In this document: piece after piece, positions 1-49,732 of the stretch
Layout of the letters: the number at the start of each line of letters is the position of its first letter
Position numbering within the stretch: position 1 is the first letter of the stretch
DNA from: Acetobacter papayae JCM 25143
GTDB lineage: Bacteria > Pseudomonadota > Alphaproteobacteria > Acetobacterales > Acetobacteraceae
Reading direction: 5' to 3'
Assembly (NCBI RefSeq): GCF_000613285.1
Contig: NZ_BAIN01000016.1
Coordinates: 1 to 49,732, forward strand
DNA: 49,732 nucleotides
Translations under genes and position numbers: made by a program
The notes under the pieces: generated by a model
The model's database searches: none
Seen by the model: only the letters and a program-made list of their open reading frames with translations
Told to the model about the DNA's origin: nothing

Positions 1-1071
1 CTGATCGGGCCGCTGACCAGCGGTGATACGGCGGAAGCCACACCCGCCGCACAGGCAGGGCGGGTGCCGGTTCTGGCCCTGACCAGCGATGTGGCGCAGG
101 CCCGTCCGGGTGTATGGGTCATGGGTATTACGCCCGAAGATCAGGTGCAGCGTCTGGTGGAGCAGGCCCGACAGGAAGGTCGCAAGCGCTTTGCGGCCCT
201 GCTGCCGGATAATCCTCTGGGGCGCGCCATGGGCAGCGGCCTGCAGGTTGCCTGCCGGGATCAGGGGCTGGCGGAGCCTGTCATCAGCTATCATTCCACG
301 GCGCCAGACAGCGTTACGGACGCTCTTAAACAACTGAGCGGCATCAGCACGAATGGCGCATCGCTTCCCGCTGGTGTGGCCGGTCCGGGGCCGGATGCGC
401 AGGCCCAGCCGCTGCCTACGGATCTGGCGGCGGCGCTGGGGCAGGCGGGTAACGAGGCTGCCAGCGCTCCGGCAACCATGCCTGGTGGCAATGCCAGCAC
501 GGGCGTGGCTGGGCTGAGCGCTTCCGGGCAGGGTGTTGCGCCTGCCTCGCTGCCTTTTGATGCCCTGTTGCTGGGCGATACCGGTCTGCCATTAAAAACC
601 GTCATGACCGCGCTGAATGACATGCAGGTTGGCCTGCCCGCAGTGCGGATCATGGGGCCGGGCTTGTGGGCGGCGTTTGCTAGCAAGCTGGGGCCGATCC
701 GTGGTGCGTGGTACGCTGCTCCCAACCCTGCGGCCCGTCAGGGGTTCGTAGCGCGTTTTTCCGCACAGTACCAGCATGCACCCAAGCCGCTGGTTGACCT
801 GACCTATGATGCCGCAGGGGCTATCCGCACACTGGCGAACGAAGGTGCCAAGGACTTTTCGCCTAAATTGCTGACCCGTCCGGCAGGCTTCCAGGGCGTG
901 GATGGGGCGTTTGTCCTGCTGCCCGATGGCCGGGTGCGGCGCGCTCTTGCGGTGTTCGAAGTTATTGGCAGTGGGGCGGATGCGCGGATGATCGCAACCG
1001 CCCCCACCAATGTTGCCCCGCAGGCGGCACCGGCTGCCGGTGCGGTCAAAGCCCCCGCAGGCGGTGCCTGA
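1..1071 (+). CDS. Penicillin-binding protein activator (LpoA-like periplasmic binding fold), 5' end cut off
   Basis: The reading frame is open from the first base of the window, so only the C-terminal part (about 356 residues) is present and the signal peptide or lipobox lies outside. The protein has the fold pattern of type-1 periplasmic binding proteins of the COG3107/LpoA group: an early LIGPLTSGD stretch, VLALTSD, a GVWVMGITPEDQV segment, and VDLTYDAAGAIRTLA near the C-terminus. Family members sit in the periplasm or on the outer membrane and are thought to activate class A penicillin-binding proteins. An Ala/Pro/Gly-rich insert around residues 115-180 and a low-complexity Ala/Pro tail look like linkers. 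It could instead be a branched-chain amino-acid-type receptor, but no transporter genes are visible. A hairpin terminator follows. Confidence 0.72.
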   Translation: MIGPLTSGDTAEATPAAQAGRVPVLALTSDVAQARPGVWVMGITPEDQVQRLVEQARQEGRKRFAALLPDNPLGRAMGSGLQVACRDQGLAEPVISYHSTAPDSVTDALKQLSGISTNGASLPAGVAGPGPDAQAQPLPTDLAAALGQAGNEAASAPATMPGGNASTGVAGLSASGQGVAPASLPFDALLLGDTGLPLKTVMTALNDMQVGLPAVRIMGPGLWAAFASKLGPIRGAWYAAPNPAARQGFVARFSAQYQHAPKPLVDLTYDAAGAIRTLANEGAKDFSPKLLTRPAGFQGVDGAFVLLPDGRVRRALAVFEVIGSGADARMIATAPTNVAPQAAPAAGAVKAPAGGA

Positions 1072-1089
1072 GCTGATACATTCTGGTTG

Positions 1090-1131
1090 GGTCCGGGTAG
1101 CAATATGACTGCCCGGACCATGGCATTTTTA
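1090..1131 (+). terminator. Intrinsic terminator after the LpoA-like gene
   Basis: An 11-bp GC-rich stem (GGTCCGGGTAG pairing with CTGCCCGGACC, one G-U pair) with an 8-base loop is followed shortly by a T-rich stretch (ATGGCATTTTTA). It lies 19 bases past the stop codon. Confidence 0.6.
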
Positions 1132-1254
1132 TTGCCCGGTTTCAGGCCCAGTTAATCTCGGCTTTTATGTCCGCATGATAGGTGTAGCGGAGAGCCGGGG
1201 GCATGGGGTGCCGCTACCCGGTATCCCCTGTGGCGTGTTGCCGCGATAATTTTT

Positions 1255-2894
1255 TCAACTCAAGGCAGAGGCCCGCCGGGTGCGTGCCATGGTCGAAAGG
1301 CTCTGGGCGACACGGCTGACCACATCAGCCCACTGGCGCGGTGTGGTCTGGCGGATGATACGCAGGTTCGGATACCACGGCGTATCGTCACGGCCGTGCA
1401 GCCAGCGCCAGCAGTTATCGTAGCGATCCATCAGCAGCACCGTTTTGCCCAGCCCCCCGGCCAGATGCGCCACGGATGTATCCACGCTCACCACCACGTC
1501 CAATCCCATGATCAGGGCTGCCGTGTCGTCCATACTGTGCAGGGCGTCTGTCGGGTCGTACAGGGACATGCCTTCGGGCGGGTCCATCATCTGTTCGGCA
1601 TAGGGGCCTTTTTGCAGGCTGATGAGCTTAAGCCCCGGCAGGCGGCCCAGCGGGGCAAGGGCGCTTAAAGGGAGCGAGCGCCGCCTGTCCACGATATGCG
1701 CTGCCAGCGTGCGGTTACGTGGTGCTCCGCCCCAGACCAACCCGACCCTGAGCGCTTTGCCCGAAGGCAGAAGCCCTGCCATGGCGCGTGTTTTTTCCTC
1801 ATCTGCCTGCAGGTAAGGCACGGCGGTGCCCCATGGCGTGGAGGTATGCAGGAAAATACGCGGCAGGCTGATAAAGCCGCAATACCAGTCAAAGGCGGGC
1901 AGAGGCGGCGTATCATGCGCATGACATGCACGGTATGGACACCCTGCAGGCGCTGGCAGAGCTGGTGCAGTTCTGGCGGCACCAGCAGGTGAATAATCGC
2001 CCCACGCTGCGCCAGAGACGGGATATAGCGCAGATACATGAGCGTATCGCCCAGCCCTTCTTCATGCACGAGCAGCACTCGCTTGCCATCAAGCCGCTCT
2101 GTGCCTTTCAGGGCGGGGAGTGTGGCGCGGTCAGGCATGGTTGCGTGACCGGGCAGGGCATGCCGCCACTCATGCTCCTGCCAGCCTTTGGCGTAGTCGC
2201 CAGCCTTGAGCAGGGCGACTGAGCGGTTGAAGTGAAAGCGGGCATCATCCGGGTGCAGGGCGAGTGCGCTATCAAAATGGCTGAGGGCTTCTTCCATGCG
2301 GCCCTGACCGCTCAGGATCGTGCCGATATTGACCAGCATTGCCGCGCGCTCAGCTTTGCTGGCGGGCAGGGGGTGCAGACAGTCCAGTGCGGCCTGCATG
2401 TCGCCCTGTTCTGTCAGCGCCATGGCCAGCAGGCTACGCGCCAGTGTAGCGTCCGGGGTGCGGGACAGGGCCTGTTTCAGCGTGCTTATGGCGGCTTCGT
2501 GCTGGCCGGTTTGCACCAGCAGGCTGCCCAGCACGGCATGCACGCGTGTATCATCCGGGGTGCGGCGTAGGAGTGCCTGCCCTGCGGCAAGGGCCTCAGG
2601 CCTGCGATCCTGCGCCATCAGCAACTCGGCCAGATCCTGCAACGGGTGCTGGCTGGTGGGGTGGCGGCTGGCTACGGCGGCCAGAAGGTCGGCAGCCCGT
2701 TCAGGCCTGCCCGCGGCAGCCAGACAGATGGCGTAGAGAATACCCGCCTGTTCCGCACTGGCGTTTTCTGCCGGAGGGCACTGCCCGTATGGTTCCAGCC
2801 GGGGCAGGGCCTGCCAGAACAGTCCGGCTTTTATGTCCGACAGGCAGGCGCGCAGAAATTCGGGGCTGAGGGGGGCAGGGCTGGCGGGTTTCAT
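1255..2894 (-). CDS. TPR-repeat protein with C-terminal glycosyltransferase-9-like domain (one frameshift)
   Basis: About 546 residues after repair of one missing base near 1917. The N-terminal half holds tandem tetratricopeptide repeats (for example ALSHFDSALALHPDDARFHF and AAISTLKQALSRTPD). The C-terminal half resembles the heptosyltransferase/TPR glycosyltransferase fold seen in large bacterial TPR transferases, with LLVHEEGLGDTLMYLRY, VGLVWGG and VVSVDTSVAHLAGGLGK. I infer a role in glycosylation of a surface polymer or protein; the substrate cannot be read from sequence. The start at 2894 (MKPASPAPL) is chosen because the upstream extension is Pro/His-rich and unlike a domain. It has no operon partner here and lies downstream of the carD terminator. 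Confidence 0.72.
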
Positions 2895-2974
2895 GGGGGC
2901 TGGTCCCGGACAATGAGGGCGCGTGACATGCGCCAGAGTATCCGCGCCAGTGCGGGCGGAAAACCGGTGCGGCA

Positions 2975-3011
2975 TAAAAAACCCGGCATCCCTGTGGGGC
3001 TGCCGGGTTTT
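2975..3011 (-). terminator. Intrinsic terminator of carD
   Basis: A perfect AAAACCCGGCA / TGCCGGGTTTT inverted repeat with a 13-base loop. On the minus strand it ends in six Ts, which suits termination of the minus-strand carD transcript before the next gene. Confidence 0.75.
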
Positions 3012-3038
3012 GTGTAGTCAGGCCGTTACGCGCGCCGT

Positions 3039-3629
3039 TCAGGCGGCTTTCATGACGGCGGTGAGGGATTCCAGAACCTCGTTAGGCTCTTTCTTTTCCA
3101 GCACCGCGACTTCGGCCACAAAGCGTTCCTGAGCGGCTTCAAACAGTTTACGTTCGCTGAAGCTGCCATCCAGACTGTCAACATTGCGGCGCAGGTCGCG
3201 CAGCACTTCGGCAATCTGAACCAGATCGCCAGAGTTGATTTTTTCCTGATACGCCACCGCGCGGCGTGCCCACATGCCTTTGCTGACATGCGGCTTGCCT
3301 TTGATGATGGCCATGGCCTTGTCCACGATCTCGCGCGAGACAATCTTGCGCAGCCCGGCCTTGCGGGCCTTGGTGAGCGGGATGCGCAGTGTCATCTGGT
3401 TGCCGGGGAAGGAAATCTGGATGACTTCCAGTTTCGTTCCGGCTATTTCATCCACCCCGATCCGGTCCACCCGACCGACACCGTGTGCGGCGTAGACGAT
3501 GGCATCACCTTCCTGAAAGGGATCCTCGTCTTTTACCTTGGTTTTTGCCTGTGCTGCGGTCGTGGCGGCGGCGGTGCGTGCCATTGCATCTGTCACGCCA
3601 CCTTTGGGAGGTGCTCTGAAAGTATTCAT
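3039..3629 (-). CDS. CarD family transcriptional regulator
   Basis: 196 residues from the chosen ATG at 3629, which has an AGGTCAGG ribosome-binding site directly upstream; an ATG at 3647 in the same frame is the alternative. Residues about 35-95 form the RNA-polymerase-interacting domain (FQEGDAIVYAAHGVGRVDRI, then a TLRIPLTKARKAGLRKIVS segment). The helical C-terminal half contains the W-A-R-R-x-x-x-Y-Q-E-K pattern used by CarD/CdnL proteins to contact promoter DNA. Such proteins bind the RNAP beta subunit and stabilise open complexes, particularly at rRNA promoters, and are usually essential. A 25-residue Ala/Lys-rich N-terminal tail precedes the domain. The gene is intact and monocistronic, with its own terminator. 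Confidence 0.92.
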   Translation of the reverse strand: MNTFRAPPKGGVTDAMARTAAATTAAQAKTKVKDEDPFQEGDAIVYAAHGVGRVDRIGVDEIAGTKLEVIQISFPGNQMTLRIPLTKARKAGLRKIVSREIVDKAMAIIKGKPHVSKGMWARRAVAYQEKINSGDLVQIAEVLRDLRRNVDSLDGSFSERKLFEAAQERFVAEVAVLEKKEPNEVLESLTAVMKAA

Positions 3630-3697
3630 AACCTGACCTTTTAGCATAAAAATGCGTGTTTGTCTTGTAAAACAGCCGACATGAAGCGGGCCTGAGG

Positions 3698-4572
3698 TTA
3701 TGACTGCACGCCGTTTACCGTTTGCAGTGCCGGGGCTGTTGCGTCTCCTGTGGGTTGCAGCACGTCAATTTCGATCGTGCGGGCAATGGTGGCCATTGGC
3801 AGGGCATGCAGCGTATTGGCAAAAGGCTCCTGAAGGTCGCTGGCGCTCTTGTCCAGAACCAGAAACAGGCAGCCCACAAGGCTTGAGCCCAGCGGCGTGA
3901 TCCATTCCAGTGTCTGAACCATGGAGAGTGGCAGCACGATGCAGAAGATGTTCACCAATACCCTTGGCAGCACCGAAAACTGCATGGGCAGCGGTGTGTT
4001 GCGGATACGCTCCAGCCCGCCCTGTGCATTGGCCAGATCAGACAGGATACGGTCGATCTGCCGTGCACCGCACCATCGATGTTTTTCTTGCGGACTTCCT
4101 CAGCCACTCCCAGCCCGATCTGGTAGAGAATGGCGTTAGGCTGGTTGCGGTAGCCGACAATGGCTTCACGCATGGAGGCGGGCAGCAGGCGGTTGATGTC
4201 CTCGCTGGCATCCAGCTTGCCCAACGCCATGCGCAGGGCGTGCGGGTAGGCGGCTATGGCGTACATCAGGTCGTGCCGGTCGCCCAGCAGGGTGCCGGCC
4301 TGTCGGCCAAAGGAACGGCAGTTGTTGGTGATGCTCCCCCACAGGGTGCGGCCTTCCCACCAGCGGGCATAGGCGCTGGTGCTGCGAAATCCCATGAACA
4401 GGGCCAGAGCGGAACCGATCAGCGGGACAGGCAGGCTCGGCTGTTCCATCCATTCCTGATGGAAGACCTGAAACAGCACCACCACCACGAAATCCCAGGC
4501 TGCCATGAGCAGGAGAACGGTGCGAACCTCGCGGGATATAATGCGTAATCCCATGCGCGGGTCAACGATCAT
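3698..4572 (-). CDS. Bestrophin-like (UPF0187) membrane channel protein (one frameshift)
   Basis: About 291 residues after adding one base near 4063. The start at 4572 (MIVDPRMG) follows an AAGGAGA site 9 bases upstream. The hallmark FMGFRSTSAYARWWEGR-LWG segment of bestrophin/YneE proteins follows the first two membrane helices (about 18-38 and 46-64). After the frameshift the rest of the family pattern continues: LVNIFCIVLP, then LEWITPLGSSLVGCLFLVLD. Bacterial members form pentameric ion channels in the inner membrane; ion selectivity differs between members and cannot be assigned here. No neighbour suggests a specific role. Confidence 0.82.
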
Positions 4573-4730
4573 CCAGACTGTCTCCTTTCTTGTCGGGGCT
4601 GTATTGCCCGTCCGTGCTTTAACATGACACAATGAGAGTGGTTTCCCGATATGGCAGCTTTATGTTTGTGCTGCCATCCGGGCTATGTTGTTGAAAATAT
4701 GCGGTGAAATGCTGAAGGAAGATTAAGCTC

Positions 4731-5593
4731 ATGCAAGCCAGTGCCGGGTTGACCCTGCGGGAAGAGCATCGCTGTCATGGGGGCAGCGTACAGTTTTACG
4801 AACATCAGTCCGAAGTGCTGGGACTGCCTGCACGGTTTGGCGTGTTTCTGCCCCCCGCAGCGCTTGAAGGTAAGCGCGTACCGATTCTGTATGTGCTGGC
4901 AGGCCTGACCTGCACGGATGAAACCTTCCTGATCAAGTCGGCCGCGCTGGCCGAGGCCGCACGGCTTGGGCTGGCCATTGTCGCCCCTGATACCTCGCCC
5001 AGAGGGGCGGGGGTGCCGGGCGAAGATACGGACTGGGATATGGGCACGGGGGCCGGCTTCTATCTGGATGCCACACAGGAGCCGTGGAGCCGCCATTACC
5101 GCATGGACAGCTATATCAGCCGCGAACTGCCCGCGCTGGTTGAGGCGGCATTGCCGCTGGATGGCACGCGGCGTGGCATTACAGGCCATTCTATGGGTGG
5201 GCATGGTGCCCTTGTGCATGCGCTGCGCAACCCTGAATTTTGGAAATCGGTTTCGGCCTTTGCCCCATCGTGCATCCGTCCGCCGTGCCTTGGGGTGAAA
5301 AGGCGTTTACCACCTATCTGGGCACAGACCGCACGGCATGGCGTGCTTATGACGCCGTGTGCATGCTCGAAGACGGCCTGAGCCACCCCACCACCATTCT
5401 GGTTGATCAGGGGGATGCCGATCAGTTCCTTGAGCGCGAACTTCAGCCTTGGCATCTGGAAAAGGCGGCTCTTGCCGTCGGGCAGAAGCTGACCCTGCGC
5501 CGCCATGCCGTGTATGATCATTCCTACTGGTTCGTGCAGAGCTTCGCGTGCGAGCACCTGCGCCACCATGCGGCTATTCTGGGCGCGCTGTAA
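4731..5593 (+). CDS. fghA: S-formylglutathione hydrolase (one frameshift)
   Basis: About 287 residues after adding one C in the CCCC run at 5263-5266. The enzyme hydrolyses S-formylglutathione to formate and glutathione in cytosolic formaldehyde detoxification. Visible family features are ILYVLAGLTCTDETF near residue 60, the nucleophile motif GHSMGGHGA (Ser of G-x-S-x-G), the acid region DQGDADQFL, and the histidine region YDHSYWFVQSF near the end. Length matches the esterase D/FrmB family. A GGAAG site precedes the ATG. The usual partner, glutathione-dependent formaldehyde dehydrogenase, is not in the window. Confidence 0.9.
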
Positions 5594-5628
5594 CCGGCAC
5601 CTGCGCTCCTGAAAACCGGGGGCGCTGG

Positions 5629-6204
5629 TCAGGCAATGGGCTTGTGCGCCATGCCTGCCAGTGCCCCCAGCCATTTGAGATATTCCGTCATCAGCAGTCG
5701 CAGGGTGGAAAGCTGGGTCAGGTGGTGCATGGCTGGGGGGGTTACCGGGCAGGCATATAGAGCCACATCCGGCAGGGTGCGCCCCAGTTCCAGCATGGCC
5801 CGGCGCATGTGGTAGCCAGCCGTTACCACAACAAGGCTGCCGATATGGTTGTCAGCTACCCATGCGGCGGTTTCCTCGGCATTACCAATGGTCGAGCGGG
5901 CCTGATAGCCCAGCGTAATGCGCGGCCCCAGCGCTTTTTCCTGCTCTGGTAGTAGCAAGGCCTGTTGCGAGGCCTGTGGTGCCACGCCTGAAATCAGCAG
6001 CCACTCGGCTTGCCCCCGTTCCAGAAGGCGCAGCGAGGTTTCCACTCGTCCCGCCCCGCCCGTAAGGGCCACAATACCCGCTGTGTGCGGTAAAGGACCG
6101 GCAGGGCGCAGGGCATCGTGCACAAACCAGCCAAAGCCACACAAGAACAGGAGTGGCAGCCCCAGAAGCACAAAGGCCGGGGCACGTTTGACAAGGCGGC
6201 GCAT
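5629..6204 (-). CDS. YdcF-like DUF218 membrane-anchored protein
   Basis: 191 residues. One N-terminal membrane helix (about residues 8-30, FVLLGLPLLFLCGFGWFV) is followed by a DUF218 domain with GIVALTGGAGRVETSLRLL, LLISGVAP, a TIGNAEETA segment and VVTAGYHMRRAMLEL. DUF218 proteins of the ElyC/SanA/YdcF type are linked to envelope integrity, but the biochemical activity is not settled. The ATG at 6204 overlaps the ftsX stop as TGATG, so the gene is probably translationally coupled as the third gene of ftsE-ftsX-ydcF. That context supports a cell-envelope role. Confidence 0.82.
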   Translation of the reverse strand: MRRLVKRAPAFVLLGLPLLFLCGFGWFVHDALRPAGPLPHTAGIVALTGGAGRVETSLRLLERGQAEWLLISGVAPQASQQALLLPEQEKALGPRITLGYQARSTIGNAEETAAWVADNHIGSLVVVTAGYHMRRAMLELGRTLPDVALYACPVTPPAMHHLTQLSTLRLLMTEYLKWLGALAGMAHKPIA

Positions 6205-7175
6205 CAGGGCAGACGGCGGAGCCACAGGCGTACGATAAGCTGGGTTGTCAGCCAGCAGATCAGGGCTGCCGCAACAGGCAGGCACCCCAGCCCGATAAGC
6301 AGGTCGGAGGGCACGGCATTAAGAATAGAGGCTTCATCCATCAGGCCGGTCTGGCTGGCAGTGGCCTGCGCCATGTCCGCATCAGCGGTAAAAGGGGCCG
6401 TGATCTGGAGCAGCGCAAAGAGTGGCAGGCAGGCCAGCACCGTGCCGCTCAGCCCGCCACCAAAGGCAAGTGAGGCCGTTCTGCGGGCAAAGCGTCCGGC
6501 AATATAACCATCCGATGCACCAAGCCCGTGCAGGGTGGTGATGGTATCGCGGCGCGAGGCCAGTCCGGCACGGGTGGTCAGGCCCGTAATCAGGGTGGCG
6601 ACACCGCAGACACTCAGCAACGCCAGTCCCGCGCAGGCTAGCAGGCTGTTGGCCAGAGCATGCAGGCGCGTGCTCCACAGACTGTTACGCTCGACAATGA
6701 CACCCGGAGCCAGAGCCGATAGATCCTGCTCCAGTGTGGCTGGTGGGACGGTGCCATCGGGCAGGTCAACACGCAGGACGGCGGGCAGGGGCATGGCCGC
6801 GCTGCCTGCGGGGGCCTGTCCGTTGTTCAGGCCGCTGCCCAACCACGGCTGGAGCAGAGTGTCCAGTCCTGCGCGGAAAGCCGGTGCACGGTGCTGCCCG
6901 CAGGTAGGCTGACCAGTGCGGCCAGCACGGCATCAGCGGTTTGGTCCCGTCGCTCTGGCCCTGCCGGGCTGGCTGGTCAGGCTGTGGCACCTGAATAATG
7001 ACAAGCTGCGCAGCCCCCCCGGCCCAGCGGGCGGATAATGCCCGTGCGCCGCACGCGCCAGCCAGTGTCAGGGCGGCCAGAAACCCCACCATGCTACCAG
7101 CGCAAACAGCCCGCGATCGGGCATGGCTTCAGCCAGAGACAGGCCATCGCGCCTGCGGGTGGAACGGCGGCTCAT
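6204..7175 (-). CDS. ftsX: Cell division protein FtsX (three frameshifts)
   Basis: About 324 residues after restoring one base near 7093, in the CCC at 6946-6948, and near 6865. FtsX is the inner-membrane partner of FtsE; it couples the ATPase to periplasmic murein hydrolase activation at the septum. Seen are an N-terminal basic segment and a helix (GFLAALTLAGACGARAL), an extracytoplasmic stretch, then the C-terminal membrane helices (LLACAGLALLSVCGVATLIT and a GGGLSGTVLACLPLFALL region) with the FtsX-type GASDGYIAGRFARRTA loop. The ATG at 7175 overlaps the ftsE stop (ATGA). Assignment rests on this topology and on position after ftsE, since the family is poorly conserved. Confidence 0.82.
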
Positions 7176-7852
7176 GGTAACGGGGTGTCCTCGCTCACAA
7201 GGTGGCCACGTTCGAGAAAAAGAGCGGGGCGGGGCAGGCGGCGCACCAGAGCCTCGTTATGGGTGGCGACAATCACCGTGGAGCCCATGGCGCTGAGTTC
7301 GGCAAACATGTCGAGCAGGCGGTGGGCCTGACTTTCTTCCAGCGCGTTTGTGGGTTCATCCGCCAGAATCAGGCCGGGGCGGTGGATAATGGCGCGCGCT
7401 ATGGCGGTGCGCTGTTGCTCCCCCCCCGAAAGGCGCTCGGCGGGTACATCGTGGTATTCGCCAAGGCCCACCCATTTGAGAATGGAGCGGATTTCATCGC
7501 GGATTTCGTCTTCCGGGCGTTTTTGCAGCCGCAGGGGCAGGGCGATGTTATCTGCAACCGACAGGCCGGGCATCAGGCGGAAATCCTGATGGATCATGCC
7601 TATGCGGCGGCGTAGCATGACAAAGGTGCCGCGCTTTTGTGTATCGTCCACCGGCTGGCCAAGAACGACCATCCGCCCCGAGCTGGGCAGGGTTTCAACA
7701 TGCAGCAGGCTGAGCAGGCTGCTCTTGCCCGCCCCTGAAGGGCCAAGGAGCCAGCGGAACCCGCCCTGCGGCACGGAAAAAGACAGCCGCGAGAGAACGG
7801 GGGCTGGGTCTTTTCTGGCCCGACGCCAGGAAACGGTGTCCAGATGGATCAT
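7172..7852 (-). CDS. ftsE: Cell division ATP-binding protein FtsE
   Basis: 226 residues, intact. ABC ATPase with Walker [10 protein letters not shown] (residues 37-45), Q-loop in [18 protein letters not shown], signature [14 protein letters not shown], Walker B LILADEPT and H-loop VIVATHN. It drives FtsX in divisome-linked cell-wall hydrolysis. The D-loop is unusual: most FtsE proteins have DEPTGNLD, here it reads DEPTNALEE, so the conserved Asp is replaced by Glu and the Gly is lost. The stop overlaps the ftsX start by four bases. Lack of neighbouring permease genes other than ftsX argues against other ABC families. Confidence 0.9.
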
Positions 7853-7926
7853 GCAGGCTGGCCCTGATACTGTGCGGGGCTGGGGGTGGTGGTACGGCCC
7901 ATGGGCGTGTCAGACCCGGCAGGGAC

Positions 7927-8328
7927 TTACATGTTCCGTGCGGCAAGGGCCGTAAGGGTGGAGGCGGCAGCGGCTACGGCCATAAGGCCAATCCCGTCAT
8001 AGATCAGGCTGGTGGCGCTGAGCATGTGCCCGCCCAGTACAATTTCGTGCGGAATGGCGGCCGCGGCGTTGCTGATGGCGTCACGCGCCTGCGGGTCGGC
8101 TGCGGCGGTGGAGCGTGTCAGTGCGCCGGTCAGGGTTGGCACGGCGGCCCACACCACGCCTGCAATCAGCAGGAACGGGGCCAGCAGTTCTGCCACCTGC
8201 TGGATGAAACCCGCCACAAAATGGCAGATAACCCAAAGGGCCGTGCAGATGAGGTGCAGGATTGTCGAGCCGCCTTCATGCAGGGCGGGAGCGGGAGGCT
8301 GCGGTGCAAGGGGAGTGCGCTGATCCAT
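7927..8328 (-). CDS. Unknown small membrane protein upstream of ftsE
   Basis: 133 residues that I do not recognise. A Pro/Ala-rich N-terminus is followed by hydrophobic segments near residues 23-42 (ILHLICTALWVICHFVAGFI) and 45-66, an Ala-rich loop with several charged residues, and a third hydrophobic stretch near 101-128. This suggests three membrane helices. It lies 74 bases upstream of ftsE on the same strand and may share its transcript, so a link to division or envelope is possible but is only positional. It is intact and codon use looks normal for the region. Confidence 0.6.
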   Translation of the reverse strand: MDQRTPLAPQPPAPALHEGGSTILHLICTALWVICHFVAGFIQQVAELLAPFLLIAGVVWAAVPTLTGALTRSTAAADPQARDAISNAAAAIPHEIVLGGHMLSATSLIYDGIGLMAVAAAASTLTALAARNM

Positions 8329-8578
8329 GAACCGTTTTTCCTTTGGGGGGTGCGATTGTGGAGCCTGTTATACAGGGGGGTGGGCGGTTGTGTCACGTCA
8401 TGGAAGGCGTGCCGGGTGTGGCTGGGGGGCGTAACAGGGGCTGTTCACGCATTCGAGAGCAGACGGCGCTTTGTTCCGGCGTTTAAGGTAGGAGCATGGG
8501 GTTAGGTCAGGAACGCGGCCCGGCCTTGCGGGGTTTTGCGGGTATTTTGGGTTTTGTAAGGGAGCGTTACGGTCGTTC

Positions 8579-10405
8579 ATGCAGTTTCTTTCGTGTACCG
8601 TGATGTTCGCCGGGGTGAACGCACAGGCTATGGCCTGCCTGCGTGATGTGCTGAGCATGCGTGGGCTGGACCTGCGCAGCGTGCCCGATGCGGCGGCGGT
8701 GTTTTCGAGCTTTGATGAGGTTCTGCCCGATCTGGTGGTGGTGCCTGAAATCCTGCCGGATATGGCAGCCACGCGGCTGTGCCAGCACCTGCGGCTTAAT
8801 GCAGCAACCCGTGGCATGCCGGTTGTGGTGCTGCTTTCCGCCCGCGATCCTGCGCGTGAGCATGAACTGCTCGATCGTGGGGCGGATGCCTGTTTTTGCA
8901 TGGAGGATGACCCGGTTATCCTGCTGTTTCGTATTTGCGCGCTGCTGCGTGAATACGGTGCCGATGCCGCCGAGCGCGAAGGGGTCAGCTTTCGGCAGCC
9001 GACAATCAGCGTGGTGACGGCTCCGGGTGGCGCGCTGTGGTCATGGCCCGGTCTGCGCGACCTGCCAGCCAGAGCGCGGGGGCAGCAGGCCGTATCGGCG
9101 GATGGCGCGCTGGTGGATATGTTCCGGCGCAACGGGCAGAAAGCCCAGCTTGTGGATGACCCGGACAGGCTTGATCTGGCCGGTAATGGGTCTGGTGGTG
9201 GCACACCGCCCGATTGCGTGGTGGTGGACTTGACCTGCCCGGCGTTTGAGGGGCTGGCTCTGGCCCGCACGGTGGCGGCCTTCCGGCGGCGGACGCGCCA
9301 ATGTGTGCGCGTGATGGGCGTGATGGAAAAAAGCGCGGATTCGGCTGAAAAAATCCGTATCGCGTTTGAGGCGGGTGTGGATGATCTGGTCGATACCGAT
9401 ATCCGCCCCGATCTGTTTCTGGCCCGTGTTGCAGCTCTTGTACGGCGCAAGAGCCTGCAGGACGAGGTGCAGCGGGAAGAAGCGCATATGGAAAGTGCCC
9501 GTGCCCGCGCCGCACTGGCGGATGCACTGCGGCGCGTGAATGCGGATCTGGCGGCGGCCAACCGCAAGTTGATCGACGCACAGGCCAAGCTGGTGCAGTC
9601 CGCCAAAATGGCCTCTCTTGGTGAGCTGGCTGCTGGTATCGCGCATGAGTTCAACAACCCGCTGGCGTTTGTTCTTGCACATGAAAGCACGGCCAAGCGC
9701 AGTGTGGCGCAGGCGTTGCAGGCCATTCGGCTGGGCGATACGCAGCAGGCAGAAGCCGCGCTGGCCAAAGGGGGAGAGCGTCTGGCCTCGTCCTTTGTCG
9801 GGCTTTCGCGCCTGCGTGACCTTGTGGTGAGCTTACGGCGCTTTTCCCGGCTGGAGGAAGGCGAGTTCAGGCGGCTGGACGTGCCGGAGGCCATAGGCAT
9901 GGTGTTGACGCTGCTTGCCCCCAAACTGGGGGAGGAAATAGAGGTGGAATGCCAGCTTGAGGCCCCGCCGGAGCTTGTCTGTCAGGCGGCGCTGGTCAAT
10001 CAGGTTGTCATGAACATTGTCAGCAACGCAGCGGATGCCATTCTGGAAAAACGTGAGGGTACCCGCCGGGCAGAGGGCGGCGCACAGTCGGGCAAGGACC
10101 GGATTCTGCTCCAGTCCAGCCTGCAACCGCGCGAGGGGCGCGAGGGCAATGATTATGTCCTGCGCATTTGTGATACCGGCCCCGGCGTGCCTGATGCGTT
10201 ACAGGAGCGCGTATTTGAGCCGTTTTTTACGACCAAGCCCGTTGGCTCGGGCACGGGGCTGGGGCTGGCTACAGCCTATGGTGTTGTGCAGGCGCACGGC
10301 GGGAGTATTGTTATAACAAGATCGGAAAGCCTCGGTGGGGCCTGTTTTACAATCCGGGTGCCATATAGAGCAGCAGAGGAGCGGCGCGGTGAAAACGTTG
10401 CCTGA
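8579..10405 (+). CDS. Cytoplasmic histidine kinase with two N-terminal receiver-like domains
   Basis: 608 residues, no membrane helices. Residues 1-127 form a receiver-like domain in which the usual phospho-acceptor Asp position reads Pro56 (PDLVVVPEIL), so it is probably not phosphorylated. A second receiver-like domain (about 140-290) keeps an acceptor candidate, Asp217 (PDCVVVDLTCP). A coiled coil (about 290-345) leads to the H-box GELAAGIAHEFNNPL with His356, then a kinase ATPase with N-box NQVVMNIVSNAADAI, G1 DTGPGVP, F-box FEPFFTT and G2 GSGTGLGL. The signal is unknown. Its stop codon lies inside the start of the next kinase gene (17-base overlap), so the two are probably made together and may form one phosphorelay. 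Confidence 0.85.
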   Translation: MQFLSCTVMFAGVNAQAMACLRDVLSMRGLDLRSVPDAAAVFSSFDEVLPDLVVVPEILPDMAATRLCQHLRLNAATRGMPVVVLLSARDPAREHELLDRGADACFCMEDDPVILLFRICALLREYGADAAEREGVSFRQPTISVVTAPGGALWSWPGLRDLPARARGQQAVSADGALVDMFRRNGQKAQLVDDPDRLDLAGNGSGGGTPPDCVVVDLTCPAFEGLALARTVAAFRRRTRQCVRVMGVMEKSADSAEKIRIAFEAGVDDLVDTDIRPDLFLARVAALVRRKSLQDEVQREEAHMESARARAALADALRRVNADLAAANRKLIDAQAKLVQSAKMASLGELAAGIAHEFNNPLAFVLAHESTAKRSVAQALQAIRLGDTQQAEAALAKGGERLASSFVGLSRLRDLVVSLRRFSRLEEGEFRRLDVPEAIGMVLTLLAPKLGEEIEVECQLEAPPELVCQAALVNQVVMNIVSNAADAILEKREGTRRAEGGAQSGKDRILLQSSLQPREGREGNDYVLRICDTGPGVPDALQERVFEPFFTTKPVGSGTGLGLATAYGVVQAHGGSIVITRSESLGGACFTIRVPYRAAEERRGENVA

Positions 10406-12500
10406 CACAGCGGAGCGGCCTGTCGTTCTGGTTGTGGATGACGAGCCTGAAATTCTGGTAGCACTGACCGACCTGCTCGATCAGACCTACCATGTGCTGG
10501 CAGCTTCTTCTGGCGAGGAGGGGCTGGCCCTATTGCGCCAGCACCCTGATGTGGCGGTCATTATTTCTGACCAGCGCATGCCGTGCATGACGGGCGACGT
10601 GTTTTTTGCCCATGCCCGCGAACTGAGCGGAGCCGGTGCCATTCTGCTGACTGGCTATGCCGATATTTCGGCTGTGGAAGCCGCACTCAACCGGGGGCAG
10701 ATTTCCTTTTTTGCGTACAAGCCGTGGGATGATGAAACCCTGCTGTCCATGGTGGGGCAGGCGGCGGATCGTTACCGGCTGGAAAACGAACTGGCGCGCG
10801 AGCGTCTGCTGCTGCGCGGCCTGCTTGAAAACCTGCCTTTCGGGCTGGCGTTCAAGGATCAGAATGGCAGCTTCATCCGCCTTAACCAGCAGATGGCGCG
10901 TGAATTCAACCGCAGTGTTGCCGATTGCATCGGCCATCAGGAAGATGAACTGGTCGATGGCACCCGTCTTGAAAGCCTGCGGCAGGCACAGGGTGATCTG
11001 GCGGCTTCCGGTCGTGACCAGCAGGTGCTGCAACTGCCCGGCCCCGATGGCCAGACCCGCTGGCACGATCTCACCCGCGTAAGGCTGGACAGCCTGCGCA
11101 ACGAGCCGGTGCGGGCTGACAGGCTTTCGGCCTATTCCATCCTGATCGATCGCGATGTTACGGAGTTGCTCAGTCTGGAGCAGCGCTTGCAGCAGGCACA
11201 GAAAATGCAGGCGATCGGCACATTGGCCGGTGGCATCGCGCATGACTTCAACAACCTGCTGACGGCTATTCTGGGTTCGCTGGAACTGGTGCAGGACCTC
11301 GACCCCCCGAAGGAAGCTGCTGCCACACGACTGTATCAGAACGCCATGCAGGCGGCGCGGCGGGGGGCTGTGCTGACCCGCCGCCTGCTCGACTTCAGCC
11401 GCCCGCGCCATCTTGTGTGCCAGCAGGTGGATGTAGGGGAAATGCTCGAAACCCTGAGCGACTTCCTGATGCGCGGCAAGGTGCCGGATGACATTCGGGG
11501 CGAGCTGGATACAGACCGCTTCAAGCCCGGCAGCGGGTGGGAGCGTGTCAGTTTCGAACTGCCCGACAGGCCCTTGCCGCCTGTGTGGACTGACGCAACG
11601 CAGCTTCAGCTTGCGGTGCTCAACCAGTGCCTGAATGCGCTGGAGGCCCAGCCGCAGGGGGACAGTGCCTGCGTTGTTAGCGTGCGCCTGGCGGATAAGC
11701 TCCTTGGCCGCCATCTGGGTGGTGAACATGCCAGCGCATGGGTAGTGGTGCAGATCCGCGATTATGGTGCGGGCATGACGGAAGAACAGCGCGCCCGCAT
11801 TTTCGAACCGTTCTTTACCACGCGGGATGTCGGGCAGGGCAACGGGCTCGGCCTGTCTATGACGTACAGCTTCATCAGCCATTGTGGGGGCGAGGTACGC
11901 GTAGAGGGCATTCCCGGCGGCGGTACAGTGGTGGAGCTATGGTTCCCCGCCATGGCGCGCGGCAAGGTTCAGGCAGAACCGGCCCAGCCACCCGCAGCCG
12001 TGCGCAAGGTTGTATCCGTGCAGGATGACAGTATGCCGGACGAGGCGCTGAAAGACGGGGATACCAGCCAGAACGAAGGGGCTGTTCCGGCTTTTGCGCT
12101 GTCCACGCCTGTTACACAGGATATGGCGCGCGTGCTGCCTGATGCGGCGGAGGGGCGGATTATCCTCGTCGTGGATGACGAGCCGGGGGTGCGGGCGGTT
12201 ACGGCAGGTTTTCTGCGCCGTGCGGGTTATGCTGTGCTGGAATCCTCCAGCGGCATGGATGCGCTTGAAGCCGTGCAGCAGCATGCGGACATAGCGCTTG
12301 TTGTCATGGATGTGAAAATGCCGGGCATGAACGGCGGTGAGGCCGCACGGCATATCCATACACGCAGGCCGGAACTGCCGGTGCTGTTTGTAACCGGCTA
12401 TGCCGATTTCGGACTGCTGCCCGAAGGTGTTCCCGTATTGCACAAGCCCTATACGCGAGATGCCCTGCTGGGCGATGTCCGGGCGATGCTCGCGGCATAA
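10389..12500 (+). CDS. Hybrid histidine kinase: receiver - PAS-like - kinase - receiver
   Basis: 703 residues from a GTG at 10389, chosen because AGAGGAG lies 7 bases upstream; reading from further upstream would only add out-of-family residues. Order: receiver 1 (1-125, Asp61 in VIISDQRMP, Lys111), a PAS-like region (about 140-265, LLENLPFGLAFKDQNGSFI), H-box GTLAGGIAHDFNNLL with His285, ATPase with GNGLGLSMTYS, a linker of about 60 residues, and receiver 2 (590-703, Asp641 in LVVMDVKMPGMNG, Lys near the end). No membrane segment, so it senses a cytoplasmic input or is fed by another kinase. No output regulator gene is adjacent. Confidence 0.87.
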   Translation: MKTLPDTAERPVVLVVDDEPEILVALTDLLDQTYHVLAASSGEEGLALLRQHPDVAVIISDQRMPCMTGDVFFAHARELSGAGAILLTGYADISAVEAALNRGQISFFAYKPWDDETLLSMVGQAADRYRLENELARERLLLRGLLENLPFGLAFKDQNGSFIRLNQQMAREFNRSVADCIGHQEDELVDGTRLESLRQAQGDLAASGRDQQVLQLPGPDGQTRWHDLTRVRLDSLRNEPVRADRLSAYSILIDRDVTELLSLEQRLQQAQKMQAIGTLAGGIAHDFNNLLTAILGSLELVQDLDPPKEAAATRLYQNAMQAARRGAVLTRRLLDFSRPRHLVCQQVDVGEMLETLSDFLMRGKVPDDIRGELDTDRFKPGSGWERVSFELPDRPLPPVWTDATQLQLAVLNQCLNALEAQPQGDSACVVSVRLADKLLGRHLGGEHASAWVVVQIRDYGAGMTEEQRARIFEPFFTTRDVGQGNGLGLSMTYSFISHCGGEVRVEGIPGGGTVVELWFPAMARGKVQAEPAQPPAAVRKVVSVQDDSMPDEALKDGDTSQNEGAVPAFALSTPVTQDMARVLPDAAEGRIILVVDDEPGVRAVTAGFLRRAGYAVLESSSGMDALEAVQQHADIALVVMDVKMPGMNGGEAARHIHTRRPELPVLFVTGYADFGLLPEGVPVLHKPYTRDALLGDVRAMLAA

Positions 12501-12532
12501 TACCAGGCTGACGGCCCGCAGGCTCGGTTGTT

Positions 12533-13042
12533 TCAGCCTGCCTGTGGGCCGAAATGGCGGTACACCACATCACCCGGTGCGTGGCCGGTGGCTGCGTCTG
12601 GTATCGCGCCCAACCGCTCCGCCAGCCTGCATGAGCGCGTATTGTCTTGATGGACGTAGCTGACCAGCGAGGGCAGGTGCCGGACATCGCGTGCCCAGTC
12701 CCGCAGGGCGGACGCCGCTTCAAACGCGTAACCCAGCCCCTCGGCTTGTAGAAAAACCAGCCAGCCTATTTCATGTTCGGGAAAAAGTGGCCCGGTGTTG
12801 ATCCCGACCTGACCCAGACAGCATCCGTTGTCGTGGTCTTCTATCATCAACGCCCCTACGCCGAAAAAATCCCATTGTGCATGGTCGGCGCAGAACAGGC
12901 CCCACGCCCGGTCTGGCGCGAACGGCCCGCCCATGTGGCGGCAGCGGTCAGACGCCATGAACGCCGCATAAGCAGGCCAGTCGTTCAAATTCATGGGGCG
13001 CAGCCGCAAGTGCTGGGTGTTCAGGGTAGGAATAAGGGCCAT
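12533..13042 (-). CDS. GNAT family N-acetyltransferase (RimJ/RimL-like)
   Basis: 169 residues, intact. The N-terminal LNTQHLRLRPMNLNDWPAY and the acetyl-CoA-site region EHEIGWLVFLQAEGLGYAFEAASALRDWA match the RimJ/RimL group of GNAT acetyltransferases, as does the late SYVHQDNTRSCRLAERLGA segment (the family N-x-x-S-x-x-x-x-E-K/R-x-G pattern). Such enzymes acetylate amino groups of ribosomal or other proteins, antibiotics or small molecules; the substrate is not predictable here. The gene faces the hybrid kinase (convergent, 32 bases apart) and is divergent from hslV. Confidence 0.8.
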   Translation of the reverse strand: MALIPTLNTQHLRLRPMNLNDWPAYAAFMASDRCRHMGGPFAPDRAWGLFCADHAQWDFFGVGALMIEDHDNGCCLGQVGINTGPLFPEHEIGWLVFLQAEGLGYAFEAASALRDWARDVRHLPSLVSYVHQDNTRSCRLAERLGAIPDAATGHAPGDVVYRHFGPQAG

Positions 13043-13180
13043 GGAGTGGAGAATTTACATCACAGGGTTGAAGGCGAGCGAGGCTGAAACTGCGCGGGGT
13101 TGTGCGGATAACGTAAGGAACAAAGCGCAGGCACGGGCTGGTCGTGCGGTGTGTGCAGGGCGGTGTTCAAGCGCTTACCC

Positions 13181-13208
13181 CTTGTGTTGGCGGAGTAAAG
13201 CCCTATTT
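13181..13208 (+). promoter_or_regulatory. Heat-shock sigma factor (RpoH) type promoter of hslVU
   Basis: CTTG at 13181-13184 and CCTATTT at 13202-13208 are separated by 17 bases. This matches the alphaproteobacterial RpoH consensus CTTG-N17/18-CYTATNT at every defined base. hslVU is a classical heat-shock operon. The expected transcription start (about 13214) is only a few bases before the hslV ATG at 13219. Confidence 0.65.
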
Positions 13209-13218
13209 CTTTGAGATC

Positions 13219-13817
13219 ATGCAGAACTCATTCATTGCTTCCTCTCCCTATGATCCGGTCGGCTGGCATGGCACGACCATCCTGTGTGTAAGGCGCGGGC
13301 CATGTGTGGCCATGGCGGGCGATGGCCAGGTGACGCTGGGCAGCACCGTTATCAAGGGCAATGCCCGCAAGGTGCGGCGGATCGGGCCATCTGGCTCCAT
13401 TCTCGCAGGCTTTGCCGGAGCCACGGCCGATGCCTTTACCCTGCTCGAACGGCTTGAAGCCAAGCTTGAGCGCTATCCCAACCAGCTTGAACGTGCTTGC
13501 GTGGAACTCGCCAAGGACTGGCGCACAGACCGCTATCTGCGCCGGCTGGAAGCGATGATGGCCGTGGCCGATGCCGAACATTCCTATACTCTGACTGGTA
13601 ATGGCGATGTGCTGGAACCCGAGGACGGGGTGATCGCCATTGGCTCAGGCGGCAATTATGCCTGTCCGCTGCCCGAGCGCTGCTGGGCGTGGATGGGATG
13701 GGGGCCGAGGAAATCGTGCGGCGCAGCATGAAAATTGCCGGTGATATCTGTGTTTATACCAATCATGCAGTCAGGGTTGAAACGCTTGAAACCCGCACCA
13801 CTACGGGAGATGCCTGA
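13219..13817 (+). CDS. hslV: ATP-dependent protease peptidase subunit HslV (one frameshift)
   Basis: About 199 residues after adding one C at 13661. HslV is the threonine protease ring of the HslVU (ClpQY) machine in the cytosol. The 18-residue leader ending in WHG is expected to be removed to expose Thr19 of TTILCVRR as the nucleophile. Then follow [29 protein letters not shown] family sequence, [12 protein letters not shown], and, after the frameshift, the GSGGNYA region and [15 protein letters not shown]. The start at 13219 is chosen because it is the first ATG upstream of the processing site; a longer reading would include promoter sequence. Its stop overlaps the hslU start (TGATG). Regulation by RpoH is suggested by the promoter just upstream. 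Confidence 0.9.
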
Positions 13818-15130
13818 TGCAAGCGCCTGACCTGTCGCCGCGCGGCATTGTTGCCGAGCTTGACCGCTTTATTGTCGGGCAGACCGATGCCAAGCGTGCC
13901 GTTGCTATTGCCCTGCGCAACCGCTGGCGGCGGGCGCAACTGCCCGATGGCATGCGTGAAGAGGTTGTGCCCAAGAATATTCTCATGATCGGGCCGACTG
14001 GCTGCGGCAAAACCGAAATTGCCCGCCGTCTGGCTCGGCTGGCGCAGGCACCGTTTCTCAAGGTTGAGGCCACCAAGTTTACCGAGGTGGGTTACGTAGG
14101 CCGCGATGTGGACAGCATCGTGCGGGATTTGGTGGATGCCGCCATTGTCATGCTCAAGAACGCCCGGCGCAAAGATGTGGAAACACAGGCAGCGCAGGCA
14201 GCGGAAGAGCGGATTGTCAACGCGCTGGTGGGCGAAGGGTCCTCTGCCGATACCAAAAGCCGTTTTCGCAGCATGCTGCGGAGCGGCCAGTTGGAAGACA
14301 AGGAAATCGAAATCTCCGTGGCCGATGCGGGGCCTGCGGGGGCTGGCGAAATGCCGGGGCTGGTGCCCGGTCAGGTCGTCAACTTTGGCGATATGATGAA
14401 GTCGTTTATGAACCGCACCCCACGGCCACGGAAAATGACCGTAGCCGCTGCGCGTGAGCAGCTCAGAAACGAAGAGGCCGAAAAGCTGCTCGACAGTGAG
14501 GCCCTGACGCGTGAGGCGGTGACCATCGCGCAGGAAAATGGCATTGTTTTCCTCGATGAAATTGACAAGGTCTGTGCCCGTTCTTCCGAAAGCGGCATGA
14601 AAGGGGGTGATGTCTCGCGTGAAGGCGTGCAGCGTGACCTGCTGCCGCTGATCGAAGGCACCACCGTTTCCACCAAATACGGCCCGGTTCGCACTGACCA
14701 TATTCTGTTTATCGCCTCGGGTGCGTTCCATCTGGCCAAACCGGCTGACCTGCTGCCGGAATTGCAGGGGCGTCTGCCAATCCGTGTGGAGTTGCAGCCG
14801 CTCTCGCGGGCTGATCTGCGCCAAATCCTGACGGCTCCCGAACATTCGCTGCTCAAGCAGTACGTGGCTTTGCTGCATACCGAAGGTGTGGAACTGGAGT
14901 TTACGGATGATGCGGTAGATGCGCTGGCCGAACTGGCCGCGGATATCAATGAACGGGTAGAGAATATCGGCGCGCGCAGGCTTGCTACCGTTCTGGAAAA
15001 ACTGCTTGAAGATATCTCGTTTACTGCGCCGGAACGGCAGGGAGAAAAAATGGTTGTCAGTGCTGACATGGTTAATGACAAGGTTACGCCCCTAGCGCAG
15101 CGCGGCGACCTGAGCCGGTTTATCCTGTAA
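13817..15130 (+). CDS. hslU: ATP-dependent protease ATPase subunit HslU
   Basis: 437 residues, intact, the usual length. AAA+ unfoldase that feeds substrates to HslV. Walker A is [13 protein letters not shown] (from residue 59), Walker B is [12 protein letters not shown], and the family signatures [30 protein letters not shown] and [22 protein letters not shown] are present. The C-terminal DLSRFIL tail is the element that inserts into HslV. The start overlaps the hslV stop and the stop overlaps the sufE start (TAATG), indicating one translationally coupled operon. Confidence 0.97.
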
Positions 15131-15569
15131 TGGACGCGCCTTTTGTCGTCCCGCCTGAAGAAAGCGCGGCGGAAGCCATCGAAGCCATTCGCGACGAGCT
15201 TGAACTGTTTGATGACTGGATGGAACGCTACCAGTACATCATAGAAATGGGGCGCAAGCTGCCACCTTTTCCTTCGGTCTGGCAGGATGACGCCCATAGG
15301 GTGCCCGGCTGCCAGAGTCAGGTCTGGCTGGAGGAAAAAGCCGAAGGCGATCGGCTGTATTTTGCGGGCCAGTCCGATGCGGCGATTGTCAGCGGCTGGT
15401 GGCCCTGCTGCTGCGTGTCTATTCGGGGCGCACACGGGCAGAGATTGCAGCGACTGACCCTTCCTTCCTGCGCGACCTCGGGCTGGTGCAGGCACTCTCC
15501 ACCAACCGGGGTAACGGGGTAGAGGCCATGGCGCGGGCTATCCGCTCGGCGGCGGCCATGCCAGCCTGA
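15130..15569 (+). CDS. sufE: Cysteine desulfuration protein SufE (one frameshift)
   Basis: About 146 residues after adding one G at 15394. SufE takes persulfide sulfur from the cysteine desulfurase SufS for Fe-S cluster assembly. The acceptor is Cys61 in the VPGCQSQVWL motif; the family pattern of YQYIIEMGRKLPPFP before it and, after repair, GLVALLLRVYSGRT and LGLVQALSTNRGNGVEAM is clear. No other suf genes are present; linkage to hslVU is through the TAATG overlap. A strong terminator follows. Confidence 0.88.
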
Positions 15570-15615
15570 ACAGGCCCATATCATTGGAAAAACACCGGGC
15601 CAGAAAACGGCCCAT

Positions 15616-15655
15616 AAAAAAGGGGCGGGGGCCATATCGGCCTCCGCCCCTTTTT
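15616..15655. terminator. Bidirectional terminator between sufE and the aldehyde dehydrogenase operon
   Basis: A 12-bp stem (GGGGCGGGGGCC against GGCCTCCGCCCC, one mismatch) flanked by an A-run on the left and a T-run on the right. It lies between two converging transcription units and can serve both. Confidence 0.8.
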
Positions 15656-15674
15656 CTGTCATATGGCCTGACGA

Positions 15675-17993
15675 TCAGCCAGCCTTGTTCAGGCCTGCCA
15701 GCACATCCGCCGGGCGAATGGGCAGGTGGCGCAGGCGCACGCCCACGGCATTGAAAATCGCATTGCCAATAGCCGGGGCAATGGTGGTCACACCCGGTTC
15801 ACCCAAGCCCATGGGCTTTTCGGTGCTGGGCAGGAACTCGATTTCCATATCCGGCACATCCGCGATACGCAGCGGGGTGTAGGTATCAAGGTTACGGTCA
15901 CGCACGTTGCCGTTCTCGATTTCCGTGCCTTCAAACAGCGCCATGCTCAGGCCCCACAGCGCGCCGCCTTCGGTCTGGGCGGTTGCGCCATCGGGGTCGA
16001 TCACGGTGCCTGCATCCAGCACCAGCCAGATTTTCTCGCAGGTTACCACGCCGGTTCTGCGGTCAACCCGCACGCGGGCGGCACCGGCAGTCCATGTCGC
16101 ATGCCGCGTTCCTGACCGAAGGTGGTGGCAATGCCAATACCGGTATCGGCGGGCAGGTCCGTGCGGCCATAGCCGCATTTTTCCGCCAGACGCTTGAGTA
16201 CCGCCGCCTGACGGCTAGCACCGCCAACGGAATCCGGAGCAGACCCCGCATTGCGCCCTTCGCTGATCAGTAGGCTCAGCCGCAGGGCCACCGGGTCCTT
16301 GCCGAGTGAGTGGGCCACTTCGTCCAGAAAGGTTTCATGCGCCCATGGTGTCCAGCCGGAGCTGACCGAACGCAGCCAGCCGGGGCGGAAAGTCGCATCG
16401 GCCAGATCGTTGTCGAGCGCGCGCACGCGCATCGGGCCGACGGTGTACCAATGGTCGGCCCCGGCAATAGCGAACTGGTCGTAAGGCTTGCCATCAGCCC
16501 TTTTTCCATGAACGCGGCTGCCATAACGCGGGTCGGCCAGCCAGCGGCGGCATGGTGCTGCCAGCCCTGAAACGCGCCGTCTTTTGTCAGGGCGGCCCGC
16601 ACGGTCTGGATGGAGGGCGAGCGGATGGAATCGTACTGCACATCATCCGAACGGGTGAAGATCAGCTTGACCGGGCGGCCGTTCAGCGCCTTGGAAATCA
16701 GGCTGCCGGTACGGCGTAATCGCCGTTCAGGCGTCGGCCGAAACCACCACCCAGCATGTAGCTGCGCATCACCACATCGGTCTCGGGCACGCCCAGAGCC
16801 TTGGCGATAACGGGCAGGAACAAAGACTGCCACTGGTTGCCGCAATGCACTTCCCACTTGCCTTCATGCAGGCGGGCGAGCGCGTTCAGCGGTTCAAGCT
16901 GGTAGTGCAGGACAGAGGAGCAGGTATAGGTGTGCTCCACAATCTTGTCGGCATGGGCGAAGGCTTCATCCACCCCGGGATCGTTGAAGACGCAAGAGCC
17001 GCCTTCCTTGTTGGCGATCTGCGCGCGACCATGCTCGATAATGTCATGCTCGCTCACATGCGCGGTAGGCCCGGCTTCCCATGTCACCTTGAGCGCATCG
17101 GTAGCGCGGATGGCTGCGGGGTAGGAGGAGGCCAGAACGGCCACCCAGCCCGGCACCGTGCCGGACGGATCTTCCAGCACGATATGGCGGATATAGCCTT
17201 TGACCTTGCGCGCTTCGGTTTCATCCACCGAAACGACCTTGGCACCGTAGCGGGTGGGCGGCAGCTTGGGGCGGGCATACACCATGCCTTCCAGCTTGGC
17301 GTCTATCCCATATACGGCGGTACCGTCGGTCTTGGCGGGGATGTCGAGTGCCCGCACCTGCTTGCCGATCAGCCTGCGTTCGGAGGCGGGCTTGAGCGGC
17401 AGCTTGGCCATTTCTTCGGGGGTGAAGCTGCGGGTCGGATGCGCGCGGCTGACGATATCGCCATAGGCAATGGAGCGCTTGCCCGCGATCACCTGACCAT
17501 TACGGGCAACACAGGCGGCAGGGTCCACGCCCAGCAGCTTGGCCCCTTCGGCCACCATGACGGTGCGCGCCGCAGCCCCGGCCTGACGGAACTGGTCCCA
17601 TGTCATCCAGACCGACCACGACCCGCCGGTAACCATCAGGCCCCATTTGGGATCGGTATCGACATAGGTGATACGCACCTTGTCCCAGTCGGCTTCCATT
17701 TCATCAGCAATGATCCGGGCCAGTGCTGTGCCGATATGCTGGCCCATTTCCGCGCGGATGATGTTGATGTTCACCCAGCCATCGGGGGCGATGGAACACC
17801 ACAGCGTGGGTTCGAAGGCTCCGGCTTCAGGCAGGTTAGCCGCTGCCTGTGGGAAAACAGGAGCCGCCTTGGCCGAGCGTGCGAAACCGAAGAGAAAGGC
17901 AGAGCCCGCTGCGGTCAGCAGAAAGCCGCGCCGGGTGGGGCCAAGCCCCGCCGCGCGATCCTGACGGGCGGCAATGCGTTCGAGCTTACCCAT
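15675..17993 (-). CDS. aldH: Membrane-bound aldehyde dehydrogenase, large molybdopterin subunit (three frameshifts)
   Basis: About 773 residues after restoring bases near 16701, 16498-16500 and 16099. It belongs to the xanthine oxidase/isoquinoline 1-oxidoreductase family and closely matches what I know of the acetic acid bacterial aldehyde dehydrogenase, which oxidises acetaldehyde to acetate in the periplasm and passes electrons via cytochrome c to ubiquinone. A twin-arginine signal (TRRGFLLTAAGSAFLFGFA) lies near residues 21-39. Seen are IRAEMGQHIGTALARIIADE, GGSWSVWMTWDQFRQAG, LGGGFGRRLNGDY, RPGWLRSVSSGW, and the Glu-bearing molybdenum motif EKPMGLGEPGVTT near the C-terminus. AAGGAG precedes the ATG, which overlaps the end of the [2Fe-2S] subunit gene by eight bases. 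The symbol is by analogy with Acetobacter aldH; a related oxidoreductase with another substrate is possible. Confidence 0.87.
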
Positions 17994-18474
17994 GAGAGGT
18001 CTCCTTGCCGGATGTCTGGGCACGAAGGGCTGCCGCTGCCTTTTTGATGGCCTTGCGGATTCGCACATAGGTCATGCACCGGCACAGGCTACCACCCATG
18101 ACACCGTCGATTTCCTCGTCGGTCGGGTCCGGGTAGTCCTTGAGCAGGCTGACAGCCTGCATGATCTGGCCGGACTGGCAGTATCCGCACTGCGGAACCT
18201 GAATGTCCTTCCAGGCTTCCTGCACGGGGTGCTGGCCCTGTGGGTCCAGCCCCTCGATGGTGGTGATATCCGCCCCCTCAATGGAACTCATGGGGGTGAT
18301 GCACGAACGGGTAGCCCGCCCGCCGACCAGCACGGTGCAGGCACCGCACTGGCCAACACCGCAGCCAAATTTTGTGCCGGTCAGGTCCAGATCGTCACGC
18401 AGGGCCCACAGCAGGGGGGTATCTTCAGGCACATCGATGCTGACATCACGGCCGTTGAGTTTGAACGTTATCAT
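17986..18474 (-). CDS. Membrane-bound aldehyde dehydrogenase, [2Fe-2S] small subunit
   Basis: 162 residues, intact. Typical two-cluster small subunit of molybdenum hydroxylases: the plant-ferredoxin-type cluster motif C-x4-C-G-x-C (FGCGVGQCGAC) with a later Cys, then the second cluster helical domain with CGYCQSGQIM and CRCMTYVRI. It relays electrons from the molybdenum site of the large subunit to the cytochrome subunit. A GGAG site precedes the ATG. It is the middle gene of the operon, 21 bases after the cytochrome gene and overlapping the large-subunit gene. It has no signal peptide, so export probably depends on the Tat signal of the large subunit. Confidence 0.92.
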   Translation of the reverse strand: MITFKLNGRDVSIDVPEDTPLLWALRDDLDLTGTKFGCGVGQCGACTVLVGGRATRSCITPMSSIEGADITTIEGLDPQGQHPVQEAWKDIQVPQCGYCQSGQIMQAVSLLKDYPDPTDEEIDGVMGGSLCRCMTYVRIRKAIKKAAAALRAQTSGKETSHG

Positions 18475-18495
18475 GTCTTGCTCCGCTGCCGCGCC

Positions 18496-19841
18496 TTAGT
18501 GGGATGAATTGACAGGACTGGACTGCACGGTGCTGCGTATGGCGGCGGCCTTTTTCTCAAGGTCGGTCCATGGTGGCAGGGTCGTACGTGTCCGGCGCAG
18601 ATAGGCAGCGATCCGGGCCATGTCCGCATCGGACAGGGCGTTGTAGAAACTCGGCATGGCTACGCCAGACTGGCCTTCTTCCGCAGTCAGCCCGTGCAGC
18701 ATGACTTGGAAGAGGTTGGTCGGCTCATCCAGCCACAGGGCGTTGTTCAGCGCCAGATCGGGGCGGCCGAGAACGGGGGCAGGGGCAGCATTGTAATGGC
18801 ATGCCGCGCATGCGCCCTGATACAGCTTGGCGTCCGGGTCCGGGTTGGGGCCAATCAGGCCTGCCCGTGACTGTTCCATGGCAAGTGCCAGAGCGGCTGC
18901 ATCATGCTTGGAGCGTTCGGCAGCGTGATCGACATCGGCATAATAATGCGCGATGGCGTGCACATCTTCTTCCGGCACGGTGGACAGGAAGCGGTGCGGC
19001 ACGGGCGACATGGGGCCGCCAGCCGGGCCATGCAGTGGCGCTACCCCAAAACGCAGGTACTGGAAGAGTTCATCTTCCGTCCATGTGGTGGGGGTGGGGT
19101 TGTGCTCGTTCAGCGGCGGGGCGATCCAGTTATCCACCACGGCCCCATCGTATTGCGAGCCCTTCTTTTCAGCGCCCATGAAGTTGCGCGGCGTATGGCA
19201 CGCACCGCAATGCGCGTTGCCTTCAGCCAGATACGCGCCGCGGTTCCACAGCGCATCATGGCTGGGGTCGGGCTTGTATGCGCCGGGGCTGAAGAACATC
19301 AGCTTCCACCCTGCCTGCATGATGCGCAGGCTGAGCGGGAAGGGCAGCTCATTGGGCCGGGGAGCCAGATGCACGGCAGGGCGTGTCATCAGGAAGGCAT
19401 AAAGGTCGGACAGATCCTGATCGGTCATTTTGGTAAAATGATCGTAAGGGAAAGCCGGGATCAGGTGTTCACCTTCCCGCGATACACCCAGCCGCATGGC
19501 GCGCTTGAACGCGGCCTCGGACCATGTGCCGATACCGGTCTCGACATCAGGCGTGATGTTCGAGGAGTGGATGGCCCCAAAGGGGGTTTCCATCCTGTAA
19601 TCGCCTGCGAGCTCGGGGCCCGGCGTGCCATCGGTACGGGTGTGGCATTCGGCGCAATAGCTTCTGCCGCGACAATGCGCCCGCGTTCGATCTGTTCAGG
19701 CGTGAACGTGCCTGCAGCCGGCGGCGTGACAGGCGCCAGCGCCGGATACCAAGCATAATAAAGGAAACCGAGCCCGGCCACAGTTCCGACTGCGGCTGCC
19801 CCTGCTAGAAAACGTTTGATCACTCCAACCCCCACTCCCAT
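18496..19841 (-). CDS. Membrane-bound aldehyde dehydrogenase, three-haem cytochrome c subunit (one frameshift)
   Basis: About 448 residues after adding one base near 19660. Three covalent haem motifs are visible: CAECH (at the frameshift junction), CGACH and CAACH. An N-terminal hydrophobic segment (FLAGAAAVGTVAGLGFLYYAW) acts as signal or anchor. It accepts electrons from the [2Fe-2S] subunit and delivers them to ubiquinone at the periplasmic face of the inner membrane. Similar three-haem subunits occur in alcohol, gluconate and sorbitol dehydrogenases of acetic acid bacteria, so only the operon context ties it to the aldehyde enzyme. It is the first gene of the operon. An FNR-like box lies about 75 bases upstream. 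Confidence 0.88.
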
Positions 19842-20349
19842 GCCGGATACCTTTGCTTACGAAAGACCAGTGGGGCGCTTTCGTCGCGGCTTACGCATCT
19901 GAGGCTGATACTGTTTTGACTTGGATCAAGTCTTATCCGCCTTTTGGGTATCAATACAACGTATGGATGACGGATAAAGACGCGCAAAAGTGAATAAGAT
20001 TTATTTGTCCGAGGCTGATGGTGTGTGAGTTTACTGACTATGGAGTGCTGTCACGGGCATCTATATTTGTCCGTATATAGACAGGTGCCAATTTCCCTGC
20101 CCGCTTTACATGAGGTATGCCTGTCTTTGCTTGCTTTTATGCCGCTCGAGGAACGGTTCGCGCGGCGGCAAGGCTTTAATATGTCACCTACTTGTCATGC
20201 GGGGCTTGCATGGTGCAGCGCTTTCTTTTAAGGGAGCGCACTCATGCACGCGTCCGGGCCTGTGGGGCATGCCCGGCCGTGTACGGTTGAACGCTGCGTC
20301 CTTGTGGCGCTGTTCAGCCTGATCCTTTGTGTTTAGCAGGAGTAGTCAA
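19842..20349. other. 508-base gene-free region between the divergent aldehyde dehydrogenase and rpmI operons
   Basis: No convincing gene. It is clearly AT-richer than its flanks. It holds the FNR-like box at 19916-19929, a CTATAT/ATATAG inverted repeat at 20061-20080, and a 3' part (about 20235-20340) with several GC-rich inverted repeats that could form the leader of the rpmI-rplT mRNA. An open frame at 20025-20231 has no ribosome-binding site or recognisable sequence. infC, the usual gene before rpmI, is absent. Confidence 0.5.
19916..19929. promoter_or_regulatory. FNR/CRP-family-like operator upstream of the aldehyde dehydrogenase operon
   Basis: TTGACTTGGATCAA matches the FNR consensus TTGAT-N4-ATCAA at 9 of 10 defined bases. 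It is also embedded in a perfect inverted repeat GACTTG-gat-CAAGTC at 19918-19932. It lies 75 bases upstream of the cytochrome start codon. FNR-type regulators exist in acetic acid bacteria, so oxygen-linked control of this respiratory enzyme is plausible but unproven. Confidence 0.45.
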
Positions 20350-20553
20350 ATGCCCAAGATGAAGACCAAGTCATCGGTCAAGAAGCGGTTCAAGATCACC
20401 GCGACCGGTAAGGTGCTCTCCGGCCCGGCAGGCAAGCGCCACGGCCTGATCAAACGCACGCAGAAAATGAAGCGCACTGCACGCGGTACGCAGGTTCTGG
20501 CTCACCAGGACGGCCTCACTGTGAAGCAGTGGGCCCCCTACGGGCTGTCGTAA
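20350..20553 (+). CDS. rpmI: 50S ribosomal protein L35
   Basis: 67 residues, intact. Starts [20 protein letters not shown], the standard L35 opening, and continues with the basic [14 protein letters not shown] region. AGGAG lies about 8 bases before the ATG. It is followed after 14 bases by rplT, the usual partner. Structural protein of the large ribosomal subunit. Confidence 0.98.
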
Positions 20554-20567
20554 GGAGCATCTGAGAA

Positions 20568-20927
20568 ATGGCACGTGTAAAACGCGGTGTAACCACCCAC
20601 GCCCGTCATAAAAAAGTTCTGGATCTGGCTAAAGGCTATCGCGGCCGGTCATCCACCAACTATCGTATTGCGCTCGAGCGTGTTGAAAAGGCGCTGCGTT
20701 ACGCCTATCGCGACCGTCGCAACAAAAAGCGCGAATTCCGCGCTCTGTGGATTCAGCGTATCAACGCTGCCGTGCGTGAGCATGGCCTGACCTACAGCCG
20801 TTTCATCAACGGTCTGGACAAGGCAGGGATCGAAATCGACCGTAAGGTTCTGGCCGCCATCGCTTTCGATGACGCCGCGACCTTCGCCGAAATCGTGAAG
20901 AAGGCCCAGGCCGCTCTGGAAGCCTGA
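20568..20927 (+). CDS. rplT: 50S ribosomal protein L20
   Basis: 119 residues, intact. Starts [20 protein letters not shown] and shows the L20 features [35 protein letters not shown] and [16 protein letters not shown]. It binds 23S rRNA early in 50S assembly, and in other bacteria it represses its own operon. AAGGAG precedes the start. A strong terminator follows, so pheS is probably transcribed partly or wholly from its own promoter. Confidence 0.98.
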
Positions 20928-20964
20928 TTTCAGGCGCCTGATAGGCTTTTACGGCTTTAACGAG

Positions 20965-20997
20965 AAAGGCCGCCCGGTTTTCCGGGCGGCCTTTTTT
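20965..20997 (+). terminator. Intrinsic terminator after rplT
   Basis: AAAGGCCGCCCGG-tttt-CCGGGCGGCCTTTTTT: a perfect 10-bp GC stem (with A-T extension) and a T-run, 38 bases past the rplT stop. Confidence 0.9.
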
Positions 20998-21154
20998 GCG
21001 TTCTGAGCGTAAAACCTGTGCACCATCTGGGGGGCGCAGGGGGGCGGGTTCATGCTTAATCGAAGGGAATGGAGGGTTTTTGGGTATCGGGGCTTTCCTC
21101 GGCGGGCAGGAAATTGTATCCGCCGGGTAGCGTTTTCTCCTCGTGTGGGGTTCC

Positions 21155-22225
21155 ATGAGCGACGATCTTGATACTCTTCGGCACGAAGTTCTGTCTGAAC
21201 TGGCAGCCGTGTCTGACCTGAAAGCCTGGGATGCCGTGCGTGTCGCCACGCTTGGTAAGTCCGGTCGCCTGACCGGGCTGCTCAAGGCTTTGGGCAAAAT
21301 GGCGCCGGAGGAACGCAAGCAGCGTGGCGTTGCCCTTAACCGCCTGCGTGATGAACTGACACAGGCCGTGGAAGAACGCGGCCGTGCGCTGGAAGCCGCA
21401 GCCCTTGAGGCGCGACTTGTAGCCGAGCGGGTCGATGTCAGCCTGCCGCCTGCGCCTGTCCAGCAGGGTTATATTCACCCTATCAGCCGCGCGATCGAGG
21501 AAATGACCGCCATTTTCGGCGCCATGGACTTTCAGGTGGCGGAAGGGCCGGATATCGAAACCGACTGGCATAATTTCTCAGCACTCAACACGCCTGCTCA
21601 CCACCCGGCCCGTACGGACCATGACACGTTTTACCTGCCGCCCGTGCCGGGGCTGGATGTGGCGCGTGTGCTGCGTACCCAGACTTCTGGTGTGCAGATC
21701 CGCACCATGCTGGCGCAAAAGCCGCCTATCCGTATCATCGCTCCCGGCCGCACGTACCGTGCTGACCATGACGCGACACACTCGCCCATGTTCCACCAGT
21801 GCGAAGGGCTCGTTGTCGGGCAGGATATTACGCTGGGGCACCTCAAGGGCTGCCTGATCGACTTCCTGCGCGCCTTTTTTGCCAAGCCGGATATGCCTGT
21901 GCGTTTTCGCTCCTCTTATTTCCCCTTTACCGAGCCGTCGCTGGAAGTGGATATCGGTTGGTCGCGTAAGACGGGTGAAATCGGTGCGGGAGAAGACTGG
22001 CTGGAAGTGCTGGGTGCCGGCATGGTGCATGCGCGCGTGCTGGCCAATTGTGGACTGGACCCGCGCACGTGGCAAGGCTTTGCCTTCGGTATGGGGGTGG
22101 AGCGTCTGACCATGCTCAAGAACGGCATTCCTGATCTGCGGTCGTTCTATGAAAGTGATATCCGCTGGCTGCGGCATTACGGTTCTGATCCGCTCGCGCC
22201 CGCCATGCTGCACGAGGGGGTGTAG
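21155..22225 (+). CDS. pheS: Phenylalanine--tRNA ligase alpha subunit
   Basis: 356 residues from the ATG at 21155; a GTG 12 bases upstream is possible but would add only four residues. N-terminal coiled coil, then the class II synthetase core: motif 2 region RTQTSGVQIRTM through GRTYRADHDATHSPMFHQCEGLVV, and motif 3 GFAFGMGVERLTML. Charges tRNA-Phe as an alpha2-beta2 enzyme with PheT, which begins three bases after the stop. Confidence 0.96.
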   Translation: MSDDLDTLRHEVLSELAAVSDLKAWDAVRVATLGKSGRLTGLLKALGKMAPEERKQRGVALNRLRDELTQAVEERGRALEAAALEARLVAERVDVSLPPAPVQQGYIHPISRAIEEMTAIFGAMDFQVAEGPDIETDWHNFSALNTPAHHPARTDHDTFYLPPVPGLDVARVLRTQTSGVQIRTMLAQKPPIRIIAPGRTYRADHDATHSPMFHQCEGLVVGQDITLGHLKGCLIDFLRAFFAKPDMPVRFRSSYFPFTEPSLEVDIGWSRKTGEIGAGEDWLEVLGAGMVHARVLANCGLDPRTWQGFAFGMGVERLTMLKNGIPDLRSFYESDIRWLRHYGSDPLAPAMLHEGV

Positions 22226-22228
22226 ACA

Positions 22229-24687
22229 ATGAAATTCACGCTGTCATGGCTGTATGAGCACCTGGAAACCCAGGCGACACTGGCCGAAATCTGCACAACC
22301 CTGAACCGTATCGGCCTTGAGGTCGAAAGTGTTGAAAACCGTGGTGCGGCGCTTGAGCCGTTTCTGACCGCGCGCATTGTCGAGGCGGTGCCGCACCCCA
22401 ATGCCGACCGCCTGCGGGTATGCCGCGTGGATGCGGGACCGGGTTTTGAAAACGTGCAGGTTGTCTGCGGCGCGCCGAATGCGCGTACCGGGCTTGCGGT
22501 TATTTTCGCGCAGCCGGGTACCTATGTGCCTGGGCTCGATATCACCATTAAAAAGGGCGCGATCCGGGGCGAGGCCAGCGGCGGTATGCTTTGCTCGCTG
22601 CGTGAACTGGGGCTGGGTGCTGAAAGCGACGGCATTGCCGAGCTGCCCGAAGACACGTTGCCGGGGCAATCCTATGCGGACTACGCCGGGCTGGACGAGG
22701 TGGTGATCGATATCGCCATCACGCCCAACCGGGGCGATGCGCTGGGTGTGCGCGGGATTGCGCGTGACCTTGCCGCGGCCGGGCTTGGCACGCTGCGGCC
22801 ATGGCTGGCTGAGGCAGTGGAGGGGCATTTCCCCTCGCCGGTGGAATGGGCCAACACCTTCCCCGAGGCCTGCCCGTGGGTGCTGGGGCGCACGATCCGT
22901 GGTGTCAAAAATGGCCCCAGCCCGGAATGGCTGCGCAACAGGCTGGAAAGCATTGGTCTGCGGCCTATTTCGGCTCTGGTGGATATCACCAATTATTTCT
23001 GCTTCGATCTGGGGCGGCCTTTGCATGTGTTCGATGCGGCACGGATTGCAGGCGGGCGGCTGACGGTCTGCCGGGGCTCGGGTGAGACATTCCGCGCGCT
23101 GGATGGGCGAGATTACACCGTAACGGCGGAAGAATGCGTGATTGCCGATCAGGCGGGCGTGCAGTCTTTGGCCGGTATCATGGGGGGCGAAGCTCGGGCG
23201 CGGATGACACGACAACCGATGTGTTTGTTGAATGCGCCCTGTTCGACCCCGTGAGGATTTCGCTCAGCGCGCGCAGGCTCGGCCTGTCATCCGATTCCAG
23301 CTACCGTTTCGAACGCGGGGTGGATCAGGCTCTGCCGGTTGCAGCCTTGGAAGCGGCTACACGCATGATTATCGATCTGTGTGGTGGCGAGGCGAGCGAG
23401 GTTGTGTCCGCTGGTGAGCCGCCGCACTGGCAGCGCACTGCCAGCCTGCGTTTTGAAAGCCTCGCAACCCTTGGCGGCCTGCCTGTTCCGGCAGATGAGA
23501 GCGTGGGGCTACTTGAGAAACTGGGCTTTGAAGTGCGTGACCGCACCGCCGAGAAGGTGGATGTGGCCGTGCCCGCATGGCGTAATGATGTAGCCCAGAC
23601 CCCGGTTCTGGCGCAGGGCGACATGCTGCCTGCCGATATTGCCCGCGAGGCGGCACAGGGTGTTGCCGAAATCGAGGCCGAGAGAGATCTGGTCGAGGAA
23701 GTGCTGCGCCTCAAGGGGCTGGATGCCGTGCCACCTGTCTCGCTGCCGCGCTTGGGTGCAGTGCCGGGGGCGGCGATGGAACCGCGCCTTGCCCGCCATG
23801 CTCTGGCGCGGCGTGTGCTGGCCGCACGCGGGCTGACGGAAACGGTCGGCTTTTCTTTCGTGTCGAGCGATGCCGCTGCCCGGTTTGGCGGCGCGCCCGA
23901 AAGCCTGCGGCTGCTGAACCCGATTGCCTCTGATCTGGATCAGATGCGCCCCACGCCGCTTGTCAGCCTTGCGGCGGCCATTCGCGCCAATAGCGCGCGG
24001 GGTTGGTCGGATATCGGCCTGTTTGAAATCGGCCCGGCTTTTGCTGAGCAGACGCAGCAGAGCATTGCGGCGGGTATGCGCGCGGGCCATACGGCGCGGG
24101 CCCCCGGCGTGGCTGCGGAGCCGGTCTCGCTCTGGGCGGCCAAGGCCGATGCACTTGAAATCCTGCGCCAGCTTGGCGTGAACCCTGATGCCGTGACCAC
24201 TACGGCGGATGCGCCGAGCTGGTATCATCCCGGTCGTTCCGGTGTGCTGCGGCAGGGGCCAAAGCTGGTTCTGGCCCGCTTTGGTGAACTCCATCCCTCC
24301 GTGCTGCGGGCCGAGGGCATAGACGTGCCGGTGGTCGCGTTTGAGGTGCTGCTCGATACGGTGCCTGAACCCAAGCGCCGTAAAAAGACACCGCCGCAGC
24401 TTTCCGCGTTCCAGCCCGTGCGGCGTGACTTTGCGTTTGTGGTGTCGGACGACGTGGCGGGCGAAAATGTCCTGCGTGCGGTGCGTGGTGCGGAACGCCA
24501 GCTTGTCGCGGGTGTTAGCCTGTTTGATGTCTATGCCGGGCCGCATGTGCCTGAAGGACATCGCTCTATCGGGGTGGAAGTGACCTTGCAGCCCGATGAG
24601 CGCAGCCTGACGGATGCGGAACTGGAAGCCGTCTCGGACAAGATCGTTGCCGCAGTTGTCAAGGCTACGGGTGCAGTCCTGCGCTAG
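22229..24687 (+). CDS. pheT: Phenylalanine--tRNA ligase beta subunit (one frameshift)
   Basis: About 819 residues after adding one base near 23193-23195, inside the family signature IMGGE-x-SG. Domains in order: the N-terminal segment [13 protein letters not shown], a tRNA-binding (EMAP-like) domain at about 40-150 with [11 protein letters not shown], the B3/4 editing domain ([16 protein letters not shown], then LDGRDYTV), B5, the catalytic-like core, and the C-terminal anticodon-binding FDX-ACB domain ([14 protein letters not shown] to [18 protein letters not shown]). Because the gene is essential, the break must be a sequence error or be rescued elsewhere. Confidence 0.95.
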
Positions 24688-24732
24688 GCGCGCAGGATGC
24701 GTATCCGCTGTGTGACGGAAGAGGGAAAGACC

Positions 24733-25808
24733 ATGGGCTACGGGCAATCTTTCGGTAGGGCCGCTTATGGCTTTCAGCGTGTCGGGGTGGCCTGCGGTCT
24801 GGCCGCACTGCTTATGGCCGCACTCCCTGTTTCTGCCGCGTATGCGGATACGGCGGCTGACCCGGTTGATGATGTCATTATTACCGGAGCCGGGTCGAGT
24901 TTTGCGGCCCCCCTGTATGGTGGCTGGTCAACAGCAGCGCAGAAGGCTGTTGGTGTAAGGGTCAATTATCAGGCGATCGGCTCGGGGGCAGGGCAGAACC
25001 TTGTCAGTGTCGGCACGGTGGATTTTGGGGCGTCCGATGCACCTATGGTGCATGAGCGGCTGGTCAGCGCGGGGCTGTTGCAGGTTCCGACCGCCATTGG
25101 CGGCATTGTCGTAACGGCCAATGTGCCGGGGGTTCCCGCTGGCGCGCTGCGCCTTACCGGGCCGGTTCTGGCCGATATCTATGCCGGGCGCATTACCCAG
25201 TGGGACGATGCGCAACTGGTGGCACTTAACCCTGACGTGACCCTGCCTGACTTGGCCATAGCCCCGTTGCACCGGCCGATGGCTCGGGCACGACTTATGT
25301 TTTTACGGATTATCTGAGCCGGGTTTCCTCCTCATGGCATAATGGCGTGGGCCGGGGCATGTCGGTGGACTGGCCAACCGGGGCGGGGGCTCGGGGTAAT
25401 GACGGCATTGCGGCTTATGTCCGCAATACGGAGGGCAGCATAGGCTATGTGGAATACGCTTATGCCGCGCATAATAACCTGACAGGTCTGCAGATTCGTA
25501 ATCAGGCAGGCAGCTTTGTGCGGCCGACGGTTGAGACTTTCAGCCACGCTGCGGAATCCGCCCATTGGGATGCCGAGGACATGACCGCAACCCTGTGCGA
25601 TGCACCGGGTGCGGAAAGCTGGCCGATTGTTACCACCACCTATGTGCTGCTGCCCGCTCATGCCACGGAAGATAACAAGGGGGAGGCGGTGCGCCGCTTT
25701 TTCCGCTGGGCGGTGAAGGATGGCGGCACTATTGGCCGCTCATTGGATTATGTGCCCCTGCCGCCTCAGGTTGCGAGTGCCGTCATAGAGCGGCTTGAAC
25801 GCCATTAG
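24733..25808 (+). CDS. pstS: PstS-like periplasmic phosphate-binding protein (one frameshift)
   Basis: About 358 residues after adding one G at 25274. A Sec signal (GVACGLAALLMAALPVSAAYA) precedes the mature protein. Phosphate-binding family motifs are TGAGSSFAAPLYGGW, NYQAIGSGAGQNL, VDFGASDAPM and, across the frameshift, RADGSGTTYVFTDYLS. The start at 24733 has GAGGGA upstream. PstS normally delivers phosphate to the PstCAB transporter, but neither pstCAB nor phoU/phoB follows; a 301-base gap and an iron cassette follow instead. It may serve a transporter elsewhere or be a second copy. Confidence 0.85.
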
Positions 25809-25860
25809 GCACAAAGTTGTACAATGTTATCCGGCACTTGTTATGAAGTTGTCCTGTGTT

Positions 25861-25883
25861 TCATCCACAGATTCTGTGGATAA
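25861..25883. promoter_or_regulatory. Inverted pair of DnaA-box-like sequences
   Basis: TGTGGATAA at 25875-25883 is an exact DnaA box (TTATCCACA) on the minus strand. TCATCCACA at 25861-25869 is a one-mismatch box on the plus strand. Together they form the perfect palindrome ATCCACAG-att-CTGTGGAT. The site could bind DnaA or be a hairpin; function is unknown. Confidence 0.35.
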
Positions 25884-25984
25884 ACCAGAGCCGGGATAAG
25901 CAGGGCACCGCACAGGCAGCTATTTGGAGCGGATTATCCGCCCGTCTTGTTCATGTTCTTTCAGCCTCAGGCGCGCGGGCTCAA

Positions 25985-26013
25985 TTGACAAAACGGGCCG
26001 GGATGCGGATACA
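25985..26013 (+). promoter_or_regulatory. Candidate housekeeping promoter of the iron-uptake cassette
   Basis: TTGACA at 25985-25990, a 17-base spacer, then GATACA at 26008-26013 (3 of 6 matches to TATAAT). The expected start point is next to the Fur-like box at 26024, a layout that fits repression by Fur. Confidence 0.4.
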
Positions 26014-26023
26014 TGTGTGAAGA

Positions 26024-26038
26024 TGAGAATCTCTCTCA
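26024..26038. promoter_or_regulatory. Fur-like box before the PepSY cassette
   Basis: TGAGAATCTCTCTCA matches the alphaproteobacterial Fur-type pattern TGCRARTNATTYKCA at about 12 of 15 positions and is itself a TGAGA-N5-TCTCA inverted repeat. It lies just downstream of a promoter-like element, before genes of iron uptake. Confidence 0.4.
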
Positions 26039-26109
26039 ACACATAAAGCCATGCCGATTGTTCTCCCAGACACACGGCGAGCGGATGAAAGCCTGAAAGT
26101 CACCTGCGC

Positions 26110-26373
26110 ATGACCCGTGGACCCCGAAAAGCCGCCGCCAAGGGGGCCTTGTGGAAACGATGGCTTGTTCGTGGGGCCTGGATCGTGGGCTTTGCCTATT
26201 TCTGCACGCTCGGCCTTTTCTTTCTGGCGGCAGGGCGGCCAGATGCCATGGTGTTCCAGAGCATTGGACTGGCTGTCATGCCATTGCTGATTGTGGTGCT
26301 GTTTGCGCTCCCTAGAGGTGGGGCCGGGCTGGTTGTGCTGGCGGTGCCGCTGTTACAGGCGGGCGTGCTCTAA
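26110..26373 (+). CDS. Small membrane protein of a PepSY/siderophore cassette (DUF3649-like)
   Basis: 87 residues with two or three hydrophobic segments (GAWIVGFAYFCTLGLFFLAA, SIGLAVMPLLIVVLFAL, GLVVLAVPLLQAG) after a basic N-terminus. Its size, topology and position before a PepSY protein and a DUF3325-like protein match the DUF3649 'iron uptake' genes found beside siderophore receptors; I assign it mostly from context. The stop overlaps the next start (TAATG). Confidence 0.6.
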   Translation: MTRGPRKAAAKGALWKRWLVRGAWIVGFAYFCTLGLFFLAAGRPDAMVFQSIGLAVMPLLIVVLFALPRGGAGLVVLAVPLLQAGVL

Positions 26374-27830
26374 TGCGCGATATCCTGCGTAACCGCATGG
26401 GCTGGCTGCATGCCTGGGTGGGGTTTGTCTGCGGTGTCATTCTGGTGGTTGTGTTCACCGGTGGCTCGCTGGCTATGTTCGATACGGAAATTACGCGCTG
26501 GATGCAGCCGGAACTGTCAGGGCTGTCGCAGCTAACCCTAACGGAAGAGGGGCTGAACCGCGCGGGCGAACAGGTGCAGGCCCTGCGCGATGCGGGGCAG
26601 ACGGTTTTTCTGAACATGCCCTCAGCCCGCGACCCGGTGCTGCGTATCCTCCATTATGACGGCCACGCATTTGTAGGCCCCGCACTCAACCCGCGTGACG
26701 GCTCAGACCTGAATGTGCGGCAGACACAGGGTGGGCAGCTATTTTTTGACCTGCATCAGTCGCTCTATCGCGGGCCGGTATGGGGTAATATGGTAACGGA
26801 ACTGGTGGCGATTGGCCTGCTGGTTGCTGTTTTTTCCGGTATTGTCATCCATTTTCGCAATCTGGTGCCAGACTTGCTGCTGTTCCGGCCCTTTGCAGCC
26901 CCCGGACGAGCATGGCTTGATGCGCATCTGATGGCGGGCGTGCTGATGCTGCCGTTTATCATCATGATTACCTATACCGGGGCTGTTATTCATGCCCCCC
27001 GGCTGTTTCCCATGATCAGCAACGGGTATGGCGGAAAGGCCGCCAACCGCCCCGGCCATGACAGAGCGCATGGCATAGCTCCGTCCGCACCGTTGGGGCC
27101 GATGTGGAAACAGGCCGAGGCGGTTTATGGAGAAGGCAATATCGGCTTTATCCGGTTCGAGCCCCGCGCGGTTTCTTTCTACCGGTCGGATGCGGCGAAT
27201 TTTGTGATCACGCGCGATCATGTCGATTTCTCTCCGCGTGATGGACAGCAGATTGCCGTCAAACCGGGGGAGCGAGGCGTGCAGAGCCTTGGGGGTGTTA
27301 TGCGCGGACTGCATTATGCCCGCTGGGGTACATCGGGGCTGCGCTGGCTGTATTTTATCTGCGGTGCAGTCGGCAGCGCCATGATGTCGGCCGGGCTTGT
27401 GCTGTTTGTAATCAAGCACCGGCGCAACCATGGTGGCACGGTACGGCTGGCTGTAGCGGAGGCCTTTACGCTCACGGTCACTTTTGGTCTGCCCTTTGCA
27501 GCTCTGGGTTTTTTGTGGAGCAACCGGCTGATAGCGCCGTCATTGGCGCAGCGTGATCTGCTGGAGGCCAAAGTCTTTTTCCTGCTGTGGCTGTGCACGT
27601 TGGTGCATGCGGCGGTGCGCAGTTGTACGGGGCATGTGCGCGCAGGCTGGCGCGAGCAGGCATGGGGTATTGCGGTGCTTGGCTGCGGTTTGCCGGTGCT
27701 TGACGTTGTATCGCGCAGTGGCACAGCTTTTGCGCCCCGGTTGGATGTTTATGGGGTGGTGGATGCCTGCGCCCTTGGGTTCGGCCTGCTGGCAGTCTGG
27801 GGGCAGTCCATGATTGCGCGGAGCCGATGA
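26373..27830 (+). CDS. PepSY-associated membrane protein (PiuB-like, siderophore/iron uptake)
   Basis: 485 residues, intact, with four predicted membrane helices: residues about 10-35 (WVGFVCGVILVVVFTGGSLAMF), about 145-165, about 190-215 (LMAGVLMLPFIIMITYTGAV) and further C-terminal helices. The YLHAW-like opening (GWLHAWVGFVCG), the DLHQSLYRG motif and the GLHYARWGTSGLRWLYFICG segment are typical of PepSY_TM proteins. Members are thought to reduce or process ferric siderophores in the inner membrane or periplasm. It overlaps its neighbours at both ends (TAATG and ATGA), so the three small-to-large genes form one coupled operon leading to the TonB receptor. Confidence 0.87.
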   Translation: MRDILRNRMGWLHAWVGFVCGVILVVVFTGGSLAMFDTEITRWMQPELSGLSQLTLTEEGLNRAGEQVQALRDAGQTVFLNMPSARDPVLRILHYDGHAFVGPALNPRDGSDLNVRQTQGGQLFFDLHQSLYRGPVWGNMVTELVAIGLLVAVFSGIVIHFRNLVPDLLLFRPFAAPGRAWLDAHLMAGVLMLPFIIMITYTGAVIHAPRLFPMISNGYGGKAANRPGHDRAHGIAPSAPLGPMWKQAEAVYGEGNIGFIRFEPRAVSFYRSDAANFVITRDHVDFSPRDGQQIAVKPGERGVQSLGGVMRGLHYARWGTSGLRWLYFICGAVGSAMMSAGLVLFVIKHRRNHGGTVRLAVAEAFTLTVTFGLPFAALGFLWSNRLIAPSLAQRDLLEAKVFFLLWLCTLVHAAVRSCTGHVRAGWREQAWGIAVLGCGLPVLDVVSRSGTAFAPRLDVYGVVDACALGFGLLAVWGQSMIARSR

Positions 27831-28111
27831 TCGCTTTTATGGCACTGGTGTGCTGGACGCTTGCTTTGCTGAGCCACGGGCTGTTGCAGTCTAAAATCCA
27901 ACGCTTGCTGCTGATCGGGAACACGCATGCGACTGCGCTGCGGGTGGTAAGGCTTGTGCTGCCGCTTGCGGCACTGGTCCTGTGCATGCGGCTGACACAG
28001 CCTCTGGGGCTGATGATCTGGCTGGGCATGTTCTCGCTGGGTGGGCTGTTGGCCGGAGGCGTGCTGACGGTGGCTTCGGTTCGTGCCCGCAAACCACGGG
28101 CTGAGGCCTGA
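27827..28111 (+). CDS. Small membrane protein, DUF3325-like
   Basis: 94 residues with three hydrophobic segments (MALVCWTLALLSHGLL, VVRLVLPLAALVLCMRL, LMIWLGMFSLGGLLAGGVLTVA) and a basic tail. The length, topology and place directly after a PepSY protein match DUF3325 proteins of siderophore loci. Its ATG overlaps the preceding stop by four bases. The biochemical role is unknown. Confidence 0.65.
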   Translation: MIAFMALVCWTLALLSHGLLQSKIQRLLLIGNTHATALRVVRLVLPLAALVLCMRLTQPLGLMIWLGMFSLGGLLAGGVLTVASVRARKPRAEA

Positions 28112-28205
28112 CAGGCACGCCGGGCCGCAGCGTTTTTTACTTATTTCAACGGGAATGTGCCGAATTTCTTTACAAAAGGTTTACGCATTGGCTATGAGCA
28201 GAAAT

Positions 28206-28220
28206 TGATAATAACTCGCA
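28206..28220. promoter_or_regulatory. Fur-like box before the TonB-dependent receptor gene
   Basis: On the minus strand the site reads TGCGAGTTATTATCA, which fits the alphaproteobacterial Fur-type pattern TGCRARTNATTYKCA at 14 of 15 positions. It lies 45 bases before the receptor ATG, in an AT-rich stretch. Confidence 0.5.
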
Positions 28221-28265
28221 ATTGCAGGGTTGCGCAAAAAACCGCTCAGGAGCCTGTCTGTCCTT

Positions 28266-30490
28266 ATGACCCGTCGTCTTACTTCTGTACCGTGTGCCAT
28301 GCTTCTGGTTCTTGAAGGGGGGCTGCATGTTACGGCTGCCCATGCCAAGACCCAGCCAGATACCGTGCCGCCACAGGCGCAGGGGCCTGTTCACGGAAAA
28401 GCCGAGGCTGGAGTAAAGCCCCACGGAGCAAGCCCGGCACCTGCGGCACAGGGCAAGCCCGCGACGGAGCATGAAGACATCACGGTGGCAGGGCTGCGCT
28501 CGGGTTTTCTGCCGCATGCATCGCAATCCGCTACAAAAACGCAAACGCCGCTGGAACTCACCCCCCAGAATATTACGGTCATTACGCAGGAAAGAATGAA
28601 AATCCTCAACGCGCGGAGCGTGTCCGAGGCCATTCGTTATTCTGCCGGTGTGTCCGATTATGGCTCCAAGGATGATCCGCGTGGTTATTTCGGGACAATT
28701 CGCGGGTTCAGCCCGGATATCTATCTTGATGGTACCCGCACGCCTGATGCCTCGTCCTCTCAGTCTTTCAGCATTGAACCATGGGGCTAGAGGCCATGGA
28801 TGTGCTGCGCGGGGCTTCTTCGGCACTGTATGGGTCAGGGCAGTTGGGGGGTATTATCAATGCGGTCAGCAAACGCCCGACCCTGCAACAGCAGAACGAG
28901 GTCAATATCCAAACCGGTTCCTACTCACGCATACAGGGGGCCGCGGATGTTGGCGGAGCACTGAACAGGGACAAGACGCTGCTCTGGCGTTTTAACGGTC
29001 TGCTACGCAAGTCTGATACTTACGCCATCAATATCAAGAATAACGAAATTTATGTGGCCCCGTCTCTGCGCTGGCGGCCCGATAGCAAAACCGACTTTAC
29101 CATTCTGGCAAGTTACGAACAGCTTGATGCCGGATCAACAGCCCAGTTCCTGCCAGCGGATGGAACCGTTTACGCATCGCCCTATGGGTATATTGCCCGT
29201 AATTTCCTGAGCAGCGATGCGAATTTCGATGTGTATTCAAAGCGTCAGGTAGCGATTGGCTATAGCTTTACCCGCCAGCTTGCTCCTAACTGGACCATTA
29301 CGCAAAACATGCGTTACGCGCATCTTGATCTGGATTACCGGTTCGTCACCACCTCTGCACTGGCGGCCAACCAGCGCACGATTTCCCGTACAGCCCTGTT
29401 GCAGACAGCAAATTATAACAACGTAACGCTCGATACCCGCTCAAACCTCAAGCTCACAACCGGGCCGGTGCACCACGAACTGCTGTTTGGCGTTGATTTC
29501 AGAAGTGATTTCATGGCCAACCGGCGTGGGCAGACCAAAGCCTCTACGCTTGATCTTTATAACCCGGTCTACACCGCCATTATCTGGCCAAAGGCAGGCA
29601 CCTACAGCAACACCAACGAAACCGAGACAGATACAGGCCTGTATTTGCAGGAACAGGCAGAGTGGAAACATATCTATCTGACCCTGTCCGGCCGTGGTGA
29701 TTTTACGCAGAGCCTTACGGTTAATAACCTGACCCGAGGTAGCACACCGCAGAACAATAACGCTTTTACCGGGCGCGTGGGGCTGCTTTACGCGTCTTCC
29801 ATCGGGCTTAACCCGTATGTTGCCTATGCAACATCCTTCCAGCCGCAGGTGGGGCAGACGTATGATAACACCCCCTATGTGCCAACCACGGGCAAGCAGA
29901 TCGAGGCAGGGGTTAAATACCGGCCAGTGAAAGAGATGCCGGGGTTGGAAAATTTCATGCTCACGGCAGATTTTTTCAATCTTGTTGAAAATAATGTGCT
30001 CACCTCCGATCCCAATCATACAGCCTTTGATATCCAGACCGGGCAGCAGAGAACCCGCGGTTTCGAGTTTGAAGGGATAGGGCGGCTGCCGGGGCGGATC
30101 GATTTTATTGCGTCCTACACGTATCAGGACCCGCGCATTACCCGGACAACGGAAGTAGCACAGCTTGGGCAGCGGCCTGTGGCCGTGCCGTCGCACATGG
30201 CATCGCTATTTCTCAAGCGGGATTTCCGGTTCGGGCAGAACTGGTCAGCCGGTGTGGGCGGGGGGCTTCGCTATACCGGCAATACGGCCGGCGCGCTGCC
30301 TGAAACCTTTACCGTGCCATCGCAACTGGTGGGGGATCTGGTAGCGCATCTCGATTACCGGAAAACGCGCGTGCAGTTTAATGGCACCAATATAACGGAC
30401 CAGAAATACGTGTCTGTCTGTACGCGTTCGGTCGCCTGTGCCTACGCGCCGGGCCGCGCCATGTTCGTTACCATTTCCCAGCGTTGGTAA
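28266..30490 (+). CDS. TonB-dependent siderophore receptor (one frameshift)
   Basis: About 741 residues after adding one G to the GGGG run at 28783-28786. Signal peptide (SVPCAMLLVLEGGLHVTAAHA), a Pro/Ala/Gly spacer of about 45 residues, then the plug domain with the TonB-box-like EDITVAG, LELTPQNITVITQERM, YFGTIRGFSPDIYLDG and LRGASSALYGSGQLGGIIN. The rest is a 22-strand barrel ending in FVTISQRW with terminal aromatic residue. It most resembles ferric hydroxamate or catecholate receptors (FhuA/FpvA type); the ligand is not predictable. The start at 28266 has AGGAG upstream; a TTG at 28230 is an alternative. GC content falls visibly compared with neighbours, as is common for receptors. Confidence 0.9.
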
Positions 30491-30509
30491 GGCGCTGGAA
30501 AATGCCACG

Positions 30510-31022
30510 TTATAGGTGTTTGCGCATATGCTCGCGCAGGTCGTTACACCGCTTGGCATAATGCGATGCCTTGGAGGCGGTAAAGAAATTGATCAGAAAC
30601 GCACCTATGAGCGAGCAGAAGGAAACGATAATCAGCATCTCGCCCGTCAGGCGAATGGTGTCGTTATAGTACAGGGCTGAATACCACAGCAGGGTGACGC
30701 TCAGCACCGCGCCAAAAAAACCGAACACGCCGGTGGATTTCATCAGGGAATCTTCGATGTTTTCGAAGGCCGATGTTTCCTGCCAAAGGTCGAATAGTTT
30801 GCGGTCCACATCGCCCACGGCCTCGGCGTGGGCCTCTTTTTCCTCGGCAGTGCGTTTGTGCGGGTTTTTTCGGTGAATTTCGAGTTCCTGCCGGGCCTTG
30901 GCAAAAACACGCCGACGCTCCTTGATGGCGGGCAGGCTGATATCCACAAAGCTCAGAATGGCGACGTTAAGCCCGGCTGAAAGCTGCACCACAGCCTGAA
31001 AATCACCCCATGTCACGGCCAT
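30510..31022 (-). CDS. Unknown membrane protein with central charged helix
   Basis: 170 residues, intact, not recognised. A first hydrophobic segment (AVVQLSAGLNVAILSFVDI) is followed by a highly charged, helix-prone stretch (about 35-90, rich in Lys, Arg and Glu), then two membrane helices (VFGFFGAVLSVTLLWYSALYY and MLIIVSFCSLIGAFLINFF) and a basic tail. The layout resembles small inner-membrane proteins with a cytosolic coil. It faces the TonB receptor gene (convergent) and is 116 bases upstream of the peptide-binding-protein gene end, with no clear functional link. Confidence 0.6.
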   Translation of the reverse strand: MAVTWGDFQAVVQLSAGLNVAILSFVDISLPAIKERRRVFAKARQELEIHRKNPHKRTAEEKEAHAEAVGDVDRKLFDLWQETSAFENIEDSLMKSTGVFGFFGAVLSVTLLWYSALYYNDTIRLTGEMLIIVSFCSLIGAFLINFFTASKASHYAKRCNDLREHMRKHL

Positions 31023-31138
31023 TCCGGCTTATCCTCCCAGTGTATCAGGCCGCGTTTTACGGCGTGGATGGGGCTGTGGGTAGAGAGATCAGGCATGACA
31101 GCCATTCTGTCCCCGGTGCAGGGGGCTTGGCTGAAGGG

Positions 31139-32911
31139 CTAGTGCAGCCAGACCTGTGAGAACAGAACCTGATTGATGGTGGTGTAAATGAAGTGTTTTA
31201 CCCGCTCGGAGGTCAGCACCACGCTTTCGGTTTCAAACGCCGGAGCCATGGGGGCAAGCGCCATGACACGCTCATTGACCTGACGCCAGATGGCGTTGCG
31301 TGCTTCGTCGCTCAGGCTTGTATCGGAGCGGGCGCGATCCATCAGGGCCTGCGTTGGCCCATCGCAGAAACCGGGCAGGTTGATCGAACTGTCTGAGTGA
31401 GGGTGAAAATTCTCACAGCCTAACAGTGCATCTAAAAAATTGGAGGGGGAGGGATAATCCGCCGACCAGCCCGTCAGCCCGATCTGTGCATGGTTGTCGG
31501 TGTTCTGCATGTAGGGAAAGGCGATATTGCCGTTCAATGGTCGCACGGTGGCCTTGTAGCCAATGCTTTCGAGCATGTCGCGCAGCCATGTTCCCATGGC
31601 GATATCGGTGCTGGTGTTGGCGGTAATGAGGGTTACTTTCTGCCCGGCGGTACCGCTGGCACGTACAAGCGCACGGGCGCGCTCAAGGTCTGGCCCACGC
31701 CATTGGGGGGCGGGGTTTTCGGGCGAGGCACCAACCGTGTAGTCGCACCCGATATCGGAGGCGGGCAGGGAGGTTGGCACCATACCGCAGAGCGGGCGAG
31801 CAATACCCGGCCCCCCATACAGGATAACCAGCGCCTTGCGGTTGAGCGCGTAATTGACCGCCTGCCGGGCCGCCAGTTCCGTAAAGGGTGGCTCCTGCAT
31901 GTTCATGGACAGGAAATAGATGGACGGGTGCGGCATGACATGGGTGCGGCTGGTAAAGCGACTGCCAATTTCGCCCAGCCTGTCGAGGGGGATGGGGTCA
32001 GCCATCCAGTCATACTGGTTGTTTTCTACGGCCGTTACGGCGGTCTCGTCAGGAATACCGAAAGTATAGGTTATCCTGTCGGGAAAGCCTTGGGGCTGGG
32101 CCTGCGGGTTCCATGGGGCAAAATACGGGTTGCGGCCCAGTTCAAGACGGGTGGCGGGGTCATAGGTTTCAAGCTGGTAGGGGCCGGTGCCGGGCAGGGG
32201 CGTATTGCCGGTATCGTGCGGGGGGCTTGAGGCTGGCAGGATCACGGCATGAATAAAGGCGAGCTTGTGCAGGAATTCGGTGTCGGGTTCCGTCAGGTGG
32301 AAGGTAATGCGCCGTTGTGCGGGGTCGATTTCCAGCCCTTTTTCCAGCGTGCAGGTGGCGGGGGCATTCAGGCAGGCATCGGCCCCGGCAATGGTGCCGT
32401 AAAACGCACCAGCCGTGGGGGAGGCCACCTTGAATAGCCGTTGAAAAGAGGCGCGCACATCTTGCACGGTCACGGGTTGGCCGTTGGAGAAACGTAGCCC
32501 CGGCCGCAGGGTGAAGCTGTAGGTCAGCCCGCCATTGCTTGGGGTTGGCAGGCTTTCCGCCAGATCCGGCACGAGTTGGGCACCCTCTGGCCCGGCTGCT
32601 TTGCGGAAGGCCGTCAGCCCGTCATACACATTGGCAAATAGGTTGACGAAGCGGGCCCCGTAATTGATCTGCGGGTCCAGCGTGCCACCGGAGGCCGAGG
32701 CCACAAGGCGGAGTGTGCCCCCTTTATGGGTGTCGTCGGCAGGGTTATCCGAGGCTGCGACCTGCTCCGGTTCTTTCTGAGCGACAGTCTGCGCCATGGA
32801 GGGGGAAGGCTGGCCCGCCAGTGCGAGCGACAACCCCGCCAGTAATGCCCACAGCCTGACGCAGCGCCCGCCAAGAGGGAGGGCAGATAATCCGGTTGTG
32901 CCGTTATTCAC
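31139..32911 (-). CDS. ABC transporter substrate-binding protein, family 5 (peptide/nickel type)
   Basis: 590 residues, intact, with a GTG start. Signal peptide (LWALLAGLSLALAGQPSPSMAQ), then the SBP family 5 pattern: GGTLRLVASASGGTLDPQ, LVPDLAESL, YSFTLRPGLRFSNGQPVTVQDV, PGTGPYQLETYDPATRLEL and a domain II with AARQAVNYALNRKAL. These lipid- or periplasm-located proteins capture oligopeptides or similar solutes for an ABC importer. No permease or ATPase gene adjoins it, so the transporter must be encoded elsewhere or the protein acts alone. The start overlaps the end of a 48-codon gene by eight bases. Confidence 0.9.
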   Translation of the reverse strand: MNNGTTGLSALPLGGRCVRLWALLAGLSLALAGQPSPSMAQTVAQKEPEQVAASDNPADDTHKGGTLRLVASASGGTLDPQINYGARFVNLFANVYDGLTAFRKAAGPEGAQLVPDLAESLPTPSNGGLTYSFTLRPGLRFSNGQPVTVQDVRASFQRLFKVASPTAGAFYGTIAGADACLNAPATCTLEKGLEIDPAQRRITFHLTEPDTEFLHKLAFIHAVILPASSPPHDTGNTPLPGTGPYQLETYDPATRLELGRNPYFAPWNPQAQPQGFPDRITYTFGIPDETAVTAVENNQYDWMADPIPLDRLGEIGSRFTSRTHVMPHPSIYFLSMNMQEPPFTELAARQAVNYALNRKALVILYGGPGIARPLCGMVPTSLPASDIGCDYTVGASPENPAPQWRGPDLERARALVRASGTAGQKVTLITANTSTDIAMGTWLRDMLESIGYKATVRPLNGNIAFPYMQNTDNHAQIGLTGWSADYPSPSNFLDALLGCENFHPHSDSSINLPGFCDGPTQALMDRARSDTSLSDEARNAIWRQVNERVMALAPMAPAFETESVVLTSERVKHFIYTTINQVLFSQVWLH

Positions 32912-33050
32912 CCGCGTTCCGGCTGATGGCGGTGGGCTCGGGCTTGTTCAGCAGAAGTGCACGGAAATTCTGGAACATGGTGCAAAAGACAATAATGCCG
33001 ACCATGATCGCGCCCATGATGATACCGATACGGGTTGCATTCTCATTCAT
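32904..33050 (-). CDS. 48-residue single-pass membrane protein
   Basis: An ATG at 33050 preceded by GGCAGG, about 9 bases upstream, opens a 48-codon frame ending in TAA at 32904. The product has a short polar N-terminus (MNENATR), one hydrophobic helix (IGIIMGAIMVGIIVFCTMF) and a basic, Pro-containing tail (NFRALLLNKPEPT). Its stop region overlaps the GTG of the substrate-binding-protein gene by eight bases, which suggests translational coupling. I do not recognise the family. Confidence 0.5.
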   Translation of the reverse strand: MNENATRIGIIMGAIMVGIIVFCTMFQNFRALLLNKPEPTAISRNAGE

Positions 33051-33171
33051 CGGAAAAAACCTGCCATCTGCTGGTTATGCGGGCCGGAAACCGGGCCACG
33101 GAGCCTTTGTTTTCTTCTACCCCTAATCCTGCCGGGCGCAAGAGGCTGTGGGCTTTTCGGCCCTGCGGGGC

Positions 33172-34634
33172 TCAGGCACCAGCGGTGCCGTGGCCGACCA
33201 TATCCAGCGGGTTGACCAGCCGCTCGAAGGTGGGGGCGTCAACATAGCCGGATTTTAGCGCCGCTTCTTTCAGGCTCAGGTCGTTCTGTAGTGCGATATG
33301 GGCAATTTCCGCAGCCTTGTCGTAGCCTATGGCGGGGCTGAGTGCGGTTACCAGCATGATGGAGCCCGCCACGTAGCGCTCGATCCGCGCGTGGTTGAGG
33401 CGCGTTCCCTCTACTGAAAAAATACGGAAATTATGGCAGCCATCCGCCAGAATGCGGATGCTGTGCAGACAGTTGGCCAGAATGACCGGGCGCATGACGT
33501 TCAGGTCCAGTTGGCCCTGACTGGCGGCAAAGGCGATGGTGTTGTCATGCCCAAGCACCTGCGTTGCAATCATGACCAGTGCCTCGCACTGGGTCGGGTT
33601 GACCTTGCCAGGCATGATGGAGGAGCCGGGCTCGTTTTCAGGCAGTAGCAGTTCGCCCAGACCGCAGCGGGGGCCAGAGGCCAGCCAGCGCATGTCGTTG
33701 GCGATCTTGAGCAAGACAATGGCCACGGCCCGCAACCCGGCAGAGGCTCGGGCCATGGCGTCCAGCCCGGCAAGGGCCGCGAACTTGTTGGGGGCCGTTA
33801 CAAACGGCCTGCCGGTTAGCGAGGCAATGCGCTCTGCAATAGCCTGACTAAAGCCGGGGGGCGCGTTCAGCCCCGTGCCAACGGCTGTGCCACCGGCAGC
33901 GAGTTCAAACAGGCCCAAACGGGCGTTTTTCAGCACGTCCAGCGCATCGCGCAGCATCTGCACCCAGCCCGACCATTCCTGCCCGACAGTAAGGGGCACC
34001 GCATCCTGCAGGTGGGTGCGGCCAATCTTGACCACGCCTTTCCATTCCGCCGCCTTGGCGTCCAGCGCGTCGGCCAGTTCTTCCAGCCGGGGGAGCAGGC
34101 GGTCTTCTATTTCCAGCAGGGTTACGACATGCATCGCGGTGGGAAAGGAATCATTGCTCGACTGCCCCATGTTCACGTCATCATTCGGGTGAACCGGGGT
34201 TTTGCTACCAATATCTCCCCCCGCAAGCTGGATGGCCCGGTTGGCTATGACTTCATTGACATTCATGTTGGTCTGGGTGCCTGAACCGGTCTGCCAGACC
34301 GAGAGCGGAAAATGCGCATCCAGCGCGCCTGCGCTGACTTCGTCTGCTACACGGGCAATCAGCTCGGCTTTCCACTGTGGCATGCGCCTTCGGCGGCATT
34401 GACCAGAGCCGCCGCTTTCTTGACAATGCCATAGGCATGATAAAGCGGCAGGGGCATGCGGTCCGTGCCAATGGAAAAATGGACAAGGCTGCGCTGTGTC
34501 TGCGCACCCCAGTAGCGGTCGGCGGGAACGGCGATCGACCCCATGGAATCCTGTTCCGTGCGGGTGCCCTGTGCGGCAATGCCTACGGGCAGGGTGGTGT
34601 CTGGCACGGGGGGCTGGGCTGCGGTGTCGGTCAT
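33172..34634 (-). CDS. fumC: Fumarate hydratase class II (one frameshift)
   Basis: About 487 residues after adding one base at 34386. It interconverts fumarate and malate in the TCA cycle. Features include the opening [41 protein letters not shown], the [21 protein letters not shown] and [16 protein letters not shown] regions of the active site, and the superfamily signature [16 protein letters not shown] with the flexible-loop Ser. A 25-residue Pro/Thr-rich N-terminal extension precedes the usual start of the family. It is the iron-free, heat-stable type. Confidence 0.95.
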
Positions 34635-34956
34635 CTGCGTGTCTCTCCGGGCGCGTGGTGCCGGGCGTCCATAACAGGGCGCGTGCGGTGGCGGATGCGT
34701 AAGCGTTCCTGTATGAACATGGGAACAGCAGGGCGCGCGATGCAGCCCCGGCAGGTCTGTTTGTAGTCACGTTGCCGAGAGGGGCTGCCCCGCCAGTCTG
34801 CCTCGTGTGCGTGTTCTTCGATGGTGTGGCAGCAAGCCGTCTGCTAGAAGACCACACGGTCACTGGCTGCGTGAGTTGCCATGTCTTTGCCTTACCGTTC
34901 TGTCTATTAAGTAAAATCGACTGGCGGGCGTGTCTGGAACGGGGGAGTGGACGGGT
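34635..34956. other. 322-base gap between divergent fumC and the antiporter gene
   Basis: Carries the start regions of both genes. I see an imperfect hairpin (GTTCCTGT...ACATGGGAAC) near 34708 and an AT-richer stretch near 34885-34920 that could hold the antiporter promoter, but no element I can assign with confidence. No gene or RNA is recognised. Confidence 0.4.
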
Positions 34957-37583
34957 ATGGCGTTAACGGGTCTGGCAGCAGCGCTGCTGGTTATTGCACT
35001 GTTGCTGGTTGTCGTGAGCGCGGTGCAGCCTCTGGCCCGCAAGCTGGAGCTGTCCGAAACCGTTCTGCTCGCCATTGTCGGGATCATTATCGGTTCTGTG
35101 GCAGATTTTGCGCTGCGTTCCTCCCATGCCTCGGCCCTGAGTGGCATTGCCGAAACCCTGCTTGATTTTCCCATTAACAGCGAAGCGTTTCTGCTGATCT
35201 TCCTGCCCGTTCTGGTGTTTCAGGGGGCGTTGGCCATTGACGTGCGGCGTCTTGCGCATGAAGCGGCCACGGTTCTGCTGCTGGCCGTGGTGGCGGTGGT
35301 GCTGTCCACCGCATGATCGGTTTTGCCCTGCACCCGTTTGCGCAGATGCCGCTTGTGGTGTGTCTGCTGCTTGGTTCCATCGTGGCTACGACAGACCCTT
35401 CAGCCGTGGCAGGGATCTTCCGTGATATCGGGGCCGCCACGCGCCTGACCCGGCTGGTGGAGGGCGAGGCGCTGCTGAACGATGCAGCGGCTATTTCGAT
35501 CTTTTCCATCCTGCTGCCCTCGGTCACGCTGCATAAGGCCATCCACCCCGGTGAGGCGGTGATCTCGTTCTTCATCTCCTTTGGCGGTGCGGTCATTGTC
35601 GGGATGGTACTGGGGCGGCTGACACTGGCCATGATGTCGGCTATCGGCAGTTCCGCCGCCGAAATTACGCTTACGGTGGCGCTGCCTTACGTAGCCTATA
35701 TCGTTTCGGACGAATTCCTGTCCGTATCCGGTGTGGTGGCGACAGCTGCCGCCGGGCTGACGGTTTCGGTTTACGGGCCTTCGACCATCCGGCCACAGAC
35801 ATGGCTATTCCTTAACCAGCTCTGGCAACAGCTTGTGTTCTGGGCGGGGTCGTTGGTGTTCGTGCTGGCCTCCATGCTGGTGCCGCATCTGCTGGTGGGC
35901 ATGAACCGCTGGGACTGGGTGCTGATCCTTATTGCCAGTGTGGCGGGCATGGCCGCGCGTGCCGCTGTGGTGTTTGGTATGTTGCCGCTTCTGGCCTGGA
36001 GCCGCCTGTCGCCCCCCGTTCCCACACCTTTCAAGGTTACCATGGTGTGGGGCGGGCTGCGCGGCGCCATTACGCTGGCACTGGCGCTGGCCGTGACGGA
36101 AAACGACCACGTAGCCACACCTACGGCTCATTTTATAGGGATTATCGCCACTGGCTTCGTGCTGATTACGCTGCTGGTCAACGGCACCACGCTGCGCTCG
36201 CTCGTGCTGTTTCTCAAGCTCGACCAGCTTTCTCCCATTGATGAGGCCATGCGCCATCAGGTTCTGGGGATCGGGCTTGGCAATGTGCAGAGACGGGCTA
36301 AAGCGCTGGGCGATGAGCTTGGCTTTTCCGCCGATGCCACTCGCTCCGTGTTGGAACAGGTGGCCCGCCGCTCGGAAGAGGAGCAGGCGGTTAACGAGTT
36401 CGACAACGCCCTGTCTGATACGCAGCGCATCAATCTGGCGCTGATTACCATCGCCAGTCAGGAGCGCTCCTTGCTGCTCGATCTGTTCCGCATGAAAGGG
36501 CTTTCGCGCCGGGTGATGGAAAACCTGCTGCGCTCGGCCGAGGCAGCGGTTGATGGTGCGCGGTTGGAAGGGCGTCTGGGTTACGTGCGGGCTATCCGCC
36601 GCAGGCTTAGCCCCACGCTGCGTTTCAAAATGGCGCAGGCGATCCATAACTATCTCAAACTCGACCGGCCGCTGATGCTGAGCATGGCCGAACGGTTTGA
36701 AATGCTCATGGTTGCGCATTTTGTTTCCATCTCGCTCACTCGCTTCATGCGTGTGCGGCTGGAGCCCACGCTGGGCAGCCGTATTGGCGAGATCGTGGCC
36801 GAGGTGCTGTCGCGCCAGCGCAAGTTGCTGGATGAGGCGCTGGAAACCATGCGCCTGCATTACCATGGCTATGCCGAAGCGCTGGAAAACCGCATTTTCC
36901 GCCAGATTGTCCTACGCCTTGAGGGCGAGGAATATGATGCCCTCTTGTCGGAATCTCTGGTGAGCGAAGAACTCAGCCGGGAACTGATCAAGGAAGTCGA
37001 ACGCCGTCGCCACCGGCTGGACAAGCGCCTGAGCTTCGACCTGCGTAGCGGGATTGAGGAGCGCATCAAAAACGCCACCATCTTCAAGGGGCTGTCAGGG
37101 GCAGAGCTGCATGATCTGGCAACCACCACCTCCCTGCGCTTTGTTACCCCGCAGGAAGTGATCTGCCGTAAGGGCCGCAAGGTGAAATATGTCTATTTCA
37201 TCAGTGCCGGTCTGGCGGAAGCGCATGTGGTGGGTGAAGACATGCATTTTGGTGCGGGCGATCTGATTGGCGCACAGGAGGCGCTCAAGCGCTGGCGCTG
37301 TGCAGGCACCGTCAGGGCCGTGCAGTTCGGCCACCTTATGGCAATCCGTGCCTCACGCTTTCGGCGGCTGGTGGAGGATTATCCGGTGGTGCTGGAGAAT
37401 ATTCAGGCCAACCTGCGCAAGCGCGAAACGGGGGAGCGCCCCCTCAGCCTGCTGCCACGCCGCAAGCCGGGCCTGAATGGTACGCCGTCTGAGCCGAAGG
37501 AAGACCCCGCGCCATTGGCTATCGAGGGTAACCCTACACCGCCCCTGCTGGACGCACCGGCAACCGGAGGCGAGGCCCTGTAA
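34957..37583 (+). CDS. CPA1-type Na+/H+ antiporter with long cytoplasmic tail and cNMP-binding-like domain (one frameshift)
   Basis: About 875 residues after adding one C at 35312. The N-terminal 400 residues form the transporter: FLPVLVFQGALAIDVRRL, TTDPSAVAGIFRDIGA, the ion-site LVEGEALLNDAAAISIFS, and VWGGLRGAITLALALAV. A helical cytosolic stretch (about 410-660) and a cyclic-nucleotide-binding-fold domain (about 665-790, IFKGLSGAELHDLA to LVEDYPVVLENI) follow, then a Pro-rich tail. It exchanges Na+ or K+ for protons in the inner membrane, plausibly for acid or salt tolerance. The phosphate-binding cassette lacks its conserved Glu (it reads GDLIGAQEALK). The ATG at 34957 is chosen for its GGGGGAG site; a GTG at 34930 is an alternative. 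Confidence 0.85.
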
Positions 37584-37627
37584 GCACAGGGCTGCTTCCG
37601 GCTGCCATGTTGTGGCTTAGAGAGGCG

Positions 37628-38154
37628 TTATGACTGTGTGGCGCGCAGGGCGAGGCCAAACTGCACCCAGCTTACGCCACTGACAATCAGTTCCACGGCC
37701 ACGAACGTGCCGATCAGCCACAGGCCCGACCAGGGCAGGGTCAGATACAGGCACAGCCCCACAACAAAGCTGATAAGCCCGCTGAACAGGATCACGCCCC
37801 AGCCCGGCAGCGCACGGTGCCGGAGGGCGATGATAGCGCGGCTGATGCCCACCACCATAAAGCAGGCCGCCGCAAACAGGGTTATGGCCGCAGAGCCGGA
37901 AACGGGCTCGGCAATCAGGATACCCCCGGCGATAACGTAAAGCGCACCGCAGAGCAGAGCCAGCAGAAAGCCGCCCCAGTCCCGCACGGCCACAGCGTGC
38001 GCGCCTTGCATGATCCCTGCGAAAATCAGCAGGGCGCCAATAAAGATAGTGCTGGCCAGCGTTACGGCGACAGCTCCACACAGGAGACAAAGCCCAGAGC
38101 GATCAGCAGGGCGCCTATACCTACGAACAGGCCCCATTTGCGTGCAAACGGCAT
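37628..38154 (-). CDS. HdeD family (DUF308) acid-resistance-type membrane protein (one frameshift)
   Basis: About 175 residues after adding one base near 38075. Six closely spaced membrane helices are visible, for example WGLFVGIGALLIALGFVSC, LLIFAGIMQGAHAV, FLLALLCGALYVIAGG, ITLFAAACFMVVGI and VILFSGLISFVVGLCLYL, with the DUF308 pattern of short loops. In E. coli HdeD aids acid resistance at high cell density; a similar role would suit an acid-producing host, but this is inference. AAGGAAA precedes the ATG. It is divergent from rpsD. Confidence 0.8.
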
Positions 38155-38515
38155 GAAATATTTTCCTTGAATACGGTCGGTGGCCTGATCTTGGCCGGAA
38201 TGATGGCAGCGGCATGCGGTATCCGGCCATGCCCCTTTGGGCATAATATGGTGTTGGGGTAAGGAGAAAGGGAAAAATGCACAGCCCTGTTCCTGCATGC
38301 CTCTCCATCGGGAGTGTGTCGGTTTCTTGACAGAACGCGGCAGTTTCCGTAAAGGCTGCGACCATTGCCGGGAATGAGGACGAAACGGCCAGCACGCTAC
38401 GGCTGGTAATGCGTTTCGCGCCCGCTCCAGTCCGCGGTGGACGGAGACTACCGGTGTAATGACGGGACAGGCAACCGCAAGGCCGCCGCCCGCCTGTTGA
38501 GAGTAAGAGCGCACT
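38155..38515. other. 361-base gap between the HdeD-like gene and rpsD
   Basis: Holds an ATGCCC-cttt-GGGCAT hairpin at 38229-38244 next to CATAATA, a 17-codon frame with AAGGAG (38277-38330), a TTGACA promoter-like element at 38327 and a GC-rich leader with a hairpin at 38425-38446. It is therefore likely to be the control and leader region of rpsD and of the HdeD-like gene. No recognised RNA family. Confidence 0.45.
38327..38355 (+). promoter_or_regulatory. Candidate promoter of rpsD
   Basis: TTGACA at 38327-38332, a 17-base spacer, then TAAAGG at 38350-38355. The -35 is perfect and the -10 weak. It would give a leader of about 155 bases before the rpsD ATG. Confidence 0.4.
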
Positions 38516-39133
38516 ATGAGCAAGCGCCTCGAGAGCAAGTACAAAATCAATCGTCGCCTCGGCGTCAACCTGTGGGGCCGTGCAAAGTCCCCGGTTAACC
38601 GTCGTGAATACGGCCCCGGCCAGCATGGCCAGCGCCGCAAGGGCAAGCCCTCCGACTTCTCCGTGCAGCTGATGGCCAAGCAGAAGCTCAAGGGCTACTA
38701 CGGCAACATCACGGAAAAGCAGTTCCGCCGCTATTATCAGGAAGCCGTGCGTCGCAAGGGCGATACGTCTGAAAACCTGATCAATCTGCTGGAACGCCGT
38801 CTGGATGCGGTGATCTACCGTATGAAGTTCGCGATCACGCCGTTCGCAGCACGTCAGTTCGTCAGCCATGGCCATGTTACGGTCAACGGCCGCAAGATGA
38901 ACATCCCCTCCTACCTCGTGCAGGATGGTGATGTGATCGAAGTGCGTGAAAAGTCCAAGCAGCTTGCCATCGTTCTGGATGCCGCTCAGTCCGCCGAGCG
39001 CGACGTGCCGGAATACATGGAAGTCGATCATCGCCAGATGAAGGGCACGTTCCTGCGTGGCCCGCAGCTTTCCGATGTGCCGTACCCGGTGCAGATGGAA
39101 CCCAATCTGGTGGTCGAATTCTACTCCCGCTAA
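38516..39133 (+). CDS. rpsD: 30S ribosomal protein S4
   Basis: 205 residues, intact. Starts [21 protein letters not shown] and contains [27 protein letters not shown] and the S4 RNA-binding domain [16 protein letters not shown] to [15 protein letters not shown]. It has no Cys, so it is the zinc-free form. S4 nucleates 30S assembly and in several bacteria represses its own synthesis by binding the mRNA leader. It is monocistronic here, with its own terminator. Confidence 0.98.
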
Positions 39134-39161
39134 TCCGGGCGTACAGATTCGGTTTGTGCTA

Positions 39162-39205
39162 CGCCGGGTGGAGGGCCTGCTCTCCACCCGGCGTTTGCCG
39201 TTTTT
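39162..39205 (+). terminator. Intrinsic terminator after rpsD
   Basis: An 11-bp stem CGCCGGGTGGA / TCCACCCGGCG with a 10-base loop, followed by TTTGCCGTTTTT. It lies 29 bases past the rpsD stop and before prfC. Confidence 0.75.
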
Positions 39206-39253
39206 ACCGGTGCCAGCCTTTATTGCGCGCACCGTCTTGGAACTGGTTTTCGC

Positions 39254-40800
39254 ATGTCTGATCCCGCCATGGCCGAACTGGGCAGGGAAATTGCCCGTCG
39301 GCGCACCTTTGCCATTATCTCCCATCCTGACGCCGGTAAAACGACGCTGACCGAGCGTATCCTGCGTGCAGGTGGGGCCATTCAGCTTGCGGGTAATGTG
39401 CGCGCCAAGGGCGAGCGCCGCCGGACACGGTCTGACTGGATGGCAATCGAGCGGGATCGCGGCATTTCGGTTGTCAGCTCGGTCATGACGTTCGATTACG
39501 GCGGCTGCGTGTTCAATCTGCTCGATACGCCCGGACACGAAGACTTCTCGGAAGATACCTACCGCACCCTGACAGCCGTGGATTCCGCCGTGATGGTGAT
39601 CGACGCCGCCAAGGGGATCGAGGATCGGACACGCAAGCTGTTCGAAATCTGCCGCCTGCGCGATATTCCCATTGTCACATTCATCAACAAGATGGACCGT
39701 GAAGCGCAGGATCCCTTTGCGCTGCTTGATGAAATTGCCTCGTCACTGGCGCTCGATACATCGCCCGCGACATGGCCGGTTGGCCGTGCGGCAAATTTCG
39801 CAGGCACGTATGATCTGCTGAACGATACATTGCACACCCCAACGCCTCTGCCGCAGGACGACCCGCGCCTGACACAACTGGAAGAGGAACTGGAACTGGC
39901 CCGTGCCGCCCTGCCGCCTTTCGAGCGCGAATCCTTTGATGCGGGGCACCTTACCCCTGTGTTCTTTGGGAGTGCGATCAAGGAAATAGGGGTCACGGAC
40001 CTGCTGGATGCGCTGGTGGCCTTTGGGCCTTCCCCTCGTGCGCAGGCAGCCGAAAGCCGTACCGTTACGGCGGATGAAACCGGCATGACGGCGTTGGTGT
40101 TCAAAATTCAGGCGAATATGGACCCCAACCACCGCGACCGTATTGCCTTTGCGCGTGTCTGCTCGGGCCGTCTGACGCGGGGCATGAAGCTCAAGCATAC
40201 CCGTACGGGCAAGAGCTTTGCTGTGCATACGCCGCAGTTCTTTTTCGCCCAGGACCGGCATCTGGCAGAAGAAGCTTTTGCGGGCGATGTGGTGGGTATT
40301 CCCAACCACGGCACGCTGCGCATTGGCGATACGCTGACCGAGGGTGAAGACATCCAGTTTACCGGCGTGCCGCATTTTGCGCCTGAAATCCTGCGTCGCG
40401 TTCGCTTGATGACGCAATGAAGGCCAAGAAGCTCAAGCAGGCTCTGGTGCAGCTTGCGGAAGAAGGCGTGGTACAGCTTTTCCGACCGCAGGATGGCGCG
40501 CCGCCGATTGTGGGGGTGGTGGGTACCCTCCAGCTTGACGTGCTACAGGCGCGGCTGAAGGCGGAATACGGCGTTGGTATTGGCTTTGACTCAACGCCTT
40601 ATTCGCTCGCGCGCTGGATTACCGGCCCGCGCGATAAAATCGAAGCCTTTGCCGGGGCCAACCGTGCTGCCATGGCGGATGATCTGGATGACGATCCGGT
40701 GTTTCTTGCCACGTCTTCGTTCATGATGCGGCGTACGGAAGAACAGAACCCCGATATCCGCTTTCATGACATCAAGCAGATTGGTATTGGCGTGGGCTAA
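39254..40800 (+). CDS. prfC: Peptide chain release factor 3 (one frameshift)
   Basis: About 515 residues after adding one base at 40405. RF3 is a GTPase that recycles RF1 and RF2 after peptide release. G1 is SHPDAGKTTLTE, the switch I region is RTRSDWMAIERDRGISVVSS, G3 is DTPGHEDFSEDTYR and G4 is NKMDRE; after the frameshift FRPQDGAPPIVGVVGTLQLDVLQ identifies RF3 instead of EF-G. The start at 39254 is the first ATG with family-like sequence (DPAMAELGREIARRRTFAIIS). Confidence 0.95.
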
Positions 40801-40821
40801 GGCCCATGGCCGTTTGGGCAT

Positions 40822-40850
40822 AAAAAAAGGGAGCCGAAAGGCTCCCTTTT
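40822..40850. terminator. Bidirectional terminator between prfC and isocitrate dehydrogenase
   Basis: AAAAAAAGGGAGCC-gaaa-GGCTCCCTTTT: a perfect 7-bp GC stem with flanking A and T runs, between two convergent genes. A GAAA tetraloop closes it. Confidence 0.9.
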
Positions 40851-40893
40851 CTGTTTCCTGCCCTGTTGCCACGGCGGGAAAGCAAAAGTGCTA

Positions 40894-41924
40894 TCAGACC
40901 AGCGCTTGCTTGAGAGCAGCCGTCAGTTCCTTGGTGCCAGCCTTGCCACCCAGATCACGCGTGCGCACGGAACCTTTGGTGATGACATTGGCAATGGCAC
41001 TGTCGATCCGGTCTGCCAGATCGCCGCGGCGACATGGCGCAGCATCATCACGGCGGCCAGCAGCAGGGCCAGCGGGTTGGCAACGCCCTTGCCTGCGATA
41101 TCGGGGGCAGAGCCGTGCACGGCTTCAAAGACAGCAGCCTTTTCACCGATATTCGCACCCGGTGCCATACCCAGACCGCCGACCAGACCCGCCGTGAGGT
41201 CGGACAGGATATCGCCGAACAGGTTGGTGGTGACGATCACGTCAAACTGCCACGGGTTGATGACAAGCTGCATGGCGCAGGCATCGACAATCCGTTCGTT
41301 GAACTCGATGCGGCCCTTGTATTCTTCGGCCACCTTGCGGCCTTCTTCAAGGAACAGCCCGGTCAGCAGCTTGAGGATGTTTGCCTTGTGCACGATGGTA
41401 ACCGTCTTGCGGTTGTTCTGCACGGCGTATTCAAAAGCATATTTGACGATACGGCGGCATTCCGCGCGGGAGGTAAAGCCCGAGCTGAGGGCGATGCCCT
41501 TGGGGTCTTCACCCACCGGAATGTAGTGTTCCATCGCCGCGTAGTACCCTTCAAGGTTCTCGCGGAAGAGCACAAGATCGATATCTTCGAACTTGCCGCC
41601 GGGCACGATGGTCTTGGTGGGGCGCAGGTTGGCAAATAGCCCGAATTCCTGACGCAGCGTCACGTTGATGGACTTGAAACCACCCCCGACCGGCGTGGTC
41701 AGCGGGCCTTTCAGGGCGAGGCCGGTGCGGCGGATGCTTTCGATTGTCTGCTTGGGCAGAGGATCGTTTACGGCGTCAACGCCAGCCATGCCGGCCAGTT
41801 GGGGATCCCATGCGAATGGGGCGTTAACCGCATCCAGAATCTCGATTACCGATTCAACAATTTCAGGGCCAATTCCATCGCCAGCGATAAGAGTGGCGGG
41901 AATGGTCTTGCTGTCTGCTGTCAT
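40894..41924 (-). CDS. NAD-dependent isocitrate dehydrogenase (one frameshift)
   Basis: About 343 residues after adding one base at 41024. Member of the isocitrate/isopropylmalate dehydrogenase family; it opens TIPATLIAGDGIGPEIVESV and shows LKGPLTTPVGGGFKSINV, LVLFRENLEGYYAAMEHYI, NLFGDILSDLTAGLVGGLG and VHGSAPDIAGKGVANP. The Asp after the Pro in the last motif and the short length point to NAD, not NADP. The GGGFKSINVTLRQEF stretch, instead of the isopropylmalate pattern LRKELGLYANLRP, favours isocitrate; still, I cannot exclude a homoisocitrate-like or other substrate. TCA-cycle enzyme. Confidence 0.82.
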
Positions 41925-42020
41925 TCTGAGAAGCTCCCTTTCACTTCGCTGCCTGTTCTGCGCCTCTTTCGCCGGTCAGGCGATTCCCATTTGCGTGACA
42001 ATCCGCGCCGGGTTTCGTCT

Positions 42021-43806
42021 TCACGGGCAGTTGAGAGGCGCACAGGCGTTTTCCAGCCAGTTTTGCGCGTCCTGAGGCAGAAATGGTGCGATCTGCCCCA
42101 GAATTTGCGCATGATAGGCATTCAGTCGTGACGTATCTTCCGCACCCAGCAGGCAGGGTCGATCAGGCGCGTGTCAAAGGGCGCCAGCGTCAGTGTTTCA
42201 AATTCCAAAAAGACACGTTCGGTCTGTACCCGTTGTGCGGGGTGTACCAGAACCAGTGTTTCAAGACGGATTCCATACGCACCCGGCAGGTAAAAGCCCG
42301 GCTCGTTCGACAGAACCATGCCCGCTTCCAGCGCAATGGCGGAAGGCGCTTGGCAATCCGCGCAGGCCCTTCATGCACGGACAGGAAAGAGCCGACTCCA
42401 TGCCCAGTGCCGTGGTCGTATTCCAGCCCGTCCTGCCACAGAGCGTAGCGGGCCAGCGCATCCAGCGCCGTGCCGGTGGTGCCAGCGGGAAAACGCGCAT
42501 GGCCCAGTGTCAGGTTGCCTTTGAGCACACGGGTAAACGTGGCGCGCAGGGCATCGGGCGGTGTGCCCGGCCCGGTCCAGATTGTGCGGGTAATGTCGGT
42601 AGTGCCATCAGGATACTGGCCGCCGCTATCGCACAGATAGACTTCGTTTTCGCCCAGCCTGCGATCACTCTGCGTGGTTACCCGGTAGTGGATAATGGCT
42701 CCGTTAGGGCCGGAGCCGGAAATGGTGGGAAAAGATGCGCCCCGGTAAAGCGCATGCTCAGCCCGGAAGGCCTCCAGTCGGTCGGCGGCTTCAAGCTCCG
42801 TGCAGCCCTGTCCCTGCGTGTCGAGCCAGTGCAAGAAGCGGCATACGGCCACGCCGTCGCGCAGATGGGCCGCGCGCATACCAGCCTGCTCGGTAGCGTT
42901 CTTGCGGGCTTTTGGCAGCAGGCACGGGTCTGGCGTGGGGCACACGGTGGCCCCGGCATTTTCAAGAACCTGCGTGAACCAGACTGCATTAGAGGCCGGG
43001 TCCACGCCGATGCGCGCACCGCTCATGCGGCTCAGTACTGCCTGCATGTGTTCTGGCTCATGCAGGCGGATATCCGGCCCGAGCCATGTTTTTACATCTG
43101 CGGGTATTTTGGCTTGAGAGACAAACAGATCGACCGTGGCATCGGCATGGACCATGGCAAAGGCCAGCACGACCGGGGTACAGGGAATATCCGCACCACG
43201 GATGTTGAGCAGCCACGCAATGGAGGCGCTGTCGCTCAGGATGGCGGCGCTCTGCCCGAGCGTTTTCAGTTCAGTTGCAATGTTGGCCCGCTTGGTGGCG
43301 GATGCCTCGCCCGCATAGTCTAGCGGGTGGATAAAGGCTGGGGCCGTGGGCAGGGTGGGGCGGTCGGCCCACAGGCTGTCGATAAGGTTGTGGTCGGTTG
43401 GTACCAGCGTGATGTCCGGTATGGACAGGAACGGCCTGAGGGCCGACTGGCTCATCACCCGTGGGTCATAACCGATCCGGCTGCCCGGCGTTGCGGTGGT
43501 GGCCAGCCATGTGGCAGGCGGCGTGTTCAGGCTGTGCAGGCATGTCCAGAGTGCTGAATCAACCTCCTGCGCCATCTGGGTTGTGTAGCGGCCATCGGAA
43601 AAAACAGCGGCTTTGGTGGCCAGCACCACCGCGCTTCCCGCACTGCCGGTAAAGCCGGTCAGCCAGGCCAGACGCTCGGCGCAGGCCGGGGTGTATTCCC
43701 CCAGATATTCATCGCTATGGGGGACCAGAAGCCCATCCAGTCCGTTTTCTGTCAGCGCTGCGCGCAGGGCGGCAAGGCGGTGGGGAAAAGGATGGGCAGG
43801 AGCCAT
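42021..43806 (-). CDS. pepP: Xaa-Pro aminopeptidase P (M24 family) (two frameshifts)
   Basis: About 595 residues after adding bases at 42345 and 42152. It removes N-terminal residues before proline in the cytosol. Two creatinase-like N-terminal domains precede the pita-bread catalytic domain, with metal ligands in LCDSGGQYPDGTTDITRTIW (two Asp), the GHGVGSFLSVHEGP His region, NEPGFYLPGAYGIRLE (Glu) and VFLEFETLTLAPFD (Glu). The long form of about 600 residues matches the eukaryotic/alphaproteobacterial aminopeptidase P subgroup. It follows prmA by two bases on the same strand. Confidence 0.92.
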
Positions 43807-43808
43807 GC

Positions 43809-44735
43809 TTATTGTCCTTTGGCGCGAAGTGTCGGGCGGTTGGGCTTGCGGAGCACGAGCGTTGCCCAGTCGCCTTCGGTCAGAACCTGTTCAAGCACCA
43901 GCCCCTGCCGCCTGTGGGCAGACAGCACCATGCGGATTTGCGTGCGCAAAAGTCCTGCCAGAATGACAGTGCCGCCGGGGCTCAGGTTGCGCGCAAGGTC
44001 TTTGGCCATAAGGCAGAGCGGGCGGGCCAGAATATTGGCAAACACCAGATCATACGGAGCCGCACGGCGGATGGCAGGCGTGTTCCAGCCATTGCCCAGT
44101 CGGCAGGTGAGCAGGCGGCTGAGCTGATTACGCTGGGCGTTATGGGCTGAAACCCGCACCGACCACGGCTCGATATCCACAGCCAGAACCGGCCTGTGCA
44201 GCAGGGCTGCGGCTGCCATGGCCAGAATGCCGGTGCCGCAGCCCAGATCAAGAATGCGCCGGGGCGCACGGTGGGCGATCCGTTCCAGCGCACGCAGGCA
44301 CCCACGGGTGGAGCCGTGCTCGCCCGAACCGAACGCCACTCCGGCATCCAGGGTCAGGGCAATGCGTGTGCTATCGGCCTGTTCCGGCAGGTGCGTGCCA
44401 CGAATGACGAAACGGCGACCGACTGCCTGCTCGGGAAAAGCTTCATACGTGCGGGCTAGCCAGCCTTCTGCCTCGGTGGGGCTACGCTCAAGCTCAGCAT
44501 TTTCGCCGCTGGCGAGCTGCGCCAGAAGCAGGGCGGTGGTCAGTTCATCATCGCGGTGGCCATGGTCGCGCACGCCTTCAACCCGCCAGAGCGTGCCTTC
44601 CGGGTTGGCCTCGAAAATACCGACCGTGGTGCACACACTGCCAATGGCGTTTTCAAAAAACGGCACAGCGGCTTCGGGTACGGTGACAGCAATCGTTTCC
44701 AGACTGGTGGCGTGGCGGCGGGTGGTGGGGGCCAT
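43809..44735 (-). CDS. prmA: Ribosomal protein L11 methyltransferase
   Basis: 308 residues, intact. SAM-dependent enzyme that trimethylates ribosomal protein L11. The signature AFGSGEHGSTRGCLRAL, motif I ILDLGCGTGILAMAAA, and FANILARPL (post-I) identify PrmA. An N-terminal substrate-recognition domain (about 1-90) and a short linker precede the catalytic domain. The ATG overlaps the uvrD stop (TAATG) and pepP follows after two bases, so uvrD-prmA-pepP is a tight unit. Confidence 0.93.
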   Translation of the reverse strand: MAPTTRRHATSLETIAVTVPEAAVPFFENAIGSVCTTVGIFEANPEGTLWRVEGVRDHGHRDDELTTALLLAQLASGENAELERSPTEAEGWLARTYEAFPEQAVGRRFVIRGTHLPEQADSTRIALTLDAGVAFGSGEHGSTRGCLRALERIAHRAPRRILDLGCGTGILAMAAAALLHRPVLAVDIEPWSVRVSAHNAQRNQLSRLLTCRLGNGWNTPAIRRAAPYDLVFANILARPLCLMAKDLARNLSPGGTVILAGLLRTQIRMVLSAHRRQGLVLEQVLTEGDWATLVLRKPNRPTLRAKGQ

Positions 44736-46982
44736 TAGAGTTTCTCGATAAAGGAGGAAAGAAGTCGTTTGGTGCCAACGCCTTCGAACACGACCTCAAC
44801 ATGGTGTCGGTCAACGGCAATGACGGTGCCTTCCCCAAAGCGGGGGTGGCGCACCTGCTGGCCCAGCGAGAAGGCGGGGGCCGTGGCTGCAGGCCGGGGG
44901 GCGGGTGTTCTGCGTGGCGAGGACAGGCCGGGTGTGGCGTTGAGCGGCCCGGCGGCAAAAAGGGATTCGGTGCTGCGCAGGCCGTGCTGGCGCGTGCCGC
45001 CCTCGTTCTTGCGGGTAATGTGCTCATCGGGCAGTTCATCCAGAAAGCGGCTGGGCATGGAAGGCTGCCAGTTCGCGTAGATCCGGCGGCTGCCTGCGTG
45101 GTAGATAAGGGCCAGCTTGCGCGCGCGCGTAATGCCGACATAGGCAAGGCGGCGTTCTTCTTCCAGCCCTTTCAGCCCGCCTTCATCCAGCGTGCGCTGC
45201 GAGGGAAACACGCCTTCCTCCCAGCCGGGCAGGAACACGATATCGAATTCCAGCCTTTGGCGCCGTGCAGGGTCATGATGGACAGGCGCGCTTCCTGCGC
45301 GTTTTCATCCTGTTCCATGACAAGGGCTACATGTTCGAGAAAATCCCCCAGTGTCGGGAAATCGGCTAGTGCGCGCACCAGTTCCTTGAGGTTTTCCAGG
45401 CGGCCGGGTGCCTCGGGCGAGCGGTCCTGCCGCCACATGTCCAGATAGCCGCTTTCTTCCAGCAGGTGTTCGGTGGCGACAACATGGCCTTCACGCGCAA
45501 GCAGCTCGCGCGTGGCTTCCAGCGTGGCCAGCAGGGTGCTGACCTGCTCTCCCAGCTTGCCTTTGAGCGTGCCGTTTTCGGTTAGAATACGTGCGGCGGC
45601 GGTCAGGGGTTGGTTGTGCTCGCGTGCGCTGGCATGCAGTTTCTGCAACGCCGCAGGGCCTACACCCCGTTTGGGCGTGTTGACGATTCTCTCAAACGCC
45701 AGATCATCCGCAGGCTGATTGAGCACGCGCAGATAGGCGAGGGTATCGCGTATTTCGGCCCGCTCATAAAAACGCACACCGCCAACAATACGGTAGGGCA
45801 GGCCGGTCTGTACCAGACGTTCTTCAAAAGCGCGGGTCTGGAAACCGGCGCGCACCAGAATGGCCATTTCCGCCAGTGAGTGCCCCTGCCTGCGCAGGGA
45901 TTCGGCGCGTTCGCATACGCTCCGGGCCTCGGCATCCGAATCCCATACGCCGATGACACGCACCTTCTCGCCTTCGGAATCCTCACGGCCAGAGCGCAGG
46001 GTCTTGCCCAAGCGTTCGCATTATGGGCAATCAGCCCGGCGGCGGTTCCCAGAATATGTCGGGTGGAGCGGTAGTTGCGCTCCAGCCTGACTACCTGCGC
46101 GCCGGGAAAATCCTTTTCAAACCGCAGGATGTTTTCAACCTCGGCCCCGCGCCATGAGTAGATCGACTGGTCGTCATCTCCCACGCAGCAGATATTGGCC
46201 GAACCGTCAGGCTGCTTGGCCAGCAGGCGCAGCCACAGATACTGGACGGTGTTGGTATCTTGGTATTCGTCCACCAGAATATAGCGGAACAGGCGGTGAT
46301 ACTGGGCCAGAATATCAGGGTGGGTGCGCAGGATTTCCGTTACATGCAGCATCAGATCGCCAAAATCGCAGGCGTTGAGCTGTATCAGGCGCTGTTGATA
46401 GGTCGTGTAAATGGCGCGGGCATGGCCGTTGGCAAAATCTGTGTCTTCCGCCGGGGTTACGCGCGCGGGTGTCAGGCCCCGGTCCTTCCAGCGCTGGATT
46501 ACGCCCAGTAGCCCCGGTGCCGGCCAGCGTTTGGTATCGATCCGCCATGGCTCCATGACCTGCTTGAGCAGGCGCAACTGGTCATCCGTGTCCAGAATGG
46601 TGAAGCTGGATGTCAGGCCCGCCGTTTCCGCGTGGCGGCGCAGCATGCGTGCGCACAGGGCGTGGAAGGTGCCCAGCCACAGCCCTTCCGCCGGGCTGCC
46701 CAGCAGGGTGCCCACGCGCTCGCGCATTTCCCGCGCGGCCTTGTTGGTAAAGGTTACCGCCAGAATCTGCCACGGCTTTGCCCGGCCTGTCAGCAGGATA
46801 TGGGCGAAGCGGGTTGTCAGGACACGGGTTTTGCCCGTGCCAGCCCCGGCCAGCACCAGCAGCGGGCCATCCGTTGTTTCAATGGCTGCGCGCTGCTCGG
46901 GGTTGAGCCGTGCAAGATAGGACTCGCCCTCAGAGGGCAGGGACGCAAAAAGCGGTGAGGAAGGGGGTTCGGATGTCGTCAC
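44735..46982 (-). CDS. uvrD: UvrD/PcrA-family ATP-dependent DNA helicase (two frameshifts)
   Basis: About 749 residues after adding bases at 46014 and 45254. Superfamily 1A 3'-to-5' helicase for nucleotide-excision and mismatch repair. Seen are the Q-motif region [20 protein letters not shown], Walker [14 protein letters not shown], motif Ia [16 protein letters not shown], motif [27 protein letters not shown] (III), [11 protein letters not shown] (IV), and after the frameshifts MTLHGAKG (V) and [10 protein letters not shown] (VI). A glycine/proline linker and a Tudor-like end ([17 protein letters not shown]) close the protein. Confidence 0.94.
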
Positions 46983-47031
46983 CAGACCCTTATATAATGA
47001 TGTCGGGCATTAGGCCAATCGGAGCAGGATC

Positions 47032-47796
47032 ATGGATAACGGGCCGCCGGATGAACAGGCTGAAAGACGGCGGAGTGGCAGGCTTACGGGGCAGGGGCGG
47101 AGCGGGAGCGTTTTTGACAGCACTGGCCCACAGGGGCACAGGCAGCGCATGCGCGAACGCGTACTGCGGCATGGTCCCGCCGGTCTGGCTGACTACGAAA
47201 TTATTGAAATGCTGCTGTTTTCAGGTGTGCCACGGCGCGACACCAAGCCACTGGCCAAAGCGCTTATAAACCAGTTTGGCTCGTTATCCGCTGTGCTGGG
47301 GGCTCCACCGGAAGCTTTGCGGGCAGCCGGCGCGCCTGAGCGGAGTGCCGGGGTGTTCGGCTGTGTTGCGCAGCTTGCGGCTACAACGCCGCGTGCGGCC
47401 GAAGCCGAGCGGCTGATGCTCGATAGCTGGGGCAGTATTTTTTTATACGCCAATTCCTGTCTGGCACTCAGTCCGCCGGGGCAGGTTCGGGCCCTGTTTC
47501 TGGATAGCCATAACAACCTTCTGGCCGATGAAGCTTTGCCGGGGCAGCCGTTTCAGGATGCTGCGGAGGCTGTGGCCACCCTTATGCGCCGGGCCGTGGC
47601 GCTGCATGCCTGCGCGGTGCTGACGGTGCATCTCGTGCGTGACGATACCCTGCTCGATCAGGCACTGGCGCAGGCCAGACCGCTGGCGGTTGCCATAGGA
47701 CAGGCGGCTCCCCGGCTGGCTTTAAGTGCGCATGGGCATCTGGCAGTCGGGCGCGGGCAGTGGCTGAGCTTCAGCTACGACGGGGATGAAGCGTGA
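47032..47796 (+). CDS. RadC paralogue 1 with degenerate JAMM domain
   Basis: 254 residues, intact. Residues about 35-110 are the standard RadC N-terminal domain (GHRQRMRERVLRHGPAGLAD, YEIIEMLLFSGVPRRDTKPLAK). The C-terminal half is shaped like the RadC JAB/MPN domain (RALFLDSHNNLLADE), but the zinc site is lost: instead of H-x-H-P-S-G-x-P-x-P-S-x-x-D it reads AVLTVHLVRDDTLLDQ, and the upstream Glu is not seen. It is therefore predicted to be metal-free and inactive. Its TGA overlaps the GTG of the next gene (GTGA), which codes for a RadC with an intact site. A GGAGCAGG site precedes the ATG. Confidence 0.85.
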   Translation: MDNGPPDEQAERRRSGRLTGQGRSGSVFDSTGPQGHRQRMRERVLRHGPAGLADYEIIEMLLFSGVPRRDTKPLAKALINQFGSLSAVLGAPPEALRAAGAPERSAGVFGCVAQLAATTPRAAEAERLMLDSWGSIFLYANSCLALSPPGQVRALFLDSHNNLLADEALPGQPFQDAAEAVATLMRRAVALHACAVLTVHLVRDDTLLDQALAQARPLAVAIGQAAPRLALSAHGHLAVGRGQWLSFSYDGDEA

Positions 47797-48540
47797 ACCG
47801 GCGTAAATCGGCCGATCCTGCACGGCGAAACCCCTCAGGCGAACTGGATGATGCCGCGTTCTTCCGTTTCGGGCACGGAGGGCCGCAGGGGACGGAAATT
47901 TTCCCGCCAAGAGAGCCGCTGCTGGCAGTTGGCGCGGATGAAGTGGATCTGCTCGCACGCCTTGTTAGCCTCGCAGTGCCCCGGCTTGCTGGCCCCGAAG
48001 CCGTGGCCCAGCGGCTGCTGGCCGCACATGGCTCACTGGCAGGCGTGTTCGCGGCGGCGGGTAGTGCGGGGGAGGCGTGGCAGCAATGGCAGATGCGCTC
48101 AGGGTCATGCTGCTGGTTGTGCATGAGGCGCGCCGCAGGGTGCAGGAGGCCTCCTTGCGCGCCCAGCGGCTGTTAACCAGCGGGCCGCAGCTTCATGCCT
48201 ATCTGCACACGGTCATGGCGCATGAGCGTGTGGAGCAGATTCGCGTGCTGTATGTGGATAAGGAGCACTATCTGCTCGAAGATGTTCTAATGGGGCAGGG
48301 CACGGTGATCATGCGCCGGTTTACCCGCGCGAGGTCGTGCGGCGCGGGCTGGAGCTGGAGGCTGCAGGACTGATTCTTGTGCACAACCACCCCAGCGGCA
48401 ACCCGGCTCCGTCCGATTCCGATATTATCATGACGGGCCGTGTGATCGCCGCCGCCGCCGTATTCGACATGGCTGTCATTGACCATGTGATTGTTGGCGG
48501 CGGGCGGATATTCAGCCTCAAGGCGGAGGGGTTGCTGTAG
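47793..48540 (+). CDS. radC: RadC paralogue 2 with intact JAMM motif (two frameshifts)
   Basis: About 249 residues after adding one base in the GGGGG run at 48068-48072 and one at 48308. GTG start overlaps the stop of paralogue 1. The C-terminal domain keeps the JAMM metalloprotein motif LILVHNHPSGNPAPSDSDI, preceded by VEQIRVLYVDKEHYLLEDV with the expected Glu and followed by VFDMAVIDHVIVGGGRIFSLKAEGLL. The N-terminal half has only a weak, diverged helix-hairpin-helix pattern (ADEVDLLARLVSLAVPR). RadC itself has no settled function despite its name. Confidence 0.87.
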
Positions 48541-48543
48541 CGC

Positions 48544-49716
48544 TCAGCTATCCTGCTCGGCCAGATCGGGAGCAGCGCAGCGTGTGGCCAGAGACCCAAG
48601 CGCCGCACGGATTCCGAATTCACCGGGCAGGCTACCGAACGGAAAGAGCAGGTTCACATGGCCCATCTTGCGGCCGGGTAGGGCCTGTTCCTTACCGTAC
48701 AGATGGGGGATATGGCCCGGTGTCGCCACGATATCAGGCCACAGAGCCATGTCTTCCGGCCCGACGAGGTTTTTCATCACCGCATCGGAATGGCGCACGG
48801 CCGGGGGTAGGGGCAGGCCCGCCACAGCGCGGATATGCAGGTCAAACTGGTCCTGCGGGCAGGCATCCATCGTCCAGTGGCCCGAATTATGCGGGCGGGG
48901 CGCGATTTCATTGACCAGCAATGTGCCAGAGCGTGAGAGAAACATCTCCACACCCATGATCCCGACTAGGTCGAGGGCTTGGGCGATATTTGTCGCCAGA
49001 GTCTGGGCATCCTGAGCGATGGCATCCATTACCGGGGCCGGAGCCAGCGTCAGGTCCAGAATACCCTGCCAGTGCTTGTTCTGCACCGTATCGAAACAGC
49101 GGATGGTGCCATCCGTGCCGCGTGCGACCATTACGCTGAGTTCGCTGGCGAAATCCACCATGCCTTCGGCCACCAGCGGGTGCGGGGCCAGCGTATCGAA
49201 GGCGTTGTCCAGTTCCGCCGCGTCATGCACGCGAATCTGGCCCTTGCCGTCATAGCCATTACGGGTGGTTTTGAGAATGAGCGGCAGGCCGAGGCTTTTA
49301 GCCGCGTCATGCAGGTCTGCCCGGCTGAGCACGGCATGCCACGGGGCGAGGGGAATACCCGCCTCGGACAGGAAGGTTTTTTCTGCCAGCCGATCCTGAC
49401 TGATACGCAGGATATGTCCCGAGGGACGCACCGGGCAATGGCGGGAGAGATGGTCCAGCGCATCTGCACTGATGTTTTCGAACTCGAAAGTGACAACATC
49501 CACCGCGCGGGCGAAGGCCTCCAGTGCCGCAGGGTCATCATAGGCGCCGAGGGTTATGGCGTCGGCCACCTGAGCCGCGGGGCCGCTGGCATCCTGTGTC
49601 AGAATATGGGTGCGGTAGCCTAGTTGGGCTGCGGCAATGGCCGACATGCGGCCAAGCTGCCCACCGCCGACAATACCAATGACTGCGTTGGGGGGCAGGG
49701 CGGCTGTGTCGTTCAT
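48544..49716 (-). CDS. purK: N5-carboxyaminoimidazole ribonucleotide synthase
   Basis: 390 residues, intact. ATP-grasp enzyme that carboxylates AIR with bicarbonate in purine synthesis. N-terminal GIVGGGQLGRMSAIAAAQLG, then EFENISADAL, RLAEKTFLSEAGIPLAPW, the ATP-grasp KTTRNGYDGKGQ loop, SELSVMVARG, and the ligand region VNEIAPRPHNSGHWTMDAC. The ATG overlaps the stop of an upstream gene (ATGA), usually purE. It converges on the radC pair with a 3-base gap. Confidence 0.95.
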   Translation of the reverse strand: MNDTAALPPNAVIGIVGGGQLGRMSAIAAAQLGYRTHILTQDASGPAAQVADAITLGAYDDPAALEAFARAVDVVTFEFENISADALDHLSRHCPVRPSGHILRISQDRLAEKTFLSEAGIPLAPWHAVLSRADLHDAAKSLGLPLILKTTRNGYDGKGQIRVHDAAELDNAFDTLAPHPLVAEGMVDFASELSVMVARGTDGTIRCFDTVQNKHWQGILDLTLAPAPVMDAIAQDAQTLATNIAQALDLVGIMGVEMFLSRSGTLLVNEIAPRPHNSGHWTMDACPQDQFDLHIRAVAGLPLPPAVRHSDAVMKNLVGPEDMALWPDIVATPGHIPHLYGKEQALPGRKMGHVNLLFPFGSLPGEFGIRAALGSLATRCAAPDLAEQDS

Positions 49717-49732
49717 GGCAGTTCGGTCATGG
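49713..49732 (-). CDS. 3' end of the gene upstream of purK (purE expected)
   Basis: Only the last codons are in the window: the minus strand ends ...ATG ACC GAA CTG CCA TGA, and the TGA overlaps the purK ATG. Identity cannot be read from five residues; purE is the usual neighbour. Confidence 0.3.

Follow-up and report, generated by a model that had tools for sequence, protein, structure and literature searches.

When 20 of the 37 genes that can be compared in a stretch of bacterial DNA have broken reading frames, the question is whether genes have been lost from the cell or bases have been lost from the sequence. The stretch considered here (the window) is an entire contig, C162, of 49,732 bases. 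Its parent assembly comprises 3.04 Mb in 177 contigs, some as short as 579–2751 bases, and has a listed completeness of 87%, whereas most of the 48 other Acetobacter genomes compared are at 99–100%. The breaks are almost certainly a sequencing artefact of the draft assembly and not biology.

Frame Breaks in the Window

The nearest named loci of the antiporter gene in the window belong to Acetobacter suratthaniensis (97% identity) and A. peroxydans (95%). The genome of A. peroxydans (G002) is used as the main reference and is collinear with the window at about 84–89% DNA identity, with three short interruptions, while the alignment of A. suratthaniensis to the window spans 22 kb. When the proteins of the G002 open reading frames (ORFs) are aligned to the window DNA by a frameshift-aware dynamic program, 41 ORFs align, and the raw calls are 31 single-base losses, two single-base insertions, one two-base insertion, and five stops. 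Four losses were set aside, two of them (34713 and 34859) in an ORF of 82 residues between divergent genes and the other two (38395 and 38484) in an ORF of 110 residues beside rpsD. Also set aside were the three insertion calls (3681, 38233, and 38318), each of which has one flank that matches at 12 of 21 residues or fewer; the call at 38233, for all its poor flank, is repeated with A. suratthaniensis as reference. The small G002 ORFs with frame changes at window positions 34680–34911 and 38236–38550 are probably not genes; if they are, four losses and one insertion call are to be added.

After this filtering there remain 27 single-base losses in 20 genes (Table 1), every one of them called against an open G002 frame. 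An earlier note on this DNA had listed 26 single-base losses in 19 genes, and had held that each break is mended by one added base and that none requires a deletion. All 26 coincide with a called loss, 25 of them at a distance of 6 bases or less and one at 22 bases, and all 26 are single-base losses relative to G002, with insertions called only at the three poorly flanked sites. At 25 of the 26 sites the loss is found again with one or more of the four other references, so that it is called also against the frame of another relative. The remaining site, 6945, lies in a poorly conserved stretch and is called with G002 only, though three references cover it. The loss at 1916 is repeated by one of three references, and the additional loss at about 8333, in an ORF of 173 residues, is called with G002 alone.

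Table 1. Broken genes of the window, with approximate positions of the single-base losses
Gene	Window coordinates	Strand	Losses	Remarks
TPR-repeat protein gene	1273..2984	-	1 (~1916)	
Bestrophin-like protein gene	3701..4632	-	1 (~4059)	
S-formylglutathione hydrolase gene	4731..5590	+	1 (~5262)	
FtsX-like permease gene	6207..7175	-	3 (~7094, 6945, 6868)	Weak FtsX match; 6945 with one reference only
173-residue ORF, no family assigned	7930..8414	-	1 (~8333)	Absent from the earlier list; one reference only
hslV	13120..13811	+	1 (~13660)	
SufE-like gene	15127..15566	+	1 (~15397)	Below SufE cut-off score
Molybdopterin-binding subunit, aldehyde/xanthine dehydrogenase-type enzyme	15678..18023	-	3 (~16703, 16497, 16099)	NCBIfam below cut-offs, Pfam domains above
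Cytochrome c subunit gene	18499..19841	-	1 (~19661)	
pheT	22229..24684	+	1 (~23192)	Only copy found in assembly
pstS	24712..25805	+	1 (~25276)	
TonB-dependent siderophore receptor gene	28245..30487	+	1 (~28788)	
fumC	33175..34643	-	1 (~34385)	
Na+/H+ antiporter gene	34930..37574	+	1 (~35314)	Below cut-off score
HdeD-like membrane protein gene	37634..38299	-	1 (~38073)	Below cut-off score
prfC	39254..40797	+	1 (~40406)	
Isocitrate/isopropylmalate dehydrogenase family gene	40897..41924	-	1 (~41030)	Below cut-off scores
M24 aminopeptidase gene	42024..43806	-	2 (~42348, 42154)	
uvrD/pcrA-type helicase gene	44738..46982	-	2 (~46019, 45252)	Below cut-off scores
radC-family gene	47760..48537	+	2 (~48090, 48305)	

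The four other references by themselves give 20 further calls, ten losses and ten insertions, which were left uncounted. The majority are at the ends of ORFs or where the match is poor, and all of them are more than 25 bases away from any G002 call. One of these insertions, at 25983, has both flanks above 60%, but the ORF is 67% identical and there is a loss 35 bases away. When instead the best reference is chosen for each gene, the result is 27 losses, no well-flanked insertion, and one two-base loss.

The 37 genes that remain when four doubtful ORFs of the 41 are left out carry 0.60 losses per kb of aligned coding DNA. Of these genes 17 are unbroken, compared with 19.2 expected under Poisson scatter, and the positions of the losses are uniform along the window (Kolmogorov–Smirnov p = 0.87).

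Relatives and Other Contigs

The raw pipeline gives 0.06–0.16 frame changes per kb when applied to the same region in five relatives, compared with 0.73 in the window. When calls are filtered by their flanks, the window has 0.58 losses per kb, and eight relatives of 99–100% completeness have 0–0.08; one of these, G006, also has two single-base insertions and one two-base insertion. The alignment to related genomes and the counting of insertions and deletions that the earlier note had proposed give losses of one sign in the window and open frames in the relatives.

Two relatives of lower completeness (91–92%), G010 and G005 (loci L089–L094), have 0.21 and 0.33 losses per kb. In G010 (contig C232) there are eight single-base losses, one two-base loss, and no well-flanked insertion in 37.5 kb, and in G005 (contig C127) there are 15 losses, two two-base losses, and five well-flanked insertions in 45 kb. 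The lost base can be placed for ten of the 15 losses in G005, six being in G/C runs, and for four of the eight in G010, one being in a G/C run. A cause in common with the assembly of the window is not shown by these sequences, because G005 has five well-flanked insertions and because few losses can be placed, with only six and one of them in G/C runs.

A first blind sample of 20 stretches elsewhere in the assembly had genes that match the reference in only three, and matching stretches were then located by search. The count for other contigs comes from 14 of the 31 stretches searched, namely those that hold genes matching the fetched reference. In these 66 genes and 76.6 kb there are 35 well-flanked single-base losses and no well-flanked single-base insertion, together with two two-base losses, two well-flanked two-base insertions, and four stops; calls with weak flanks (five losses, four insertions, and six stops) were set aside. 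From this, and from the uniform positions in the window, follows that single-base loss is spread through the assembly and is not local to the window.

Gene Decay and Programmed Frameshifting

Consider now the possibility that the breaks are real mutations, either as pseudogenes of a decaying genome or as the work of a hypermutator with −1 slips in short G/C runs. The consistent sign and context of the losses are what a mutational process would give. Such a process would, however, have broken the only pheT and the only prfC found. The pheT gene, which is indispensable, is split at the break, and no other copy was found in the assembly. It is one uninterrupted frame in 44 of the 48 other genomes of the genus. 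The exceptions are G040 and G056, where it is in two pieces on two contigs with one piece starting at a contig start, G010, where it is in three pieces on one contig, and G016, where it is matched as two pieces inside one open frame. A search of the assembly found no second full-length copy of prfC and, for the helicase gene, no second long match above 38% identity.

The third position accounts for 76.3% of the differences in the 20 broken genes and 75.1% in the 17 intact ones, amino acids have changed at 8.0% in both groups alike, and the codon-position counts in the 37 genes reveal no decay downstream of the first break in broken genes. As judged from these counts, the broken genes are under the same purifying selection as the intact ones. 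Because the substitution pattern of the broken genes equals that of the intact ones, and because no decay follows the first break, the breaks show no sign of age. Pseudogenisation was rejected on the codon-position counts and the split pheT. As regards the hypermutator, a defect in DNA repair would hit long runs first, but the long runs are spared here (see below). We therefore regard real mutations, in either form, as very improbable.

Programmed ribosomal frameshifting, by which the frames would be rescued during translation, has precedent in a few bacterial genes. Here it would have to act at 27 sites, spread over 20 genes that are for the most part unrelated, and at every site the frame of at least one relative is open; the probability of this explanation is practically negligible.

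The earlier attribution to consensus sequencing error is thus borne out by the open frames in relatives, by an indispensable gene that is split in the only copy found, by undiminished purifying selection, and by the one-sided loss in other contigs.

Sequence Context of the Lost Bases

The gap can be placed by alignment for 56 of the 62 losses, 26 of 27 in the window and 30 of 35 in the other contigs. As a control, 1494 random deletions were simulated, of which 1398 could be placed. The lost base is G or C in 52 of the 56 placed losses, and 45 of the 56 are in a G/C run, compared with 442 of the 1398 simulated deletions. For the window alone, where nearly all losses had been described as lying in short G/C runs, 21 of the 26 placed losses (27 examined) are in G/C runs of two, three, or five, again against 442 of 1398 (Fisher p = 5e-7).

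Among the 45 losses in G/C runs, 43 are in runs of two to three. Expressed per 1000 runs, the losses number 1.44 for length two, 6.13 for three, 1.11 for four, and 3.94 for five, the last two values resting on one event each, and none has occurred in the 81 runs of six to eight present. For runs of four or more, two losses are found where 7.5 are expected at the rate of three-base runs, which is a moderate difference (Poisson p = 0.02, Fisher p = 0.06).

With the runs of two to three taken on the strand where they consist of G, the base after the run is C in 35 of 43 cases (553 of 1029 in the simulation) and the base before it is A in 21 of 43 (254 of 1029), and the two occur together in 19 of 43 (144 of 1029, p = 3e-6). 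This A-GG(G)-C context was found post hoc on the same 43 events, with eight positions inspected and without a held-out set.

Source of the Errors

The dependence on run length bears directly on the sequencing platform. Residual consensus error of unpolished long reads, from nanopore or PacBio, would share with the present data the dominance of single-base losses, and the indel errors in a nanopore assembly of Pseudomonas are, in the available part of that report, mostly false deletions that fall in runs two to eight bases long (PMC12007338). In the same part of the report, runs of four to five are the ones most frequently followed by a deletion, whereas the losses here are nearly confined to runs of two to three. 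Loss that rises with run length and peaks at four to five or more is not what is found, although the difference between runs of three and runs of four or more is moderate (p between 0.02 and 0.06). Furthermore, 177 contigs, some of them tiny, are not expected from long-read assembly of a 3-Mb genome. The long-read example of the earlier note is therefore not sustained: longer runs do not bring steadily more losses (43 of the 45 come from runs of two to three, none from the 81 runs of six to eight), some contigs are of 579–2751 bases, and we consider this source unlikely. The errors that fragment genes in long-read assemblies (Kastor, PMC12007338) resemble the present ones, to the extent that the available text describes them, in that false deletions fragment genes and are detected by comparison with relatives, and differ in that the deletions peak after runs of four to five.

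Roche 454 pyrosequencing has a flow-based chemistry with homopolymer indels and gives fragmented assemblies, all of which would agree with the data. Its errors, however, become more frequent in longer runs and strike A/T runs as well, whereas here 52 of the 56 placed lost bases are G or C and the runs of six to eight have lost none. Error of the 454 type is accordingly another improbable source.

The explanation that we find best overall, and judge to be probably right, is that base-calling errors have become fixed in the consensus, with Ion Torrent PGM as the most likely source. In this mechanism some short G/C runs would be called too short on one strand of the PGM data, and such a call would enter the consensus where coverage is thin or strand-biased. 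Whatever the platform, a short run of G or C is left one base too short; most of these runs are of two to three bases and, read on the G strand, most stand before C. The loss occurs about once per 1.7–2.2 kb of coding DNA in the parts examined, and the cell's own genes are almost certainly intact.

The published errors of the PGM agree with this in part. The high-frequency indels of the platform occur about once per 1000–2000 bases, and the strand-asymmetric subset of them consists chiefly of C and G deletions, with 82% in runs of two to three (PMC3623719). In the whole class only 29% are in homopolymers, and insertions outnumber deletions in nine of the 15 datasets of Table 2 of that paper (PMC3623719). 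The strand-asymmetric subset amounts to 7.4% of testable indel sites overall (PMC3623719). The losses here thus resemble the subset in the bases lost and in the run lengths. They differ from the published case in that sites there were called from reads and the whole class is often rich in insertions, whereas only the consensus is at hand here and well-flanked single insertions are absent from the filtered counts.

As regards rate, the losses number 0.46 per kb in the other contigs (35 in 76.6 kb) and 0.60 in the window, compared with one per 1–2 kb for the whole published class. Since the asymmetric subset makes up 7.4% of testable sites, the losses here would be more frequent than that subset except in a bad run. 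For the PGM to be the source, one has to suppose both a bad run and filtering in the course of assembly. The two well-flanked two-base insertions and the two two-base losses on other contigs count against the explanation.

In human mitochondrial DNA, false deletions of the PGM have been described at GG; in the part of the report available, no sequence pattern was discerned, every site kept the base in some of its reads, and at that coverage the final calls came out correct (PMC4315160). The likeness to the present case is in the loss at GG dinucleotides and in the minority of such sites affected. The differences, within what that part of the report covers, are that it has neither a pattern nor a wrong final call, whereas here the run has A before it and C after it more often than in the simulation, and the loss has reached the consensus. 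It is conceivable, though doubtful, that the A-GG(G)-C context is a motif for PGM false deletions, for which that part of the report discerned none (PMC4315160).

The PGM type of error fits the context better than unpolished long reads do. For the PGM itself as source, with the platform read from the error pattern, our confidence is modest but on the favourable side; it is held down because the published rate covers a wider class of errors than the published matching context.

Consequences

A rate of about half a loss per kb is enough to make 20 of the 37 compared genes in the window look broken, and users of the assembly would be misled about pseudogene counts, gene-loss claims, metabolic models, and completeness. 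The affected genes are not to be counted as lost, and as biology the finding is ordinary. Raised break rates are found also in at least two further Acetobacter assemblies, G005 and G010.

Other Features of the Window

A block at about 26100–31100, with a PepSY-TM protein and the TonB-dependent siderophore receptor, is common to A. peroxydans and A. suratthaniensis and is unaligned in the fetched syntenic regions of G003, G006, G014, and G017. Between two aligned blocks, at 28118–28203, the window has about 85 bases and G002 about 980.

Beside hslV, at 12536–13042 on the minus strand, there is an intact gene for a GNAT-type acetyltransferase (Pfam Acetyltransf_3). The corresponding site in G002 is about 460 bases shorter and holds a remnant of 48 residues, and G058 holds a copy that is 76% identical. 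This comparison of sequences suggests that G002 has genuinely lost the gene.
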